Shown piece by piece: positions 1 to 64,000 of a DNA stretch of 64,000 nucleotides. Location: contig NZ_JAAGPD010000003.1 in NCBI RefSeq assembly GCF_017104565.1, positions 62,001-126,000 on the forward strand, read 5' to 3'. Below the pieces are notes generated by a model that worked only from the letters and a program-made list of their open reading frames with translations, did not search any database and was not told the DNA's origin. Origin of the DNA: Paraburkholderia sp. Tr-20389. Lineage in GTDB: Bacteria > Pseudomonadota > Gammaproteobacteria > Burkholderiales > Burkholderiaceae. How positions within the stretch are numbered: position 1 is the first letter of the stretch; each line of letters starts with the position of its first letter. The translations under genes were made by a program, and so were the position numbers.

Positions 1-37
1 AAGTGACGGTTCGGGCGGGGATTTGCCGTGTTTTCAG

Positions 38-61
38 AAGGCCCCGCGCACGGGGCCTTCC
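38..61. terminator. GC-rich hairpin, possible terminator
   Basis: GAAGGCCCC, a short loop, then GGGGCCTTC form a near-perfect stem. Neither strand has a clean T-run after it. It probably ends a gene lying left of the window, but that is an inference. Confidence 0.5.
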
Positions 62-196
62 TGCTGCGGCTCCTTTCCGTTAAAGCCGGTGTTACATTCA
101 TTTCGGTCGCGAAATAATGCGCGGCGGATTATGACGACGCCCGCAACGCCGTGCGCCGACCTTCGGCCCCGCCGCCCATTGGACGCAGCGGAAAAA

Positions 197-223
197 ACAA
201 AAGCCCGGCAATGCCGGGCTTAT
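197..223 (-). terminator. Rho-independent terminator of the 52-aa gene
   Basis: AAGCCCGGC and GCCGGGCTT pair around a short loop. Read on the minus strand the stem is followed by a T-rich run (TTTTGTTTTTT). It lies about 70 bp beyond the stop codon of the minus-strand gene at 292-450. Bases 1-291 hold only this hairpin and the one at 38-61; I see no gene there. Confidence 0.75.
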
Positions 224-291
224 CAGCTTCGCCGCTTCTGGATGGCGGCGAGATGCGCAGTACAACGTCTTTTTGTTGGACGTCTTACCGA

Positions 292-450
292 TTAGTCGGT
301 CAGACGGATACCAAACAAGGTTGATTGCGACTTGCGAACACGCTCCGCTTCGCGATGACGTGCTTCGTACGAATAATCCGAATCCAGAGGCAAGTGAGGC
401 GACGCGAAGAGGTCGCTAACCTTTTGGAACAGCGCGAAAAGATAGTTCAT
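292..450 (-). CDS. small hypothetical protein, 52 aa (DUF3563-like size and layout)
   Basis: The protein begins MNYLFALFQKVSDLF, giving a short amphipathic or hydrophobic N-terminus. A charged middle (YEARHREAERVRKSQ) follows, and the end is FGIRLTD. The ATG at 450 is chosen over upstream starts because GGGAG sits a few bases before it. Size and plan recall the short DUF3563/DUF1127-type proteins that are common in Burkholderiaceae, but I cannot confirm the family. A terminator follows the gene and an unusual repeated motif precedes it, so it looks like an independently regulated small gene. No function can be inferred. Confidence 0.6.
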   Translation of the reverse strand: MNYLFALFQKVSDLFASPHLPLDSDYSYEARHREAERVRKSQSTLFGIRLTD

Positions 451-477
451 GGCGACTCCCGGTTGGTTTGGTGATTC

Positions 478-514
478 AGGGTTTTCCCTTAAGAAGAAGT
501 ATAGGGTTTTCCCT
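478..514 (-). promoter_or_regulatory. tandem AGGGTTTTCCCT motif, putative operator of the 52-aa gene
   Basis: The 12-mer AGGGTTTTCCCT occurs at 478-489 and again at 503-514, 25 bp apart. Each copy has AGGG/CCCT dyad ends around an AT core. A minus-strand -10-like TATACT lies at 498-503 between and abutting them, so the motifs flank the likely promoter. The rest of the 451-778 gap holds only this and a hairpin at 742-765. Confidence 0.5.
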
Positions 515-741
515 AGATTTGCGCTAGTGCAATGCAGCAAATTTTTTGCGTGGTCGTTCGTCGCAACGTCGATTCATTCATATTGCATCGCAACATCACC
601 ACTCCATGCACCTTCCAGCCCTGCCCCTGTTTTAGAGACGGCTGATGTGTGAATGCAACGGCCCGCTCTATGTCGTCATGACGTGTGAAAATCAGACAGT
701 TAGTTGCTTTTTAGGTGCCGCCAAGAAGGGAATATCCAGAT

Positions 742-765
742 CCAGCCGCATGAACGTGCGGCTGG
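742..765 (-). terminator. hairpin downstream of the 416-aa membrane protein gene
   Basis: CCAGCCGCA (742-750) and TGCGGCTGG (757-765) form a perfect 9-bp stem with a 6-nt loop, starting 14 bp past the stop codon of the minus-strand gene at 779. There is no strong T-run, so termination is possible but not certain. Confidence 0.45.
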
Positions 766-778
766 GCGTCGAGAGACC

Positions 779-2029
779 TTAGTGAGTGTGCGCTGACTTG
801 CGCCGTTGAGCGTGATGCGGGGAGGCGACGTGCGCTGCGGCTGGCTTGGCCGCGGGCGCAGCCGGTGCCGGAGCGGCAGGCGTCGAAGGCTGAGCGCTGA
901 CGGGAAGACTCGTCGTCGAGGAATCGGTGTCCAGCAGCGTCGCCAGCGTGGCCTGCTGGTTCAGCAACATCTGTTCGATGCGCTGCTCGTGCGCGGTCGA
1001 CTGATGCGCGAGGCGGAACAGCAACATCGTCTGCGCGATACCGATCGCAATCGACATCAGCAGCGCGCACACGACGATCGACAGCAACCATTTCATGCGC
1101 CGCGTATGGTCGACGGCGGCACGCCGCTGATCGGCGATCACGCCGTAGAGCGCATCGACGGTGTCGGCGAACGCGGTCGCGCGGGCATGGTCGAGTTCGA
1201 GCGTCGCGCGCGGCGCATGTGGTTGGGGCTGCGGCGCGAACTGCGAGGCGGCGCGCGCGGGTTGCGCGACTGCAGCCGCCGCCGTGGTGGCTTCCGGCGC
1301 GGGCGTATCGGATGAATTACTATCGGGCGCGTCAGCCTCAATCACAGACGTCGTGGGTTTGGCAAAAGCGGGCGCAGGACGCTCCTGCACGTCGCCCGCT
1401 GCGGGCAGGTTCGCGCTTCGGCCGTCAGCGGCATCAGTCGACGGCGGCACCGTGCGCAAAGCCGCGAAGCTGCGGACGACGCTTGCGGCCGCCAGCGACG
1501 CAGCTTGCATCGGTGCATCCGGTTTCGCGGCAGGTTCGCTATCGACAGAAACAGCCAGCGCCACCTCTTCAGCGCCGTCCGTCACGACGACAGCCGGCTC
1601 GGGCGCACCGGCTTCCGTGTCGATGACCATCTGCCCGTCGTGCGGATCGGCAGCTGCCGGCAGATCTTTCGATGCCGCCGCCCCGCGCGCCGCACGCCCA
1701 CCCTTGCCTTCCGTCGCACCCGCTGCAAAACCGACGCCATCCGGCGCACCGGCGGCCGCCAGCACGACATCGGGTAATTCAAAGCCTTGCAGCGTGCCTT
1801 GCCGCACGTCGATGTTCAGCGCCTGCTGCTCGGCGCGAGCGATGTCGTCGGGGAAAAGGTCGAGCGTGCCGCCGTCGTGCGCGGCGTCGCTCAGCTGCGC
1901 GAGGCGTTGTGCCGAGCGGGCGGCGCGCGCCAGCTTGTTTTCGGTTTCGGGTGAGACAGTCGATGCGCGCGGCTTCTGCGAACGGGCGCGCGCCGGACGG
2001 GCAATCGTGGATTCTGCGGAATCGGCCAT
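779..2029 (-). CDS. low-complexity single-span membrane protein, function unknown
   Basis: I do not recognise a family. The start MADSAESTIARPARARSQK is preferred because residues encoded upstream of it look non-native. The first 300 residues are Ala/Pro/Asp-rich and probably disordered. A single membrane segment (KWLLSIVVCALLMSIAIGIAQ) lies about 100 residues before the C-terminus. A short helix with LLNQQATLATLLD follows, then a Pro/Ala-rich tail ending in basic and His residues. The layout suggests a bitopic inner-membrane protein, with an acidic cytoplasmic N-domain if positive-inside rules hold. The next gene to the right, on the same strand, is MgtC-like, with 126 bp between them. Confidence 0.65.
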   Translation of the reverse strand: MADSAESTIARPARARSQKPRASTVSPETENKLARAARSAQRLAQLSDAAHDGGTLDLFPDDIARAEQQALNIDVRQGTLQGFELPDVVLAAAGAPDGVGFAAGATEGKGGRAARGAAASKDLPAAADPHDGQMVIDTEAGAPEPAVVVTDGAEEVALAVSVDSEPAAKPDAPMQAASLAAASVVRSFAALRTVPPSTDAADGRSANLPAAGDVQERPAPAFAKPTTSVIEADAPDSNSSDTPAPEATTAAAAVAQPARAASQFAPQPQPHAPRATLELDHARATAFADTVDALYGVIADQRRAAVDHTRRMKWLLSIVVCALLMSIAIGIAQTMLLFRLAHQSTAHEQRIEQMLLNQQATLATLLDTDSSTTSLPVSAQPSTPAAPAPAAPAAKPAAAHVASPHHAQRRKSAHTH

Positions 2030-2155
2030 GTAGGAAAAGCGGGAACGCAGCGTTCGTCGCCTTTCGGGGCGCCCGTCATCACTGCCAGCGGTGTTTTTCT
2101 GGAGCCCGCATTGTCGCATGCAAAGAGGGACACAGAAACGCGCCGGACGGCCTTT

Positions 2156-2842
2156 TCACGCCGGCTCCCCATTGTCCCGAAAATCCTTCACGCCCGGCAG
2201 CGCGCGCAACTGCTCGCAAATCGCCTTGAATTCCAAAGATGACACGCGATTCAGCGTGATCATCACTTCGTCGATCTGCGGATCGTCGTCGCTCTGTTGC
2301 ATCACGAACTGCTTGACGCGCGGGCTTGCCGGACCGAGCGCCTCATGCAGCGAATGGAAGGTCATCGAGCCGCGCTCGACCAACAGAATCAGCTGGCGGC
2401 GCTGCTTGACCGTGATGAAGCGCTTTTCGATCGGTTTGATCCCGGCCAGGATTATCAACACGATGATCGTCGCGGCGATCGACGCCGTGTACAATCCGCC
2501 GCCAACAGCCAGCCCGACCGCGGCGACGGACCAGAGGCTCGCGGCTGTCGTCAGCCCGCGGATGATCTCGCCGCGCAGCAGGATCGAACCGGCTCCGAGA
2601 AAGCCGATGCCGGACACGACCTGCGCGGCGACCCGCGACGGATCGAGCACGACGTGATCGTTGCCGAGCACATCCGCAAAGCCGAATGCCGACACGATCA
2701 TGATCAGCGCCGAGCCGACGCACACGAGCATATGCGTGCGCAACCCCGCGGCCCATGAAAGCCGCTCGCGCTCGAAGCCGATTACGCTGCCGAGCACCGC
2801 CGCGAGCACGAGCCGGGAAATGAGTTCCATATTGGTGATCAA
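2156..2842 (-). CDS. MgtC/SapB family membrane protein
   Basis: The N-terminal 140 residues are a multispan membrane domain with the family signature IGFERERLSWAAGLRTHMLVCVGSALIM and VSGIGFLGAGSILLRG. The C-terminal part (about 150-228) looks like the small ACT-like domain (DEVMITLNRVSSLEFKAICEQLRALPGVKDF). The family is tied to growth in low Mg2+ and, in some pathogens, to F1Fo-ATPase inhibition; the role here is unknown. The start is a TTG at 2842: GGGAG sits six bases before it, whereas the first ATG (2830) would be about 18 bases from that site. It is divergent from the AGE epimerase gene. Confidence 0.88.
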   Translation of the reverse strand: MITNMELISRLVLAAVLGSVIGFERERLSWAAGLRTHMLVCVGSALIMIVSAFGFADVLGNDHVVLDPSRVAAQVVSGIGFLGAGSILLRGEIIRGLTTAASLWSVAAVGLAVGGGLYTASIAATIIVLIILAGIKPIEKRFITVKQRRQLILLVERGSMTFHSLHEALGPASPRVKQFVMQQSDDDPQIDEVMITLNRVSSLEFKAICEQLRALPGVKDFRDNGEPA

Positions 2843-2974
2843 ATCGCTCTCCCTGTGATGTTGCCGTTTGACTTTGCCTTACGGCGCCTCGGCCACAATG
2901 CCCGGCGCGTACCGTTTGCCTTATGCTGAAAGCCCGGCGCGTACGCCAACCATCCTTATTTCGCCTTCCGCACC

Positions 2975-4072
2975 ATGAACGCAACCGCCGCCACGCCTGA
3001 ACTTGCAGCCGCGCTGCGCGACCACTTCGCGCGCGTCATCCTGCCGATCTGGCGCGGGCCGGGGTTCAATGCGGCGCTCGGGCTGCCTTACGAAGCGGTC
3101 GCCGCCGACGGCCGCACGCCGCTGCCCGTCGCACGCTATCGCGCGATGGCGTGCGCACGGCAGATGTTCGTCTTCGCGCTCGCAGGCGAGATGCAGCATG
3201 CGCAGCGCCTGTTCGAATCTTTGAACCTGTTTCGGGACAGCAAACAGGGCGGCTGGTTCTACAGCGTAGACGCACACGGCGTGCCGCTCGACACCACCAA
3301 AGACCTCTACACGCACGCGTTCGTTGTGTTTGCATGCGCCGAATACGGCGCGCGCTCGGGCAATCGCGATGCGCTGGACATCGTGCATCAGGCGTCGTCG
3401 CTGATCGAAGACCGCTTCGCCGCCGACGACGGCTTGCTGCACGCCGCCCTCGCCTGCGACTTTTCGGCGACGGAAGGTATCCCGTTGCAAAACCCGCTGA
3501 TGCATCTGACGGAGGCATGGCTCGCGGCGCGCGCAGCCACGGGAGACGCAGCTTTCGATACGGCGCTCGCGAAACTCGGCAACGCGATTGCGCGCGCTTT
3601 CGTGCATCAGCCGACGGGCTGCATCGCGGAACTGCCCGTGGGCAGCGCGGACAACCGGCTCGAACCGGGCCATCAGTTCGAATGGTTCTGGCTCGTACAG
3701 CAGGCAGGCGACGTGTTCAAAGGATCAGGTCTGCGCGAAGCGCTCGCGCGCGCCTTCATGTTTGCGCATGAACGCGGCATCGATGCGCCGACGGGCGGCG
3801 TGCACGCGGCGCTCGACGAAGCGGGCGGCATCAAGGATTCGACGCAGCGCATCTGGGCGCAGACGGAGTATCTGCGCGCGCTCGCCGTGCACGACGACGT
3901 TGCCGTGCGTGCGGTACTGCCGCAGCAGATAGGGCGATTCCAGACGCGCTTCCTGAACGCGCAAGGCTGGATCGAATGCAAGACGCAAACGGGTGAAGTC
4001 GCGCGCGAAGACATGCCGTCGACGACGCCGTATCACCTCGCGACCGCATACGCCGCGTTGCCTGAGGCCTGA
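2975..4072 (+). CDS. AGE family epimerase/isomerase (N-acylglucosamine 2-epimerase fold)
   Basis: The 365-aa protein has the alpha6/alpha6-barrel pattern of AGE-family enzymes. Visible signatures are RYRAMACARQMFVFALA, GGWFYSVDAHGVPLDTTKDLYTHAFVVFACAEY, HLTEAWLAA, GHQFEWFWL and QRIWAQTEYLRAL, which carry the conserved His, Arg and Glu of the active site. Members isomerise sugars such as mannose/fructose or epimerise N-acylglucosamine. The sequence does not fix the substrate, though length and lack of extra domains fit the mannose isomerase/YihS side. It stands alone, divergent from mgtC, and ends at a shared bidirectional terminator. Confidence 0.85.
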   Translation: MNATAATPELAAALRDHFARVILPIWRGPGFNAALGLPYEAVAADGRTPLPVARYRAMACARQMFVFALAGEMQHAQRLFESLNLFRDSKQGGWFYSVDAHGVPLDTTKDLYTHAFVVFACAEYGARSGNRDALDIVHQASSLIEDRFAADDGLLHAALACDFSATEGIPLQNPLMHLTEAWLAARAATGDAAFDTALAKLGNAIARAFVHQPTGCIAELPVGSADNRLEPGHQFEWFWLVQQAGDVFKGSGLREALARAFMFAHERGIDAPTGGVHAALDEAGGIKDSTQRIWAQTEYLRALAVHDDVAVRAVLPQQIGRFQTRFLNAQGWIECKTQTGEVAREDMPSTTPYHLATAYAALPEA

Positions 4073-4100
4073 TCGAAAGCACCGGGCACGCAGAAAGACA

Positions 4101-4135
4101 AAAGCCCGCGAAGCATGTCGCTTCGCGGGCTTTTT
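4101..4135. terminator. bidirectional Rho-independent terminator
   Basis: AAAGCCCGCGAAGC and GCTTCGCGGGCTTT form a 14-bp stem with a 5-nt loop. Plus-strand reading is followed by TTTTT, and minus-strand reading by TTTTGTCTTT. It serves the convergent epimerase and MCP genes. Confidence 0.92.
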
Positions 4136-4164
4136 CATGTGCGTTGGGTACGCGACGCGGCGGA

Positions 4165-5775
4165 TCAGACCGTTAGCGCTGCGCCCATCACAGGCTGAAG
4201 CGCGGCGCGCGCGCGATGCGAATTCAACACGACATCCGAAATCTCGAACGACGACACGGCGTCCTTCAACTGGCGCGTCTGCTGATGCAGCGAAGACGCC
4301 GCCGCCGCCGCTTCTTCGACGAGCGCCGCGTTCTGCTGCGTCATCTCGTCCATCTGCACCACCGCCTGGTTGACCTGCTCGATGCCCGTGCTCTGCTCGA
4401 GCGACGATGCGCTGATCTCCGCCATCATCTGCGTGACGCGCGAGATCGAATCCGATACGTTGCGCATCGCTTCGCCTGCGCGCTCGACCAGCACCGAGCC
4501 GCCCTGAATTTCCGCGACCGATTCGCTGATCAGTTCCTTGATTTCCTTCGCCGACTGCGCGCTGCGCTGCGCGAGGCCGCGCACTTCGCCCGCGACGACG
4601 GCAAAGCCGCGTCCCTGCTCGCCCGCGCGCGCCGCTTCGACGGCCGCGTTCAACGCGAGAATGTTGGTCTGGAACGCAATGCCGTCGATCACGGTGATGA
4701 TCTCGGCGATGCGGTCGGAACTCTGCGCGATGCCCTGCATCTTCGAGACGACCTGGTTGACGACGTTGCTGCCGTGCGACGTCGCATCGAGGGCCGTCTC
4801 GGCCAGTGCGTTCGCTTCGCGTGCGTGGTCGGCGTTCTGGCGTACGGTCGCCGTCAGTTCTTCCATGCTCGATGCCGTTTCTTCGAGCGACGCAGCCTGA
4901 TTCTCGGTGCGTGCCGACAGATCGGCGTTGCCCGTGGCGATTTCGTCGGCGCCGATATAGATCGAATCGGCCGATTCGCGCACGGTTTTGACGGTGCGTG
5001 CGACGCTCGCCTGCATCACTGCAAGACCGGAGAACAGACGGCCGATTTCATTCGTACCGCGCTCTTCGATCGGCTGGTTCAGGCGCCCTTGCGCGATGCG
5101 CTCGAAATGGCGGCCCGCTTCTTCCAGCGGACCGACGACGCCGCGCCTCAGCGCGACGTACACGCCCGCCGTGCCCGCCAGCAGCAGCGCAATGATCACG
5201 ATGCCCACCGTGCGGAACAGCGTCTGATGATCGTCGATCGAATCGAGCGACGCACGGCCCGTTGCATCGCCGAATTCCGTGAAGTTGTGCAACTCGGTCA
5301 GATACGCGTCCTGCATGCCTTGAGTCGGCTGATCGAGGAACGCCTGGATGTTGCCGGCGTCGAGGTATTGCGCCAGTTCGCCGAGCGCGGTGTGAATCTT
5401 CTGGTACTTCTCGTTGAGCGCGGAAGCGCGCGCGCTGTTGTCGTCGTTGAGTTTGGGGGCGTTCATGAAGGCCGTGAACGAACGGTCTGCGGCGGCGAGC
5501 TGCTCGCGCGCGTGCTGGACCATCTCGGTCGGCTCTGCGCCGCCGCGCACCATCCGCGTACCGGCGCGCGAGAGGTTGATACGCGCGTCCATCAGATTCT
5601 GCGTCGTCACGTTGACGGCATTCACCTGATGCAGCGCGACGTTCGCGAGATCCTTGACGTCGTCGTGCGTGCGGGTCATCGACCAGAAACCGAGCCCCTC
5701 CGTCACCAACTGAAAAATGCAGAACGCGGCCAGAACGCATAACAAGCCGGAAGCGACTTTGATCTTGCTGAACAT
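4165..5775 (-). CDS. methyl-accepting chemotaxis protein (536 aa)
   Basis: TM1 is at about residues 5-28. A periplasmic four-helix-type sensor of about 150 residues follows, then TM2 ([20 protein letters not shown]). HAMP comes next ([34 protein letters not shown]), then a cytoplasmic coiled coil with the conserved hairpin tip around [20 protein letters not shown]. The C-terminus ends GAALTV, so there is no NWETF-type CheR pentapeptide. The start [10 protein letters not shown] at 5775 is chosen for its AGGTG site; upstream in-frame residues look non-coding. It would signal to CheA/CheW at the cell pole. The ligand is unknown. Confidence 0.93.
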
Positions 5776-5818
5776 CGAGACACCTGAATTGCTGAAGAAG
5801 GACGGGAATGCACCCGGG

Positions 5819-5846
5819 TTTACGGCAGTGCCATGCGACGGCTTGA
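5819..5846 (-). promoter_or_regulatory. weak FliA (sigma28)-like promoter candidate for the MCP
   Basis: On the minus strand TCAA, 16 bases, then GCCGTAAA lies 44 bp before the MCP start codon. It deviates from TAAA-N15-GCCGATAA in the -35 element and the spacing, so it is only a candidate. I see nothing else in the 5776-6016 gap. Confidence 0.3.
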
Positions 5847-6016
5847 GCGTCGAACGAGAAAATTCCTGCGTGTAAGCGTTTCGGCGGCTTACGCGGGGTG
5901 ATTGCATCGTTTTTCACAATAATTAACGCGCAATTTTTCGAATTACCTTGACGCGCTGCGATTGCGCTTCCTAGAGTTGGGACATCGCCATGCGGGCTTT
6001 GCCCGAAGGAACGACG

Positions 6017-6448
6017 ATGACAGATCTACTCGACCGGGCGCGCGGCGCACTGCACGCCCAGCCGTTCAGCGTGCTCCTCGGCACCGAGCTGATGTATGTT
6101 GGCGCGAACGAACTGACGCTGTGCCTGCCGATTCGTGACGAGTTGCGGCAACAGCATGGTTTTGTGCATGGCGGGGTGATCAGCTATCTCGCCGACAATG
6201 CGCTGACTTTTGCGGGCGCGCTGGCGCTGGGGCCGCGGGTGGTGACGGGGGAGTACAAGATCAACTATCTGCGGCCGGCCGTGACGGGCGTGCTGATGGC
6301 GCGGGCGGAGGTGGTGTATGTCGGTCGCCAGCAGGCGACGTGTCAGTGTAATGTTTTCGTCACTGACGGGGATAGGGAACGGCTTGTCGCCGTTGCGCAG
6401 GGGACGATTAATCGTATCGGCGATGGGGTGGAGGACGGTGCTGGGTGA
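6017..6448 (+). CDS. PaaI-type hotdog-fold thioesterase
   Basis: This 143-aa single hotdog domain has the core motif QHGFVHGGVISYLADNALTFAG, where the HGG and following acidic residue form the acyl-CoA thioesterase site. It continues with GEYKINYLRPAVTG and RAEVVYVGRQQATCQCNVF. Family members hydrolyse acyl- or aryl-CoA thioesters; the substrate cannot be read from the sequence. The start is MTDLLDRARG at 6017, with GAAGGA just before it. The stop codon is followed after two bases by giant repeat element A. Confidence 0.87.
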   Translation: MTDLLDRARGALHAQPFSVLLGTELMYVGANELTLCLPIRDELRQQHGFVHGGVISYLADNALTFAGALALGPRVVTGEYKINYLRPAVTGVLMARAEVVYVGRQQATCQCNVFVTDGDRERLVAVAQGTINRIGDGVEDGAG

Positions 6449-6450
6449 CC

Positions 6451-6545
6451 GTTTTTTGTCTGCGACGCAGTCGCCATCGTTTTTTGTCTGCGACGCAGTC
6501 GCCATTCTTGGGGGTGTTCGTTTTTGTCTGCGACGCAGTCGCCAT
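6451..6545 (+). repeat. three tandem copies of the element terminus
   Basis: The terminal unit (T-run, then GTCTGCGACGCAGTCGCCAT) occurs at 6451-6477, 6479-6505 and 6520-6545. The right end of the element has one inverted copy at 7246-7273. Only this copy of the element has a multiplied left terminus. Confidence 0.95.
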
Positions 6546-7130
6546 TTTGGGGTTTCTGGTTTTTTTAATCGCTGGCATCCGCGTTGTGGCTCTGGATTGC
6601 TGGCGTTGCCCCTGTGCGGGGCGGCACTCACTTTCTTTGCCGCCGCAAAGAAAGTAAGCAAAGAAAGCGGGCTCACACCGCCAATCCTTGTTCTTGCCTG
6701 CGGGCCCCCAACAGTTCTTACGCTCCACGTGGCAACGCGCTTGTTCGCGCCCGTTGCCAGCGTGCTAACTCACGCATCCCCCGCTTCACACTCCCGCGTC
6801 ACGGACTGCGTTACCAGACGTCCACGGCCGCCCAGGTGGCAAACTGTGTGCAGGCCATCGCGACGAAAGTGCACCACTCCGGACCGAAAAGCGGGATCGG
6901 CGTCGTAGAAGCGCGAACGCGTAAGGTGCGACAAGCTACACACGGTTTGCCACCTGGGCGGCGTAGACGAGTCGCTGCCGCTGGCTGCCTGCGGGTGACT
7001 GGAGCGGGTGATGCGCCTGTTCGAGGCGCTGGCAACGGGCGCAAACAAAGGCGTTGCCGCGTGAAGCGTAAGAACGGTTGGGGGCCCGCAGGCAAGCACA
7101 AGAGTTAGCGGTGTGAGCGGCTTTCTTTTG

Positions 7131-7164
7131 CCTACTTTTCTTTGCCGCGGCAAAGAAAAGTAGG
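7131..7164. repeat. 34-bp perfect palindrome inside element A
   Basis: CCTACTTTTCTTTGCCG is followed immediately by its exact reverse complement. It is the right-arm version of the hairpin block that reads ACTTTCTTTGC..GCAAAGAAAGT in the left arm, where the stem has a 4-nt loop. Confidence 0.97.
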
Positions 7165-7274
7165 TGCCGCCCCGCACAGGGGCAACGCCAGCAAACCAGA
7201 GCCACAACGCGGATGCCAGCGATTAAAAAAACCAGAAACCCCAAAATAGCGACTGCGTCGCAGACAAAAAAACC

Positions 7275-8123
7275 TTACTCGGCCGAATAAGTCTTCTGGG
7301 CTTGCTCACCAAGCCCTTCAATTCCGAGCCGTACAGTCTGCCCGGCCTTCAAATACACGGGCTCGGGCTTAACCCCCATCCCCACCCCCGGCGGCGTGCC
7401 GGTCGAAATCACATCACCCGGCTGCAGGCTCATACACTGCGACAGATAAGAAACCAGCTTGGCAACACCAAACACCATCGTCTTCGTGCTGCCATTCTGA
7501 TAACGATGCCCATCCACCTCGAGCCAAAGCTTCAAATTCTGCGGATCGGGCACCTCATCCCGCGTAACAACCCACGGACCGATCGGGCCAAACGTATCGA
7601 AGCCCTTGCCCTTGTCCCATTGACCCGCACGCTCGATCTGCCATTCGCGCTCCGATACGTCGTTGATCACGCAATAGCCCGCGACGTAATCGAGTGCATT
7701 CGCTTCGTCGACATACTTCGCTTCCTTGCCGATCACGACGCCCAGTTCGACTTCCCAGTCCGTCTTCTTCGAGCCGCGCGGAATCTCGATGCCGTCGTTC
7801 GGACCGACGATCGCGCTCGTCCACTTGTTGAAAACGACAGGCTCAGTCGGCACGGGCAGATTCGATTCGGCCGCATGGTCCGCGTAGTTCAGGCCGATAC
7901 ACACGAACTTGCCGATCTTGCCGACGCACGGCCCGATGCGCGGATTGCCTTCGACCACCGGCAGCGAGGCCGGATCGATCGCGCGCAGCTTCGCGAGCGC
8001 CCCGTCCGTCAACACGCTGCCGTCGATGTCGGCGACCACGTTCGACAGATCGCGAATCTTGCCTTGCGCATCCAGCAAGCCCGGCTTTTCCTGGCCCTTC
8101 GGTCCATAACGAAGCAGTTTCAT
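7275..8123 (-). CDS. fumarylacetoacetate hydrolase family protein, putative 2,4-diketo-3-deoxy-L-fuconate hydrolase
   Basis: The 282-aa protein has the FAH fold: FVCIGLNYADHAAE, then the metal-ligand region DWEVELGVVIGKEAKYV, VAGYCVINDVSEREWQ, KGFDTFGPIGPWVVT and DVISTGTPPGVGMG. This last operon gene would cleave the diketo acid to pyruvate and L-lactate, the last step of the non-phosphorylating L-fucose route. The role is inferred from the neighbours: an SDR, a lactonase and an aldo/keto reductase lie directly upstream on the same strand. GAGGAAAC precedes the ATG. Its stop codon lies one base from repeat element A, and no ordinary terminator is seen. Confidence 0.88.
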   Translation of the reverse strand: MKLLRYGPKGQEKPGLLDAQGKIRDLSNVVADIDGSVLTDGALAKLRAIDPASLPVVEGNPRIGPCVGKIGKFVCIGLNYADHAAESNLPVPTEPVVFNKWTSAIVGPNDGIEIPRGSKKTDWEVELGVVIGKEAKYVDEANALDYVAGYCVINDVSEREWQIERAGQWDKGKGFDTFGPIGPWVVTRDEVPDPQNLKLWLEVDGHRYQNGSTKTMVFGVAKLVSYLSQCMSLQPGDVISTGTPPGVGMGVKPEPVYLKAGQTVRLGIEGLGEQAQKTYSAE

Positions 8124-8180
8124 CGCTGCAGTTTCCTCTGTTCAGTGATTCCGTGGTTCATGAATGTCGATGCCGCGCGC

Positions 8181-8924
8181 TCAGTTCGACCAGCCGCCGT
8201 CGATCACATGCGCCTGGCCCGTCGTGAACGCCGACTCGTCCGACGCCAGATACAACGCCAGCGCCGCGATCTCCTCCGGCTTGCCGACACGGCCCATCGG
8301 CTGACGCGCGACGAACGCGGCATGCACCGCATCGACCGTCGAGCCCTGCGATTTCGCCTGTTCCGCAATGCGCTGTTCGAGCGAAGGCGAGTGTACCGTG
8401 CCCGGACAGATCGCGTTACAGCGCACGCCGCGTGTCACGAAGTCCGCAGCGACGGCCTTGGTCAAGCCGATGACAGCGGCTTTCGACGCACCATACACGA
8501 AGCGGTTCGGCACGCCCTTCACGCTCGACGCCGCCGACGACATGTTGATGATCGACCCGCCGCCCTTCTCCAGCATCGCAGGCAGGAACGCGCGGATCAT
8601 CCGGTACATCGCCTTCGCGTTCAGATCGAAGGCGAAGTCCCAATCCTCTTCGCTCGCTTCGAGAATCGAGCCCGCATGCACATAGCCCGCGCAATTGAAC
8701 AGCACATCGATCGGGCCGATCTCCTGCGCGAGCGCCTTGATCGCCGCACCGTCCAGCACATCCAGCGTGCGCGCTTCGACGGGCTTGTCCTTGAGCGCGT
8801 CGATGCGGATGTCGGTGGCGATGACGCGTGCGCCTTCGCGCGCGAAAAGCTCGGCCGTCGCGAGGCCGATGCCCTGTCCGGCCGCCGTGATCAAGGCCGT
8901 CTTCCCGGCCAGTCTTTGTACCAT
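8181..8924 (-). CDS. SDR family oxidoreductase, putative 2-keto-3-deoxy-L-fuconate 4-dehydrogenase
   Basis: This 247-aa classical SDR has TAAGQGIG (NAD-binding glycine motif, near residues 13-20), NCAG, a catalytic Ser in NMSSAAS, YGASK (catalytic Tyr/Lys) and NAICPGTVHSPS. An Asp follows beta-2 (ATDIR), which favours NAD over NADP. Members of this subgroup oxidise C4 of 2-keto-3-deoxy sugar acids in L-fucose pathways. The operon context fits that step, immediately before the FAH-type hydrolase (57-bp gap). Another hydroxy-acid substrate cannot be excluded from the sequence alone. Confidence 0.87.
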   Translation of the reverse strand: MVQRLAGKTALITAAGQGIGLATAELFAREGARVIATDIRIDALKDKPVEARTLDVLDGAAIKALAQEIGPIDVLFNCAGYVHAGSILEASEEDWDFAFDLNAKAMYRMIRAFLPAMLEKGGGSIINMSSAASSVKGVPNRFVYGASKAAVIGLTKAVAADFVTRGVRCNAICPGTVHSPSLEQRIAEQAKSQGSTVDAVHAAFVARQPMGRVGKPEEIAALALYLASDESAFTTGQAHVIDGGWSN

Positions 8925-9010
8925 TTAGCGCTCCCGTTGGATTGGCGTTTTGGTCATACCGGGTATTGCAACGACTGCTCACCGGCGCGAACGTGGAAAT
9001 CTCGATGTCG

Positions 9011-9841
9011 TCACAGGCGATAGAACGCCGCCGCATTGCCGCCGAAAATCGCATCGCGCTCGGCATCGGCAAGCGACGACAGCAAGAGCGTCGCGATCGA
9101 ATGCCATAGCAGATAGTCGCCGTTCAGGTTCAGCACGGGCCAGTCGCTGCCCCACATCAGACGCTTCGGCCCGAATGCCGCAAGCAGATGATCGACATAA
9201 GGACGCAGCGTCGCTTCCGTCCAGCCTTGCGCGGCCTCCGTCGCGAGTCCCGAGAGCTTGCAGTGCACATGCGGCAGCCTCGCGAGCCGCGTGATGCCCT
9301 CGGCCCACGCATGCCAGCCCGCGCTGCCGTCGCGAATCGGCGGCTTCGCGCCGTGATCGATCACGATACGCAACTGCGGAAAGCGCTCGATGAATGTTTC
9401 GAGCGCTTCGACGTGGCGCGTGAAGATCAACGCATCGAACGCGAGGTCGTTGGCGATCAATGCATCGACAGCGGGCTTCAATGCGGGATTCGCGATCCAG
9501 TGGTCGTCGGGCAGGTCTTGCAGCATCGGCCGCACGCCCTTGAATTTCGGCCTGTGCGCGAGTTCCGCGATCAATGCGGGTGCGTCGGGATCGAGCATCG
9601 GCACCCAGCCGACGACACCAGCAATCGACGTTTCATTGCTCGCGAGTTCGAGAAGATAGCGCGTCTCTTCGACGGTCGGCGCGGCCTGCACGACGACCGT
9701 GCGCGCCACGCCTGCGCGTTCGCGCAGCGGCGCCAGATCGGCAGGACCGAACGTGCGATAGAGCGCCGCGAGGTCCGGCGTCAGCCAGCCGTAATCGCCA
9801 CGCTCGGGGTTCCAGTAGTGCTGGTGGGCGTCGATTTGCAT
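9011..9841 (-). CDS. amidohydrolase-2 family lactonase, putative L-fucono-lactone hydrolase
   Basis: The 276-aa protein starts MQIDAHQHYWNP, the metal-binding His-x-His of the TIM-barrel amidohydrolase-2 family. It continues with FKGVRPMLQDLPDD, RIVIDHGAKPPI, HCKLSGLATEA and LMWGSDWPVLNL, which supply the later His and Asp ligands. L-fuconolactonases and related sugar lactonases have this pattern. It would open the lactone made by the aldo/keto reductase. Only 15 bp separate it from the reductase gene, so the two are likely co-translated. An 86-bp gap precedes the SDR. Confidence 0.87.
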   Translation of the reverse strand: MQIDAHQHYWNPERGDYGWLTPDLAALYRTFGPADLAPLRERAGVARTVVVQAAPTVEETRYLLELASNETSIAGVVGWVPMLDPDAPALIAELAHRPKFKGVRPMLQDLPDDHWIANPALKPAVDALIANDLAFDALIFTRHVEALETFIERFPQLRIVIDHGAKPPIRDGSAGWHAWAEGITRLARLPHVHCKLSGLATEAAQGWTEATLRPYVDHLLAAFGPKRLMWGSDWPVLNLNGDYLLWHSIATLLLSSLADAERDAIFGGNAAAFYRL

Positions 9842-9856
9842 GATGTGATCGAACCG

Positions 9857-10897
9857 CTAGTCCTTCGGCACGGGTGCGCGCGAATCGAGCAATCTTTTAT
9901 CGTGCAGCGCCTGCCAGAGTTCAGCGGGAATGGGCTTGTCGAACGAAGCCACATTCTCGCGCAGTTCGGCTGCATTGCGCGCGCCCGTCAGCACCGTGGC
10001 GACAGCGGGATGCGCATATGGAAACTGCAGCGCCGCAGCGGCAAGCGGTACGCCATGCACCTTGCACACGGCTTCGAGACGCGCGACGCGTTCGATCACT
10101 TCCTTCGGCGCCTCACCATAGTTGAACTTCAGATCGCCTTCAACGCCGCGCGCGAGAATCCCCGAGTTGAACGCACCACCCAGCAGAATGCTGACCTTGC
10201 GCTTCTCGCATTCGGGCAGCAGTTCGTCGAGCGTGCCCTGCTCGAGCAGCGTATAGCGGCCCGCAAGCAACGCGCAGTCGATGTCGAAATCGCGCATTGC
10301 ATCGAGGATCGCCGCGCCTTCGTTCACGCCGAGACCCACTGCCTTCACCACGCCTTGCGAGCGCAGATCGTCGAGCGCACGAAAGCCACCGCCTTGCGTC
10401 AGTTGTTGCCAGTAGTGCGCGTTGCGCTCGCCATGCGTCGCGACGCCGATGTCATGCACGAGCAGGATGTCGATCTCGACGATACCCATGCGCTGCTGGC
10501 TGTCTTCGAACGACCGCAAGATGCCGTCGTGCGTGTAGTCGTAGATTGCTTCGAAGGGCAGCGGGTTTTGCCAGCCTTCGCTGCCGTCATACGGATGCTT
10601 GCGCGGCACATAGTGGCGGCCGACCTTGGTCGACAGCACGAACTCATTGCGCGGATAGCGCCGCAGCGCATCGCCCAGGCGATGCTCGGCCTTCGTGTGC
10701 CCATAATGCGGCGCAGTATCGAAGTAACGCACGCCCGCGTCCCACGCGGCCTGAACGGCGCCGAACGCTTCTTCGTCCGACAGATCGCGGTAGAGTCCGC
10801 CGAGCGGCGCAGTGCCGAGACCGAGGCCCGTGACTTCGAGCGAGCGCTGTCCGATGCTGCGCCGCTTGCGCACGTTTGAACCTGCCGCATCCGTCAT
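9857..10897 (-). CDS. aldo/keto reductase, putative L-fucose (D-threo-aldose) dehydrogenase
   Basis: The 346-aa protein has the AKR catalytic set: Asp in YFDTAPHYGHTKAEHRLGDAL, the Tyr of PHYG, Lys in STKVGRHY and His in LLVHDIG. It resembles the D-threo-aldose/L-fucose 1-dehydrogenase group rather than the shorter aldose reductases. It would oxidise the sugar at C1 to the lactone. The start MTDAAGSNVRKRR at 10897 is supported by GGGAGAG; longer in-frame upstream sequence overlaps the preceding gene and looks non-native. It follows the large dehydratase subunit gene by 41 bp. Confidence 0.86.
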   Translation of the reverse strand: MTDAAGSNVRKRRSIGQRSLEVTGLGLGTAPLGGLYRDLSDEEAFGAVQAAWDAGVRYFDTAPHYGHTKAEHRLGDALRRYPRNEFVLSTKVGRHYVPRKHPYDGSEGWQNPLPFEAIYDYTHDGILRSFEDSQQRMGIVEIDILLVHDIGVATHGERNAHYWQQLTQGGGFRALDDLRSQGVVKAVGLGVNEGAAILDAMRDFDIDCALLAGRYTLLEQGTLDELLPECEKRKVSILLGGAFNSGILARGVEGDLKFNYGEAPKEVIERVARLEAVCKVHGVPLAAAALQFPYAHPAVATVLTGARNAAELRENVASFDKPIPAELWQALHDKRLLDSRAPVPKD

Positions 10898-10938
10898 CGT
10901 CTCGCTCTCCCTGTTCTTCAATGCGCCCAGTACGGCGT

Positions 10939-12246
10939 TCACTGCGCCGCCACGCTGACAACCCGATGCGGCAGCGCCGCATTCGAAGGCAGGCACGCGG
11001 GCCCGACCGGCTCGAACGTCTTGTACGTAAGGATAAACTCCTGGTGCCCGAGCGACTCCGATTTCGACGCCGCGCCTTGCGCGACGGCGAGCGTCAGGTC
11101 AAACACTTCGCGGCCCACTTCGTCGAGCGTCGCGCGGCCTTCAAGGATACGCCCTGCATCGACATCCATGTCGCCCGACAGATTGCGGTACGTGTTGGGA
11201 TTCGCGCAGACCTTGATGACGGGCGAAATCGCCGAGCCGACCACCGATCCGCGTCCCGTCGTGAACAAAATCACATGCGCGCCGCACGCGATCAGTTCGG
11301 CAATCTCCGCGTTGTCGCTGATGTTGGGAAAGCCGAAGCGCGGTTCGCCGTCGGGCACCACGTCGAGCAGATACAGGCCGCCCGTCGGCGGCACGTCGCC
11401 GGGCTTCACGATGCCGACGATCGGCGATGCGCCGCTCTTCGCATACGCGCCCAGCGATTTTTCTTCCTGCGTCGTCAGTCCGCCGTCCGCGTTGCCGGGT
11501 GCAAAGCTGCCATGGCCAAGTATCGTGTAATAGCGCGCAGCCTTCGCGACGCACGCGACGATTTCATCGCCGAGATCGTCGCGCGCCGCGCGGCTCTTCA
11601 TATGGAACTCGCAGCCGACCAGTTCGCCCGTCTCTTCGAAAATGCAGGTCGCGTCGTGTTCGATGAAATGATCGAATGCGCGGCCCACTGCCGGATTCGC
11701 GGTGATGCCGCTCGTGCCGTCCGAGCCTCCGCAGATCGTGCCGATCACGAGTTCGGACAGCGCCATCGGCACCTTCTGCTGTTTCGCGAGTTCGCCGCGC
11801 GCTTCACGCACCCAGTCGACGCCGTATTGAATCGTGCTGCGCGTGCCGCCCTTCTCTTGAATCGTCAGCACGTGCACGGGGCGGCCGCTCGCTCGCACGA
11901 CATCGACCAGATAGTGCTTGTTCATGCTCTCGCAACCGAGCGACACGAACAGCACCGCGCCGACGTTCGGATGCGTCGTCAGCTGCTCCATCATCTTTTC
12001 GGCGTAACTGTTCGGATAGCAGCCCGGAAAGCCGATCAGATGAACAGGCGCCTCGCGTTCGGTGGAGGCATCGTCGAACGCATCGAGCGACGGGCGAAAC
12101 TGCGCAACGATCTCGCGCGCCACGTGATGCGCGCATTCGACGAGATACGCCACCGCGACCACGTTGCGAATGCCCTTGCGTCCATCGCTGCGCAGAAAGC
12201 CTTGCAGCTCCGGCTGCGTTCCATTGGCTAAGGTAAGGTCGGTCAT
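10939..12246 (-). CDS. UxaA family dehydratase, large subunit (C-terminal UxaA domain), putative L-fuconate dehydratase
   Basis: The 435-aa protein matches the catalytic part of altronate/galactarate-type dehydratases. Visible blocks are GFLRSDGRKGIRNVVAVAYLVEC, HLIGFPGCYPNSYAEKM, LGCESMNKHYL, TIQEKGGTRSTI, TICGGSDGTSGITANPAVG, FEETGELVGCE and FTTGRGSVVGSAISPVIKVCANP. These enzymes bind a metal and remove water from sugar acids to give 2-keto-3-deoxy acids. Here the enzyme is split: the small SAF-type subunit gene lies 15 bp upstream. L-fuconate is inferred from context; in better-known fucose pathways this step uses an unrelated enolase-superfamily enzyme. Confidence 0.88.
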   Translation of the reverse strand: MTDLTLANGTQPELQGFLRSDGRKGIRNVVAVAYLVECAHHVAREIVAQFRPSLDAFDDASTEREAPVHLIGFPGCYPNSYAEKMMEQLTTHPNVGAVLFVSLGCESMNKHYLVDVVRASGRPVHVLTIQEKGGTRSTIQYGVDWVREARGELAKQQKVPMALSELVIGTICGGSDGTSGITANPAVGRAFDHFIEHDATCIFEETGELVGCEFHMKSRAARDDLGDEIVACVAKAARYYTILGHGSFAPGNADGGLTTQEEKSLGAYAKSGASPIVGIVKPGDVPPTGGLYLLDVVPDGEPRFGFPNISDNAEIAELIACGAHVILFTTGRGSVVGSAISPVIKVCANPNTYRNLSGDMDVDAGRILEGRATLDEVGREVFDLTLAVAQGAASKSESLGHQEFILTYKTFEPVGPACLPSNAALPHRVVSVAAQ

Positions 12247-12261
12247 GTTCTGTTCGCCCGT

Positions 12262-12579
12262 TCAGTGATGAACGAATGCGTGGCCTGCGTCGTGCGTATA
12301 CGTGGGCAGGTAATCGCTTTCGAGGTTGTGCGTATGCAGATGTTCGCCGCGCGCGACGTCGACGGTCACGTGGCCGATGACCGCGCCATAGCGCAGCACC
12401 TTTTCATCGGCATGCAGCGGGCGGCGCGCAAGCTTGTGGCCCAGTTCGATCGTCTTCGCGAGCGTCACGCGCTCGCCTTCGATGTCGATCTGCGTGCCGG
12501 CTTCCAGTCGCGCAGCGGCGATCAGGCAGTTGTCGTCGGGGCTCAGCAGAATGAGGCGTGCGTCCGTCGTGTCCGTCAT
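12262..12579 (-). CDS. UxaA family dehydratase, small subunit (SAF domain)
   Basis: The 105-aa protein corresponds to the N-terminal SAF domain of UxaA/GarD: LLSPDDNCLIAAARLEAGTQI, ERVTLAKTIELGHKLA and VLRYGAVIGHVTVDVARGEHLHTHNLESDY. The His-rich HLHTHN ending is typical. It is encoded separately from the catalytic subunit, as in many proteobacterial operons. The permease stop and this ATG are one base apart, so the catabolic and transport genes are one transcription unit. Confidence 0.88.
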   Translation of the reverse strand: MTDTTDARLILLSPDDNCLIAAARLEAGTQIDIEGERVTLAKTIELGHKLARRPLHADEKVLRYGAVIGHVTVDVARGEHLHTHNLESDYLPTYTHDAGHAFVHH

Positions 12580-12580
12580 G

Positions 12581-13606
12581 TCAGTTTTGTCCTTCGCCGC
12601 TGGCGAGTCGCGCGACCATCAGCGAGCCGAGAATGATGGCGCCGTAGATCGCCTGAATCCAGAACGACGGCACCTGTGCGAGCGTCAGCAGGTTCTGCAC
12701 GACGCCGAGCAGCAGCACACCCGAGAGCGCGCCGAGCATCGTGCCCTTGCCGCCATCGAGCGAAATGCCGCCGATCACCGCCGCCGCGAACACCGTGAAG
12801 ATCATCCCGTTGCCCTGATTCGCATTGATCGCGCCGACGTAACCCGTCACGACCAGTCCGCCGATCGACGCCAGCACGCTGCCGAGCACGAACACGCCCC
12901 ACGTGATGCGCTCGACGCGAATGCCCGCCGCGCGCGCCGCTTCCGGATTGCCGCCGATCGCATACAGCGCGCGGCCCAGCCGGTGATAGCGCAACATGAA
13001 CGCGGCGATGCCGAACGCGACTGCCGCGAGCCACACGGAGAGCGGCAGGCCGAACACGATGGTGGTCGCGAGCGCGAAGAACGACGGCGGCATGTCGAAC
13101 AGCGTGCCGCCCTTGGTCGCGCCGACCAGCATGCCGCGCAATACGATCAGCATCGCGAGCGTGACGATGAACGCGTTGAGCCGCAGCCGCACGACGAGAA
13201 AACCATTGATGAAACCGATCAGCGCGCCGACCACGACGATCGCCAGCAAGCCGGCAGCCGCAGGCCATTCGAAACCGAAACCCGCGGAAGCGGCGGGCAT
13301 CACTAGCATTGCACCGATGGCAGGTGCAATGCCGACCGTCGATTCGAGCGAAAGATCGAACTTGCCCGTCAACACGATCAGCGATTCGGCAAGCACGACG
13401 AGCGCCAATGCCGCCGACGCGCCCAGCACGCTGATCAGATTCGCCTTTGTCAGAAAGCTCGGGCTGACGAACGCCCCGATCACGATCAGCAACGCGAGCG
13501 CGGGCACCAGCGCGAGATCGCGCAGCCGCGCGAACTCGATGCGCGGACGCGCGGCGCTTGCGCCCATCCCTTGAGCCGAGGCAAACGCAGGCACACTATT
13601 CTTCAT
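12581..13606 (-). CDS. sugar ABC transporter permease (RbsC type)
   Basis: The 341-aa integral membrane protein has about 8-10 hydrophobic segments and the RbsC/BPD-transp-2 signatures VGIAPAIGAMLVM, GFINGFLVVRLRLNAFIVTLAM, ALYAIGGNPEAARAAGIRVE and AAAVIGGISLDGGKGTMLGA. It forms the inner-membrane channel with the ATPase encoded just upstream. The ATG at 13606 (MKNSVPAFASAQ) is preferred: GAAGGAG precedes it, and the alternative longer start is a TTG. It overlaps the 3' end of the ATPase gene by 11 bp, which suggests translational coupling. Confidence 0.92.
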   Translation of the reverse strand: MKNSVPAFASAQGMGASAARPRIEFARLRDLALVPALALLIVIGAFVSPSFLTKANLISVLGASAALALVVLAESLIVLTGKFDLSLESTVGIAPAIGAMLVMPAASAGFGFEWPAAAGLLAIVVVGALIGFINGFLVVRLRLNAFIVTLAMLIVLRGMLVGATKGGTLFDMPPSFFALATTIVFGLPLSVWLAAVAFGIAAFMLRYHRLGRALYAIGGNPEAARAAGIRVERITWGVFVLGSVLASIGGLVVTGYVGAINANQGNGMIFTVFAAAVIGGISLDGGKGTMLGALSGVLLLGVVQNLLTLAQVPSFWIQAIYGAIILGSLMVARLASGEGQN

Positions 13607-15122
13607 GGAGACTGACTCCTTCAACGGATGCGATCAGATCGTGGTCTTCCCAACCTGCAGGAAACTCGGCCGCGATGCGGCCACGGAACATCACCAGCAC
13701 GCGGTCGCAGGTGCGCAGATCGTCGAGTTCGCCCGATGCGACGATCACCGCCTTGCCTTCGTCGCGCACGCGATCGACGACTGACAACAGCGCTTCTTTC
13801 GACTTCACGTCGACGCCCGCTGTCGGATCGATCAGCACGAGCACGTCGGGATCGGTCGCGAGCGCGCGGGCCATCACCACCTTCTGCTGATTGCCGCCCG
13901 ACAGTCCCGACACCACGTGCTCCGGCCCTTGCGCGACGATGCCGAGCGCGTCGATCATCTTCTTGCCGAATGCGTTCTTCTTCGCGGGCGGCGCGATGCC
14001 GAACTTGCCGAGCACGCGAGCAATCGTCATCGACGCGTTTTCCGCGACCGATTGCGTCAGCACCAGCCCTTCGTGATGACGGTCCTTCGGCACGCAGCCG
14101 ATGCCACGCTTCAATGCAGCGGGCACGTCGCCTGGCGGCAATGCTTCGCCGTCCACGCGGATGCTGCCACGCTGCGGCTTGCGCAGTCCCGCGATTGCTT
14201 CCGCGACGCTCGTGCGGCCGCTGCTGGTCGCGCCCGTGAGTCCGACGACTTCGCCGCGCTTCACCGCAAACGACACGTCTTCGTAATCCACGCCCGCGAG
14301 TCCTTCGACCTGCAACGCGACGGCCGTATGCGCCGGCAGCGGTACGCGCGATGCCGCATCGGTGACGTTCAGGCCGCCGCGTTCGCCCGTCATCGCTTCG
14401 ATCAGCTTGTCGCGCGGCAATGCGGAAACGGGCGCACTGACGATATGCCTTGCATCGCGCAACACGGTGACGGCCTGGCAAATCTCGTACACCTCTTGCA
14501 GATGATGCGAGATGAACAGGAACGTCACGCCTTCGCGCTGCAACTCTTCGATGCGTTTGAAAAGCCGCTTGATTTCGTCGCCGTCGAGTTGCGCTGTCGG
14601 TTCGTCGAGAATGATGAAGCGCGCGCCATACGACAACGCCCGCGCGATCTCGACCAGTTGCCGGGCTTCGACGCTGAGATCGCCCGCGCGCGCGTCTTCG
14701 CGCACGTCGATCTTCCAGTGGTCGAGCAGCGCGCGCGCATCGCGGCGCATCGTGCGCCAGTCGATGATGCCGTTGCGCGTCTGCTGCCGGTTGATGAACA
14801 GATTCTCCGCGACGGACAACTCGCGGATGATCGTCGAATGCTGATAGACGCACGCGACGCGTTCGCGCCACGCATCGCGGTCGGCGACGGGCGGCGCCGC
14901 TTCGCCGCCGAAGCGCACTTCGCCCGTGTCGGATTTGCGCAGGCCGGTGAGAATCGACACGAGCGTCGACTTTCCCGCGCCGTTGCGCCCGACGAGCGCA
15001 TGCGACTCGCCGGGCATCACGCGCATGCTCACGTCTCTCAGCGCCGCGTGGCTGCCGAAGCGCTTGCCTACGCCAAGCGCTTCGACGACCGCGCGCGTGG
15101 ATGCGTTCGCGTCGTGGGTCAT
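13596..15122 (-). CDS. sugar ABC transporter ATP-binding protein (RbsA/MglA type)
   Basis: This 508-aa protein has two fused nucleotide-binding domains. The first has Walker A GRNGAGKST (about residue 43), Walker B FIILDEPTAQLD and a degenerate signature LSVEARQ. The second has a degenerate P-loop (GATSSGRTS, no Lys) with LSGGNQQKV and VLIDPTAGVD. This asymmetric pattern is normal for ribose/galactose-type importers. It energises uptake for the adjacent sugar pathway. Its ATG overlaps the binding-protein stop in an ATGA arrangement. Confidence 0.93.
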   Translation of the reverse strand: MTHDANASTRAVVEALGVGKRFGSHAALRDVSMRVMPGESHALVGRNGAGKSTLVSILTGLRKSDTGEVRFGGEAAPPVADRDAWRERVACVYQHSTIIRELSVAENLFINRQQTRNGIIDWRTMRRDARALLDHWKIDVREDARAGDLSVEARQLVEIARALSYGARFIILDEPTAQLDGDEIKRLFKRIEELQREGVTFLFISHHLQEVYEICQAVTVLRDARHIVSAPVSALPRDKLIEAMTGERGGLNVTDAASRVPLPAHTAVALQVEGLAGVDYEDVSFAVKRGEVVGLTGATSSGRTSVAEAIAGLRKPQRGSIRVDGEALPPGDVPAALKRGIGCVPKDRHHEGLVLTQSVAENASMTIARVLGKFGIAPPAKKNAFGKKMIDALGIVAQGPEHVVSGLSGGNQQKVVMARALATDPDVLVLIDPTAGVDVKSKEALLSVVDRVRDEGKAVIVASGELDDLRTCDRVLVMFRGRIAAEFPAGWEDHDLIASVEGVSLHEE

Positions 15123-16168
15123 TTCAGTGTATTGCCCCAGAGGTTCTTGTCGTCGACATTCGCCTTCGTCACGAGCGGCGCGGGCAACTGGTCTTCGAGC
15201 ACGCCCGGCTGCAACTGGACGATGTTGCTGCCGTGATCCGTCGGACCCGGCTTGAAGGTCTGTCCGGCGAGCGCGGCCTTCATGTAGTAAAGGCCGTACT
15301 TCGCGTACAGATCGGCGGGCTGCGAAATGGTCGCGTCGATCTCGCCCTTGCGGATCGCGTCGAACTCTTGCGGAATGCCGTCATTGCTGACGATCACGAC
15401 GTGCTTCGCATCGCCTGCGGGGAACAGCATCTGCTTGCGGCGCAGCGTCTGCAGCGTCGGCGACAGATAGACGCCGCCCGCCTGCATGTAGATCGCCTTC
15501 ACATCGGGATTGGCGGTGAGCAGGCTGTCGAGCGAGCTTGCCGCGACATCGCCCTTCCAGCCCGCGGGGATCTCCAGCAGCGACAGCGCCGGATAGTTCT
15601 TCAGGCATGCGCGGAATGCTTCGGAGCGGTCGCGTCCGTTGACGGAAGCCAGATCGCCCATGATCTGCACGACCTTGCCGGACTTCACGTGCTCGCCGAT
15701 GTACTTGCACGCATTCGTGCCGTACGCGCGGTTGTCGGCACGCACGACCATCGCGACCTTGCCTTGCGTCGGCGCGACGTCGACGGCGACGACTTTCACG
15801 TCTTTCGCCGATGCCGAATCGAGTGCGCGGCTGATCGCGGCCGAATCGATCGGCCCGACGACGATGCCCTTCGCGCCCAGATTCACCATGTTGTTCATGT
15901 CGGTGATCTGCTGCGCGGGGTCGTTGTTCGAATTGACGGGCGCGAGGATGTCGATGCCCATCTCCTTCGCGTACTTCGGCAGGTAGTTGTTGTACGACTG
16001 CCAGAACGGCGACGTGAGAAGCGGCAGGCCCAGACCGACCTTGCTGGAATCGGCGGCCTGTGCGGCCGTGCTGAGGCCGATGCCGGCCACGCATGCGGCA
16101 GCCGCGGCGGCCGTCAATGCACCCTGAACAAAACGGCGAGCCGCGCGCGGCTCCTTGGCGAAACCCAT
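15119..16168 (-). CDS. periplasmic sugar-binding protein of the ABC importer
   Basis: The 349-aa protein starts with a signal peptide (RRFVQGALTAAAAAACVAGIG, cleavage after AAQA). A type-I periplasmic-binding fold follows: GLGLPLLTSPFWQSYNNYLPKYAKEMGIDIL, NNMVNLGAKGIVVGPIDS, KVVQIMGDLASVNGRDRSEAFRAC and VVIVSNDGIPQEFDAIRKGEIDATISQPADLYAKYG. It captures the sugar in the periplasm and is the first gene of the operon. The start at 16168 has AAGGAG eight bases upstream. It is divergent from the IclR regulator, with two palindromes between them. Confidence 0.92.
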   Translation of the reverse strand: MGFAKEPRAARRFVQGALTAAAAAACVAGIGLSTAAQAADSSKVGLGLPLLTSPFWQSYNNYLPKYAKEMGIDILAPVNSNNDPAQQITDMNNMVNLGAKGIVVGPIDSAAISRALDSASAKDVKVVAVDVAPTQGKVAMVVRADNRAYGTNACKYIGEHVKSGKVVQIMGDLASVNGRDRSEAFRACLKNYPALSLLEIPAGWKGDVAASSLDSLLTANPDVKAIYMQAGGVYLSPTLQTLRRKQMLFPAGDAKHVVIVSNDGIPQEFDAIRKGEIDATISQPADLYAKYGLYYMKAALAGQTFKPGPTDHGSNIVQLQPGVLEDQLPAPLVTKANVDDKNLWGNTLK

Positions 16169-16280
16169 GTTTGTCTCCTTAGTCGGCCGATGCTGGCGCT
16201 CTGGCTCAGCACTGCCGGAACTGCGTTGTGGGAAGAGGAACCGGCGAGCCGGGTACATCGACCTTCGCTTTTTTATGGGC

Positions 16281-16302
16281 ATTGGTGCATGCATTCACCA
16301 AT
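16281..16302. promoter_or_regulatory. palindromic operator candidate of the sugar operon
   Basis: A 22-bp sequence with outer arms ATTGGTG and CACCAAT, palindromic at 20 of 22 positions, lies midway between the binding-protein start (16168) and the IclR start (16409). Position, size and symmetry fit the site of a dimeric regulator, most simply the adjacent IclR protein. Confidence 0.6.
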
Positions 16303-16325
16303 GAACGTATTATTCATATACGAAC
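16303..16325. promoter_or_regulatory. second imperfect dyad next to the operator candidate
   Basis: GAACGTAT, seven bases, then ATACGAAC starts one base after the 22-bp palindrome. Pairing is 6 of 8. It may be a second, weaker regulator site or part of the promoter of either divergent gene. The region is AT-rich compared with its surroundings. Confidence 0.35.
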
Positions 16326-16408
16326 TTTTCGAAGTCAACGAGCGTGGGGTGGGTGTTTTCCCTGGAGCGCTCTGCCCTGTGTGACAGTCCTTTGACGGCC
16401 GATAATCG

Positions 16409-17221
16409 ATGCGAATGTCAAACACCAACCGACTGCTGACGATGGACGTGGAAGAGAAGGACGACGCCGACCGTTATCGGGCGCCTGCGCTCGACAAGGG
16501 TCTGGACATACTGGAGCTGCTTGCGGAGCAGAAGAGCGGGCTGACGCGCGCCGAGATCACGAAGCTATTGGGGCGCAACGCTAGCGAGATGTACCGGATG
16601 CTGGAGCGGCTGGTAGCGCGTCAGTACGTGGTGCGATCGGCGGGGGGCGACCGCTATTCGTTGAGCTTGAAGCTGTATGCGCTTGCGCATCGGCATCCGC
16701 CGATGAACCGGCTGATTTCCGAGGCGTTACCGCTGATGCAGCGCTTCGCGACGGAAGCCGAGCAGTCTTGTCATCTGGCCGTCTACGATCGCGGCAATCT
16801 GCTGGTGATTGCGCAGGTGGATGGGCCGGGCACGTGGGGTATTTCGGTGCGGCTTGGCTCGCGGGTCGGTTTGATTGATACGAGTTCGGGGCGGACGATG
16901 CTGGCGTTTCAGACGCTCGAGCAGCGTGAGCATATGCTTGCCGAGCATACGAAGGTCAAAGGCGAAGTGACCATCGATCACAGCGCGCTTGAGGCCGCTT
17001 GCGCGGCGATTCGTGGTGCCGGTTTTTCGCAGAAGGATAGTCAGCAGATTTTTGGTGTCACCGACTTGACGTTTCCGTTGCTGACGGCTTCCGGGCAGGC
17101 TATTGCTGCCATGACTTGTCCGTATCTCAAGCGGATCGATGAGTATGTTGCACCTTCTCTCGATGAGGTTACCGGGATGTTGAGGGAGATTGTGCAGGGG
17201 CTTTCTATGTTTGCTGAGTAG
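16409..17221 (+). CDS. IclR family transcriptional regulator
   Basis: The 270-aa protein has an N-terminal winged helix (LDKGLDILELLAEQKSGLTRAEITKLLGRNASEMYRMLERLVARQYV, about residues 26-75). A C-terminal IclR effector domain follows, with CHLAVYDRGNLLVIAQV, GSRVGLIDTSSGRTMLAFQ and AACAAIRGAGFSQKDSQQIFGVTDLTFPLL. It is divergent from the sugar operon, so it probably senses a pathway sugar acid and controls it. ATGs at 16409 and 16415 are both possible; neither has a strong ribosome site. The stop codon (17219-17221) is directly followed by repeat element B. Confidence 0.9.
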   Translation: MRMSNTNRLLTMDVEEKDDADRYRAPALDKGLDILELLAEQKSGLTRAEITKLLGRNASEMYRMLERLVARQYVVRSAGGDRYSLSLKLYALAHRHPPMNRLISEALPLMQRFATEAEQSCHLAVYDRGNLLVIAQVDGPGTWGISVRLGSRVGLIDTSSGRTMLAFQTLEQREHMLAEHTKVKGEVTIDHSALEAACAAIRGAGFSQKDSQQIFGVTDLTFPLLTASGQAIAAMTCPYLKRIDEYVAPSLDEVTGMLREIVQGLSMFAE

Positions 17222-18045
17222 CTTTTTTTGTCTACGACGTAGTCGTCATATTTGCCTTCTCGGCGCGGGCTACGCCTTCTGGGTTTTGCTCTGCGCTCTG
17301 CGCTTTCGCTGTCGCTGTCGCTGGCATCCGCGTGATGTCTTCGTACTTCATGCGTTGCCCCTGTGCGGGGCGGCACTCACTTTCTTTGCCGCCGCAAAGA
17401 AAGTAAGCAAAGAAAGCGGGCTAACCCCGCCAGTGCTTGTTGTTGCCTGCGGGCCCCCAACAGTTCTTACGCTTCACGCGGCAACGCCTTTGTTTGCGCC
17501 CGTTGCCAGCGCCCTGAACAGGCGCATCACCCACTCCAATCACCCGCAGGCAAGCCAGCGGCAGCGACTCGTCAGCGCCGCCCAGGTGGCAAACTGTGTG
17601 TAGGTAATCGCACCACATGCGTTCGCGATCCTACGACACCGATCCCGGTTTTCGGTCCGGAGTGGTGCACTTCCATCGCGACGGCCTACACACAGTTTGC
17701 CACCTGGGCGGCCGCGAACGCCTGGTAACGCGGCCCGTGACGTGAGAGTGTGAAGCGGGTGATGCGCCTGTTCAGGGCGCTGGCAACGGGCGCAAACGGG
17801 CGTGTTGCCGTGTGGAGCGTAAGAACTGTTGGGGGCCCGCAGGCAAAAACAAGGACTGGCGGTGTGAGCCCGCTTTCTTTGCTTACTTTCTTTGCGGCGG
17901 CAAAGAAAGTAAGTGCCGCCCCGCACAGGGGCAACGCATGAAGTACGAAGACATCACGCGGATGCCAGCGAAAGCGAAAGCGCCAGCGCCCGCGCCACCG
18001 CAGAGCAAAACCCAACCGGCGTAGCCCGCGCCGAGAAGGCAAAAC
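17222..18045. repeat. giant inverted-repeat element, copy B
   Basis: It has the same block order as copy A, starting at the base after the IclR stop. The inner stem is a perfect 26-bp inverted repeat (17579-17604 with 17685-17710) around an 80-nt loop (17605-17684). That loop is the same sequence as in copies A and C but in inverted orientation, about 85 percent identical by eye to copy A. The copy-specific outer spacer (CTTCTCGGCGCGGGCTACGCC) is present in both arms, near 17256-17276 and 18018-18038. The terminal T-run/GTCTACGACGTAGTC hairpin is on the left only. The rest of the gap to 18110 holds only the presumed promoter of the next gene. Confidence 0.94.
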
Positions 18046-18110
18046 CGAATACGCTAAAATACCGCCCCGCCCAAACCGCAAACCCCAAATTGCGCCCACT
18101 CGCAAACCAA

Positions 18111-18653
18111 ATGGCAAAACTCCTCTCAGACCTCGAATTCCAGCGCTTTTCCGAACTCCAGCAAAAGCAGGCAAGCTTCACCATCACCGCCGAAGAAGCC
18201 GACGAACTCCGCGAAATCGTTTCTCGCGCGCAGCAAAAACGCGATGACCGCGCCACCGCAATGAAGCAGATCGAAACCTTCATCGCACAGTTCGACATCA
18301 GCCCCGACGAACTCTTCTCCGCCGATCAGATCGGCGACGCCGCCCGTAACTTCGGTCTGATCCCGGCCGCGAAGAAAGAGCGCGTGCTGCCGCCCACGGT
18401 AACCTTCAACGGCAAGCCGTATCAATGGACCCGCGCGTTGCCCGATGAAGTGCGCCTGCCGCTCTTCGAAGCGTTCTCGGCGGGACAATCGGTGAAGTCG
18501 TTCATCGCCACCCCCAAAGACGCCATGCGCTGCGCAGCAACCATCGCGCGTCTGGAACGCGAAACGGGCGCAACGTATGCAGCCGAGTGGCTCGACGAAC
18601 TCGCCGTCTCGCGCGAACAGGTGGACGCAGCCTCGGCAAAGCTCGCGGCCTAA
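18111..18653 (+). CDS. hypothetical protein, 181 aa
   Basis: I do not recognise a family with confidence. The start MAKLLSDLEFQRFSEL at 18111 is chosen because upstream in-frame residues are translated repeat DNA. The N-terminal 75 residues are helical and charged (EEADELREIVSRAQQKRDDRATAMKQIETFIAQFDISPDELF), loosely recalling the oligomerisation region of H-NS-like proteins. The C-terminal half (PPTVTFNGKPYQWTRALPDEVRLPLFEAFSAG) has no RGR-type DNA-binding motif. It is convergent with the acetyltransferase gene, 30 bp away, and its promoter must lie in or beside the right end of repeat element B. Confidence 0.7.
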   Translation: MAKLLSDLEFQRFSELQQKQASFTITAEEADELREIVSRAQQKRDDRATAMKQIETFIAQFDISPDELFSADQIGDAARNFGLIPAAKKERVLPPTVTFNGKPYQWTRALPDEVRLPLFEAFSAGQSVKSFIATPKDAMRCAATIARLERETGATYAAEWLDELAVSREQVDAASAKLAA

Positions 18654-18683
18654 GAGCATTCACCCGCAGCGCACGCGCGCGAC

Positions 18684-21107
18684 CTAGCGTGTGTTGGCAG
18701 AACATGAAGGCGACGCGCCGAACCCCGGTGCGCCGCCTTTTTGTTTGCCGTCGTCGGGCTGTTCGAGCGCCATCCTGAAGCCGACGACGCCCGGATCGTC
18801 GGTGCGCGACGTCGTAAAACCGACAGCCGTCGCGAGGCCGATCATCGCGGAGTTCTCGCGCAGCGCCTCGCCGACGATCCAATGCGTACCGCGCGCCCGC
18901 GCGTACGCGATGATCCGCTCCATCAACAGTCGCCCCAACCCTCTGCCCTTCTGATCCGAACGCACGGCCATCGCGAACTCGGCCGTTTCGTTGTCGGGAT
19001 CGGCGACCGCACGCACCACGCCCAGCGTGTGCGTCGTGCCGTCGTCGTTCTGCGTCGTCGCGATCAACGCCATCTCGCGGTCATAGTCGATCTGCGTCAT
19101 GCGCGCGAGTTGCGAATGATCGAAGCTGCCGACCGCACCGAAAAACCGCAGACGCAGATCGTCGGGTGTCATCGACTCGACGAACTCGCGATGCGCCGCT
19201 TCGTCTTCGGGACGAATCGGCCGCACCGTGATGCGCTGGCCGCGCCAGTCGAGCGTCTCTTCGTAGCGTCGCGGATACGGCATGATCGCGAAGCGCGTCC
19301 GGTTCGCCGACAACCGCAGACGCGGCGCGACGATGGCCGCGCCGTTTCTCATCACGCGCAACGCCAGGTTCAACGACACGATCTCGCGTATCTCCGACAC
19401 CGCCTGCGAAATCGCCGTGAATGCGTTCAGCACGGGCTCGGGCGCGACCTCGCGGAAGTAGGCCGAGTTCGACAGGATGTCGCGCGACAGCACGGGATTC
19501 AGCGGCGGCAGGCCGAACACGCACATCGGCCGCGCTTCGTCGTGCTCGGGCGGCGCGGTAAAGCGGAACACGGGGCCGAAGTTGTCGTCGTCGCGCAGTT
19601 CGACGCCGATGTCGACGACGGCTTGCTCGCGCGCGTCGTCGGGAACGGTGCGAAGGCCGAAGTGCGCAAGCAGCCGCGCCGCATCGTCACCGTCGAGTTC
19701 CGTTACGCCCGACGATAGCGCCGCGCACGCCTGCGCCTGCGCGGCATCGATCGATTCGGGCACGCGCGCGGGCTGGCCTTCTGGTGTCTGCATCAGCAGT
19801 TCGCGCACAAGCCGATATTCGACCAGACGCTCGAACGCGCGCGCAAGCCGCTGCGGCGTGGTGTGAACGGGAATGCCGTGCTCGTGCAACGCGTCCCGCG
19901 TCTCGCGCTTCACCCCGCCGAAAAAGCACGCGAGCAGCCCGCGATACGCGTAGCGCTGATTCGCGATCAGCGCCTGCGCGACTTCTTCGACGGGCGCGCT
20001 GTGCGTCGACGCGTGCACGACGAACGCCGTGCCCGTCGAACGATGGTCGGCCAGAACCTTGATCGCTGAGCCGAAATGCTCGGCGCGCGCGTCACTTCCG
20101 AGCAGCAGCGGATTGCCGGGCCTGGCGCGCGGCAACGCCTGCGCGAGCGCTTCGACAGCGCCTGACGGGCACGGCGCGAGCGTATCGCCGGCGGCTTTGA
20201 AGGCGTCGGTGGCGAGCGTCGCGACGCCGCGGTCGCTCGTAATCAGCGTCGCCGTCGCGCCCGCAGCGACGCGGCCCACGCCGAGCGTTTCGATTTCGTC
20301 GAGCAGGTCGTCGAGCGCGTCGACGCGCACCACGCCCGCGCGGCGAAAAGCGGCTGTGTAGAGCGCGTCGTCGGGATCGCTGCGGCCCGAACGCAAGGCC
20401 AGCACCGGCTTGTTGCGCGCCGCCGCCCGTGCCGCCGACATGAACTTGCGCGCAGCCTTCACGGAGTCCACTTCGAGCAGGATCGCTCGCGTGCCGGCGT
20501 CGCTGGCGAGATAGTCGAGCACGTCACCGGCATCGACGTCGGCTTCGTCGCCGAGCGCGACCGCGTGCGAGAAGCCGAGGCCGCGCGCGTGCGCCCAGCC
20601 GAGCACCGCGTTCGTCAACGCGTTCGACTGCGACACCCAGGCGACGCCGCCCGCCCGCACCGTGACGGAAGGCGCACCCAGATGCGCCTTGAGCGCGGGC
20701 GTCACGATGCCAAGGCTGCCCGGCCCGACGATGCGCAGCAGATGCGGGCGCGCGGCAGCGAGCGTGTGGCGCACATCGGCGCGGCCTTCTTCGCCGCGCA
20801 CTTCGCCGACGATGATCGCCGCCCGCGTGCCGCGCCCGCCGAGCGCATGGACGATGCCGGGCCACGTCGACGAGGGCGTGCAGATGATCGCGACGGTGGG
20901 CGCGTCGGGCAGATCGCCCGCGTTGCCGACGCATGCGTGACCGTCGAGCATGTCGTACTTCGGATTGACGGCCCACGCGGGACCGTCGAAGCCGCCTTCG
21001 ATCAGCCGCTTCCAGACCATCGCGCCCGTGCTGCCCTGGCGGTTCGAGGCGCCGATCACAGCAACGGATTTCGGACGAAACAATGCATCGAGGTTGCGTA
21101 CGGTCAC
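18684..21107 (-). CDS. Pat/YfiQ-like protein: CoA-binding/succinyl-CoA-ligase-like domains plus C-terminal GNAT acetyltransferase
   Basis: The 807-aa protein begins with a CoA-binding Rossmann domain (NLDALFRPKSVAVIGASNRQGSTG). A succinyl-CoA-ligase-like region follows (GPGSLGIVTP, VAWVSQSNALTNAVLGWA, FSHAVALGDEADVDAGDVLDYLA). A short remnant of the ATP-grasp region comes next, and a GNAT domain with RSDQKGRGLGRLLME, its acetyl-CoA loop, ends the protein. Such proteins acetylate lysines of enzymes such as acetyl-CoA synthetase. The GTG at 21107 is taken as start: it has GCGGAG upstream and gives the usual TVRNLDALF N-terminus; an ATG at 21173 is the alternative. About 60 residues of the ATP-grasp core appear to be missing. 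Confidence 0.85.
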   Translation of the reverse strand: MTVRNLDALFRPKSVAVIGASNRQGSTGAMVWKRLIEGGFDGPAWAVNPKYDMLDGHACVGNAGDLPDAPTVAIICTPSSTWPGIVHALGGRGTRAAIIVGEVRGEEGRADVRHTLAAARPHLLRIVGPGSLGIVTPALKAHLGAPSVTVRAGGVAWVSQSNALTNAVLGWAHARGLGFSHAVALGDEADVDAGDVLDYLASDAGTRAILLEVDSVKAARKFMSAARAAARNKPVLALRSGRSDPDDALYTAAFRRAGVVRVDALDDLLDEIETLGVGRVAAGATATLITSDRGVATLATDAFKAAGDTLAPCPSGAVEALAQALPRARPGNPLLLGSDARAEHFGSAIKVLADHRSTGTAFVVHASTHSAPVEEVAQALIANQRYAYRGLLACFFGGVKRETRDALHEHGIPVHTTPQRLARAFERLVEYRLVRELLMQTPEGQPARVPESIDAAQAQACAALSSGVTELDGDDAARLLAHFGLRTVPDDAREQAVVDIGVELRDDDNFGPVFRFTAPPEHDEARPMCVFGLPPLNPVLSRDILSNSAYFREVAPEPVLNAFTAISQAVSEIREIVSLNLALRVMRNGAAIVAPRLRLSANRTRFAIMPYPRRYEETLDWRGQRITVRPIRPEDEAAHREFVESMTPDDLRLRFFGAVGSFDHSQLARMTQIDYDREMALIATTQNDDGTTHTLGVVRAVADPDNETAEFAMAVRSDQKGRGLGRLLMERIIAYARARGTHWIVGEALRENSAMIGLATAVGFTTSRTDDPGVVGFRMALEQPDDGKQKGGAPGFGASPSCSANTR

Positions 21108-21494
21108 GGGCGCTCCGCAGTGAGGTGAGTGCGCGCTTCGGGCACAGCGATGGCGCGCGATTTCATCAGTCATCAGGATAGGCGATGAGCGGGGACGTCG
21201 CGATGTCAGCCTGAAGCACGCGCCGGTTCGGGCCCCGCTGCGCCCGCCCGCATCCATCTGATGTTAGCGCATGGCTTCCGGACGAAAGCGCTGCCGGCGA
21301 CGCGACAAAGGCACGCGGCCGCTGACGCCGCACCTGACGCAGCATGTAGAATCGCCCCACTGCTCGCGGCGACGCTTCCCGCTGCGACGCGACGTGACAC
21401 GCGGTGGCGTGCCGCGCGTCGATACGCGGAGCGCGCCTGCCGGCCACCGGCCGCGGGCGAGTCAGAGAAGAACGAAGAGACTGAAGGAAGATTT
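21108..21494. other. intergenic region between divergent acetyltransferase and LysR genes
   Basis: This 387-bp gap must carry both promoters. I see no convincing -35/-10 pair, hairpin or clear LysR-type T-N11-A operator. The sequence is as GC-rich as coding DNA, and open frames in it have no ribosome site. Confidence 0.5.
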
Positions 21495-22364
21495 ATGCGG
21501 CGTTTGCCCTCGCTGATCGCGTTGCGCTTTTTCGAAGAAACGGCACGGCACATGAGTTTCAACCGCGCCGCCGTCGCGCTGTGCGTCACGCAGGGCGCGG
21601 TCAGCCGGCAGATCAAGATTCTCGAGGAGTCGCTCGGCGCAAAGCTTTTCGAGCGAGATCACAAGGGCATCCGTCTGACGAAGGCGGGCCAGCAGTTGTT
21701 GCCGTGCGTGTCGGAAGCGTTCGATACGCTCGAACGCGGCACGCGCCAGGTGACGACGGCAAAGGGCCGCCGGCGACTGGTGCTGTCGGTGCCGCCGACT
21801 TTCGCGACTCAATGGTTTTCGCCGCGACTCGGCTCGCTGGCCGTCGAGTTGCCGGACGTCGAGCTGTCCGTGCGCACGGAGCCTACCGACGACTGCCACT
21901 GCAACATCCGCTTCGGCCGCGACGCCCTGCACGATGCGCATTCCGAGTTGCTGATGATCGAGCGGCATACGCTGGTCGGTGCGCCGCGTTTCGGCGGCGA
22001 GCCGCTGGACAAGCTGCTGGAGACGCTGCCCGCGCTGCACGTCCTGCACAACGATGCGCGTTTGAATCTGTGGCCGGATTGGCTCGATAAGGCTGGCTTG
22101 CCTGCGAAGTATGGCGAGAACGGGATCGAGTTCTCGACGCTCGAACAGGCGATTCACGCGGCGCGCAAGGGTGTGGGACTCGCAGTCGTCGATCGGAATA
22201 TGATCGTCGAGGAGTTGGGCGAGGGTAGTCTCGCTTTCATGTCGGATATCGAGGTTAGTGGACCCTACGGGTATTGGCTCGATATCGGGCCGCGCCATGA
22301 GGCGCTTGAGCATGTGCAGGCTTTTGCTGGGTGGTTGCGGGAGCAGGTTTTGAGTATGTCCTGA
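21495..22364 (+). CDS. LysR family transcriptional regulator (GcvA-like)
   Basis: The 289-aa protein has an N-terminal winged HTH (LPSLIALRFFEETARHMSFNRAAVALCVTQGAVSRQIKILEESLGAKLFERDHKGIRLTKAGQQLLP), which is the GcvA/AmpR-type spacing. A LysR substrate-binding domain follows with the GcvA-like closing region (EFSTLEQAIHAARKGVGLAVVDRNMI). GAAGGAAG precedes the ATG at 21495. It is divergent from the acetyltransferase gene, which may be its target. Its TGA is followed directly by the T-run of repeat element C. Confidence 0.9.
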   Translation: MRRLPSLIALRFFEETARHMSFNRAAVALCVTQGAVSRQIKILEESLGAKLFERDHKGIRLTKAGQQLLPCVSEAFDTLERGTRQVTTAKGRRRLVLSVPPTFATQWFSPRLGSLAVELPDVELSVRTEPTDDCHCNIRFGRDALHDAHSELLMIERHTLVGAPRFGGEPLDKLLETLPALHVLHNDARLNLWPDWLDKAGLPAKYGENGIEFSTLEQAIHAARKGVGLAVVDRNMIVEELGEGSLAFMSDIEVSGPYGYWLDIGPRHEALEHVQAFAGWLREQVLSMS

Positions 22365-23133
22365 TTTTTTTTCTGCGACGTAGTCGCCATTCTGGTTTTT
22401 TTGCTGGCGAGCGCCTTTTGTTCGCTGGCATCCGCGGTTTGCTTCTGGTTTGCTGGCGTTGCCCCTGTGCGGGGCGGCACTTACTTTCTTTGCCGCCGCA
22501 AAGAAAGTAAGCAAAGAAAGCGGGCTCACACCGCCAATCCTTGTTTTTGCCTGCGGGCCCCCATCAGTTCTTACGCTCCACGCGGCAGCACGCTTGTTTG
22601 CGCCCGTTGCCAGCGTGCTAACTCACGCATCACCCGCTTCACACTCCCGCGTCACGGACCGCGTTACCAGACGTTCGCGGCCGCCCAGGTGGCAAACTGT
22701 GTGTAGGCTGTCGCGATGGAAGTGCACCACTCCGGACTGAAAAGCGGATCGGTGTCGTAGAAGCGCCAACGCATACGGCGCGACAACCTACACACCGTTT
22801 GCCACCTGGGCGGCGCAAACGAATTGCTGTCGCTGGCTGTACTACGGGTGATTGGAGCGGGTGATGCGCCGGTTCAAGGCGCTGGCAACGGGCGCAACAC
22901 AATGTGTTGCCGTGTGGAGTGCGGGACCCGTAGGGGGCCCGCAGGCAAGCACAAGAGCTAGCGGTGTTAGCGGCTTTCTTTTGCCTACTTTTCTTTGCCG
23001 CTGCAAAGAAAAGTAGGTGCCGCCCCGCACAGGGGCAACGCCTGAACGCAGACATGAAATCGCGGATGCCAGCGAAAAAAAAAGCGCTCGCCAGCAAAAA
23101 AAACAGCATGGCGACTGCGTCGCAGACAAAAAC
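22365..23133. repeat. giant inverted-repeat element, copy C
   Basis: The element is about 769 bp and occupies the whole gap between the LysR stop (22362-22364) and the prfC stop (23134-23136). The inner stem (22682-22707 with 22787-22812) has one mismatch around a 79-nt loop in the same orientation as copy A. Both ends carry the T-run/GCGACG..GTCGC terminal unit. The outer spacer (TTTTTGCTGGCGAGCGC) is specific to this copy and present in both arms. The block order is the same as in copies A and B. Confidence 0.95.
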
Positions 23134-24735
23134 CTACATGGCCTTCCTGAACGGCGCCCCAGAATGCTCGCGCAGCTCATTAAACACAATCTTAGGCCAA
23201 GCCTTCTGCGCGACTTCGATCTCGGAGATATGAGAGGCAAGATAAGTCGGCGCATCAGCCGCGTCATAGGCAATCCGCGGCGAGTAAGAATCACAGAAGC
23301 GCCGCAACTCAGCGGCATCATCACAAGTCACCCACCGTGACATCCGGTACCGCGCCGGCGCCATCCGCACGTCGACCTTGTACTCGGTCGACAACCGATG
23401 CGACACCACTTCGAACTGCAACTGTCCCACAGCGCCGAGAATGGTCAACCCGCCGACCACCGGCTTGAACACCTGAATTGCACCCTCTTCGCCAAGCTGC
23501 TTCAGCGCTTCGCCGAGTTGCTTCGAACGCATCGGATCAACCACTTCGACCGTCTGGAAGATTTCCGGTGCGAAGAACGGCAGACCGACGAATTGCAGCT
23601 GTTCGCCTTCCGTCAACGTGTCACCAAGGCTCAGCGTGCCGTGATTCGGGATGCCGATGATATCGCCCGCATACGCCTCGCTGACCGTCTCGCGGCGCTG
23701 CGACAGGAACGTCACCACGTTGTTCGCGCGGAACGTCTTGTTGTTGCGCGTGACCTTCAACGCCATGCCGCGCTCGAAACGTCCCGAGCACACGCGGATG
23801 AACGCGACGCGGTCGCGGTGCGCCAGGTCCATGTTCGCCTGCACCTTGAAGACGACGCCCGTGAACTTCGGCTCGTCCGGTTGCACGGGACGCTGCACCG
23901 TCAGGCGCGCGGACGGCGGCGGCGCCAGATCGACGAGCGCGTCGAGAATTTCCTTCACGCCGAAGTTGTTGATCGCCGAGCCAAACAGCACAGGCGACTG
24001 CTGGCCCGCGAGGAATTCGTCGCGATCGAAGGTGGGCGTGGCGCCCGTGATCAGATCGATTTCTTCCTTCGCGCGCACCCACGTATGCCCGAAGCGACGC
24101 TCGCCTTCCTCGTCGCCGAGCGCCTGGATGGTTTCCACCGCGCCGCCGAGCGTGTCCTGACCGGCGCGGAACACACGCACCTGGTCGTTCTGAACGTCGT
24201 AGACGCCCTGGAATTCCTTGCCCATCCCGATCGGCCAGGTGAACGGCACGGCCGACACGCCAAGATGCTGCTCGATTTCATCGAGCAGATCGAGCGGCTC
24301 GCGCACTTCGCGGTCGAGCTTGTTGATGAACGTGACGATCGGCGTCTTGCGGCTGCGGCACACTTCGAGCAGCTTGAGCGTCTGCGCTTCGACGCCGTTC
24401 GCACCGTCGATCACCATCACGGCAGCATCGACGGCCGTCAGCACCCGATACGTGTCTTCCGAAAAGTCTTCGTGGCCCGGCGTGTCGAGCAGATTGATCA
24501 CGCAGTCGCCGTACTCGAACTGCATCACCGAACTCGCAACGGAAATGCCGCGCTGCTTTTCGATTTCCATCCAGTCGGACGTCGCGTAGCGATTGCTCTT
24601 GCGGCCCTTCACGGTGCCCGCGATCTGGATCGCGCCCGAAAATAGCAGCAGCTTTTCGGTGAGCGTGGTTTTACCCGCGTCAGGGTGGGAAATGACCGCG
24701 AACGTGCGGCGGCGTTTGAGTTCGGAGACTGACAT
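23134..24735 (-). CDS. prfC: peptide chain release factor 3
   Basis: The 533-aa translational GTPase closely follows E. coli RF3: P-loop SHPDAGKTTLTEKLLLFSGAIQ, switch region EKQRGISVASSVMQF, DTPGHEDFSEDTYR, NKLDREVREPLDLLDEIE, KFTGVVFKVQANMDLAHRDR and the C-terminal EEGAIQVFKPVVGGLTILGAVGQLQFEVV. RF3 recycles RF1 and RF2 from the ribosome after termination. The start MSVSELKRRRTF at 24735 is preferred; an ATG six bases upstream is possible. It appears to be monocistronic. Its 3' end abuts repeat element C, and no ordinary terminator is visible. Confidence 0.96.
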   Translation of the reverse strand: MSVSELKRRRTFAVISHPDAGKTTLTEKLLLFSGAIQIAGTVKGRKSNRYATSDWMEIEKQRGISVASSVMQFEYGDCVINLLDTPGHEDFSEDTYRVLTAVDAAVMVIDGANGVEAQTLKLLEVCRSRKTPIVTFINKLDREVREPLDLLDEIEQHLGVSAVPFTWPIGMGKEFQGVYDVQNDQVRVFRAGQDTLGGAVETIQALGDEEGERRFGHTWVRAKEEIDLITGATPTFDRDEFLAGQQSPVLFGSAINNFGVKEILDALVDLAPPPSARLTVQRPVQPDEPKFTGVVFKVQANMDLAHRDRVAFIRVCSGRFERGMALKVTRNNKTFRANNVVTFLSQRRETVSEAYAGDIIGIPNHGTLSLGDTLTEGEQLQFVGLPFFAPEIFQTVEVVDPMRSKQLGEALKQLGEEGAIQVFKPVVGGLTILGAVGQLQFEVVSHRLSTEYKVDVRMAPARYRMSRWVTCDDAAELRRFCDSYSPRIAYDAADAPTYLASHISEIEVAQKAWPKIVFNELREHSGAPFRKAM

Positions 24736-24890
24736 TGGCAATTGGGGTCATGGCGCACGCCCTTGTGACAGGCGGCGGTACGGCAACCGGGCGCGGCGAC
24801 ATGCCGGAGCGGCCCGTAAGAACCGGCGAAGCCGCGATGATACACGTGCCGGAGCAACCCATAAGTATAGCTGGCGTGGCGGGATGCCCC

Positions 24891-25982
24891 TCACTGATAC
24901 GACAGGGTGAACGTCGCGAGCGCCTTCACTGTGCCCGCCGAGACCGAACCCGTGCGCACGTAACGCGCCGTCAACGGAATCTGCAGCGCCCCGTTCGGCG
25001 ATGCACCTACCGTCCACTGGTTCGTGTTCCCCGGCGTCGCCGAGTCCGGTCCGAACGCGACAGGCGTGCCACCGCTGTTCAACACCTGGACGCCCATGCC
25101 CTGTGCGGTGGAATCAGCGGTCAATTGTAGGGAAGTGCTGCGGTTGGCCGGATTGACACTGTCCGTCAGCGTGATCAGCACGGTCGCGCCTGCCGAACAG
25201 GACAACGAGAGCGAAAACGGCTGCGGCGCCGCGACAGCCCCGACTGCGTTGAATGCGCGCGTGTCGGCGGTGGGCATGGAGACAGCGACGTTGGTCTGGT
25301 TGACGGAGCACGTCGCGTGGGTGAGGACGCCCGACGCAGAACCCGAGTACGCGGGCGTCTGGCTCCAGGGTCCTCCCGTGTCGATCGTCGTAAAGGACAC
25401 CGCGATCGACGGTGCGGAAGAGAGTGTCGACGCACCCGATGCGATCGGCCCGGTCACAACAAGCGTGGCGGTGATCATCACGGGGTACTGGATGTACGGG
25501 CCACCCAGCGGACCACTGAACGTGCAACTTAGTGTGATGGAGCCGTTTTGCATCGTCAGGTTGTTCGCATTGCATTGCCCAGATGGCGAATTGAACGTGT
25601 AGCGAACCCCCAGACCGGAAATTCCTGTCTGGTACACATCTGCGAAACCCGCTGCCAACGGAGCCGCCGTGCTCAGTTTTGCCTGGACCGTGTCTGTCGT
25701 GGCATACGATCCCGCGTTCAGAAACTTGCACTCGACGATGAAACTGATTGACGCTAGCGTCGCGACGGTCATGCCGGTCGATGCGTTGACTGGCACTGAG
25801 ATCGTGCCAGCATTGAGTGCGTTGTTTCCGTTCGAGTCATTGCAGGTGGAATTCGCGTGAGCCGAGAAAGACGCGAACGACATCAGCAGCCCGGCCACGA
25901 GAACCGCGAAAAACCGCGACAAAGCGCAACTCCGATTGCGCGTGCGCGCCGGACCGGTCCATTCATTGTTGGGAATAAACAT
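24891..25982 (-). CDS. fimbrial tip adhesin/minor subunit (two-domain, pilin-like)
   Basis: The 363-aa exported protein has a signal sequence (RFFAVLVAGLLMSFASFSAHA). A Cys-containing N-domain follows (STCNDSNGNNALN... FIVECKFLNAG), then a C-terminal pilin-like domain (ATCSVNQTNVAVSMPTADTRAF... LSLSCSAGATVLITLTDS) ending ALATFTLSYQ. The aromatic alternating C-terminal strand is the donor/acceptor type used with a PapD-like chaperone. As last gene of a chaperone-usher operon and twice the size of the major pilin, it is most likely the tip adhesin. A minor spore-coat-U-type subunit is an alternative. It starts 22 bp after the usher gene. Confidence 0.8.
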   Translation of the reverse strand: MFIPNNEWTGPARTRNRSCALSRFFAVLVAGLLMSFASFSAHANSTCNDSNGNNALNAGTISVPVNASTGMTVATLASISFIVECKFLNAGSYATTDTVQAKLSTAAPLAAGFADVYQTGISGLGVRYTFNSPSGQCNANNLTMQNGSITLSCTFSGPLGGPYIQYPVMITATLVVTGPIASGASTLSSAPSIAVSFTTIDTGGPWSQTPAYSGSASGVLTHATCSVNQTNVAVSMPTADTRAFNAVGAVAAPQPFSLSLSCSAGATVLITLTDSVNPANRSTSLQLTADSTAQGMGVQVLNSGGTPVAFGPDSATPGNTNQWTVGASPNGALQIPLTARYVRTGSVSAGTVKALATFTLSYQ

Positions 25983-26004
25983 CGCAACACCTCTTAAAGA
26001 ATAT

Positions 26005-28623
26005 TTAGCGCATAGCCGCCGTGTTGGTGACCAGCGTCGCCGGACCTGCCACACAATGCGATTCCACCGACGCATAGCCCACATCCGTCTTCCCGCCTTT
26101 CACCGGCAGCGAATACTTCACGCTGCACTGTTGACCCGCCTCATCGCCCCACTTCACAACGAGCGTCCCGTTGTCGTCCAGACCACGCGCAAAAATCCGG
26201 CTATCCTGCGCGACGACGCCCACGTTACGGCCACTGCCATCCATCACCGCCGCGCCGAACGGCAACACTGCGCCGCTCAACTGCGGCGCGCGAATCAACG
26301 CGGCGCGCCCCGTCACCGTCTTGTACTTCAGCATCACCACCGAGCCGAGGCGCGGCGCGACATGCTCCGACGTGGAATCGAACTCGACATCCGTCGACGA
26401 ACCCTTCGGATCGATATCCACGCTGTTCATTCCGTACGGCGCGAGGAACGGCACGACCGCATAGCCGTGCGAATCCACCTTCACGCCCGTGGCGCTCGAC
26501 ACCGTCGCGCCTTCCGCGCCCTTCGCCTCGACGATGCCGAACGTGTCGCCGACCGTCTGCGAAAACGTCACGCCGCCCGGATGCGCGACGACCGAACCGC
26601 TCACGCTCGCCGACACTTGCGACGAATGCGCGCCGCCGCTCGCCGATGCCGTGACCTGCGCATACGGCGCGCGATACGTGCCGCTCACGCCTGCATTGGC
26701 ATTCGACGATGCAGCACCGCCATTCGCCGTGCCGTACGCGTTGTAGGTGTACTGATCGCGCTCGCCCGCCGTGCCGCCGATGCTAGCCTGCATGCTCGTT
26801 GCTCCAGTGCCTGCACTGAGGTTCGTGGACAGCATCGGCGAATGCTGCGTGTGGCCGAGCGGAATCGTCGTGCTCACCATCACTTCGTTCGATAGCGTGC
26901 CGTCCGCACTGCGCGTGCGCCCCGCCGTCACACTGTATGTGCCGTACTTGAAGCCGTTCGAGTAGCCGGCCTGATAGAACACGTCGCGTCCCGGGCGGTT
27001 CCAGTAGTGCTGCGACGAGACCGTCGCGAACACGGAGCCGTGATCCTTCAGGTTCTGATTGACCGTCAGTTGCAGACGACCCCGCTCGCGGTCGGCGGCA
27101 TTGACGTCGCCGCCGTGCAACGCGGCGTCGCGCACGCGGGCCGCGTCGGCGAGGCCGAAGTAGCCGGCATCCGAGTAGCGGTACGCGCCGAGCGCGATGT
27201 TGGTGTCCGTGGAATCGATAAACTTGCTGTAGCCGATGTGCAGGCTCTGCCCTTGCCGGGTATCCGCGCCCGGCACCTGCGTGCGCGCCGACGTGATATC
27301 GCCCGCGATCGCGCCGTATTTCGTGTTGAGGGCTGCACCGAGATTCGCCGCGACATAGCCGTTCGCTGCGATGCCGCCGCCATAAAGCGTGACGAGATTC
27401 GTGAGACCGCGTTGCACAGTGAACTGTGCGAAGCCGGGCTTCGTCTGCAGCGAATCGTCGCGCAACTCGCCCGCCGTGAACGCAAAACGCGTCGACCCCG
27501 GACGCAGCGATTGCGCGACGGCCGCATAAGGCACAGTAAAGCTCTTCGTGCGGCCATCGGCTTCCGTCACCATCACGTCGAGATTGCCGCCGTAGCCAGT
27601 CGCATACAGGTCCTTGATCTCGAACGGCCCAGGCGACACGTTCGTCTCATAGATCACCTGACCGTTCTGGCGCACCGTCACCCGCGCATTCGAGTCCGCC
27701 GTGCCACGCACGACGGGCGCATAGCCGCGCAGCGACTCGGGCAGCATGCGGTCGTCGGTGGCGACCTGCGCGCCGCGGAACGACACGCTGTCGAACACGT
27801 CGCCCGTCGTCTGAGCGTCGCCGAGCGTCACCTGCGAGCGCAGCTTCGTGATGTCGTGCTGCACATAGGTCGCGATGTTGTCGAACTGCGTCGGCTGATT
27901 CGATGCCGAGGTTATCGACGACTGATGCCGAAAGTGCCAGCCGTTCACATTCACGCCCGCATTCAGGCCGAGATACTCCTGCGACGAGTGCAGGCCACCC
28001 GCATTCGTCTGGTAACCATTCGCGTTGTAGCTGAGAAAGCCCGCGTTGACGCCGTTGTCCCACAGTTCCGGCGACACATAGCCGCGCGCCATGTTGCGCA
28101 TGTATTTCTGCGGGACCGAAATGGAAAGCTTCTGCTCGGCGAAGTCGAAGTCGACCGTTGCATCCGGCACCACGGCGCTCACATCGACGCATTCGTCAGC
28201 GGCTTCTTTCGCTGCTGCGCGCTCCTTGTCGTCCGCGAGCTTCGTGAAATCGACACCGAAACCTTCGAGCATCTTGCGCGTGACGCACGCCCGCGCATTC
28301 TCGCCTTCGTGCGTCGCGACGAAACGCACGCTGTCGCGCGCGACGAAGTTGTCGTTGACCGTGATATCGACCGTATATACACCGGGCGACACGACGTTGC
28401 CGCGACCAAGACGGGCGACGTCGACACGCTGCGTGTCGATTTGCAGGAATGTCGTGTCGAACTCGACAGCGGCGCTCTGTTCAGCTGCGCAGACGTTGCC
28501 CGAACTCACGCAGCTCATCGCCGCGAACACGGACAGCACGACGGCCGTGACGGGATTCAACACAAACGAGCCAGGCGCGTTGCTGACGGAGACATGCGAT
28601 TGACGTTGGCGTGAGGGCTTCAT
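26005..28623 (-). CDS. fimbrial outer-membrane usher protein
   Basis: The 872-aa protein has the PapC/FimD order: signal segment (VTAVVLSVFAAMSCVSSGNVCAAEQ); N-domain (VEFDTTFLQIDTQRVDVARLGRGNVVSPGVYTVDI) with Cys pair; beta-barrel from about residue 170 with SGPFEI-type plug region (GYAPVVRGTADSNARVTVRQNGQVIYETNVSPGPFEIKDLY); and C-terminal domains (GRNVGVVAQDSRIFARGLDDNGTLVVKWGD). It exports pilin-chaperone complexes across the outer membrane. The gap between it and the chaperone gene contains a hairpin that may lower its expression. Confidence 0.93.
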   Translation of the reverse strand: MKPSRQRQSHVSVSNAPGSFVLNPVTAVVLSVFAAMSCVSSGNVCAAEQSAAVEFDTTFLQIDTQRVDVARLGRGNVVSPGVYTVDITVNDNFVARDSVRFVATHEGENARACVTRKMLEGFGVDFTKLADDKERAAAKEAADECVDVSAVVPDATVDFDFAEQKLSISVPQKYMRNMARGYVSPELWDNGVNAGFLSYNANGYQTNAGGLHSSQEYLGLNAGVNVNGWHFRHQSSITSASNQPTQFDNIATYVQHDITKLRSQVTLGDAQTTGDVFDSVSFRGAQVATDDRMLPESLRGYAPVVRGTADSNARVTVRQNGQVIYETNVSPGPFEIKDLYATGYGGNLDVMVTEADGRTKSFTVPYAAVAQSLRPGSTRFAFTAGELRDDSLQTKPGFAQFTVQRGLTNLVTLYGGGIAANGYVAANLGAALNTKYGAIAGDITSARTQVPGADTRQGQSLHIGYSKFIDSTDTNIALGAYRYSDAGYFGLADAARVRDAALHGGDVNAADRERGRLQLTVNQNLKDHGSVFATVSSQHYWNRPGRDVFYQAGYSNGFKYGTYSVTAGRTRSADGTLSNEVMVSTTIPLGHTQHSPMLSTNLSAGTGATSMQASIGGTAGERDQYTYNAYGTANGGAASSNANAGVSGTYRAPYAQVTASASGGAHSSQVSASVSGSVVAHPGGVTFSQTVGDTFGIVEAKGAEGATVSSATGVKVDSHGYAVVPFLAPYGMNSVDIDPKGSSTDVEFDSTSEHVAPRLGSVVMLKYKTVTGRAALIRAPQLSGAVLPFGAAVMDGSGRNVGVVAQDSRIFARGLDDNGTLVVKWGDEAGQQCSVKYSLPVKGGKTDVGYASVESHCVAGPATLVTNTAAMR

Positions 28624-28816
28624 GATCCAATAACTTCAATTGCGGGAAACGTCGGCCTGTTGAACAGGTACGAATTGATGTTATGGATTTACGAGATGGA
28701 AGTACCTCAGACGACTCCTATTTTTGAGACGTCCAGAGCCTTACGTGCAAAGGCTCAGCGCGCGCCTGGAGTGGCACACGCCGGCCTTTTCGAGATTGAT
28801 TGGAAGAGGAAAACGG

Positions 28817-28837
28817 ACGGCCGGAATGTCCGGCCGT
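28817..28837 (-). terminator. hairpin between fimbrial chaperone and usher genes
   Basis: ACGGCCGGA and TCCGGCCGT form a perfect 9-bp stem with a 3-nt loop, 17 bp after the chaperone stop on the minus strand, followed by CCGTTTTCCTCTT. It is likely an attenuator or partial terminator in the 230-bp gap. I see no gene in that gap. Confidence 0.6.
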
Positions 28838-28853
28838 GTGAAGAAGTGTGAGG

Positions 28854-29594
28854 TTACGGCGCGATGGTCGCATCGCCTTCGATTGCGCCGCCGTAGTCGT
28901 TGATCGCGACGTAGTGCACTTTGCCGGCATGCACACCGTTCATCTGCGGCACTGCGATGATTTCCTGGCCGCGCGGCGCAACCATGCCGCCCTTGTCGTT
29001 CTTGTACGTCGCACTGTTGGACGTCACCGTAATCTCGCTGAACGACACGTGATACGCCGTCGGGTTCGACACGGCGAGCGCCTGCCCTTTGCCCTGCGGC
29101 GCCGGCACGACCTTCCAGTCGAGCAGGCGGGGCGCCTCGTCCGGCGTGCCGGGCAGCTTCGGCGGGCGCACGAACACCTTGATGCGCGTCCGATAGGCGA
29201 ACTGCAGCGTGTTGGTGTCGGCCTTCGCATCGGCTTTGGGCGGCACGTCCAGCACGTTGAGCCAGTAGACCGCCTCGCGATCCTGCGGCAGTGCCTCGCC
29301 CGTGTACATGACGCGCAGCGTCTGCGACTTGCTCGCGTCCATGCGGAAAATCGGCGGCGTGATGACGAAAGGTGCTTTGCTGTCGCCCGGCTTCGCATCG
29401 GCGTTGCCGTCGTCCATCCAGACCTGGACCAGCGACGGCGTACGGCTGTCGTTATTCAGCTTGACGGTCACCTCGCGCTGATCCAGCGGGTACACAACCC
29501 GCGTGCCGCCAATCGTCACACTCGCCTGCGCCGCGCCGGCAAACAGCGCACACGCCAAACCCAGACCCGCCAGCACTCGACTCATCGCTTTCAT
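28854..29594 (-). CDS. periplasmic fimbrial chaperone (PapD/FimC type)
   Basis: The 246-aa protein has a signal peptide (MKAMSRVLAGLGLACALFAGAAQA) and two immunoglobulin-like domains. Domain 1 shows TRVVYPLDQREVTVKLNNDSRTPSLVQVWMDDG, PPIFRMDASKSQTLRVMY and REAVYWLNVLDVPP. RTRIKVFVRPPKLPG carries the Arg/Lys of the subunit-anchoring cleft. It folds pilins by donor-strand complementation and delivers them to the usher. The start at 29594 places a normal signal peptide at the N-terminus; the ATG three codons later is an alternative. Confidence 0.93.
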   Translation of the reverse strand: MKAMSRVLAGLGLACALFAGAAQASVTIGGTRVVYPLDQREVTVKLNNDSRTPSLVQVWMDDGNADAKPGDSKAPFVITPPIFRMDASKSQTLRVMYTGEALPQDREAVYWLNVLDVPPKADAKADTNTLQFAYRTRIKVFVRPPKLPGTPDEAPRLLDWKVVPAPQGKGQALAVSNPTAYHVSFSEITVTSNSATYKNDKGGMVAPRGQEIIAVPQMNGVHAGKVHYVAINDYGGAIEGDATIAP

Positions 29595-29650
29595 CGCTTC
29601 ACCCGCTTCACTTTTAGTCACGCATTTTCCGACGCCAAACCCGATCATGA

Positions 29651-29673
29651 AGGCGCTTGCCGATACAAGCGCC
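29651..29673 (-). terminator. hairpin after the major pilin gene
   Basis: GGCGCTTG (29652-29659) and CAAGCGCC (29666-29673) pair around a 6-nt loop, 12 bp past the pilin stop on the minus strand. No T-run follows. It is more likely an mRNA-stabilising stem or processing site than a full terminator. Confidence 0.5.
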
Positions 29674-29685
29674 CTCCCGTCCTGC

Positions 29686-30255
29686 TTACTGGTACTGCAT
29701 CGTGTACTGCACAGACGTATTGACACTGCCCGGCTGCGCCTTGCCCGTCGCGTAGTACTGCGCGAAGTAGTTCAATGTCGCTGCGCCACCCGAGATCGTC
29801 GCGCCGTTGTTGACGACGTCGTTGTTCGCGTTGGTCAGGATGCTGACCGGCTGCATCTGTGCGTTCAGCAGGCGGACTTCGACGTTCTGCGCAGGCGATG
29901 CGACGGACTGGTTGACGAGATAGCCGCTGCCCTGGTCGACGGTAGGACCGTTTTCGAAGCGCGCGACGGCCTTCGTTGCCGTGCCCGAGCAGCCGCTCAG
30001 CGCCAGCTGGATATCGCCGAGATTCGACGTGCCGGCAACCGCGCCGGCCGACGCCAGCGATCCGGCCGGAACCGTGGGCAGCGTCGTCGTCACGTTGGCG
30101 GGCGAACCGGCTGCCACGCCGTTGATCGAGCAGGTCGTATCCGAGACTGCGCCGTTGATCGTGATCGTGCCGTCGGCGGCATGCGCCTTCATCGACTGAA
30201 GACCGACGATGCCCATTGCAAGAATGACGGCGGCGGGGATGATACGTTTTTGCAT
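29686..30255 (-). CDS. major fimbrial subunit (pilin)
   Basis: The 189-aa protein has a signal peptide (IIPAAVILAMGIVGLQSMKAHA) and begins, when mature, ADGTITINGAVSDTTCSING. The first Cys of the pilin disulfide is in that stretch, and the partner Cys is in LALSGCSGTATKAV. The C-terminus (AQPGSVNTSVQYTMQYQ) has the penultimate Tyr and alternating hydrophobics of chaperone-usher pilins. It is the first gene of the operon, as usual for the most abundant subunit. The start MQKRIIPAAV at 30255 follows an AGGAG site. Confidence 0.92.
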   Translation of the reverse strand: MQKRIIPAAVILAMGIVGLQSMKAHAADGTITINGAVSDTTCSINGVAAGSPANVTTTLPTVPAGSLASAGAVAGTSNLGDIQLALSGCSGTATKAVARFENGPTVDQGSGYLVNQSVASPAQNVEVRLLNAQMQPVSILTNANNDVVNNGATISGGAATLNYFAQYYATGKAQPGSVNTSVQYTMQYQ

Positions 30256-30612
30256 TTTGAATGCTCCTGAAAAGATTGAACGAATGAAGCCTGTTTCGTG
30301 AAAACCAGCGGCGCTCTCTCGTGGATGCGTCGCACCGCTTACGCCGACTCGCTGCCGCCCAATCCAACTCATCGTGTGGCCGCGCTGACGATCAGCATGT
30401 AAAGAATCTTAAAAATGTCTCGATTCAGAATCTCTAAGACGACTCCGAAAGTAATGAGACAGCGACACGGAAACTCGCGTCGCGCGGAGTCAAATGCAGT
30501 AAGCGATTGAAGTGATTCGCGTCAGATTTTGAGAAATGCACCGGGTTTGCGGGACAGATCCAACGCATCGCGCCTATCGCTCGGTCTTCTCAAAATGAGC
30601 CGCCAGATGAAA
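30256..30612. other. upstream region of the fimbrial operon
   Basis: This stretch carries the fimbrial promoter on the minus strand. It is more AT-rich than its surroundings around 30400-30470 and contains AGAATCT twice (30403-30409 and 30427-30433, 24 bp apart) in a longer imperfect direct repeat. GTCTC/GAGAC pieces are also present. I see no phase-variation inverted repeats and no credible gene. Confidence 0.4.
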
Positions 30613-30648
30613 AAAGCCCGAAGCACCCTCACGGGCGCTTCGGGCTTT
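30613..30648 (-). terminator. Rho-independent terminator of the fae-MFS operon
   Basis: AAAGCCCGAAGC and GCTTCGGGCTTT form a 12-bp stem. On the minus strand the run is TTTTTT. It lies 31 bp past the stop codon of the MFS transporter gene. Confidence 0.9.
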
Positions 30649-30678
30649 GCCGAAGAAAAAAGATCGGAATGCGGAACG

Positions 30679-32079
30679 CTATGCGCCGCTGGCCTGATTC
30701 AACGTCAGATGCTTGGTTTCAGGCGCCCACGCAATCGACACGATCATGCCGACCAGCAACACCGCAGACAGCGCAAGCATCGTCCAGTGAAACCCGAGTT
30801 GCGCAATGCCGAGCGGCAGCAGAAACGTGCCGACGGCCGAACCGAGGCGGCTGCATGCAATCGCCAGGCCGACGCCGCACGCGCGCACTTCCGTCGGGAA
30901 GCACTCGGGCGGAAACACGCCGACCAGGTTCGAGAACGCCGACATCGTCAGTGTGAACACCGCGAACGCGACGATCATCCACAACGCCGCCGACTCCGGC
31001 AGCACGGCAAGCGCGAACAGCGACACGCACGTCACCGCGAACGAACCGATCAGGAACGCGCGGCGCGACAGCGCGATCGTCAGCCAGATGCCGAGCAGCG
31101 CGCCGACCACCAGAAAGCCGTTAAGCAGGAAGTCCGCGCCCGAGCCGTTGTCGAGATGAATCGCCTTGAGGATCGACGGCAGGAACGTGTAGATCGCGAA
31201 GTACGGGATCACGAGGCACACGAAGAACGCGCAGTTGAAGATCGTGCGGCGAATCAGGTCGCGCCTGAACAGACGCGCAAAGCCACCGGGCGCGTGCGCA
31301 TGTTCGTCGTGCGCGCCATCGAGCGTCACGTTCGGGCCGAAGTACTTCAGCACGACGGCCTTCGCTTCTTCTACGCGTCCCTTGCCGTGCAGCCAGCGCG
31401 GCGATTCCGGCGTGCCGATGCGCATGAACAGCACGGCCAGAGCCGGCACACCCGCCGACGCGAGCAGCCAGCGCCACGCGTCAGGCGAAGCGTCCGCGTA
31501 GTACAGGCCGAGCACGTTCGCGACCACATAGCCGATCGTCCAGATCACGCTGAACGAGCCGAGCAGCGTGCCGCGATGCTTGCGCGGCGAGAACTCCGCG
31601 AGGATCGCGTGACCGACGGCGAAATCGCCGCCCATGCCGAAGCCGATCAGCACGCGCAGTGCGCACAGCATCGCCGGCGACGATACATAGAACTGCGCAA
31701 ACGCCGCGATCGTGATGATGAGAAAGCTCAGCAGGAAAATGCGCTGGCGGCCCATCCGATCCGACAGCCAGCCGAAAATCAGGCTGCCGACGAAAATACC
31801 CATCAGCGCCGAGCTGCCGATCATGCCTTGCCAGAACGCATCGAGCGGCATCTGCTTGTTGAGCATCGCGAGCGCGTAGCCGATCGTGCCGAGCGCGTAG
31901 CCTTCCGTGAAATGCGCGCCGAATGTGAGCCCGGCGATCTTGACGTGGAACGCGTTGAGCGGAACGTCGTCGAGCGAGACGGTCTGTACGTTCGCGGGTT
32001 GCGCGTGAGCCTGCGCGGCAACGCGCGGGGATTGGGACGCGAGACCGGACGGCCGCGCGAGCAGGTCTTGATCGCTCAA
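30679..32079 (-). CDS. MFS transporter (sugar/aromatic-acid porter type)
   Basis: The 466-aa protein has about 12 membrane segments. The loop 2-3 motif is GWLSDRMGRQRIFLLSF, TM4 carries RVLIGFGMGGDFAVGHAILAEFSPRKHRG, the central loop has TPESPRWLHGKGRVEEAKAVV, and there is PPECFPTEVRACGVGLA. These are signatures of the sugar porter/metabolite:H+ symporter groups. Residues 1-45 are a hydrophilic cytoplasmic tail. It is the last gene of an operon with a formaldehyde-activating-enzyme homologue, an aldo/keto reductase and an aldehyde dehydrogenase, and probably imports their unknown substrate. Confidence 0.88.
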   Translation of the reverse strand: MSDQDLLARPSGLASQSPRVAAQAHAQPANVQTVSLDDVPLNAFHVKIAGLTFGAHFTEGYALGTIGYALAMLNKQMPLDAFWQGMIGSSALMGIFVGSLIFGWLSDRMGRQRIFLLSFLIITIAAFAQFYVSSPAMLCALRVLIGFGMGGDFAVGHAILAEFSPRKHRGTLLGSFSVIWTIGYVVANVLGLYYADASPDAWRWLLASAGVPALAVLFMRIGTPESPRWLHGKGRVEEAKAVVLKYFGPNVTLDGAHDEHAHAPGGFARLFRRDLIRRTIFNCAFFVCLVIPYFAIYTFLPSILKAIHLDNGSGADFLLNGFLVVGALLGIWLTIALSRRAFLIGSFAVTCVSLFALAVLPESAALWMIVAFAVFTLTMSAFSNLVGVFPPECFPTEVRACGVGLAIACSRLGSAVGTFLLPLGIAQLGFHWTMLALSAVLLVGMIVSIAWAPETKHLTLNQASGA

Positions 32080-32184
32080 GATGTCTCCTTCGTTTTATCG
32101 CGCGTCCCGTGGTTCGCGCCGGGACGCGTACTCCCTTGCCATCCGCCGCGCGTGACGGACGAAGCGTCGACGATCCGCCGACGG

Positions 32185-33624
32185 TCAGCGGCCGAGGCCG
32201 CCCATCATCATGTACTTCAGCTCGACGTATTCATCCATGCCGTACTTCGAGCCTTCGCGGCCGAGGCCCGATTGCTTGACGCCGCCGAACGGCGCGACTT
32301 CCGTCGAGATGATGCCCTCGTTGATACCGACCATGCCGCTTTCGAGCGCTTCCGCCACGCGCCACGCACGTGCGAGATCGCGCGTGTAGAAGTAGGCGGA
32401 CAGACCGAACGGCGTGTCGTTCGCAGCCCGGATCGCTTCGTCTTCCGTCTTGAAGCGGAAACAGGCTGCCACGGGGCCGAAGGTTTCTTCGCCGGCGATC
32501 AGCATCGAGCGCGATGCGTCGACGAGCACGGTTGGTTCATAGAATGTGCCGCCGAGCGCGTGACGCTTGCCGCCCGTCAATGCGCGAGCGCCATGATTCA
32601 ACGCATCCGCGACGTGCGCTTCGACTTTGGTCAAAGCCGCTTCGTTGATCAGCGGACCTTGCTCGACCTCGCCCTTCAGCGCATCGCCGACACGCATCTT
32701 CTTCACGGCTTCGGTCAGTGCCTGCGTAAAGGCATCATAGATGCCGTCCTGCACATAGAAGCGGTTCACGCACACGCAGGTTTGCCCGGTGTTGCGGAAC
32801 TTCGACGCCATTGCGCCCTGCACGGCGGCGTCGATATCCGCGTCGTCGAACACGATGAACGGCGCGTTGCCGCCCAGTTCCAGCGAAAGCTTCTTCAACG
32901 TATCCGCCGACTGCTTCGCGAGCAGCTTGCCGACCCGCGTCGAACCCGTGAACGACAGCTTGCGCACAACCGGGGATTCCGTCAGCACGCCGCCGATCGC
33001 CACAGCGTCACCCGACACGATGTTGAACACGCCCGCCGGAATGCCCGCGCGCTCGGCGAGCACGGCCAGCGCGAATGCCGACAGCGGCGTTTCTTCCGAA
33101 GGCTTGAGTACCATCGTGCAGCCAGCCGCTAACGCGGGACCGGCTTTGCGCGTGATCATCGCGAGCGGGAAATTCCACGGCGTGATCGCCGCGACCACCC
33201 CGACAGGCTCGCGCGTGACGATGATCTTCGAATCGGGCTTCGGGCTCGGAATCACGTCGCCATAGCTGCGCTTCGCTTCTTCGGCGAACCACTCGAAGAA
33301 GCTCGCCGCATAGCCGACTTCGCCTTTTGCTTCCGCGAGCGGCTTGCCCTGCTCGCGCGTCATCAGTTCGGCGAGCGCATCACGATGTTCGAGCATCAAC
33401 TCGCCCCAGCGCTTTACGCGTGCGCCGCGCTCTTTTGCCGTCAGCGCGCGCCAGGCGGGAAACGCGCGTTCGGCGGCGGCGATGGCTTGCGCCGTTTCCT
33501 GCGCGCCGCCCTTCGCGACGTTGGCGATCAACTCGCCCGTCGCCGGGTTGCGAACCGCGTAGGTGTTCGCGCTTTCGTACCACTCGCCGTTGATGTAGTG
33601 GCCTGTGCGGAGAAATTCGCTCAT
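32185..33624 (-). CDS. NAD(P)-dependent succinate-semialdehyde dehydrogenase-type aldehyde dehydrogenase
   Basis: The 479-aa ALDH begins GHYINGEWYES. It has the cofactor region ITPWNFPLAMITRKAGPALAAGCTMVLKPSEETPLSA, the nucleotide loop SFTGSTRVGKLL, catalytic Glu in LELGGNAPFIVF and catalytic Cys in FRNTGQTCVCVNRFYV. It ends with GMVGINEGIISTEVAPFGGVKQSGLGREGSKYG. These fit the GabD subgroup, but the substrate is set by context, and here the partner genes point to another aldehyde. Its ATG overlaps the aldo/keto reductase stop by 4 bp (ATGA). Confidence 0.9.
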   Translation of the reverse strand: MSEFLRTGHYINGEWYESANTYAVRNPATGELIANVAKGGAQETAQAIAAAERAFPAWRALTAKERGARVKRWGELMLEHRDALAELMTREQGKPLAEAKGEVGYAASFFEWFAEEAKRSYGDVIPSPKPDSKIIVTREPVGVVAAITPWNFPLAMITRKAGPALAAGCTMVLKPSEETPLSAFALAVLAERAGIPAGVFNIVSGDAVAIGGVLTESPVVRKLSFTGSTRVGKLLAKQSADTLKKLSLELGGNAPFIVFDDADIDAAVQGAMASKFRNTGQTCVCVNRFYVQDGIYDAFTQALTEAVKKMRVGDALKGEVEQGPLINEAALTKVEAHVADALNHGARALTGGKRHALGGTFYEPTVLVDASRSMLIAGEETFGPVAACFRFKTEDEAIRAANDTPFGLSAYFYTRDLARAWRVAEALESGMVGINEGIISTEVAPFGGVKQSGLGREGSKYGMDEYVELKYMMMGGLGR

Positions 33625-34682
33625 GCTGCTTTACCCAGATTGCCCGCGAGGTTGCCCGTTTCATCAGCGGCGAACACGCCTTGCGCCGGACGCGCATCGC
33701 GCGCGATGCGCTTGCCCGCCGTGTAGTCGTTGATCAAATCGCACGGCGTATAGTTGCGCTCCAGCTCGTGCAGTTCGTCTGCGTCGAGCTTCGTGTTCAG
33801 CGCGGCCAGCGCGCTGTCGAACTGCGCCGGTGTATCCGCGCCGACCAGCATGCTCGCGACGCCTTCATGCTGCAGCACCCACGCCTGCGCAATCTGCGCC
33901 GCCGATACGCCGCGCTTCGCCGCCACACGCGCCACCGATGCCGCGATCTCGCGCGACGCCACGTCGCCGTACATCTGCGAAGTGAAGAAGTCGGTCTGGT
34001 TGCGCGTCGATTGCAGATCGCTCGTCAGCAGGCCGCGTGCGAGCGGGCTGAACACCGATACGCCGACGCCCTGATCCTGGCAATACGGAATCATTTCGCG
34101 CTCTTCCTCGCGATACGCGAGGTTCAGCTGCAGCTGCATATTGATCGGCTTGTGCCAGCCGTTGCGCTCGCACACCTGCATGATCTTCGCGAACTGCCAC
34201 GTGTACATCGTCGATACGCCAATGTAGCGAGCCTTGCCAGCGCACACGATATCGTTCAGTGCGCCCATCGTTTCTTCGACGGGCGTGTTCACGTCGAAGA
34301 AGTGCAGCATGTAGATATCGACGTAGTCCATGCCCAGACGCTTGAGCGATCCGTCGATGCCGTCCATCACGTGCTTGCGCGAATGGCCGCCCGCGTTCTG
34401 ATACGTGCCCATGTCGTAGCCGACCTTGGTCGTCACGACGATCTCTTCACGGCGCGCGAGGCGCTTCAGAATGCGGCCGACCACTTCTTCGCCGACGCCT
34501 GTCGAGTAGAAGTCTGCAAGGTCGATAAAGTTGACGCCGGCTTCGAGCGCGTGACGCACGATCGGTTCGCTTTGCGCTTCATCGAAAATCCACGGCTTCC
34601 ATTCCGGCGTGCCCATGTTCATCGTGCCGAGGCACAGGCGCGAAACCTTCAGGCCCGACTGACCGAGGCGAACGTATTCCAT
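33621..34682 (-). CDS. aldo/keto reductase (YajO-like)
   Basis: The 353-aa AKR has the catalytic Asp and Tyr in NFIDLADFYSTGVGEE, Lys in VTTKVGYD and His in YMLHFFDVNTP. GVSVFSPLARGLLTSDL and SMLVGADTPAQ follow in the cofactor part. It would interconvert an aldehyde or ketone and an alcohol with NADP(H). Fifteen base pairs separate it from the fae-like gene and it overlaps the next gene, so the three are tightly coupled. The substrate is unknown. Confidence 0.88.
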   Translation of the reverse strand: MEYVRLGQSGLKVSRLCLGTMNMGTPEWKPWIFDEAQSEPIVRHALEAGVNFIDLADFYSTGVGEEVVGRILKRLARREEIVVTTKVGYDMGTYQNAGGHSRKHVMDGIDGSLKRLGMDYVDIYMLHFFDVNTPVEETMGALNDIVCAGKARYIGVSTMYTWQFAKIMQVCERNGWHKPINMQLQLNLAYREEEREMIPYCQDQGVGVSVFSPLARGLLTSDLQSTRNQTDFFTSQMYGDVASREIAASVARVAAKRGVSAAQIAQAWVLQHEGVASMLVGADTPAQFDSALAALNTKLDADELHELERNYTPCDLINDYTAGKRIARDARPAQGVFAADETGNLAGNLGKAA

Positions 34683-34697
34683 GTTGGATCTCCTGGC

Positions 34698-35219
34698 TTA
34701 GCGCTGCTTCGGCGTATAGAACGGATTCGAAACTTCGCGCGCGGCGGCGAACACTTCTTCCTTGTGCGGCAGGCCCTTCATCGCCGCGAGAATCGCGTTC
34801 TTGCATGCGCGGTAGTTGTTCTCGAAGACGGCGTCGAGATCGTCGGTCTTCGGGTTGACCCAGTTCGCCGACACGACGACCCAGTCGTTCTCCGCTTCGG
34901 GCGGCAGCGTGCCGTTTTCCAGCGACTCGGCGACCGCTTTCGCGATGCCGGCCTGCGATGCACCCCACGTCGCGTTGCCGTGGAAGTCGCCTTCGATCTG
35001 CGCCTTGTTCACGTACAGCGTCAGCGGCTTGGTCGGCACGCCCGGACGCGCGATCACCACGAACGGCGCGTGGCCCGCCGACGGCGTGGACAGTGCCGTC
35101 GCGAACGCCTGGCCAGCGGGGCCGCTGCGCGGACCGACCAGCACGTTGATGTGCGCGAGGTTCACGCCCGGGCCTTCGAATCCTTCGCCGATATACAGTT
35201 GCTTCTCAGTGGTGCTCAT
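34698..35219 (-). CDS. formaldehyde-activating enzyme (Fae) family protein
   Basis: The 173-aa protein matches the Fae fold: YIGEGFEGPGVNLAHINVLVGPRSGPAGQAFATAL, then PTKPLTLYVNKAQI, FGNATWGASQAGIAKAV-type block, and VVVSANWVNPKTDD with YNYRA-like NNYRACKNAI. His23 in NLAHINVL aligns with the conserved catalytic His of Methylobacterium Fae, which condenses formaldehyde with tetrahydromethanopterin. No methanopterin-pathway gene is in the window. It is probably a Fae homologue serving a small aldehyde operon, first in its transcription unit. The start MSTTEKQLYIG at 35219 fits the family length. Confidence 0.87.
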   Translation of the reverse strand: MSTTEKQLYIGEGFEGPGVNLAHINVLVGPRSGPAGQAFATALSTPSAGHAPFVVIARPGVPTKPLTLYVNKAQIEGDFHGNATWGASQAGIAKAVAESLENGTLPPEAENDWVVVSANWVNPKTDDLDAVFENNYRACKNAILAAMKGLPHKEEVFAAAREVSNPFYTPKQR

Positions 35220-35791
35220 CTGTCCAGTTCCATCAGGTTGAGTGGGATGCGCTGATTGTGCTGGCCGAAAAGCGGGACGATGAAGCGATGTTTTGTGATC
35301 CGGGGTATGAGGCGGACTCAACTCCGGGTTTCCACCAAGTCATGACCGAAGCCATGCCAACGTTGAGGTGAGCGTTTTCGGGAACGGTGAACGACGGCGC
35401 GCAAGAGGCCGTTTTAAGAGCGCGCGGCGTTCGCAACGCATGCGCGCGCAACGTGGCTGGCTCTATTCGCGAAGGCTCGAAGACGCTCGTGTATCGAAAG
35501 CCCCAGACCCTTGCTGCATAAGGCTTTCAAGCAAACGACCACAGGCCTGAAAACGCGCTGCGCGAAGCGTGCATCGGCTGATCCGCGAGCCGGCGGCCGC
35601 GAACCCGGCGCGATCCTGTGAAGGATCAGCGCCAGTTCAACGAGGGAAAGGTGAGAGTTTTCGGGATTGCTGTACGGTGCGCTTAGCGAGTGCCGAATAA
35701 CTCACTATTCGATCCACCGGGGGACAAGAAGGGACAAGAAAAAACAGGAAGAAGCGCAAGCGCGCCGATCGACGGGCGCAGGCGTCGGGCT
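35220..35791. other. intergenic region upstream of the fae-like operon
   Basis: The 572-bp gap lies between H-NS (ends 35792) and the fae-like gene (starts 35219), both on the minus strand. It should hold the operon promoter and the end of the hns transcript. I find no clear sigma54 or sigma70 boxes. A weak GC-rich stem before a T-rich tract lies near 35740-35790 on the minus strand. No convincing gene is present; short open frames there lack ribosome sites. Confidence 0.45.
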
Positions 35792-36088
35792 TCATTCGTC
35801 GATCAGAAACTTCTCGCGATTCTTGCCCGCGAGCCAGCCCGGCGCGCGGCCACGTCCGCTCCAGGTTTCGCCCGTCTTCGGGTTGCGGTATTTCGGCGGC
35901 AGCGCGGGTTTGCGCGGCGCGCGTGCCGCCGCCTTGCTCGAGAATCCGAGTTCTTCCGCGGTGATGCCGTAGTCAACGATCTTCTGTTTGATATCAGCGA
36001 TCGCCTGGGTCACTTCCTGTTCACGTGCCTGTTCCATCTCTTTCTGAAGCTTTTCGAGCTGGGCGGTCAGTTGTCTGTATGTGGCCAT
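35792..36088 (-). CDS. H-NS family DNA-binding protein
   Basis: The 98-aa protein has an N-terminal coiled coil for oligomerisation (MATYRQLTAQLEKLQKEMEQAREQEVTQAIADIKQKIVDYGITAEELGF). An Ala/Pro/Lys linker follows, then the C-terminal AT-rich-DNA-binding motif KYRNPKTGETWSGRGRAPGWLAGKNREKFLI, in which RGR inserts into the minor groove. It is one of the short H-NS paralogues typical of Burkholderiaceae, acting as a nucleoid protein and silencer. The ATG at 36088 has GGGAG upstream. Confidence 0.94.
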   Translation of the reverse strand: MATYRQLTAQLEKLQKEMEQAREQEVTQAIADIKQKIVDYGITAEELGFSSKAAARAPRKPALPPKYRNPKTGETWSGRGRAPGWLAGKNREKFLIDE

Positions 36089-36208
36089 CTGGCGGGGTCT
36101 CCCTGGAAGGCGGTTCGGCAACTGAGACCGTACCAGACCTAAAAAGTGCCGGGTAGCAGTGCCGCGCTGTCAGACGTTCACGAGCACTGCGCTTCAATCA
36201 CGTGGCTG

Positions 36209-37408
36209 TCATTCTTCGATTGCGTCGTAAAGGCGGCGCTCGAAATCGACCACCATGTCGAACGGTTCGACGGAGCGCCGCTGTATCAGCATCTGTCCGA
36301 TCAGGTTTTCGACAGGATCGGCGAACCAGCTCGTGCCGAAGGCGCCAGGCCATCCAAACGATCCCGTCGAACGATAGCCGAGCGGCAACTGCTGCGCCGG
36401 ATCGTCGACGATGGAAAGCCCGAGGCCGAAGCCCTGTCCCGACCACTTCACGTGTCCGATGGACGGCATGCGCCGCTGGTCGCGCGCGAGGAAGTTGGTG
36501 CGCATCAGGTCGACGGAACGATGCGACAGCAGACGTACATCGCCGACGCGGCCGCGTCCGAGCAGCAGCCGCGCGAACTGCAGATAGTCTTCCGCCGTCG
36601 ACACCAGCCCGCCACCCCCGCTATGAAAGCGCTGCGGGTTGGCCCAGCGGCTCGCGGGCGGGCGGTCTTCAACCACGCGCCGACGCGTGTCGGGATCGAT
36701 CGCATAGGCGGTCGCGAGGCGCGCAAGCTGCGCATCGGGCACCACGAACGCCGTGTCGCGCATGCCGAGCGGCTCGAAAATGCGCGTGCGGAAAAAGTCG
36801 CCGAGCGAGAGTCCGCTGATCCGATGGATGAGGACGCCGAGCACATCCGTCGCGATGCCGTAATGCCAGCGCGAGCCTGGGTGGAACATCAGCGGCAACG
36901 TCGCGATGCGTGCAAGCCACGCGTCGGGCTTGTCGGCCGACTCGAAGCCGTTGAACACCGACGCATACGCACCGGCGAGCGGTCCCGTCGACGTGAAGTG
37001 ATACGCGAAGCCCGCGCGATGCGTAAGCAGATCGAGCACGGTGATCGGCGTGCGGGCCGGCTCGGTCTGTTCGAGCGAACCCGCGGCGTCGCGCAACACG
37101 CGCGGCGAGGCAAGCTCGGGCAGCCATTGCGCGACGGGCGCATCGAGCGTGAGGCGGTCTTCTTCGGCGAGCATCATGATCGCTGCGCTCGTCACCGGCT
37201 TGGTCATCGACGCGATGCGAAACAGCGTGTCATGCTGCATCGGCAGACGCTCGCCTTCATCTCGCCAGCCGCGCGCGTCGAACAGACCGATCTCGCCGTT
37301 GCGCCATGCAAGCGTGACGACGCCGGCCACTTCGCCGCGATCGATGTAGCCTTGCATCGCATCCGTCAATCGCGTGAGGCGCGCGGCCGAGAATCCTGCT
37401 CTGTGCAT
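36209..37408 (-). CDS. serine hydrolase, class C beta-lactamase/esterase family
   Basis: The 399-aa protein has the SxxK motif in FRIASMTKPVTSAAIMML (catalytic Ser and Lys), the Tyr motif region in WHYGIATDVLGVLIHRISG, and GSFGWPGAFGTSWFADP in the place of the third box. The family includes EstB-type esterases and penicillin-binding-protein-like hydrolases; most are not beta-lactamases. No signal peptide is visible from the chosen start MHRAGFSAARLTRLTD (37408), so a cytoplasmic esterase is likely. A longer in-frame extension overlaps the next gene and was rejected. Confidence 0.85.
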   Translation of the reverse strand: MHRAGFSAARLTRLTDAMQGYIDRGEVAGVVTLAWRNGEIGLFDARGWRDEGERLPMQHDTLFRIASMTKPVTSAAIMMLAEEDRLTLDAPVAQWLPELASPRVLRDAAGSLEQTEPARTPITVLDLLTHRAGFAYHFTSTGPLAGAYASVFNGFESADKPDAWLARIATLPLMFHPGSRWHYGIATDVLGVLIHRISGLSLGDFFRTRIFEPLGMRDTAFVVPDAQLARLATAYAIDPDTRRRVVEDRPPASRWANPQRFHSGGGGLVSTAEDYLQFARLLLGRGRVGDVRLLSHRSVDLMRTNFLARDQRRMPSIGHVKWSGQGFGLGLSIVDDPAQQLPLGYRSTGSFGWPGAFGTSWFADPVENLIGQMLIQRRSVEPFDMVVDFERRLYDAIEE

Positions 37409-37454
37409 AGACAATCCCAGTGGGCAAGGCGGAACGCGCACCACGTGGCGGCGC

Positions 37455-37658
37455 TCAGCGCTTGAAACGAACTTCGAGTGCGTGCAGCGCGTCGCTGAGC
37501 TTCTGAACGCGCCTGATCTGCGACGGCACCAGCGCAGCAAGCGATACCGACTCGATGCGGTTGCGCCAGTATGACAGCGGAATCCCGTCGGCAGCAGAGA
37601 TCCGCGAGATGACGTGCTCCAGATGCTCGATGTCCTTCTCGATCTGCTCGTGGTTCAT
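37455..37658 (-). CDS. small hypothetical protein, 67 aa
   Basis: The gene starts MNHEQIEKDIEHLEHVISRISAADGIPLSYWRNRIESVS and ends HALEVRFKR. It is helical and charged, with a heptad-like N-terminus, and has no recognised domain. GGGGAAGG lies just before the ATG at 37658. The 46-bp gap to the downstream serine hydrolase gene on the same strand suggests co-transcription. Confidence 0.65.
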   Translation of the reverse strand: MNHEQIEKDIEHLEHVISRISAADGIPLSYWRNRIESVSLAALVPSQIRRVQKLSDALHALEVRFKR

Positions 37659-38117
37659 TGCCTTCCCCGTCGTCCCTCGCAAGGCGTCATCGATTAGCAC
37701 GAAATGTGCCGCGGGAAATCGACGGCCGCTCTCTCAATGTCGTTGTATGCCTGCACGCTTCCCGAAAAGCACATGAACAGTGCGTCTTCGTCGCAGCACC
37801 GCCGCATTCGCTGTCTAGACAATCTATACGAGGATATCGACGCGTTCCGTTGGGCGCCGCACGGAAGCGCCTCGCGCGATGCGTCAGCGCAACGCTCTTG
37901 CGTCGCGCGAAGTCACGTGCAGCGGCGGTTGTTCAATGGAGTGGAGAAATCGGCAAGCGTACGGGCCGATCTGCCCGAATGCCGAAACGAAGCAATGACG
38001 TTCGGGTCGATGCAGATGCATCGACCTCGACATGTAGCGTGGGATAGTCGAAGCGAGGTGCTTCGGAGCCGGCCGCGAGCGCGGCCGGAAAAGCGAATGC
38101 CTGGAATGCAGTGCGTC
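37659..38117. other. intergenic region, no gene seen
   Basis: The 459-bp gap lies between a lipoprotein gene (ends 38118) and the 67-aa gene (starts 37658), both on the minus strand. A 10-bp palindrome TGTCTAGACA is at 37812-37821 next to an AT-rich stretch and could be part of the promoter of the small gene. I see no terminator with a T-run. Confidence 0.4.
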
Positions 38118-38396
38118 TTACTTTCCGCGGCACGCGTATAGAAGACTGCGCACGCCGTTCTCGGTTGTCGTGCGCATGGTATCGAACGCGCCGCCGCACA
38201 TCGCCTGCGCCTGCTGCTCGCAGTTGTCCGAGCCTGCCGGGCATTGCACCAGCGTCGTCGGCCGGCCGTCCGGCGAGAACAGCGGCGGCGCGCTGCTGCA
38301 CGCGGCGAGCGCGCCCGTCATCGCGAGAACGGCGGCAAGCGACGCGCCGCGAACCCAATGCGTCGCGCGAGCCGCAGATGTTTGACTGCGTTTCAT
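38118..38396 (-). CDS. small putative lipoprotein
   Basis: The 92-aa protein has a lipoprotein signal: basic N-region MKRSQTSAARATHWVRG, hydrophobic ASLAAVLAMTGAL and lipobox LAAC, so Cys33 would be lipidated. The mature part has four further Cys (VQCPAGSDNCEQQAQAMCGG... LLYACRGK), perhaps two disulfides. No named family. It follows the gene at 38471-39007 on the same strand, 74 bp away. Confidence 0.7.
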   Translation of the reverse strand: MKRSQTSAARATHWVRGASLAAVLAMTGALAACSSAPPLFSPDGRPTTLVQCPAGSDNCEQQAQAMCGGAFDTMRTTTENGVRSLLYACRGK

Positions 38397-38470
38397 GAAA
38401 ATCCCCGTTGGCCACTTGTTTTTCGACGAACGGGATTGTGCCATGCCCGCCTTGCGTTGCGTTTATCGCG

Positions 38471-39007
38471 TCATTGAGGCTGTCTGTCGGGTTCCGCAAG
38501 GGTCTTGTAGGGCATCGGTCCATGCGTGCTCGTGCCGATCCGCACGAACACCTGTTCGACGTCGGGGATCGCTTCGAGTTGCTGCTGCAACGCGCGCCTG
38601 TCGAACGATGCGCCCGCGCAACCTTCCGCGTAGACGAAACGGCGCTGCACCGTGATCCACACACTCGTGCCGTCGAACGCATGCGCGTCCGTGAAGCGCA
38701 CGCGAATCGCCTTGGCGATATCCGCGTCGTACATATACGAGTTCGGCTTCGTGCATTTGTGCGCGAGCCAGCAGGTCGTGCCGCGCTCCGCCCGATAGTG
38801 CGCATCGTCTTCCATCTGCGCGCGGGTCATCATCGGACCGAGCGGCACGGGGCAATCGGCGAGCGCATGCGAGAGCGCGAAGAACGGATCGCTGTACCAG
38901 TTGCGCCGCTCATCCGGCCCGCCCGCCGGCGACGCCTGCTGCGCATGCAACGGAACGCAGACTGCATTCGCGATGAACAGCACGATCCAGATGATCCAGC
39001 GTGTCAT
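38471..39007 (-). CDS. exported hypothetical protein with BON-like C-terminus
   Basis: The 178-aa protein has a signal peptide (MTRWIIWIVLFIANAVCVPLHAQQ). The central part has Cys residues (LADCPVPLG, TTCWLAHKC). The last 80 residues (KAIRVRFTDAHAFDGTSVWITVQRRFVYAEGC... QLEAIPDVEQVFVRIGT) recall a BON-type alpha/beta domain; that is a weak resemblance. AGGAG precedes the ATG at 39007. It lies 93 bp downstream of the sigma54 activator gene, so read-through is possible. Confidence 0.65.
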   Translation of the reverse strand: MTRWIIWIVLFIANAVCVPLHAQQASPAGGPDERRNWYSDPFFALSHALADCPVPLGPMMTRAQMEDDAHYRAERGTTCWLAHKCTKPNSYMYDADIAKAIRVRFTDAHAFDGTSVWITVQRRFVYAEGCAGASFDRRALQQQLEAIPDVEQVFVRIGTSTHGPMPYKTLAEPDRQPQ

Positions 39008-39100
39008 GACCGCATCTCCTTCGAGTTCGCCTGGTTGCAGGCACCACGATCGTACTGCGCAGCGGCGCTCGCGGCGAGCGCCACCCAAGTTGCGCGACGG

Positions 39101-40561
39101 TCACACGTCGATGCCGTACGCGGCGATCTTCTTGTAGAGCGTCGCGCGCCCCATGCCGATGCGGGCGGCCGCTTCCGTGACACGTCCATCGCAGGCGCGC
39201 AGTGCATCGTCGAGAAAGCGCTTTTCGAACGCCGCCATCGCGTCCGCCCACTGCTGCGGTTCCGATTCTGTCGATGCTCCGACCACCGCACGCTGCACGG
39301 GTGCCGGCGCCTCGTACGCGGCCTGCCCGCGCACGGGTCCGATGAACGGCGCAAGCGCGCGTGCGTCGATGCGTTCGCTGTCGGACAGCATCACCGCGCG
39401 CTCCAGCGTGTTGTGCAGTTCGCGCACGTTGCCGGGCCAGCCGTATGAACACAACAGACGCAGTGCATCGTCCTGCAGTTCGAAGTGGCTGCCGCGCACC
39501 TGCGTCGAGAGATCTTCGAGGATCGTATAGGCGAGCGCCTCGATATCCGTTTGCCGCTCGCGCAGCGGCGGCGCATGGATGGTCAGCACGTTGAGACGAT
39601 AGAACAGATCCGGGCGGAAGCGTCCCTCGGCGACGAGCGCGGGCAAATCCGCCGAGGTCGCCGCAATGATCCGCACGTCGGCGCGCACGATGCGGTTCGA
39701 GCCGAGCGGCTCGAACTCGCGGTCCTGCAGCACGCGCAACAGCTTGCCTTGCAACGGCAGCGGCATGTCGCCGATCTCGTCGAGAAAGAGCGTGCCGCCA
39801 TCGGCGAGTTCGAACTTGCCGACCCGGCCCTTGCGGTCCGCACCCGTATAGGCGCCCGCCGCCGCGCCGAAGAATTCGACTTCGAGCAAGGCGTCGGGAA
39901 TCGCGGCAACGTTGACGGTGACGAGCGGCTTCGTCGAGCGTGAGGAGGCACCGTGGATCGCATGCGCGAGCAGTTCTTTCCCTGTGCCCGTTTCGCCGAG
40001 CAGCAGCACGGGCGAATCGACTTGCGATGCGCGCCGTGCCTGGCGCTTCACTTCGAGACTCGCGGCGCTCGTGCCGACGAAGCTCGCGAACGTATATTTC
40101 GCACGGCGCGCCTGCGCCAGCGACTGACGCGTCGCGATCAGTTCCTGCTGCACGCGCGAGTAGTGAGAGAAAAGCGGCGTGAGCGCCTTCATCTCGTCGA
40201 ACAGCGCGAAGCCGACGGCGCCGACCGTCTTGCCTGCATCGTCCTTCAACGGCAGCCGCGTGACCACGAGCGGCTCGCGATCCGTTTCGAGAATGTCGAG
40301 CAGGATCGGCTTGCCCGTCATCACGACTTCGCGCATCAGGCTGTTCGGGATCACCGCTTCGCAGTCGCGGCCGATCGCCTGCTGCGGATCGGAAAAGCCG
40401 AAGCGGGCCGCGTAGCGCTTGTTGATCCACACGACGCGCGCGTCGGCATCGACGATGAAGGTGCCTTCGCTGAAGTTTTCGAATGTGCGGAAAAGCGAGT
40501 CCATCGCGCGACGCAGGACGTCGCTGTAGGTCGCGGGCAAGCCCGACCAGTCGTTCATCAT
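39101..40561 (-). CDS. sigma54-dependent transcriptional activator with N-terminal PAS domain
   Basis: The 486-aa protein has a PAS sensor (about 25-125), then an AAA+ domain with Walker A GETGTGKE (189-196), loop GAYTGA (236-241), Walker [12 protein letters not shown] and [23 protein letters not shown] Fis-type HTH ends it ([31 protein letters not shown]). The sigma54-contact loop has Tyr where GAFTGA is usual; this variant is known in active proteins. There is no receiver domain, so activation probably follows ligand binding by the PAS. It is divergent from the GntP permease, which carries a -24/-12 promoter. Confidence 0.94.
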
Positions 40562-40568
40562 GTTGACG

Positions 40569-40714
40569 CTGTCTCCTAGTATCCTACTTATAGTTTTTGT
40601 CTCAATTCGTAGACGGATTATCTCACGTACGAGACATGCAACACCCCCGTCAATTGGGGTATGCTTCGCCGCATCGACTTCGAAGGACAGAATTTTGTCT
40701 CTCTTTTGAGACGA
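40569..40714. promoter_or_regulatory. GTCTC/GAGAC dyads, putative upstream activator sites
   Basis: GTCTC appears at 40571-40575, 40599-40603 (followed by GTAGAC at 40608-40613) and 40697-40701, the last paired with GAGAC at 40708-40712. ATCTC (40620-40624) pairs with GAGAC at 40631-40635. These spaced inverted half-sites lie 75-215 bp before the -24 box, the usual place for sigma54-activator binding. Confidence 0.5.
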
Positions 40715-40785
40715 TTCTGTACTATCGTTCGAATCGACGCGTGACTTCCCTGCTGCTCAGGCCGGAGAAACCCGCGCGACGGTCT

Positions 40786-40801
40786 TGGCACGGAACCTGC
40801 A
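40786..40801 (+). promoter_or_regulatory. sigma54 (-24/-12) promoter of the GntP permease gene
   Basis: TGGCACG, four bases, then CTGCA matches the RpoN consensus TGGCACG-N4-TTGCA except one position, with exact GG-to-GC spacing. The start site would be near 40813, leaving a leader of about 60 nt before the TTG start. The sigma54 activator gene is divergent. Confidence 0.85.
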
Positions 40802-40871
40802 TCGATGGGCGCCTGTCGCCGTGGCCCGCTCGCGCGCGTCAACGTAGAACAACCAAGTACTGGAGACTCAA

Positions 40872-42272
40872 TTGGCTTTTGTCATCGTCCTCGCCGCCCT
40901 GGCGTTCCTGATGTTTGCCGCCTATCGCGGCTACAGCGTGATTCTCGTCGCGCCGATCGCCGCGCTCGGCGCGGTGCTGCTCGTCGAACCCGCCGCCGTC
41001 GCGCCCGTGTTTTCGGGCATCTTCATGGAGAAGATGGTCGTCTTCGTGAAGCTCTACTTCCCTGTGTTCCTGCTCGGCGCCGTGTTCGGCAAGGTGATCG
41101 AACTGTCGGGCTTCGCCGCGTCGATCGTGCATTCGGCCATCCGCTATATCGGCCGCTCGCGCGCCAACGCGGTGATCGTCGCCGTGTGCGCGCTGCTGAC
41201 GTATGGCGGCGTGTCGCTGTTCGTGGTCGTGTTCGCGGTGTATCCGTTCGCGGCGGAGCTGTATCGCCAGAGCAATATTCCGAAGCGCCTGATGCCGGGT
41301 GCGATCGCGCTGGGCGCGTTCTCGTTCACGATGGATTCGCTGCCGGGCACGCCGCAGATCCAGAACATCATCCCGACGACGTTCTTCAAGACGACGGCAT
41401 GGGCCGCGCCCGGTCTCGGTATCGCCGGTTCGCTGTTCATCATCATCGTGGGCCTGTCGTTCCTCGAATGGCGCCGCCGTTCGGCGATGGCCAAGGGCGA
41501 AGGCTACGGCACGTCGCTCCTCAACGAGCCGGAACCGATCGAAACCGACTCGCTGCCGCATCCGCTCCTCGCAATCGCACCGCTGGTTCTGGTCGGCGTC
41601 GCGAACTTCGTGCTGACGCGCATGATCCCCGAGTGGTACGGCGCAACCTACACCGTTGCCGCCGATGTGCTGCCGGGCAATCACACACCCGTGACGGCGA
41701 CGATCAAGACCGTGGTCGCTATCTGGTCGGTGGAAGGCGCGTTGCTGCTGGGCATCCTGCTCGTCGTGCTGACGGCATTCGGCCGCGTGAAGGAGCGTTT
41801 TGCGTCGGGCACGAAGGCGGCTGTCGGCGGCGCGCTGCTCGCTTCGCTGAACACCGCTTCGGAATATGGCTTCGGTGGCGTGATTGCGGCGCTGCCCGGC
41901 TTCATCGTCGTGAGCGATGCGCTCAAGAGCATCCCGAATCCGCTCGTGAATGCGGCCGTTTCTGTCAGCTCGCTTGCAGGTATCACGGGCTCCGCTTCGG
42001 GCGGCATGAGCATCGCGCTGGCGGCGATGTCGGATCTGTTCATCAAGGGCGCGGAAGCTGCGCACATTCCGATGGACGTGCTGCATCGCGTGGTCGCGAT
42101 GGCGAGCGGCGGTATGGATACGCTGCCGCACAACGGCGCAGTGATCACGCTGCTGGCCGTGACGGGATTGACGCACCGCGAGTCGTATCGCGACATCTTC
42201 GCGGTGACGGTCATCAAGACGCTGGCGGTGTTCTTCGTGATCGGGCTTTACTATGCGACGGGACTGGTTTAA
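40872..42272 (+). CDS. GntP family permease (gluconate/hydroxy-acid:H+ symporter type)
   Basis: The 466-aa protein has about 12-14 membrane segments and GntP-family signatures: GSIFMEKMV-type block (SGIFMEKMVVFVKLYFPVFLLGAVFGKVIELSG), GGVSLFVVVFAVYPFA, FTMDSLPGTPQIQNIIPTTFF, ASEYGFGGVIAALPG, GITGSASGGMSIAL and MDTLPHNGAVITLL. Members carry gluconate, D-serine or 3-hydroxybutyrate-like acids. The start is TTG at 40872 with TGGAGA before it. It is controlled by the divergent sigma54 activator and ends at a strong terminator. The exact substrate is unknown. Confidence 0.9.
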   Translation: MAFVIVLAALAFLMFAAYRGYSVILVAPIAALGAVLLVEPAAVAPVFSGIFMEKMVVFVKLYFPVFLLGAVFGKVIELSGFAASIVHSAIRYIGRSRANAVIVAVCALLTYGGVSLFVVVFAVYPFAAELYRQSNIPKRLMPGAIALGAFSFTMDSLPGTPQIQNIIPTTFFKTTAWAAPGLGIAGSLFIIIVGLSFLEWRRRSAMAKGEGYGTSLLNEPEPIETDSLPHPLLAIAPLVLVGVANFVLTRMIPEWYGATYTVAADVLPGNHTPVTATIKTVVAIWSVEGALLLGILLVVLTAFGRVKERFASGTKAAVGGALLASLNTASEYGFGGVIAALPGFIVVSDALKSIPNPLVNAAVSVSSLAGITGSASGGMSIALAAMSDLFIKGAEAAHIPMDVLHRVVAMASGGMDTLPHNGAVITLLAVTGLTHRESYRDIFAVTVIKTLAVFFVIGLYYATGLV

Positions 42273-42286
42273 GCCGTCGTTCAGAT

Positions 42287-42321
42287 AAAAAAGGGGCGCA
42301 CTTGAAGTGCGCCCCTTTTTT
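42287..42321. terminator. bidirectional Rho-independent terminator
   Basis: AAAAAGGGGCGCACT and AGTGCGCCCCTTTTT form a long stem with a 3-nt loop, T-rich on either strand. It lies between the convergent permease and DUF3443 genes. Confidence 0.93.
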
Positions 42322-42350
42322 ATTGCATCACCGCGAGATCAGCGGTGCAT

Positions 42351-43622
42351 TCAGCTCGACACGTATGCAACGTACGGACCGAGACCCACTGACGACGACG
42401 CACCCGAAATGCCGTAGTACATGTGACGGCCGTAAAAGAACGGCATACCGATATCGATGCCGTTGTACAGCGCGACGCCCAGGTTGTTGAACGCGAAGTT
42501 GCCGGAGTTGACCAGCGTCACGCCGTTGCTGACGTTGAACTGAACTGACGCCGTCGCGCCGTTCGTTGCCGTGAAGATGGCCGACAGCCCCGTCGGCGCA
42601 GCAGGGGTATAGAACCCCTTGGCTCCCTTGGTCAACGAAGCGCTCTGGAAGTAAAAGCCGCTTGAGCCCGAATCGAAGAAGGCCGTCTTGCTATACGAGC
42701 GTCCTTCGAACGAGGCATCCACATTTCCCGCGGTAGTGGTCGACAACACGGTCGCGCTCGTTCCCCTCAGCGCATTGTTCGACTGGGTATCGATGCCGAA
42801 CACCAGCGTCCCGTTCGCCGTCGCAGCGCCGGTGTCGGCGACCTGATACATCTCGACGATCACGCCGTTGTTGTCAGTTGCGAACTGCGTCACGGGATTC
42901 GGCACCTGACTCGTCAACGGCACCTGCGTCGGCGTGCAGGTCGAGCCCGAGCACACATAGTAGGCACCTATCACCGCACCGTTCGCGCAATCCGCGCCGC
43001 AGTCGTATGGCTGGGTGCCAATGCCGAGGATGCCGTTGGCGCCGAGATCCGCGACCGTCGCCATATTCGTGCCCGTCATGCATCCGTTGACGCCAGTCGG
43101 AATGCTCGCACTCAGTGCGGGATCGGAGATCACCTGGATCGGCATGTTCTTCGCGACTTCGCTCGACATGCTCAGGTCCGCCCGACGAACGAGGCCCCAC
43201 GTGTTGCCCGAGCCGAACGACACGCATTCGGCGAGCGGCTGCGCGGCTACTGTCTCCTGCGTCAACTGGTTATAGGTGCCGCTCGGAATGGCGGACGCGA
43301 ACAGGCGCAAGCCAAACGATCCCGTATCGACGAGGACGTTGTCGATGGTCGAGCAGTTCAAGCCGGCGTTCGTGTTGGGCGCGCAGATCCTGATGCTCAC
43401 CATCGGGAAGTTCAACACGTTACTGACCGACGATACGACGATCGGCACCGTATTCGACGCGCTCGACGACACGGGCGTCGCCGTCGGATCGGCGAATGCG
43501 GTGCTGACGGCCGTACTGGTGGCAGCCGTCGAGCTCGACGCACCGGACGATCCGCCGCCGCCGCAACCCGCGAGGGCGACACACATGCCACTGACGGCAA
43601 GCATCCACTTCAATGCACGCAT
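42351..43622 (-). CDS. DUF3443 family lipoprotein
   Basis: The 423-aa protein has a lipoprotein signal (MRALKWMLAVSGMCVALAGCGGGGSSG), Ser/Ala/Thr-rich linker, then a beta-rich domain with two aspartic-protease-like stretches: NVLVDTGSFGLRLF (DTGS, about residue 105) and TAFFDSGSSGFYF (DSGS). This pepsin-like pattern is typical of DUF3443 and suggests a retropepsin/pepsin fold; protease activity is not shown. The ATG at 43622 has AAGGGGA upstream. The DUF2844 gene precedes it by 16 bp. Confidence 0.88.
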   Translation of the reverse strand: MRALKWMLAVSGMCVALAGCGGGGSSGASSSTAATSTAVSTAFADPTATPVSSSASNTVPIVVSSVSNVLNFPMVSIRICAPNTNAGLNCSTIDNVLVDTGSFGLRLFASAIPSGTYNQLTQETVAAQPLAECVSFGSGNTWGLVRRADLSMSSEVAKNMPIQVISDPALSASIPTGVNGCMTGTNMATVADLGANGILGIGTQPYDCGADCANGAVIGAYYVCSGSTCTPTQVPLTSQVPNPVTQFATDNNGVIVEMYQVADTGAATANGTLVFGIDTQSNNALRGTSATVLSTTTAGNVDASFEGRSYSKTAFFDSGSSGFYFQSASLTKGAKGFYTPAAPTGLSAIFTATNGATASVQFNVSNGVTLVNSGNFAFNNLGVALYNGIDIGMPFFYGRHMYYGISGASSSVGLGPYVAYVSS

Positions 43623-43638
43623 TTGCTGTCCCCTTGCC

Positions 43639-44106
43639 TTATTGGATGTCATCGCTGCTCATGCCGGCGGGAAGATCCGCCGGCACCCACGCACGTCCGA
43701 CGTAGGCACCCATATGGCCGCCTGTCTCGACCACGACATCCGAGCGTTGCACGGTCGCGGGACCAAACGCGCTGCCCCGTTGCGCATGCTGCTGGTTGAC
43801 GGTATCGAGATAGCCTGCGAAGTGGCTGCCCAGCAGCGAACTGAGATCGGGCGTGTGAGGGCCATGCCAGGTCGCGGCAAAGACGACCCCCGATTGCCCG
43901 ACGTACTCGCGAACCAGCGTGCCGTCGGCCAGCGTGGCCTCGTTGACGGTATAAGGCACGGCAGATGCGCTCATGCGCCTGACGGCCTGAGTCGAGCTTG
44001 CGCTGGCGCTGGCGGCATAAGTTGGTCCGGCGCCGAGCGCCGCATGCGCGGAAATACAGTTGGCCAATGCAACCGCTGCCAACAGACATTGGAGACGTAT
44101 TTTCAT
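43639..44106 (-). CDS. DUF2844 family exported protein
   Basis: The 155-aa protein has a signal peptide (MKIRLQCLLAAVALANCISAHAALG). The rest has YTVNEATLADGTLVREYVGQSGVVFAATWHGPHTPDLSSLLGSHFAGY, the conserved core of DUF2844, and a C-terminal part with VVVETGGHMGAYVGRAWVPADLP. It is nearly always found beside DUF3443, as here, so the two probably act together in the envelope. Function unknown. It is the first gene of the two-gene operon. Confidence 0.87.
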   Translation of the reverse strand: MKIRLQCLLAAVALANCISAHAALGAGPTYAASASASSTQAVRRMSASAVPYTVNEATLADGTLVREYVGQSGVVFAATWHGPHTPDLSSLLGSHFAGYLDTVNQQHAQRGSAFGPATVQRSDVVVETGGHMGAYVGRAWVPADLPAGMSSDDIQ

Positions 44107-44348
44107 TAAGTCCTCGGATTATTCTTTTCGATCGAAACCAATCTCCGCCCCTGCAATGCGATTTAATATTTGCCTTCCCTTGAATCTTTGAACGTACGGA
44201 AGGCGCCCATGCGCAGGCATGACGGAGATCAAATCCGGTTAACGGTACGAGAGCTTTAAACTGAAGAAAAACCTGAGGACAGGCGGATGGCCATTTCCAT
44301 TTCGACAGTTAAATGAAATGAATAGAAAGACCAAACGAATCTTCGAGA

Positions 44349-44373
44349 TGCCTGATTCCGCATGCATCAGGCA
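44349..44373 (+). ncRNA. stem-loop preceding an orphan terminator, possible small RNA
   Basis: TGCCTGAT and ATCAGGCA form an 8-bp stem with a 9-nt loop, 37 bp before a strong plus-strand terminator. No plus-strand gene lies upstream of that terminator. A small RNA ending there is the simplest reading, but no promoter was identified. Confidence 0.3.
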
Positions 44374-44410
44374 AACGATGTTGCACGAATACGATGACCA
44401 CAAACAACAA

Positions 44411-44447
44411 CGGCGCGCATGCCCTAAAGCATGCGCGCCGTTTTATT
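44411..44447 (+). terminator. orphan Rho-independent terminator
   Basis: CGGCGCGCATG and CATGCGCGCCG form an 11-bp stem with an 8-nt loop, followed on the plus strand by TTTTATTTGTTCTTTTT. On the minus strand the following sequence (TTGTTGTTTG) is weaker. Confidence 0.75.
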
Positions 44448-44786
44448 TGTTCTTTTTAGAGAGCCTGAACGGACGGACCATCGTGCTTCGTCGAATCGAC
44501 GACGATGTTTCCCCGATCATGTTCGACCATCGCAGTGCGAGTCAGGTCGGCGCCAACATCACGCGCGCCCGAAGTTGCCGATACAGATTCCGTCATGGTG
44601 TCCAGGGAAGGCGTGAGATAAATAACGACAGATCGCACATAAACTCCGATTGGCACCAAGCCCGCATTTTAACGCATGCGGAGAAGTCTTCCGCATTTTG
44701 CGCGAGCGGCAGACGAACGAAAACAACGCGCCGCTGCAAGCGGCGCGTGCGTTGACACGTCGACACATCAGCGAAACGTAAGGACG

Positions 44787-45026
44787 CTAGTGACGCATCG
44801 ACTCCGGCAGCGACATCAGCAATGCCGTGATGTCCATGTCTTCGTCGAGTTCAGGCCAGAACAGCTGCTGCTTGTCGAGCGAAATCGCGAAATGCTCGCG
44901 CTCCGAATCGGTCGCAGCGGCGAGCGTGGGAAACCAGTTGAGTGGAAATTCGACGGCTCGGCCGTCGGACAGATCGAGAAACAGGTGTGCACTATCGAAA
45001 TGCACATCGACGGCATCGGCACGCAT
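44787..45026 (-). CDS. DUF2442 family protein
   Basis: The 79-aa protein (MRADAVDVHFDSAHLFLDLSDGRAVEFPLNWFPTLAAATDSEREHF... FWPELDEDMDITALL) has the DUF2442 core: a beta-hairpin, the W-F-P motif and the closing L-D-E-D sequence. GGGAGG sits seven bases before the ATG at 45026. Such proteins are often encoded beside DUF4160 proteins in toxin-antitoxin-like pairs, but no DUF4160 gene is visible here; the upstream neighbour is the unrelated 84-aa protein. Confidence 0.8.
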   Translation of the reverse strand: MRADAVDVHFDSAHLFLDLSDGRAVEFPLNWFPTLAAATDSEREHFAISLDKQQLFWPELDEDMDITALLMSLPESMRH

Positions 45027-45117
45027 GATCGCCTCCCGCGGGGGTCCAATCAAACGATAGCCGTGCCAGCCGCGTGCTTCAAGCGCTTTGCACAGGGCCC
45101 GAACAGAAAGGCGCGCG

Positions 45118-45372
45118 TTACAGCTCGGGCCTTGCGAGATCGTGTTCGACGATATGCTCGCCGTATACCTGCGCCGCGGCGAGCGCTTCTTCCTTCGTCG
45201 GATAGGGACCGAGATCGGGCGCACCGTCGAACGGAAACAGCAGGCGTCCGTCCGTCTTGCGCACCACGCGCAGCACGCCGAAAAAGCGCCGGTAGCCGGC
45301 GAGCTTCGAGCCCGCGCTGACTTCGAAATCGCCCTCGCTCTTGCCGGGCACACTGGGAATGAAACCGCTCAT
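45118..45372 (-). CDS. small hypothetical protein, 84 aa
   Basis: The gene starts MSGFIPSVPGKSEGDFEVSAGSKLAGYRRFFGVLRVVRKTDGRLLFPFDGAPDLGPYPTKEEALAAAQ and ends DLARPEL. The pattern of two short strands, a PYPTKEEALAAA helix and an acidic end suggests a compact alpha/beta domain. It resembles small uncharacterised Burkholderia proteins; I cannot assign a family. It lies 91 bp upstream of the DUF2442 gene on the same strand. Confidence 0.65.
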   Translation of the reverse strand: MSGFIPSVPGKSEGDFEVSAGSKLAGYRRFFGVLRVVRKTDGRLLFPFDGAPDLGPYPTKEEALAAAQVYGEHIVEHDLARPEL

Positions 45373-45465
45373 GATGGACTTCTTGAATGCGTGAACTGTC
45401 GTGCGAAAAGCGCTATTTTCGCATGCTCATTGTGTGCGCTTCATGTCGGCGCACATCCGGCGCAT

Positions 45466-47487
45466 TCAACGGAGCGTGGACGCGTCGCCTGGCCGCTCGT
45501 TGATGTACGTCGCCACGTCGCGCTGTTCCAGAGCGTCGCCGAGTTTCATGCGCAGGAAGCTGCTCGTCGTATAGCGCGTCACGCCGGCATAGAACTGGCT
45601 GACGAGCTTCATCACCATCGCCGAATACGTGGGGATCAATTCCGGGTTGATCGAAAAGTTGTCGTAGTTGATGATCGCCTGCGGCTTGATCCGCACGCCC
45701 GACAAACGCGATTCGACCTCGTGCCGGATCGTGTCGATCTGTTCCTGCGTCGTGACCTGCAAGCCCTCGAAGTTGACGAAGAACATGTTCTTCTCGGCGT
45801 CGAAATTGAAGCGCTCTTCGAGCGGCAAGCTCAGCAGCAACGTGCGCAAGCCCATCGGCGCGGCGCGAAAAATGCGCTCGTCCATCAGACGCGGCGGCCG
45901 TTCGATGATCGGCGTAAAGCCCATCTGCGCGACGATATCGTTCTGCACGTCGACACCGGGCGCGACTTCCGTCAGTTCGAGTCCGCGCGGCGTCAGCGCG
46001 AACACGCAACGCTCGGTGATGTACAACACGTGCTGCCCGCGCTTCGCTGCATATTCGCCGCTGAACGTACGATGCTCGACTTCATCGACGAACTTCTGGC
46101 ACGTGCCTTCGCGATTGATCTTGAGGCGCCCATCTTCGATCGCGACATCGAGATTGCCCGCGTTGAAGGTGCCGACGAACACCACGCGCTTCGCGCTCTG
46201 GCTGATGTTGATGAAACCGCCCGCGCCCGCGAGCTTCGGTCCGAATTTGCTGACGTTGAGATTGCCCTGGCGGTCGGCTTGCGCGAGTCCGAGAAAGGCG
46301 ATGTCGAGGCCGCCGCCATCGTAAAAGTCGAACTGATACGGCTGATCGATGATGGCCTGGGTGTTGGTCGCCGCGCCGAAATTCAGCCCGCCGGCCGGAA
46401 TGCCGCCGATCACGCCCGGCTCCGTCGTCATCGTGAAGAGATCGATCACACCCTCTTCGTTCGCGACATTCGCAATGCCTTCGGGCATACCGATGCCCAG
46501 ATTCACCACGCTATTCGCCATCAGTTCCATCGCCGCGCGCCGCGCGATCACCTTGCGCTCGGTCAGCTCCATCGGCGGCACCGAACTCGCGGGCACGCGC
46601 AGTTCGCTCGCGAACGCGGGCGAATAGGGCTCGGCGAACGTCTGCCAGTGATGCTCGGGGCGCGCGACCACGACGCAATCGACCATGATGCCCGGTATCT
46701 TCACGTCGCGCGGATTGAGCGTGTTCGTATCGGCGAGCCGTTCGACCTGCACGATCACGACGCCACCCGAATTGCGCGCCGCCATCGCAATGGCGAGTGC
46801 TTCGAGCGTCAGCGCCTCGCGTTCCATCGTGACGTTGCCGTTCGCGTCGGCCGTGGTGCCGCGAATGATCGCGACGTCGATGGGGAAGGTCTTGTAGAAC
46901 AGATGCTCGTTGCCGTCGATTTCCATCAGCCTGACGAGATCTTCCGACGTGCGGCCATTCAGCTTGCCGCCGCCGTGACGCGGATCGACGAAGGTGCCGA
47001 GACCGATCGTCGACAGATGTCCCGGCTTGCCCGCGGCGATATCGCGGAACAGATGCGAGATCACGCCTTGCGGCAGGTTGTAGGCCTCGATGCGGCCGTC
47101 GATGGCGAGTTGCTGCAGCTTCGGCACCAACCCCCAATGCCCGCCGATCACGCGGCGCACGAGCCCTTCGTGCGCGAGATGGTTCAGCCCTTTCGATTTG
47201 CCGTCGCCCTGCCCTGCCGCGTACACGAGCGTGAGATCGAGATGCGCGCTCGATGCATCGGGTGTCCCCAGCGCACCCGGCCCGCCCGACGTCGCCGCGT
47301 TCGCGTCGAAGAAACGCTCCTCCAGCGCGATCGCCACTTCTTCGGCGAAGCCGACACCGACGAAACCGCCCGTCGCAATCGTGTCGCCCCGACGAATCAG
47401 TTCGACGGCAGCGCGCGCGCTCACGACCTTGTCGCGTCCGACCTTGCGCTCGGTGACGGGGAACGGGTATTGGAAAACGGCGCGCAT
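45466..47487 (-). CDS. acyl-CoA:acetate/3-ketoacid CoA-transferase with C-terminal extension
   Basis: The 673-aa protein contains a fused alpha/beta CoA-transferase: [39 protein letters not shown] at the N-terminus, and [34 protein letters not shown] in the second half. Glu356 in TEPGVIGG fits the catalytic residue that forms the glutamyl-CoA intermediate. About 110-140 residues follow the usual end ([41 protein letters not shown]...), a domain I cannot name. It probably activates short-chain or keto acids. AGGAG precedes the ATG at 47487. Confidence 0.88.
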
Positions 47488-48111
47488 GGGGTCTCCTGGT
47501 TGCTGCCCGTCCGGGCGGATGCCGGCACGGGTTGCGACGTGCGAGGTGCAACCCCTCGCGGAATATGCGGTTTTTGCGGTGCCTGAACACTCAGGTTAGC
47601 AAGCCGCGCAAGCGGCGTCAGCATTTATCGACACTGGACAAAAGCGCTGCGCGATTCTCCGAACCGGCGGTCGTTTAAAAAGTCAGCCGCATTTTCAGGC
47701 CGCATTTTGAATGCAATGGCGAAAGCTTAGGTAAGCAAAGCTTTTCCAGTGTGCTGCGGATTCTTGTTAAAACGATGCGTTGCGCATTCGTATAAATCAT
47801 TCCGCATGCGCGCCGTTGTGCAAACAACGACGCTATGGTTCGGCCCTTTGAAAACAGGCACAATCGCTCAGGCTAAACAAAAATCGCGGCGCGCCGTTAA
47901 CGCAGCAAGCAGCGCCGTCCGCATGCGCAGCAATAATTACCGCCGAAGCGGCTGGCCACCATGAAAGGCAATACTTTTCCCCATCCGATCAACGCACGAT
48001 GCGCAGCACGCTTGAGCCTGCTCGCGCTGTCGACAGACGCCGCGTTCGCCGTTGCGCCGTATCGGCGCGTCCCGCGCGCCGCGTTGTGCGCACACTGAGG
48101 CGAGTCCGCAC
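47488..48111. other. divergent intergenic region, CoA-transferase/GGDEF-EAL
   Basis: The 624-bp gap holds both promoters. The part from 47665 to 47960 is AT-richer. It has GCCGCATTTT twice (47686-47695, 47699-47708; 13-bp spacing) and an imperfect dyad GAAAGCTT..AAGCTTTTC around 47721-47746. No gene or terminator is evident. Confidence 0.45.
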
Positions 48112-50454
48112 ATGCCGACGAGCCTTCCATTGAAGTGGCGCCGCGCACTGCGCCGGCACGCCGCGAACCCATCGCAACAGGATCAGCACTTTCTTTCGCT
48201 TCTGCTCGGCGCATGGTCGAGCCGCCGCCCTGTCGGTCCCATCGGCTTCGCGATCAGCGTCGCCACGGGAATCGGCGCCGGCACGGCGAGCATCGCGCTG
48301 CAAATGGCGTTGCGCGGCTCCGTGAGCGCGCCCTTCAGCGCACAGGTTGCAATAGGCGCGACAGTGGGCGCAATCGCGATGATCGCGACACGTCAGCGCT
48401 TGGCCGCGCAGAAAGCGCGGCACGCAGCGGCGATGGCGCTGGCCAGTTCGTTCCTCGACGCGAGCCGCGATTGCGTCAAGCTGCTCGACCTGCAAGGGCA
48501 CATGCTGCGCATCAACGACTACGGCGCGACGCTGATGGAGGCGTCGTCGCCCGTGCAGCTGGCGGGCGCGGACTGGCTCGGTTTCTGGAAAGGCGGCGAT
48601 CACGATGCCGCGACGACCGCGTTCAGGAACGCGCTGAACGGCACGCCCGCATCGTTTCGCGGCAGTTGCACGACGACAGCAGGCCAGCCGAAGTGGTGGG
48701 ATTCGCAGCTGATCCCCGTGAAGGATCACAGCGGCAAGGTCGTCGCCGTGGTCTGCGCGTCGCTCGACATCACGAACCAGACGCAACTGCTCCAGCAACT
48801 GCGCGCGAAGAGCGAACTGATGTCCGAGATGGAAGCGCACGTACAACTCGTGTTCTTCTCGTATAGCGCGAACTTCGAATATTTCCACTACATCACGGCG
48901 GGTTCGTCGAACGTGTTCGGCCTCGAACCGGAAGAGTTCATGCGCAACCCGAACAGCTGGCGCGAACTCGTGGTGCCGCAGGACCGCGCCGCGTTGCAGG
49001 CCGAAATGGCGCGCATCATGACGGAATCGACGGAAGGACGCGCGCAGTACCGCATCCGCAAGGCCGACGGTTCGGTGCGCTGGCTGCGCAGCACGGGCTA
49101 TCCGGTGATCGGCGAGAACGGCGACGTGCTGCGCATCGTCGGTATCACCGAGGACGTCACGGTCGAGCAGGAGCGCATCGCGGAACTCGACCGCCTCGCG
49201 TACACGGATTCGCTCACGGGTCTCGCGAACCGCGCCGCCCTGCTGCGCGAAATCGAAAACCGCTGCGCGGCGGGCAAGCCGTTCGGCCTGATGTTCGTCG
49301 ACCTCGACCGCTTCAAGGTACTCAACGACACGCTCGGCCACCTCGCCGCCGATCATCTGTTGCGTCACGTCGGCGGCATCATTCGCCGTTCGCTGCCCGA
49401 CGACGCGTATGTGGCGCGGCTGGGCGGCGACGAATTCGCGGTGCTGATCGGCAGCGTCGTCGATAAGCCGGGGCTCGAAGCGCAGGCGAAGGCATTGCTC
49501 GGCGGACTGTCGGAGAATCGTCTGGAAGGTCGCGCGGGTGCGTTCATCACGGCGTCGATCGGCATCTCGATCTATCCGGAACACGGCAGCGGCCACGACG
49601 CGCTGCTGTCGAGCGCCGACGTCGCGATGTACGCGGCGAAGAAGACGGGCCGCAACGGTTACCAGTTCGCCGGCAAGGAAGCGGCGCGGACCATCGGCGA
49701 TTTCGAACTCGAGCGCGACGTGCCCGAAGCGCTCGCGACGAACCAGTTCTTCCTGCACTTCCAGACCATTCACGAGCCGCATTCGCTCGCGGTGCACAGC
49801 ACCGAAGCGCTGATCCGCTGGCAGCATCCGAGGCGCGGGCGGATTTCACCTGGCGATTTCATTCCGCTGCTGGAAGAAACCGGCTTCGTCGAAGACGTCG
49901 GCGTGTGGGTGCTCGACAACGCGCTGCGCCAGCTCGCTGCATGGCGGCAGGCGGGCGCGATGAATCTGGGCGTGTCGGTGAACGTGTCGGCGCGGCAACT
50001 CGGCAGCGAGCAGATCGTGCAACAGGTGGACCGCGCGCTCAAGCAATACGGCATTCCGCCCGGCAAGCTCGAAATCGAGCTGACGGAAACCGCGCTGATG
50101 AAGAACCCGAAGCAGGCGCAGAAGTCGATCGTCGAGTTGAAGCGGCTCGGCGCGCGCATCGCGATCGACGATTTCGGCACGGGCTACTCGAGCCTGATGT
50201 ATCTCGCCGATTTCGAGCCGCACACGCTGAAGATCGACCGGCATTTCACGTCGAAGATCGAACACGATCCGACGACGCAGACCATCGTCGAAGGCATCAT
50301 CGGTCTCGCGCACAAGCTGGGCATTCAGGTGATCGCGGAAGGCGTCGAGCAGACCGCGCAACTGGATATCCTGCGCCAGGTGAACTGCGATTACGTGCAG
50401 GGCTACCTGCTCAGCAAGCCGCAGGCGCCCGAAGGGCTGATGACGCGCACCTGA
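48112..50454 (+). CDS. PAS-GGDEF-EAL cyclic-di-GMP turnover protein
   Basis: The 780-aa protein has two short hydrophobic segments near residues 35-85, then two PAS-type domains (the second ends RIVGITEDVTVEQERIAELD). A GGDEF domain follows with intact GGDEF at about 438-442 (YVARLGGDEFAVLIG) and an EAL domain with TEALIRW (565-567), NVSARQ, ELTET, DDFGTGYSSL, KIDR and EGVE. Both catalytic sets are present, so diguanylate cyclase and phosphodiesterase activities are both possible. There is QTI in place of the usual QPI at the EAL start. The start MPTSLPLKW at 48112 has GAGGCGAG upstream. Confidence 0.9.
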   Translation: MPTSLPLKWRRALRRHAANPSQQDQHFLSLLLGAWSSRRPVGPIGFAISVATGIGAGTASIALQMALRGSVSAPFSAQVAIGATVGAIAMIATRQRLAAQKARHAAAMALASSFLDASRDCVKLLDLQGHMLRINDYGATLMEASSPVQLAGADWLGFWKGGDHDAATTAFRNALNGTPASFRGSCTTTAGQPKWWDSQLIPVKDHSGKVVAVVCASLDITNQTQLLQQLRAKSELMSEMEAHVQLVFFSYSANFEYFHYITAGSSNVFGLEPEEFMRNPNSWRELVVPQDRAALQAEMARIMTESTEGRAQYRIRKADGSVRWLRSTGYPVIGENGDVLRIVGITEDVTVEQERIAELDRLAYTDSLTGLANRAALLREIENRCAAGKPFGLMFVDLDRFKVLNDTLGHLAADHLLRHVGGIIRRSLPDDAYVARLGGDEFAVLIGSVVDKPGLEAQAKALLGGLSENRLEGRAGAFITASIGISIYPEHGSGHDALLSSADVAMYAAKKTGRNGYQFAGKEAARTIGDFELERDVPEALATNQFFLHFQTIHEPHSLAVHSTEALIRWQHPRRGRISPGDFIPLLEETGFVEDVGVWVLDNALRQLAAWRQAGAMNLGVSVNVSARQLGSEQIVQQVDRALKQYGIPPGKLEIELTETALMKNPKQAQKSIVELKRLGARIAIDDFGTGYSSLMYLADFEPHTLKIDRHFTSKIEHDPTTQTIVEGIIGLAHKLGIQVIAEGVEQTAQLDILRQVNCDYVQGYLLSKPQAPEGLMTRT

Positions 50455-50487
50455 CGGGCACGATCGGCCCGCCAGCCGGCGCGCGCA

Positions 50488-51600
50488 TCAGAACCGGTGG
50501 CGCAAGCCCGCGCCGATCAGCACCTGATTGTGGCCCGACGACGGATCGGTCGTATTGATGACGGCCGGCGCGCCCGACGACGCACGCTGATAAATCGCTT
50601 CCAGATACGTGTCGGTGCGCTTCGAAAACTGGTAGTCGGCCTGCACGCCGCCGTTGTGCCAGTGCGCGCCCGAACCCTTCGTGTACGTGTACGAACCGGC
50701 CAGCGCGATGGACGGCGTCAACTGGTAGATGCCGTTGACTTCGTAGTTGGAGAAACCCGCCGACGGGGCGATGCCGCCCGTATCGATCACGGTGACGCCC
50801 GTGAACGTCGAGCGCGACCACGCAGCCGCCATCGTGAAGTCGCCGATCGCGTAGCTCACGCCGACGCCGTAGGTGTTCTGCGTCTGCGCGGAAGCGTCGA
50901 AGACGTCGTTGGTGCTGGTGGGCAGCACGACAGGTTCGTACGCACCCGCCGACGAATTGCCCCGCCCGTTCGCATGCAGATACGCGGCGCCCGCGTTCAG
51001 CGCGCCCGCCTGATAGCTCATGCCGAAGCTGTACGCACGGTTGTTCGCAAACTGCCCGGCCGTGTTGGAGAACGCGTACATGCCGCCGAACGTCAGCCCG
51101 CCGAACGACGGGCTCGCGTACTTGACCGAATTGGCGGCGAGATAAGTGTTGTTCGCGTTGTCGTTGTCGAACGGATGGGCGAACGCGGTGCCGCCCGTGC
51201 CGCCCGTCAGCGTGAAGGGCGCGAAGTAGTCGTGCACGAGATCGTACTGATGGCCCAGCGTCAGCGTGCCCGCCTTATCGTTGCCTATGCCGACGTAGTA
51301 CGGGTGATCGTTGAACATTTCGCCCGACGTGACCGAGAAGCCGCGCTCAAGCCGGAAGATCGCGCGATAGCCGCCGCCCAGATCCTCGATACCCTGCAAG
51401 CCCCAATAGCTGCCGTCGACGAGCCCGGTCGTCGCCTTCCACTGCGAATGTCCGCCGACATTGCTGATATACGCGAGGCCCGTGTCGAGTTCGCCGTACA
51501 TCGTGACGCTGCTTTGCGCGTGGGCGCCCGTGCCAAGCGAGAGAAGTGCGGCGCTCACGGCGACCGCTGCGGCTTTCTTGTTGATCTTGTTCGCGGACAT
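50488..51600 (-). CDS. Gram-negative outer-membrane porin (OmpC-like)
   Basis: The 370-aa precursor has a signal peptide ending GAHAQSS, then SVTMYGELDTGLAYISN, the characteristic opening strand of Burkholderia-type 16-strand porins. It continues with WGLQGIEDLGGGYRAIFRLERGF and YYVGIGNDKAGTLTLGHQYD, and ends GAGLRHRF with terminal Phe, required for BAM-dependent insertion. It forms a general diffusion channel in the outer membrane. AGGGAAG precedes the ATG at 51600. It is convergent with the GGDEF-EAL gene. The 296 bp upstream hold its promoter, which I could not delimit. Confidence 0.93.
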   Translation of the reverse strand: MSANKINKKAAAVAVSAALLSLGTGAHAQSSVTMYGELDTGLAYISNVGGHSQWKATTGLVDGSYWGLQGIEDLGGGYRAIFRLERGFSVTSGEMFNDHPYYVGIGNDKAGTLTLGHQYDLVHDYFAPFTLTGGTGGTAFAHPFDNDNANNTYLAANSVKYASPSFGGLTFGGMYAFSNTAGQFANNRAYSFGMSYQAGALNAGAAYLHANGRGNSSAGAYEPVVLPTSTNDVFDASAQTQNTYGVGVSYAIGDFTMAAAWSRSTFTGVTVIDTGGIAPSAGFSNYEVNGIYQLTPSIALAGSYTYTKGSGAHWHNGGVQADYQFSKRTDTYLEAIYQRASSGAPAVINTTDPSSGHNQVLIGAGLRHRF

Positions 51601-51896
51601 GCTTGGCTTCCCTGAGTTGAGTCGATTCGATTTCGAACCGCGACTTTTTATAGGAACAACAGCCACACGCACAAGTGGAGTGAGTGAAATATCACGCACA
51701 ACGCTTCAAATCCAGCTTACGAAATGCAAGCGAATCCCATTATTGGACTCGCGCGAAACGGAAGTAAACCGAAAACAAAATCGCCTGAACGCCATACGCA
51801 CAGCGCAATGCGCGCGATGCCGGCGGGACGGTCTGCTCCAAGGAAGCGTACGCTCAATAGCCCGCGCCCGGCGTTGTTTTCATGCGACGCGGGCGC

Positions 51897-54800
51897 TCAT
51901 TGAATCGACGCGACGTCGATCTCGAACGCACTGCGCAGACGGTCGTGCAGCGCCGCGGCATGCGCGGCGTGAGTGGACGTCCACTGGGGTTGGCCGTCGC
52001 ACAGATACTGGAGTTCGCGGCATTGCGCGGCGAACGCCGTTTCCTGCGCGACGAGAAAACCGCCAGCGGCGCTATGCGCCCATTCGCGCAAGGCTTTGAC
52101 GTCCTTGCTGTCGACGATCGACGCGAGTCTCGGCAAGTCCGTCATCAGATAGTCGCGCAGCATCTGCATGAAGCGGGCTTTGTCGGCGGGGTCGAGAGCG
52201 GGCGCCGTATCGGCTGGCTGCCGCATGGGCGCGGCGGGCGCGCGTTGCGGTTCGTCGAGCGGCACTTCATCTTCATCGGCTTCCTGCTCCTGCGCGGATG
52301 CATCGGCCGATTCGGGCTGCGCGGCGTCGGTGTCGGTGTCGGGCACATCCGTCGAGCGCCGCGCGCGCAGGCCCAAAGCCAGCAGCGCCGCTTCCACCTG
52401 CTTCAGCGACGCCGGCTTCGGCACGTAAGCAGCGAAGCCCCGCCGCCGCCATTCGTCGATCTGCTCGACACCCGCGACCGCGCTGAACGCGAGCACGGGC
52501 AGATGCGGATGCGATTGCCGCAGCGCCTCCATCAACGCGTAGCCGTCCATGATCGGCATGTGAATGTCCGTCAGCACGAGATCGGCTTCGGTCTGCTTCA
52601 GCAGCAACAGCGCCTCGCGGCCATCGCCGGCCAGAGTCGGTTCGCAGCCGAGCGCGGTCAACTGCTCGATGATGAGCGTCTGGTTCAGCGGATTGTCTTC
52701 CGCGACGAGCACCCGCAAGCCTTGCAGCGAAGGATCGGTGGCGCGTTCGTCGCTCGCGGTTGCGGCGGATGGTGCCTCGACTGACGGTGCGCCGCCCGTC
52801 AACTGCTCGATGCACGCGAAGATCGCGTCGTGGCTGAACTCGGTCACTTCGAACACGCCCTCGGCGCGCTGCGTCGGCCGATGCTGCCCGCCGCGCGTCA
52901 GCCAGACGACGGACACCGGCTGGATCGCGCGCAGCGCGGAGACGGTGTCGAGGCCGTATTCGCCCGTCACGATCACGAAGCCGGGGCGGTGCACGCGCAG
53001 CCACGCTTCCGCCGCCGCGACCGACGTCGCGCTGCTCGCCGTCCAGCCGACGTATTCGAGCATTTCGCCGAGCACTTTCGCCGAAGCCGCTTCCTGACAC
53101 AGCACGAGCGCACTGCCGCGCTGGCGCGGCGGCAAGGCGGCGGAAGCGTCGGCCAGCGCCTGCGCAGTCGGTTCGAGCGGAATCGACACGGTGAACGCGC
53201 TGCCCAGCCCAGGCACGCTTTCGACGCCGATCTTGCCGCCCATCAGCTCGCACAGCCGCGCGCAAATGGAGAGACCGAGGCCCGTCCCGCCGATGCGGCT
53301 CGACGTGCTCGACTCCGCCTGCACGAACGGGTTGAAAATCCGCGTGACGAGCGACGAATCCATGCCGATGCCCGAATCGATCACACGGCACGTCAGCACC
53401 GGGCGGTCATGCAGATCGGGTTCGATGTGCGCCGTCAACGTGATCTTGCCGCTCGACGTGAACTTGAAGGCATTCGACAGCAGGTTGTTGACGATCTGCA
53501 CGACCCGCGCGCGGTCGCCGCGCACCGCCCGGTAAAGCGACGGCGACAGATGCGCGTAGAAGCGCAACGGCCTGCCTGACGCGAGCGGCGCATACGACAG
53601 CGCGAGATTCTCCAGGTCGTCGATCGGTCTGAACGACTCCGGCAGCAGCTTCATCTTGCCCGCACCGATCTTCGAGAAATCGAGGATGTCGTTGACGATG
53701 TGCCGCAGCCCGTCCGCTGCCGCGCCGACGGCGCGCAGCCGCTGCTGCTGCGCGTCGAGTCCGGGCGTCATCGACAGCAGTTCGAGATTGCCGAGCAGCG
53801 CGTTCAAAGGCGTGCGGATTTCGTGGCTCATCGCCGCGAAGAAGCTGTTCTGCGCATTCATCATCGCTTCCGTTTCGCGTTGCGCCGCGCGAATCTGCTG
53901 GCCGAGCGCATGCCGCACGGTGACGTCGAGCAGCGCGCAGAACAGCACGTCCTCGCCGCGATAGCGCGCGGCGCCGTAGCTGATCTGCAGGTATTGCGTG
54001 TCGGGATGATCGGCGGCGGCGGGTTCGACGGGCAGCGCGCTCACGATGAACTCGGCGAACTTGCCGAGCTTCGACGCGCCCGCCTCATGCGCGTTGCGCT
54101 CCTTGAACGCGGCCGCGATATGCGCGGGCAGGCTGACGGGTGCGTCGCCGAGATGCAACAGCTCGCGCGCCAGCTGGTTCGACGTGAGGATATGAAAGTC
54201 GTGCTGCCGCACGATGCACAGCCCGACGGGCGTCGCCGCGACGAGGATGTGGTTGATCGTCTCGCTTTCGAGCGCGCGCACGGCCTCTTCGTTCGAGCGG
54301 CGCAGCAGCTTGAAACCCCAGAACTTCGCCGTGAGGACCACGCCGAGCGCCGCCAGCAGCGCGACGCCGACAATCGCGCCGAGTTGCCAGCGCAGCGCAC
54401 CGATGATGTCGCCCCAGCTCAGATGGCAGACGAGCGACGGCCACGCATCGCTGACGGGCACGGAGAACAGCACGCCGTCTGCCGAATAGCGGGGCGTGTC
54501 CGGCTTAAGGCTCGCGGCCCGCTGCATCACGTCGTGCGCGGTATCGGCGTCGAGAGGCGGCTGCGTCCAGATCACGCCGCGCTTGCCGACCAGCAGCAGC
54601 GTGCCTTCGTGCCGCGATCTCACGGGCACGCTGAAAAACTGCTCGAGCGGCTGAATGAGCGCGATCAGCGCGACGGGCGTGTCGCCCGCATAGTAAGCAG
54701 AGATTGCGACCATCGCCGCCGCGCCGAGCAGCGGATCGCGATACGGTCCCGCCAGCACGTAGCCGCCTTTCGGCGGCACGCGCGAACCCGTCTGCGCGAG

Positions 54801-55436
54801 CAGGTCGCGCTCCAGCGTGTCGCGCAACGTGCCGACCAGCGCGGGTGAAGCGGGCGGGGCATGCGGATCGCTGGAAGGCGACAGCTCCGGCATGAGAACC
54901 GCGTAGTCGTCCGTGAGCCCGACGATTACCGCGCGGTACGTCACGTCGAACGCCGCGCGGGTCACGAGTGTCGAGTTGGCGGCCGACGAGAGCCGCCACA
55001 GATTCGCGTTCAGACTGTCGCCCCAGCGCGCGCGCGTCGCTTCGGAAATCAGCACCTGATAGCGCGTGGTCAAACCCGCTCCCGGCGCGGCCACCACGCC
55101 GCTTTCGCGCGCCGCCTGCTCGACATCGATGGGCACGCGCTGGACCTCGTCCGTGCTTTCGTAATAGCTGACCGTGAGTTCCGCGCGCCTGAGAAAGGAT
55201 TGACCGCGGTGGATGGCGACCGAGAAGTTCGCCGCGTCCTGCGCGCGGATGCTGCGCATGTAGTCGACGTACTTGCCGATCGCCAGTGCCGAGAGCAGCG
55301 AGGCCGACACGACGAGGATCGCGAGCAGCGCGACGATCGTCACGAGATAGAGCCGCCGCTGCCGTCGCGCATAACGCAAGAGCGTGGCAAATCCTTCAGC
55401 CAGCGACTCCTGCGTGCGATCGAGAAGGTTTTGCAT
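51897..55436 (-). CDS. hybrid sensor histidine kinase with receiver and Hpt domains
   Basis: The 1179-aa protein has TM1 (VTIVALLAILVVSASLLSAL), a periplasmic sensor of about 300 residues, and TM2 (VGVALLAALGVVLTAKFWG). A PAS-like region follows, then the DHp domain with MSHEIRTPLNALLGN (phospho-acceptor near His537) and an HATPase with NLLSNAFKF, DSGIGMD and GGTGLGLSI. A degenerate receiver-like region comes next, then a full receiver (VLVAEDNPLNQ, Asp957 in DLVLTDIHMPIMDGY) and a C-terminal Hpt (AHSAAGGF, His1121). This is the EvgS/BvgS/BarA-like phosphorelay layout. A cognate regulator is not next to it. It is divergent from the Aer-like receptor. Confidence 0.9.
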   Translation of the reverse strand: MQNLLDRTQESLAEGFATLLRYARRQRRLYLVTIVALLAILVVSASLLSALAIGKYVDYMRSIRAQDAANFSVAIHRGQSFLRRAELTVSYYESTDEVQRVPIDVEQAARESGVVAAPGAGLTTRYQVLISEATRARWGDSLNANLWRLSSAANSTLVTRAAFDVTYRAVIVGLTDDYAVLMPELSPSSDPHAPPASPALVGTLRDTLERDLLAQTGSRVPPKGGYVLAGPYRDPLLGAAAMVAISAYYAGDTPVALIALIQPLEQFFSVPVRSRHEGTLLLVGKRGVIWTQPPLDADTAHDVMQRAASLKPDTPRYSADGVLFSVPVSDAWPSLVCHLSWGDIIGALRWQLGAIVGVALLAALGVVLTAKFWGFKLLRRSNEEAVRALESETINHILVAATPVGLCIVRQHDFHILTSNQLARELLHLGDAPVSLPAHIAAAFKERNAHEAGASKLGKFAEFIVSALPVEPAAADHPDTQYLQISYGAARYRGEDVLFCALLDVTVRHALGQQIRAAQRETEAMMNAQNSFFAAMSHEIRTPLNALLGNLELLSMTPGLDAQQQRLRAVGAAADGLRHIVNDILDFSKIGAGKMKLLPESFRPIDDLENLALSYAPLASGRPLRFYAHLSPSLYRAVRGDRARVVQIVNNLLSNAFKFTSSGKITLTAHIEPDLHDRPVLTCRVIDSGIGMDSSLVTRIFNPFVQAESSTSSRIGGTGLGLSICARLCELMGGKIGVESVPGLGSAFTVSIPLEPTAQALADASAALPPRQRGSALVLCQEAASAKVLGEMLEYVGWTASSATSVAAAEAWLRVHRPGFVIVTGEYGLDTVSALRAIQPVSVVWLTRGGQHRPTQRAEGVFEVTEFSHDAIFACIEQLTGGAPSVEAPSAATASDERATDPSLQGLRVLVAEDNPLNQTLIIEQLTALGCEPTLAGDGREALLLLKQTEADLVLTDIHMPIMDGYALMEALRQSHPHLPVLAFSAVAGVEQIDEWRRRGFAAYVPKPASLKQVEAALLALGLRARRSTDVPDTDTDAAQPESADASAQEQEADEDEVPLDEPQRAPAAPMRQPADTAPALDPADKARFMQMLRDYLMTDLPRLASIVDSKDVKALREWAHSAAGGFLVAQETAFAAQCRELQYLCDGQPQWTSTHAAHAAALHDRLRSAFEIDVASIQ

Positions 55437-55777
55437 GTTGTCGCGCCTCATGAGATCGGGCGTCGCGTCGAAAGCGGGTCGTCACCGCCGTTGACCGACT
55501 GCATCGTGAACCGCTCGCAAGCCGGACGTTCGCCGAAACGCGCGTATGACCGCAAAAGATGCGAAGGCGAAGCCGCTATCCAACGAGTTTAGGCTGAGTT
55601 GGCGCTGATTGCGTCTGCATGCAGAAGATGGCGCCGCGCGCCGAACTCTGTGTTATCGGCGCGAGCACGCGTTACCTGAGTCAAATACCAGGATAACCCT
55701 AAAGCATCTGGGGTCTCTGCCGTTAAGGCTTACAGAACCATTCGGATGCGGAGGCATCCGGCAGTCCAAGGAACGTC
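55437..55777. other. divergent intergenic region, hybrid kinase/Aer-like receptor
   Basis: The 341-bp gap holds the FliA-type promoter of the Aer-like gene at 55700-55726. I see no promoter I trust for the kinase, and no gene. Confidence 0.5.
55700..55726 (+). promoter_or_regulatory. FliA (sigma28) promoter of the Aer-like gene
   Basis: TAAA, 15 bases, then GCCGTTAA matches the flagellar sigma consensus TAAA-N15-GCCGATAA at all but one position with exact spacing. It ends 51 bp before the ATG at 55778. Confidence 0.88.
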
Positions 55778-57448
55778 ATGCGCAACAATCAGCCTGTCAC
55801 CCAGAACGAGTACGACTATCCGTCCTCGCAGATGCTCGTTTCCGCAACCGATCTCAAAGGCAAGATCCAGTATTGCAATCCCGCGTTCGTCGCCGTGTCC
55901 GGCTATTCGCGCGACGAACTGATCGGCAAGCCGCACAACCTGATCCGCCATCCCGACATGCCCGCCGAAGCCTTCGCCGACATGTGGGCAACGATTCGCG
56001 CCGGCCGGCCGTGGTCGGCGTTCGTCAAGAATCGCCGCAAGAACGGCGACCATTATTGGGTGCGCGCGAGCGTCACGCCCGTCGTCGAGAACGGCACGCC
56101 CGTCGGCTACCTGAGCGTGCGCGTCAAGCCGGACCGCGAGCAGGTGCGTGCCGCGGACGCGCTGTACGCGAAGATGCGCGCCGGCGAAGCGCGCGGCGTG
56201 CGGCTGCAGCAGGGCGTCGTCGTGCGCACGGGCCTGTTGGGCAAACTGGGCGCGCTGATGCGTCTGCCCGTCGCGATGCGCGCGACGATCGGCTATATGG
56301 TCGCGCCCGTCGCGCTGCTGGCGGCGGGTCTCGCGGCCTGGGGCGGCACGCCGCCGCTGCCGTTCTGGATCGCGTTCGGCGTGACGGCCGCGACCAGCGC
56401 CGCCGCCGCGCAACTGCTGTCGCGCCACCTCGGTCAGCCAGTCGACGCGATGTCGTCGTTTGCCACACGGATGGCCGCGGGCGACCTGACCGCCGATCTG
56501 GCGATTGCGCGTCACGACGATCTCGGCGACGTGCTGCAGGCGCTCAACCAGCTGAAGGCGAACCTCGCCGCGATCGTGTTCGATGTGCGCGCGCAGATCG
56601 GCGGAATGCTCGACGCCGCGCACGAGATTTCCACGGGCAACATCGATCTCGCGCGCCGCACGGAAATGCAGGCGGCATCGCTGGAAGAAACGGCGGCGAC
56701 GATGGAGCAACTGACCACCACGGTTCAGGCCAACGCCGACGCGGCCGGGCGCGCACTCGATCTGGTGCGGGACGCGCAGTCGGCGGCCGCGACGGGCGGC
56801 AAGGTCGCGCTGCAGGTCGAGCAGACGATGGCGGGCATCACCGAGGCGTCGAAGCGGATCGCCGACATCACGGGCGTGATCGACGGCATCGCGTTCCAGA
56901 CCAACATTCTCGCGCTCAACGCCGCCGTCGAAGCGGCGCGTGCGGGCGAGGCGGGCCGCTCGTTCGCCGTCGTCGCGAGCGAAGTGCGCATGCTCGCGCA
57001 GCGCTGCGCGGCGTCGGCGAAGGAAATCAAGCAGGTGGTCGATACGACCGTGAACGAGGTATCGCAAGGCACGGAACTCGTTGCGCGCACCACCGCGCAG
57101 ATGGCCGTGATCGATCAGGCCGTGGCGCGCGTGTCGTCGCTAATCGTCGAAGTGGCGAACGCGAGCAACGAACAGGCCGACGGCATCAGCCAGGTCAACC
57201 AGGCCGTGTCGCATCTGGACAGCGCGACGCAGCAGAACGCCGCGCTGGTCGAGCAGGCAGCGGCGACGGCGCAACGTCTCGCCGCACAGGCCGACGTGCT
57301 GGACGAAGCGGTGCGTCTGTTCAGCGTGGCGGGCGCGCCCGCGCAAGGCGCGAAGAAACAGGCAGTGCGCACGGCGGCGGCGCTGCGCAATCCTGCCGTT
57401 CCCGCGCACGCGGTTCACCGCGATGTCGAGGAAGACGCATTGGTCTGA
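55778..57448 (+). CDS. Aer-like PAS-containing methyl-accepting chemotaxis protein
   Basis: The 556-aa protein has an N-terminal Aer-type PAS ([50 protein letters not shown]... [27 protein letters not shown]), which in Aer binds FAD. A hydrophobic hairpin follows ([33 protein letters not shown]), then HAMP-like sequence and the MCP signalling domain with [34 protein letters not shown]. It has no periplasmic domain. It likely reports redox or energy state to the flagellar motor. The FliA promoter supports a role in motility. Confidence 0.93.
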
Positions 57449-57560
57449 TGGATCATCGTTACTCCCATCTCGACAACGCGCTATTGGCCAATAAAGATAC
57501 GTCGGTCAGCGCCCAGGATTGTGTGCGGGCCGGCTGACCCGAGTAACAACGGCGTTTAAG

Positions 57561-57593
57561 TAGCCCGCCCATTTCTGGACGGGCTATTTTTTT
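57561..57593 (+). terminator. Rho-independent terminator
   Basis: TAGCCCG and CGGGCTA pair (plus two further pairs after a mismatch) and are followed by TTTTTTT. It lies about 110 bp past the Aer-like stop codon. Confidence 0.87.
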
Positions 57594-57612
57594 GCTCGCC
57601 ACGCTCGCGCAT

Positions 57613-58134
57613 TCAGCCGAACGCCAGCAACTCGAGTTGTTGCGGCGCTTTCGACATCGGCCGCTCCATCTTCAGTAACGCCTCCTTCCGATGCAGCCCG
57701 CCCGCGTAGCCGGTCAGATCGCCCGCGCTCGATATCACGCGGTGGCACGGCACGACGATCGAGATCGGATTACGCCCGTTGGCGGCGCCGACCGCGCGCG
57801 ATGCCGACAGCGGCAAGCCGAGCCGCTGCGCGATGGCGCCGTAGCTGGCCGTCTCGCCGTATGGAATCTGCACGAGCTGCTCCCATACGTCGCGCTGGAA
57901 TGCGCTGCCGAGCATCCGCAGCGGCAGCGTGAACGTCGTGCGCTCGCCCGCGAAATATTCGTCGAGTTGCGCACGCGCCTGATGCAGCACGCGTGACTCG
58001 CCTTGCTCGGCGAGCGCGCCGTCGGCAGCCGGAAAATACTTCTGCCCGACGAAGTACACGCCCGTCAGCGCGTCGTCCTCGGCGCGCAGCAGAATGTCGC
58101 CGAGCGGGCTTGGCATCGACATGCATTGCTTCAT
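57613..58134 (-). CDS. ogt: methylated-DNA--protein-cysteine methyltransferase
   Basis: The 173-aa protein has the Ogt/MGMT C-domain: FQRDVWEQLVQIPYGETASYGAIAQRLGLPLSASRAVGAANGRNPISIVVPCHRVISSAGDLTGYAGGLHRKEALLKME. PCHRV carries the alkyl-acceptor Cys. It removes methyl groups from O6-methylguanine or O4-methylthymine in a suicide reaction. There is no Ada regulatory domain, so it is Ogt-type. The ATG at 58134 (MKQCMSMPSPLGDILL) has GGAGG eight bases upstream; longer in-frame sequence was rejected. Confidence 0.93.
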   Translation of the reverse strand: MKQCMSMPSPLGDILLRAEDDALTGVYFVGQKYFPAADGALAEQGESRVLHQARAQLDEYFAGERTTFTLPLRMLGSAFQRDVWEQLVQIPYGETASYGAIAQRLGLPLSASRAVGAANGRNPISIVVPCHRVISSAGDLTGYAGGLHRKEALLKMERPMSKAPQQLELLAFG

Positions 58135-58562
58135 GAAATCCTCCGGCATGGTCGGGAAGACCATCGGCAATGTGCCGCGCGGACTTCCGAATGCGTCCAC
58201 TTTATCGTACCGGCCAGTCGCGCTGCCTCCCGGTTCTTGCTCTGATCCATCCCCAGCATAGGCAGGCGTCATTGCCGTGACAGCAGGCAGTCGCGGACCG
58301 CGAATGCCCGCGACGCGCGTGTACGGAGCGTCACGATCGCGTGTCAGACTGGCGCGTGACGCGTTGGCAAAGACCCGGGGTGCCTCGCCGGAAGCCGCGC
58401 CGGCCTTATGTTTCCGTCCTGCGCCCCGCCCCTTCGATGCATTGCGCACGGCTCGCCCGCATAATCCGACGAGTGTGAGCGCCACGCGACAGACGGCGCG
58501 CGGCGCTACCCTTACAATGCCTGTTCGGCAACGTTGTTCAATCACGCAAGAGGGAATTTTCG
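58135..58562. other. intergenic region, no gene seen
   Basis: The 428-bp gap lies between the divergent ogt and 83-aa genes. I find no clear operator or hairpin with a T-run. Open frames in it are extensions of ogt without ribosome sites. Confidence 0.45.
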
Positions 58563-58814
58563 ATGCGCACCACCGGGTCTTCCGGGGCAATGGCCCTGCT
58601 CACCGAGCACGACGACGCAACGGGGCGCGAACTGCGCACGCTGCGCCTCGAATCGACAGAAGACGGTAAAGGCATACTTCTGATCGAAGTCGATGAACGC
58701 AAGCCGGGCATCCACCGTGAAGTGCGTTATGAAATCACGCCTGCGGAACTGATCGCAGCCATCCGTGCGCATGGCGCCGAACTGCCGGGCGAGCAGCACA
58801 ATCACCGTCAATAA
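58563..58814 (+). CDS. small hypothetical protein, 83 aa
   Basis: The gene starts MRTTGSSGAMALLTEHDDATGRELRTLRLESTEDGKGILLIEVDERKPGIHREVRYEITPAELIAAIRAHGAEL. GAGGGAA precedes the ATG. The alternating strand pattern and closing helix suggest a small globular alpha/beta protein. No family recognised. It is probably monocistronic, with a stem-loop downstream. Confidence 0.7.
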   Translation: MRTTGSSGAMALLTEHDDATGRELRTLRLESTEDGKGILLIEVDERKPGIHREVRYEITPAELIAAIRAHGAELPGEQHNHRQ

Positions 58815-58842
58815 TTCACAGCGTTCATCAATCGCATCATGC

Positions 58843-58886
58843 AGAGCGCGCGGCGCAGGTTCGATCCCGTGCCGCGCCTCTTGTTT
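58843..58886 (+). terminator. probable terminator of the 83-aa gene
   Basis: An imperfect GC-rich stem (AGAGCGCGCGGCGCA with TGCCGCGCCTCT) is followed by TGTTTTT. The remaining 220 bp before the next gene show nothing I can name. Confidence 0.6.
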
Positions 58887-59109
58887 TTGGCGTAGTCATC
58901 ACCATCTCTGACGCCTCGTCGAACGTCACACGACATTCACCGGGCGTGCCGCAGTCTCTTGCCGGAGACGCAGGCGACAAGCGCTTTTCCCGCATTTCGG
59001 CAATACTCGCACGCAAAACGCACCTCTCTTGCACGCGTTGAAAATGCGTCCATAATCTTTTAGTCAATTCCAGTCGACTTCGAGGCTCAACAGCCGCGAA
59101 AGTAAGCCG

Positions 59110-60099
59110 ATGCTACATGATCTCGTCGAGCAGTACGGGCCTGCCATCGTATTCGTCAATGTACTCGCCGCATCGATCGGGCTGCCCGTGCCCGCGATGC
59201 CGGCTCTCGTGCTGTTTGGCGCGATGGCCGCGATGCACCCCGGTTCCGTCGGCACCCAGGTGCTGCCGGTGCTCGTGCTCGCGGTGTTCGCCACGCTGAT
59301 CGGCGACAGCGCGTGGTTCGCGGCTGGGCGCATCTACGGCGGCAACACGCTGAAAACGCTGTGCAAGCTGTCGCTGTCGCGCGATACCTGCGTGAAGAAG
59401 ACCGAGCGCTTTTTCGGCCGCTGGGGCGTGCGCGTGCTGGCCGTGGCGAAGTTCGTGCCGGGTCTCTCCATCGTCTCCATTCCGATGGCGGGCGCGATGG
59501 GCACGCCGTATCGCACCTTCCTCGCATACGACAGCATCGGCGCGACCCTCTGGTCGGGCCTCGGCCTCGTGCTCGGCGTCGTGTTCGCGCAGCAGATCGA
59601 CATGCTGTTCGCCGGCGCGAGCCGCTTGGGCAAGCTGACGGCCGTGGTGGTCGCGGTGCTGCTGGCCATCTATTGCACATATCGCTGGTATCGGCGCCGT
59701 CAGCTGATCAAGAAGCTGGCAACGGCACGCATGGACGTCGACGAGCTGTACAACCTGATGCTCGACAAACGCTCGCCTGTGCTGTTCGACATCCGCTCGC
59801 AGGAAAAGCGCGCGCTCGATCCGTTTGTGATTCCCGGCTCGGTGTTCGCGGACGAACGCCAGCTCGAGGAAATCGTCGCAAAGTATCCGCACGACCAGAA
59901 GCTCGTGATCTATTGCTCGTGCCCGAACGAGGTATCGGCGGCATGGATGGCAAAGCAATTGACGGAAGCCGGCTTTCGCGACGTGATTCCGCTGCGCGGC
60001 GGCCTCGATGCGTGGCGCGACGCGGGCCGCCAGCTAGAGCCGCTCGCCGAGGAACTGGAGCCGACGGTGGCCGTCGGCATCACGCCGAAGACAGTCTGA
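59110..60099 (+). CDS. DedA family membrane protein fused to a rhodanese domain
   Basis: The 329-aa protein has a DedA/SNARE-associated domain at 1-200: ASIGLPVPAMPALVLFGAMAA, IGDSAWFAAGRIYGG, FFGRWGVRVLAVAKFVPGLSIVSIPMAGAMGTPYRTFL with the conserved Arg/Pro-Gly pair, and a membrane anchor. A rhodanese domain follows (about 210-320): SPVLFDIRSQEKRALDPFVIPGSVF, VIYCSCPNEVSAAWMAKQL and GFRDVIPLRGGLDAW. Its active-site Cys is retained (YCSCPNE). DedA proteins act in lipid flipping or membrane homeostasis. The fusion suggests coupling to sulfur or redox chemistry. The gap to the next gene is 61 bp. Confidence 0.88.
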   Translation: MLHDLVEQYGPAIVFVNVLAASIGLPVPAMPALVLFGAMAAMHPGSVGTQVLPVLVLAVFATLIGDSAWFAAGRIYGGNTLKTLCKLSLSRDTCVKKTERFFGRWGVRVLAVAKFVPGLSIVSIPMAGAMGTPYRTFLAYDSIGATLWSGLGLVLGVVFAQQIDMLFAGASRLGKLTAVVVAVLLAIYCTYRWYRRRQLIKKLATARMDVDELYNLMLDKRSPVLFDIRSQEKRALDPFVIPGSVFADERQLEEIVAKYPHDQKLVIYCSCPNEVSAAWMAKQLTEAGFRDVIPLRGGLDAWRDAGRQLEPLAEELEPTVAVGITPKTV

Positions 60100-60160
60100 C
60101 TCATGACTCACAGGCGCCGCGTACCCGTTCCGGCGTGCGGCGCAGCAAGGAGCAAATTCG

Positions 60161-61864
60161 ATGGGTGTAACGCGAGAGGGTGAAGACGCGCAACGCGCCG
60201 CCGCCAGTGAGGCGCCGTTCTCGACGCTGTCCACACGGCGCCACCAGATGTTCCCCGAACTCCAGCCGGAAGAAATCAAGCGGCTGTGCAAGTTCGGCGA
60301 ACGCCGTCACTTCGAAACGGGCGAAATGCTGTTCCGCACGGGCAGCACCGGGGCGGGGATGATGGTGGTGCTGTCGGGCGCGGTGAAGGTGTATCAGCGC
60401 GACGGGCTCGGGCGCGAACTGCTCATCAACGAGCATCACAAGGGCTCGTTCCTCGCTGAAGTCGGGCAGTTGTCGGGCAAGCCGGCGCTGATCGACGCGA
60501 TGGCGCTCGAACCCGGCGAAGTCCTGCTGATTTCGCCGGAACGTCTGCGCGCGCTGATCGTCGCGGAAGCGGAACTGGGCGAGCGCATCATGCGCGCGCT
60601 GATTTTGCGGCGCGTCGGGCTGATCGAGCGCGGCGCGGGCGGGCCGATCATCGTCGGCAAGAGCAATGACCGGCGGCTGGTGTCGCTGCAAGGCTTCCTC
60701 GCGCGCAACGGCCATCCGCATACCATGCTTGACGAACGCGACGAAGACGGGCTGCGCGTGATCGAGCAGTTCGCGGCGGGCCCGGAAGACATGCCGCTCG
60801 TGATCTGCCCGGACGGCACAGTGCTGCGCCATCCGAGCGACCCCGAGCTGGCCACGTGTCTCGGCCTGATCCCCGATCTCGACTCGGAGCACGTGTACGA
60901 CGTGGCGATCGTCGGCGCCGGTCCGGCCGGGCTGGCGACGGCCGTGTATGCGGCGTCGGAAGGTTTGTCGGTGATCGTGCTCGATAGCCGTGCGCCGGGC
61001 GGACAAGCTGGCGCCAGTTCGCGCATCGAGAACTACCTCGGCTTTCCGACGGGCATTTCCGGCCAGGCGCTCGCGGGCCGCGCGTTCGTGCAGGCGCAGA
61101 AGTTCGGCGCCCACGTCGCGATCCCCGTGAGGGTCAAGCATCTGCATTGCGAAGAGCGCCCGTACCGGCTCGAACTCGCGTGCCAGGGCAGCATCCGCGC
61201 GCAGGCGGTTGTGATCGCGAGCGGCGCGGTCTACCGGCGTCCCGAGATCGACGGACTCGACCGGTTCGACGGGCGCGGCATTTACTACTGGGCGTCGCCC
61301 GTCGAAGCCAAGCTGTGCAAGCGCGAAGAAATCGTGCTGGTCGGCGGCGGCAATTCGGCGGGACAGGGCATCGTCTATCTGGCGTCGCACGCGAAGCACA
61401 TTCACGTACTGATCCGCCGTAGCGGCTTCGAGTCGACGATGTCGCGCTATCTGATCGACCGGATCTCGTCGCTGCCCAACGTCACCGTCTATCCGGGCAC
61501 GGAGATCGGCTCGCTCGAAGGCGATGAAGGCGGGCTTGCGCAAATCGGTCTGAAGCGCCCGTGCGCCGATGGCCGCGACTGTTTCGATTCGCGCCATCTG
61601 TTCCTGTTCACGGGCGCCGATCCGAATACGGACTGGCTGCGCTCGTGCGGCGTCGAGCTGGACGCGAAGGGCTTCGTCATGACGGGCAAAGATTCAGCCT
61701 GCGATCTGACGACTTCCGTCGAAGGCGTCTACGCAATCGGCGATGCACGCGCGGGATCGACGAAGCGCGTGGCGGCCGCCGTTGGCGAAGGCGCGCAAGT
61801 CGTCGCGCAAATTCACCAGATGCTCGCCGAACGCGCGGGCGAAACGATCGCGCTCGGCGCCTGA
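60161..61864 (+). CDS. cyclic-nucleotide-binding domain fused to thioredoxin-reductase-like FAD oxidoreductase
   Basis: Residues about 30-150 of this 567-aa protein are a cNMP-binding domain (HFETGEMLFRTGSTGAGMMVVLSGAVKVYQRDGLGRELLINEHHKGSFLAEVGQLSGKPALIDA). A short thioredoxin-like linker region follows, then an FAD/NAD(P)H oxidoreductase: AIVGAGPAGLATAVYAASEGLSVIVLD, PGGQAGASSRIENYLGFP, VLVGGGNSAGQGIVYLA and GVYAIGDARAGSTKRVAAAVGEGAQVV. Where thioredoxin reductase has CxxC, this protein reads YYWASPVEAKLC, so the redox disulfide is absent. It probably shares an operon with the DedA-rhodanese gene. Substrate unknown. Confidence 0.88.
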   Translation: MGVTREGEDAQRAAASEAPFSTLSTRRHQMFPELQPEEIKRLCKFGERRHFETGEMLFRTGSTGAGMMVVLSGAVKVYQRDGLGRELLINEHHKGSFLAEVGQLSGKPALIDAMALEPGEVLLISPERLRALIVAEAELGERIMRALILRRVGLIERGAGGPIIVGKSNDRRLVSLQGFLARNGHPHTMLDERDEDGLRVIEQFAAGPEDMPLVICPDGTVLRHPSDPELATCLGLIPDLDSEHVYDVAIVGAGPAGLATAVYAASEGLSVIVLDSRAPGGQAGASSRIENYLGFPTGISGQALAGRAFVQAQKFGAHVAIPVRVKHLHCEERPYRLELACQGSIRAQAVVIASGAVYRRPEIDGLDRFDGRGIYYWASPVEAKLCKREEIVLVGGGNSAGQGIVYLASHAKHIHVLIRRSGFESTMSRYLIDRISSLPNVTVYPGTEIGSLEGDEGGLAQIGLKRPCADGRDCFDSRHLFLFTGADPNTDWLRSCGVELDAKGFVMTGKDSACDLTTSVEGVYAIGDARAGSTKRVAAAVGEGAQVVAQIHQMLAERAGETIALGA

Positions 61865-61878
61865 TTCCCGTCTCATGC

Positions 61879-61917
61879 AACGGCCCGCGTCGTTCGTGGC
61901 GCGGGCCGTTCGCTTTT
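61879..61917 (+). terminator. Rho-independent terminator
   Basis: AACGGCCCGCG and CGCGGGCCGTT form an 11-bp stem with a 10-nt loop, followed by CGCTTTTGT. It ends the DedA-rhodanese/oxidoreductase transcription unit, 15 bp past the stop. Confidence 0.8.
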
Positions 61918-62095
61918 GTCCTCCTGCGGTTTCCCTCCTATCCAGCAGCCGCTTACCGGTTGTTACACAAGCGACCGTCTGCTTGCACCTGTGATCCTTT
62001 CTGCTTCGTAAGATTAAGTCAGCGTCCGGTCAGGTACTGACACGGGACAGGAGCGCAAGCGCTCAAGCCCGCTCTGCAAGGGATAGGAGAACAGC

Positions 62096-62386
62096 ATGAA
62101 CAAACGTGCGATGGTTTTTGCGGCTTTAGGCGTTGCCGCTGCGTGCATGTCCACAGCGGCGTCGGCGCAGGTCGGCGTCGGTGTGTATCTCGGCGCGCCC
62201 GCGCCCGTCTATGCGCCGCCGCCTGTCGTGTATGCACCGCCGCCGCCCGTGGTCTATGCGCCGCCGCCCGTGTATTACAGTGGCTACGGCGGATATGGCG
62301 GCTATCGGCGCGGATATTGGGGCCGGCCGCACTGGCACGATCACGGTCGGTATCGCGGGGAAGGCCGCCATCACGGCCGCTGGTAA
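62096..62386 (+). CDS. small exported Pro/Tyr/Gly/His-rich protein
   Basis: The 96-aa protein has a signal peptide (MNKRAMVFAALGVAAACMSTAASAQ). The mature part has repeats of YAPPPVV (three times), then a GYGGYGGYRRGYWG stretch and a His/Arg-rich end (HWHDHGRYRGEGRHHGRW). The composition resembles small periplasmic proteins of unknown role found widely in Proteobacteria, and the His-rich tail could bind metal. GATAGGAG lies upstream of the ATG. Confidence 0.8.
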   Translation: MNKRAMVFAALGVAAACMSTAASAQVGVGVYLGAPAPVYAPPPVVYAPPPPVVYAPPPVYYSGYGGYGGYRRGYWGRPHWHDHGRYRGEGRHHGRW

Positions 62387-62559
62387 CGCCCGCTCGTAAC
62401 ATCATTCGAGCCACACGGCGGAGCGCATCCGGCAGTGCGTTTTCGCCGCTCACGCTACAGTAGCGAACAAGTCGGGCATCACGGCAACGTCATGCCTTCC
62501 TGCCGGGCGTGCGTCGGCGTTGCTCCGACACACGCCCGGATCGCCACGACATCCACAGC

Positions 62560-63774
62560 GTGATCACACTGCCCCTCTCTGCCGCCCGCACCCTGCATCT
62601 GGCCGCTCAAGGCCTGCTCACGCCCCCGCGCCGCAAGGCGACCAAGGCCGATGTGCTCGACGCCATCCGGCAGATGGCGCAATTGCAGATCGACACGATT
62701 CATGTCGTCGCGCGCAGTCCGTATCTGGTGTTGTTCAGCCGGCTCGGCGCGTATCAGCCGCAATGGCTCGACGAGCATCTCGCGGAAGGCGCGCTCTTCG
62801 AATACTGGTCGCATGAAGCGTGTTTTCTGCCCATCGAGGATTACCGCCTGATGCGTCACCGGATGCTCGATCCGAGCGACATGGGCTGGAAATACGCCGC
62901 CGACTGGCACACGCAGTACCGTTCGGAGATCGACAAGCTGCTCGCGCAAATCCGCGCGACGGGGCCCGTGCGTTCGGCGGACTTCGCTCGCGAAGCGGGC
63001 AAAGGCAGTGGCTGGTGGGACTGGAAGCCGGAGAAGCGGCATCTCGAAGTGCTGTTCGCGATCGGCGAACTGATGGTCGCGGAGCGGCGCAATTTTCAGC
63101 GCGTGTACGACGTGACCGAACGCGTGCTGCCGCACTGGAACGATGCGCGCGACCTGCAGCCCGCCGATGCCGTCGCGAACGAACTGCTGCGGCGCACCTG
63201 CCGCGCGCTGGGCGTGGTGCGCGCTGACTGGGTCGCGGATTACTACCGGATGCCACGCCGCCCGTACGCCGACGCGCTCCACCAGCTAGCCGACGCGGGC
63301 GAACTGACGCCCGTGAGCGTCGATGGATGGAAGCAGCCGACCTTCGTGCACCGCGACTTCACGTCGATGATCGACGCGGCTTCCAACGGGCAGTTGTCAT
63401 CCACGGTCACGACGCTGTTGTCGCCATTCGATCCCGTCGTCTGGGACCGCAAGCGCGCGGCCGCGCTGTTCGATTTCGATTACGTGATCGAATGCTACGT
63501 ACCCGCTGCGAAGCGCAAATACGGCTACTACGTGCTGCCGATTCTGAATCGAGGCAAGTTGATTGGGCGTGTGGATGCGAAGGCGCATCGTACGAGCGGC
63601 GTGTTCGAATTGAAGGCGCTGCATCTGGAGCCCGGTGTGCGCGTGAGCGGGCGGCTCACAGCAGACTTGCGGCGCGCGCTGCAGCGCTGCGCCGACTGGC
63701 ACGGCACGCCGCAACTGGAGATCACTTCGGCGCCTGACGGACTCGCAGCGGCGCTCGCCGCCGAAGACGACTAA
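62560..63774 (+). CDS. YcaQ/AlkX family DNA crosslink-repair glycosylase
   Basis: The 404-aa protein has the HTH_42/winged-helix architecture of YcaQ. Near the N-terminus QLQIDTIHVVARSPYLVLFSRLG contains Q43-I-D45, the catalytic Gln-hydrophobic-Asp motif. LFEYWSHEACFLPIEDY and LLSPFDPVVWDRKRAAALFDFDYVIECYVPAAKRKYGYYVLPIL follow, the usual middle and C-terminal blocks. Such enzymes unhook interstrand crosslinks and remove bulky N7-alkylated bases. The GTG at 62560 (VITLPLSAARTLHL) is preferred; GTG at 62509 gives a longer, unnatural N-terminus. It is convergent with the truncated LysE gene. Confidence 0.87.
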   Translation: MITLPLSAARTLHLAAQGLLTPPRRKATKADVLDAIRQMAQLQIDTIHVVARSPYLVLFSRLGAYQPQWLDEHLAEGALFEYWSHEACFLPIEDYRLMRHRMLDPSDMGWKYAADWHTQYRSEIDKLLAQIRATGPVRSADFAREAGKGSGWWDWKPEKRHLEVLFAIGELMVAERRNFQRVYDVTERVLPHWNDARDLQPADAVANELLRRTCRALGVVRADWVADYYRMPRRPYADALHQLADAGELTPVSVDGWKQPTFVHRDFTSMIDAASNGQLSSTVTTLLSPFDPVVWDRKRAAALFDFDYVIECYVPAAKRKYGYYVLPILNRGKLIGRVDAKAHRTSGVFELKALHLEPGVRVSGRLTADLRRALQRCADWHGTPQLEITSAPDGLAAALAAEDD

Positions 63775-63791
63775 CCGCGCCCGCTACATGA

Positions 63792-64000
63792 TCAGTGCAG
63801 CGCAGTCCACGCGAGCGACAGCGAGAACATCCCCAGCACGATCGACGCCGCGCGCTGGATCTTCACGGGATCGAGCCACCTCAGTTTGCCGCTGCCGAGC
63901 GCGGCACCGAAGCTGATCCACGCAAACGCGATAGGCACGAGCAGGCACGCGAAGAGCGACATCGCGAACGCGTAGCAGCCAGCAGTCTCGAACGCTATCG
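63792..64000 (-). CDS. LysE family exporter, C-terminal fragment (runs off the window)
   Basis: Only the last 69 residues are present. They read AFETAGCYAFAMSLFACLLVPIAFAWISFGAALGSGKLRWLDPVKIQRAASIVLGMFSLSLAWTALH. Two hydrophobic helices, the FGAALG element and the R-WLDP..R..ASIVLG pattern are typical of the end of LysE/RhtB amino-acid exporters. The start lies to the right of the window. Confidence 0.75.
   Translation of the reverse strand, partial: IAFETAGCYAFAMSLFACLLVPIAFAWISFGAALGSGKLRWLDPVKIQRAASIVLGMFSLSLAWTALH

Follow-up and report, generated by a model that had tools for sequence, protein, structure and literature searches.

Related palindromes and intergenic repeats

SbcD is a subunit of the canonical palindrome nuclease, and the long-palindrome sites on which SbcCD acts in E. 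coli are reportedly engineered. The elements described here share with those sites an interrupted palindrome that provokes inverted rearrangement, but they are natural, numerous and mostly found in genomes without SbcD above the family cut-off (compared with the available part of PMC3315005).

In the accessible part of PMC3733652, REP units are described as 20-40 bp long; they end in a GTAG or CGTC tag, and many have a RAYT gene as neighbour. The present elements resemble REP/BIME sequences in being dispersed, non-coding, intergenic, hairpin-forming palindromes with many copies, and differ from them, as described there, in their size (0.6-0.8 kb), in their multi-block layout, in that no neighbouring RAYT gene was found, and in a surrounding halo of skewed base composition. 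The TIR families of TIRtrons in the same part of that source are likewise long terminal inverted repeats that also occur dispersed; in the present loci, as far as examined, no tyrosine transposase gene was seen between the arms. The RU repeats of enterobacteria have units of 103-168 bp (available part of PMC2759123), and Ype and Efa repeats lie preferentially near gene 3' ends (available part of PMC1590033). These are also intergenic repeats with inverted-repeat character, but neither a modular arrangement of arms and centre nor a halo is mentioned in the available parts of the two sources. The E. coli intrastrand-triplex motif TM/BoxC is a structured intergenic repeat linked to local rearrangement between strains, a tie shared by the present elements, whose K block might form a triplex, judging by the geometry of its purine tract; TM/BoxC is, however, a short motif and no giant palindrome (PMC4666352, as far as available). 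"Burkholderia" does not occur in the available main text of that paper. The first-pass annotation considered it possible that the elements are simply unnamed. This agrees with a scan of the 64 kb window (the whole stretch of DNA analysed), where nothing reaches the gathering score of an Rfam family, and with the absence of any published description of the family within the reach of the literature search.

Three copies in the window

Three large inverted repeats had been recognised in the window, and they are borne out by their inverted arms and by predicted folds far more stable than shuffled sequence. Their features are as follows.

6451-7273 (no strand): copy 1, palindromic element, from direct sequence reading and inverted-repeat comparison
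6462-6542 (+): copy 1 outer left module, three T-run and GCGAC..GTCGC hairpins (6462-6474, 6490-6502, 6530-6542)
6570-6583 (+): copy 1 left-arm U block CGCTGGCATCCGCG, mate 7208-7221
6608-6622 (+): copy 1 left-arm H hairpin GCCCCTGTGCGGGGC, mate 7169-7183
6628-6657 (+): copy 1 left-arm K hairpin, core 6636-6649, mate core 7141-7154
6827-6962 (+): copy 1 inner stems (6827-6844 / 6945-6962) and conserved loop (loop motif 6869-6884)
17222-18045 (no strand): copy 2, palindromic element, centre reversed relative to copies 1 and 3
17319-17371 (+): copy 2 left-arm U (17319-17332) and H (17357-17371), mates 17957-17970 and 17918-17932
17577-17712 (-): copy 2 inner stems and loop, loop motif 17655-17670 on the minus strand
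22365-23133 (no strand): copy 3, palindromic element, from direct sequence reading and inverted-repeat comparison
22423-22475 (+): copy 3 left-arm U (22423-22436) and H (22461-22475), mates 23061-23074 and 23022-23036
22680-22814 (+): copy 3 inner stems (22680-22697 / 22797-22814) and loop motif (22722-22737)

Copy 1 lies between convergent genes for a 4HBT thioesterase (5990-6448, +) and an FAA hydrolase (7275-8123, -), and copy 3 between convergent genes for a LysR-type protein (21261-22364, +) and RF3 (23134-24741, -). Copy 2 follows an IclR-type gene (16409-17221, +) and precedes a co-directional 180-aa gene (+, ATG at 18111). Repeat comparison gives inverted arms of 239 nt at 92% identity in copy 2 (17300-17538/17751-17989), of 114 nt at 96% and 112 nt at 85% in copy 1, and of 57-112 nt at 74-89% in copy 3; between the three copies, same-position matches reach 67-93% over 201-300 nt. 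The predicted RNA folds have energies of -582, -684 and -542 kcal/mol for copies 1 (6521-7270), 2 (17226-18043) and 3 (22366-23132), against means of -289, -330 and -292 kcal/mol for 20 mononucleotide shuffles per copy.

The blocks named in the first-pass annotation are present and in order, except that the T-run/GCGAC hairpin is not a fixed terminus: three occur on the left of copy 1, copy 2 carries a diverged form on its left and none on its right, and genome-wide this hairpin is one among a pool of outer modules. Similarly, each copy does have paired arms around a central loop, with the correction that the centre of copy 2 is inverted. The elements also appear gene-free as claimed, since the longer open frames that overlap them, six in all (two per copy), have no Pfam match at E 0.01.

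Architecture and distribution of the family

Counts of sequence patterns less controls, in which not every copy was read, give about 120 copies in this genome of approximately 9 Mb, and the family occurs in most tested genomes of the Paraburkholderia-type genus, as the annotation had thought possible. The fixed architecture extends well beyond the first three loci: of the 92 copies that were read, 83-92 carry any given main arm block, at a nearly fixed offset. The K block is a near-invariant hairpin of 14-15 bp with two compensated variants, and its stem is uninterrupted in 272 of 283 parsed distinct arms, where 256 of 539 H matches had no parsable K hairpin. The H and K blocks are inverted in the two arms and constitute terminal inverted repeats common to the copies, although they are subterminal and the outer ends vary. 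The distance from H to H is 575-585 bp in the G000, G020 and G001 regions and 446-598 bp in other species, compared with 20-40 bp for a REP unit, which upholds the statement that the elements are far larger than REP/BIME. The centre varies between species while the arm blocks are kept, showing conserved hairpin arms around an exchangeable centre. That the elements are chance palindromes or assembly artefacts can be dismissed, as several species, sequenced in several projects, share the layout in complete as well as draft genomes.

Neighbouring genes and terminator-like sequence

The elements prefer gaps between convergent genes. With gene directions taken from a simple ORF/GC3 caller, both neighbouring genes point inward at 56 of the 92 copies, one at 30 and neither at three, with three unclear. 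Of 184 arms, 143 have a T-run of at least five that faces inward and four have one that faces outward. The suggestion that the elements process transcripts has only indirect support, in that 105 of 184 arms carry terminator-like sequence inward and only two outward; however, 50 of 184 are already terminator-like in shuffled inward sequence.

A composition halo around the elements

Each element is flanked on both sides by an excess of G+T on the strand that runs 5'->3' toward its arms, which decays with distance and reaches about 1 kb on each side. The GT fraction is 0.73 at the edge and falls to about 0.51 beyond 1.3 kb. For the 92 copies, 184 flanks give 0.732 at a distance of 260-300 nt from the inner stem and 62 flanks give 0.520 at 1.4-1.6 kb, compared with 0.498-0.502 at random positions. 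This halo, absent from the first-pass annotation, is the most unusual feature of the family. It is present in every other sequence set tested, other centre types included. In a scan for converging GT skew whose windows include the arms, the elements take the top ranks in the window (3/3) and in C44 (5/5), and account for 9/9 within the top 14 in G020, 6/6 within the top 13 in G001 C2 and 5/6 within the top 7 in G001 C3. One-armed copies are skewed on their outer side only (five copies and five others).

The halo is visible at third codon positions and has the same sign in both gene orientations, and it is the element, not gene direction, that sets this sign. Where the gene points away from the element, third-position GT on the inward strand still declines from 0.711 to 0.567 (37 flanks); the halo is weaker and shorter there, which hints at a part for transcription. 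Stalled replication forks would be expected to skew a single side and were rejected as the only cause: both flanks exceed 0.5 GT in 96% of the 92 copies (47% of single baseline windows exceed it). Selection for Chi or another motif was likewise rejected, as no octamer is clearly enriched. The Chi sequence counted was the E. coli octamer, which may not be the Chi of Burkholderiales: seven inward and two outward occurrences in 119,600 nt show no clear enrichment (0.058 per kb inward versus backgrounds of 0.047 and 0.030 per kb on the two strands).

Filled and empty orthologous sites

A comparison of loci with and without the element, proposed in the first-pass annotation, shows both kinds of orthologous site: in searches of 59 genomes per locus, with the best 30 loci of each read, presence or absence is species-specific, and empty sites have little or no halo. 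G001 is filled at the copy 2 site and G067 at the copy 3 site. In the last 300 nt of the LysR-type gene beside copy 3, third-position GT is 0.73 in three filled species and 0.549 in 27 empty ones; the corresponding values for the IclR-type gene beside copy 2 are 0.801 (seven filled) and 0.563 (23 empty). Within 1.2 kb in the RF3 gene, inward-strand differences from the empty orthologue comprise 44 C>T and 18 T>C.

For five sites (ten flanks), two of whose "empty" gaps hold other DNA, the count was restricted to 60-nt bins of 65% identity or more. Empty-to-filled differences at 0-300 nt are 123 C>T versus 14 T>C, 69 A>G versus 22 G>A and 66 C>G versus 22 G>C. C>T exceeds T>C in 10/10 flanks within 1.2 kb, and the two approach each other farther out (86 versus 63 at 1-1.5 kb; 97 versus 90 at 2.2-3 kb). 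A single episode of mutagenesis at insertion was rejected for copy 2: at 34 sites that are mostly C in empty species, T occurs in anywhere from 0 to 7 of the seven filled species, often by sub-clade, and is common to all seven at four of these sites.

Third-position divergence near copy 3 is 0.378 versus 0.232 upstream in two filled species, one of three having dropped out, and 0.445 versus 0.454 in empty ones. Near copy 2, it is 0.300 versus 0.265 upstream in filled and 0.417 versus 0.352 in empty species. Between two near-identical isolates, SNPs reach a density of 0.0156 in the first 150 nt beside an element, a zone that is largely non-coding, and of 0.0063-0.0068 beyond; at 150-400 nt the density is ordinary. 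Consequently, hypermutation is not clearly supported, as copy 2 divergence does not exceed that of empty species and SNP density at 150-400 nt is unremarkable. Polarised SNPs at 0-400 nt comprise 8 C>T, 10 T>C, 15 G>A and 0 A>G, those at 400-1500 nt 45, 16, 38 and 14, respectively, and a strand-specific C>T excess near elements is absent among the 53 polarised SNPs within 400 nt.

Recombination and rearrangement

The proposal that the elements are recombination sites is supported by two isolates that are 99% identical. From 20 and 19 paired loci, some of them one element in both orientations, 16 pairs with both flanks matched were kept; four of these 16 have interiors that diverge by 9-23% between flanks that are 98.4-100% identical, through replacement or partial inversion. 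No donor of the replaced interiors was found among the copies compared, which came from one replicon. In addition, the isolates differ by an inversion of approximately 10 kb, which in one of them has elements at both breakpoints. The elements thus show the excess of exchange and rearrangement expected of recombination hotspots.

Correction between the arms of one copy was rejected as the dominant force, as block 125-205 shows no within-copy association (671/1000 shuffles at or above the observed value). The inner arms show a deficit (1000/1000 shuffles), spacer 222-245 an excess (0.698 versus 0.632; 0/1000) and the H block a very small excess (0.976 versus 0.973; 9/1000). Outer modules score 34.7 on average within a copy and 27.6 between copies, with the own arm best in 6/92 cases and among the top three in 11.

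SbcD lies above the cut-off in only 6 of 59 genomes of the genus, and not in this genome. Loss of SbcCD as a permissive condition was nevertheless rejected as not clean: G067 has SbcD over the cut-off and filled sites, and G002, G013, G015 and G018 also combine SbcD over the cut-off with arm-block matches.

Mobility and origin

Of the idea that the elements are non-autonomous mobile DNA, dispersal is supported by the filled and empty sites. Neither an own transposase nor an autonomous copy was seen in the fetched loci, and no clear target-site duplication was seen by eye in five filled/empty comparisons, where the outer boundary is not definable and the element occupies most of the intergenic DNA. 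In three G020 copies, an IS5-like gene interrupts the K block at exactly the same position and looks like a later insertion. A phage origin was rejected, as a search of 50,697 phage records gave no match at E 1e-5. A RAYT drive is not supported: the only PF01797 (Y1_Tnp) match in the genome is weak (26.6 bits; cut-off 23), its 3.3 kb locus contains no H, K, stem or T-hairpin block, and no repeat-flanked RAYT gene of the REP/BIME kind was therefore found.

Dispersed, species-specific insertions and conserved inverted arm blocks around variable centres would suit an ordinary MITE-like non-autonomous transposon with an unrecognised transposase, in which the arms are terminal inverted repeats and the halo a by-product. 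This explanation is improbable in view of the unseen transposase, the apparently late arrival of the IS5-like gene, the block-free locus of the one weak Y1_Tnp gene and the lack of a clear target duplication in the sites read.

Possible origins of the halo

The reading tentatively preferred, though it falls a little short of an even chance, is that the elements are dispersed, non-coding palindromes prone to recombination, with arms that leave the 3'-ended strand of the flank exposed. The arms would extrude as hairpins and be recurrently broken or processed, and repair would leave the adjoining DNA single-stranded on the 3'-ended strand. Deamination-type changes (C>T, A>G) or conversion bias on the exposed strand could then build the halo over species time, while ectopic repair that draws on other copies would preserve the genome-wide similarity of arms and loop. 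The outer T-rich modules might also terminate transcription of both facing genes, and convergent gaps could conceivably be favoured or tolerated for that reason. In favour of breakage are the retention of the K hairpin via compensated variants, the replaced interiors, the element-bounded inversion, the raised divergence near copy 3 and the raised SNP density within 150 nt. Against it stand the one-armed copies, which have no inner halo although a simple symmetric break would give one, the missing C>T excess among polarised SNPs, the divergence at copy 2, the weaker halo of outward genes, the lack of clear Chi enrichment, the failure to find a donor among the copies of one replicon, and SbcD that exceeds the cut-off in few genomes of the genus and not in this one. 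A broader proposal, possible if on the doubtful side, is that a polar hairpin arm, alone or paired with an inverted partner, directs strand-specific processing to the flank outside it, and that this processing rewrites composition over about 1 kb, whichever way the gene points, throughout the genus; such arms would be a new element class.

Transcription offers a somewhat unlikely alternative, in which the arms are strong terminators or road-blocks, halted RNA polymerase leaves the non-template (inward) strand exposed to accumulate C>T and A>G, and the elements insulate convergent genes from each other in both directions. The gene orientations, the inward bias of T-runs and terminator-like sequence, the outer-side skew of one-armed copies and the larger effect for inward genes all fit, as do the inward-strand C>T and A>G changes, which have the sense expected on a non-template strand. 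For outward genes this model predicts no halo or a reversed one, yet their flanks remain GT-rich inward; the effect is only slight (0.549, against 0.487 upstream) in empty copy 3 orthologues, some of which have ordinary terminator hairpins, and shuffled sequence already yields many terminator-like arms. RecA prefers GT-rich DNA, and a fixation bias would have selection or biased repair (e.g., RecA pairing) favour a poorly folding, GT-rich inward strand because of its use to the element's recombination or to facing transcripts. The lack of mutational asymmetry in recent SNPs, the copy 2 rate that does not exceed that of empty species and the C>G transversions that share the bias (66 versus 22) point this way. 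We nonetheless regard it as quite unlikely: the halo spans about 1 kb of unrelated coding genes at codon positions 1, 2 and 3, there is no motif or clear Chi enrichment, divergence is raised near copy 3 in two filled species, and the SNP sample is small (53 polarised within 400 nt).

If the halo is a repair footprint, each such genome would contain over a hundred natural break-and-repair sites, bacterial resection polarity and tract length would be measurable from sequence alone, and the question would arise of how such large palindromes are tolerated. If polar arms are responsible, the halo would be a natural, genome-wide and readable footprint of directional single-strand exposure in bacteria; if transcription is, it would represent an unusually strong strand-asymmetry effect at paired terminators. 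With either cause, position alone biases the codon usage and amino acids of neighbouring genes and could mislead analyses of horizontal transfer or selection. By arithmetic, GT at first and second codon positions is about 0.57 near the elements and 0.51 far from them.

Architecture and size of the element family

The sequence confirms the three palindromes that the first-pass annotation had located in the window, one of which adjoins a conserved protein:

6451–7273, copy 1, palindromic element
17222–18045, copy 2, palindromic element
18111–18653, + strand, 180-aa protein adjoining copy 2, conserved in its relatives and without a Pfam match
22365–23133, copy 3, palindromic element

The kinship and palindromic character claimed for these copies also hold: the match between inverted arms and the similarity among copies both greatly exceed chance, and their folding energies are about twice those of shuffled sequence. 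The proposed fixed internal architecture stands for the order of blocks along the arms, which had been read correctly in all three copies, but not for the outermost hairpin as a fixed end, which is variable; additionally, the centre of copy 2 is inverted relative to those of copies 1 and 3. The copies were described as gene-free, and the six open frames that overlap them have no Pfam match. The window has no Rfam match.

The architecture extends well beyond these loci. In a search of the strain's own assembly (8,997,065 bases, 129 contigs), 40 of 151 candidates were scored, and each of these 40 matches no less than about 85% of the query, with 83–100% identity. A stem pattern occurring twice per copy gives 279 matches (33 in the reversed control), and a loop pattern occurring once per copy gives 137 (15 in the control). 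Since these counts agree, the family total is about 120 copies. The 991 kb contig C19 holds 2 of 100 loop matches listed (137 in all), below its share of the genome, suggesting that the copies may be unevenly spread.

Reading of 91 loci yielded 92 parsed copies, across which arm blocks Q, P, H, and U are kept at an offset from the inner stem that is constant within two to four bases (5th–95th percentile). Counted per side, each block is present in 83 to 92 of the 92 copies; 74 copies carry the full set of eight, four on each side. Left/right polarity is fixed across copies at inner arm positions 1–125, and at positions 125–225 left and right are alike across the family. Of 539 distinct H matches collected from all loci, 283 gave a parsable K hairpin and 256 did not; the stem of this hairpin is an uninterrupted 14 or 15 bp in 272 of the 283, with paired changes distinguishing two versions of it. 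The K block also contains two AAAGAAA purine tracts beside a pyrimidine tract, and an intrastrand triplex might form from them.

On contig C115, identically oriented element centres at 169018 and 169620, separated by about 600 bp, apparently make up a compound element. Head-to-tail tandem units containing U are stacked outside an arm elsewhere, mostly on one side.

Tandem units outside an arm (L, locus)
U-spacer-H units, about 72 and 104 bp: L029 1100–1620 (own genome, C128); P. largidicola PGU16, C2 (reversed region), near 60957 and 76237
Shorter U repeats: L076 and L080

The GT halo

The elements are surrounded by a halo, an excess of GT on the strand that reads 5' to 3' into the element. 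Inward-strand GT falls with distance from the inner stem, from 0.732 at 260–300 nt to 0.604 at 400–500 nt and 0.547 at 800–900 nt (184 flanks each), reaching 0.520 at 1.4–1.6 kb (62 flanks), and is flat around random control positions. In inward-pointing genes (144 flanks), the share of C at third codon positions is 0.12 near the element and 0.38 far from it, and that of T is 0.34 and 0.13; in outward-pointing genes (37 flanks) the sign of the halo is unchanged, but the halo is weaker and shorter. The curve is repeated in PGU16, 22B1P, and PGU19, in regions of the close relative G020 and of G001 (the PGU16 genome), in Ac-20365 (47 elements, 94 flanks) and BCC1885 (5 elements), and in small sets from other species with other centres. 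One-armed copies show the skew on the outer side only (5 + 5 others, with different filters for the two sets). When sequence is scanned simply for converging GT skew, the elements come out top in the window (3/3) and in a 347 kb contig (5/5); in three other regions they are among the highest peaks, not always first.

Orthologous sites lacking the element (empty) carry the halo only slightly. Third-position GT over the last 300 nt is 0.801 in filled species versus 0.563 in empty orthologues for copy 2, and 0.73 versus 0.549 for copy 3. Within 300 nt, empty-to-filled differences comprise 123 C>T against 14 in reverse, 69 A>G against 22, and, among transversions, 66 C>G against 22 and 49 G>T against 22. 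Farther out, C>T stands at 86 versus 63 (1–1.5 kb) and 97 versus 90 (2.2–3 kb).

Candidate causes of the halo

Polarised SNPs between isolates PGU16 and 22B1P (outgroup for 26 of 32 flanks) show no surplus of C>T close to elements (53 SNPs, up to 400 nt away), and third-position divergence near copy 2 is not raised beyond the level in empty species. Near copy 3 it is raised (0.378 versus 0.232; two filled species), and SNPs have a density of 0.0156 in the first 150 nt from an element, a largely non-coding interval, and 0.0063–0.0068 beyond. C-to-T states at copy 2 are spread over sub-clades, and the skew has therefore accumulated over species time. The halo is real, and with these results against a mutational cause three readings of its origin are ranked.

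Break repair is ranked first as a tentative choice. Transcription, ranked second, is a rather unlikely source; the non-template strand undergoes deamination. Fixation bias, ranked third, is improbable; RecA prefers GT-rich DNA.

Genomic position, gain, and loss

By the directions that a simple gene caller assigns, 56 of 92 copies have both neighbouring genes facing the element, 30 have one, and 3 have neither; 3 are unclear. In the annotated 50 kb of one relative, a hand count gives 5 convergent pairs among 43 neighbouring gene pairs; two of its three elements occupy convergent gaps and the third a divergent one. T runs of at least 5 in the outer arms point inward in 143 of 184 cases and outward in 4, and terminator-like hairpins (n = 184) inward in 105 and outward in 2; the inward sequence gives 50 when shuffled.

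Among the best 30 loci from 59 genomes per site, 3 are filled and 27 empty for copy 3, and 7 are filled and 23 empty for copy 2. In each of two sets of empty sites read, two hold an ordinary terminator-like hairpin, and no target duplication could be defined from comparison of filled and empty sites. An IS5-like insertion sequence (317-aa transposase) lies at an identical point inside the K block of three G020 copies, and in a copy at L435 28189–29953 an annotated IS5 transposase also separates the arms. IS5 seems to favour the K hairpin as a target.

IS5-like insertions in the K block (G020, C3; left arm twice, right arm once)
~1357693, L184
~1417520, L187
~1605808, L197

Distribution across genomes

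The possibility that such elements are common in Paraburkholderia was borne out: with up to nine candidates scored per genome in 60 genomes, matches occur in 30 of 36 of the same genus (own included) and in 2 of 24 from other genera of the order, both weak (E 8e-12 and 2e-8). Among the matches listed, the centre is common only to the close relatives G020, G001, G005, and G021; in the remaining genomes the arm block goes with another centre, in some as a single arm. An exact-pattern scan of named genomes found at least 80 loci, all those listed being in Paraburkholderia or 'Burkholderia sp.' records, and Ac-20365 holds most of the 80 listed. Nine plasmid records match (seven Paraburkholderia, two Caballeronia), all of 1.1–2.6 Mb, and none of the phage records searched does. 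No description of the family was recognised in searches of the open-access literature; one may exist in a subscription journal or a genome report.

Recombination and nuclease background

PGU16 and 22B1P are about 99% identical and share 16 comparable orthologous copies. The interiors of four diverge by 9–23% between flanks of at least 98.5% identity (98.4–100% over all 16); about 270 nt fits only when inverted in one of the four, as does the central ~120 nt in another. The two isolates also differ by an inversion of about 10 kb, with elements at both breakpoints in 22B1P; at the second breakpoint PGU16 has about 14 kb present, its second element included. The edges of this disrupted stretch keep a GT skew at a distance from an intact element, with peaks at 355035 and 368451.

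SbcD, a subunit of the palindrome nuclease SbcCD, scores above cut-off in 6 of 59 genus genomes; in the strain's own genome none exceeds the cut-off of 77.65, and the best partial match is 52 bits. This scarcity may be a reason that such palindromes persist. However, G067 has both SbcD above cut-off and filled sites, and arm-block matches occur in four others of the six genomes.
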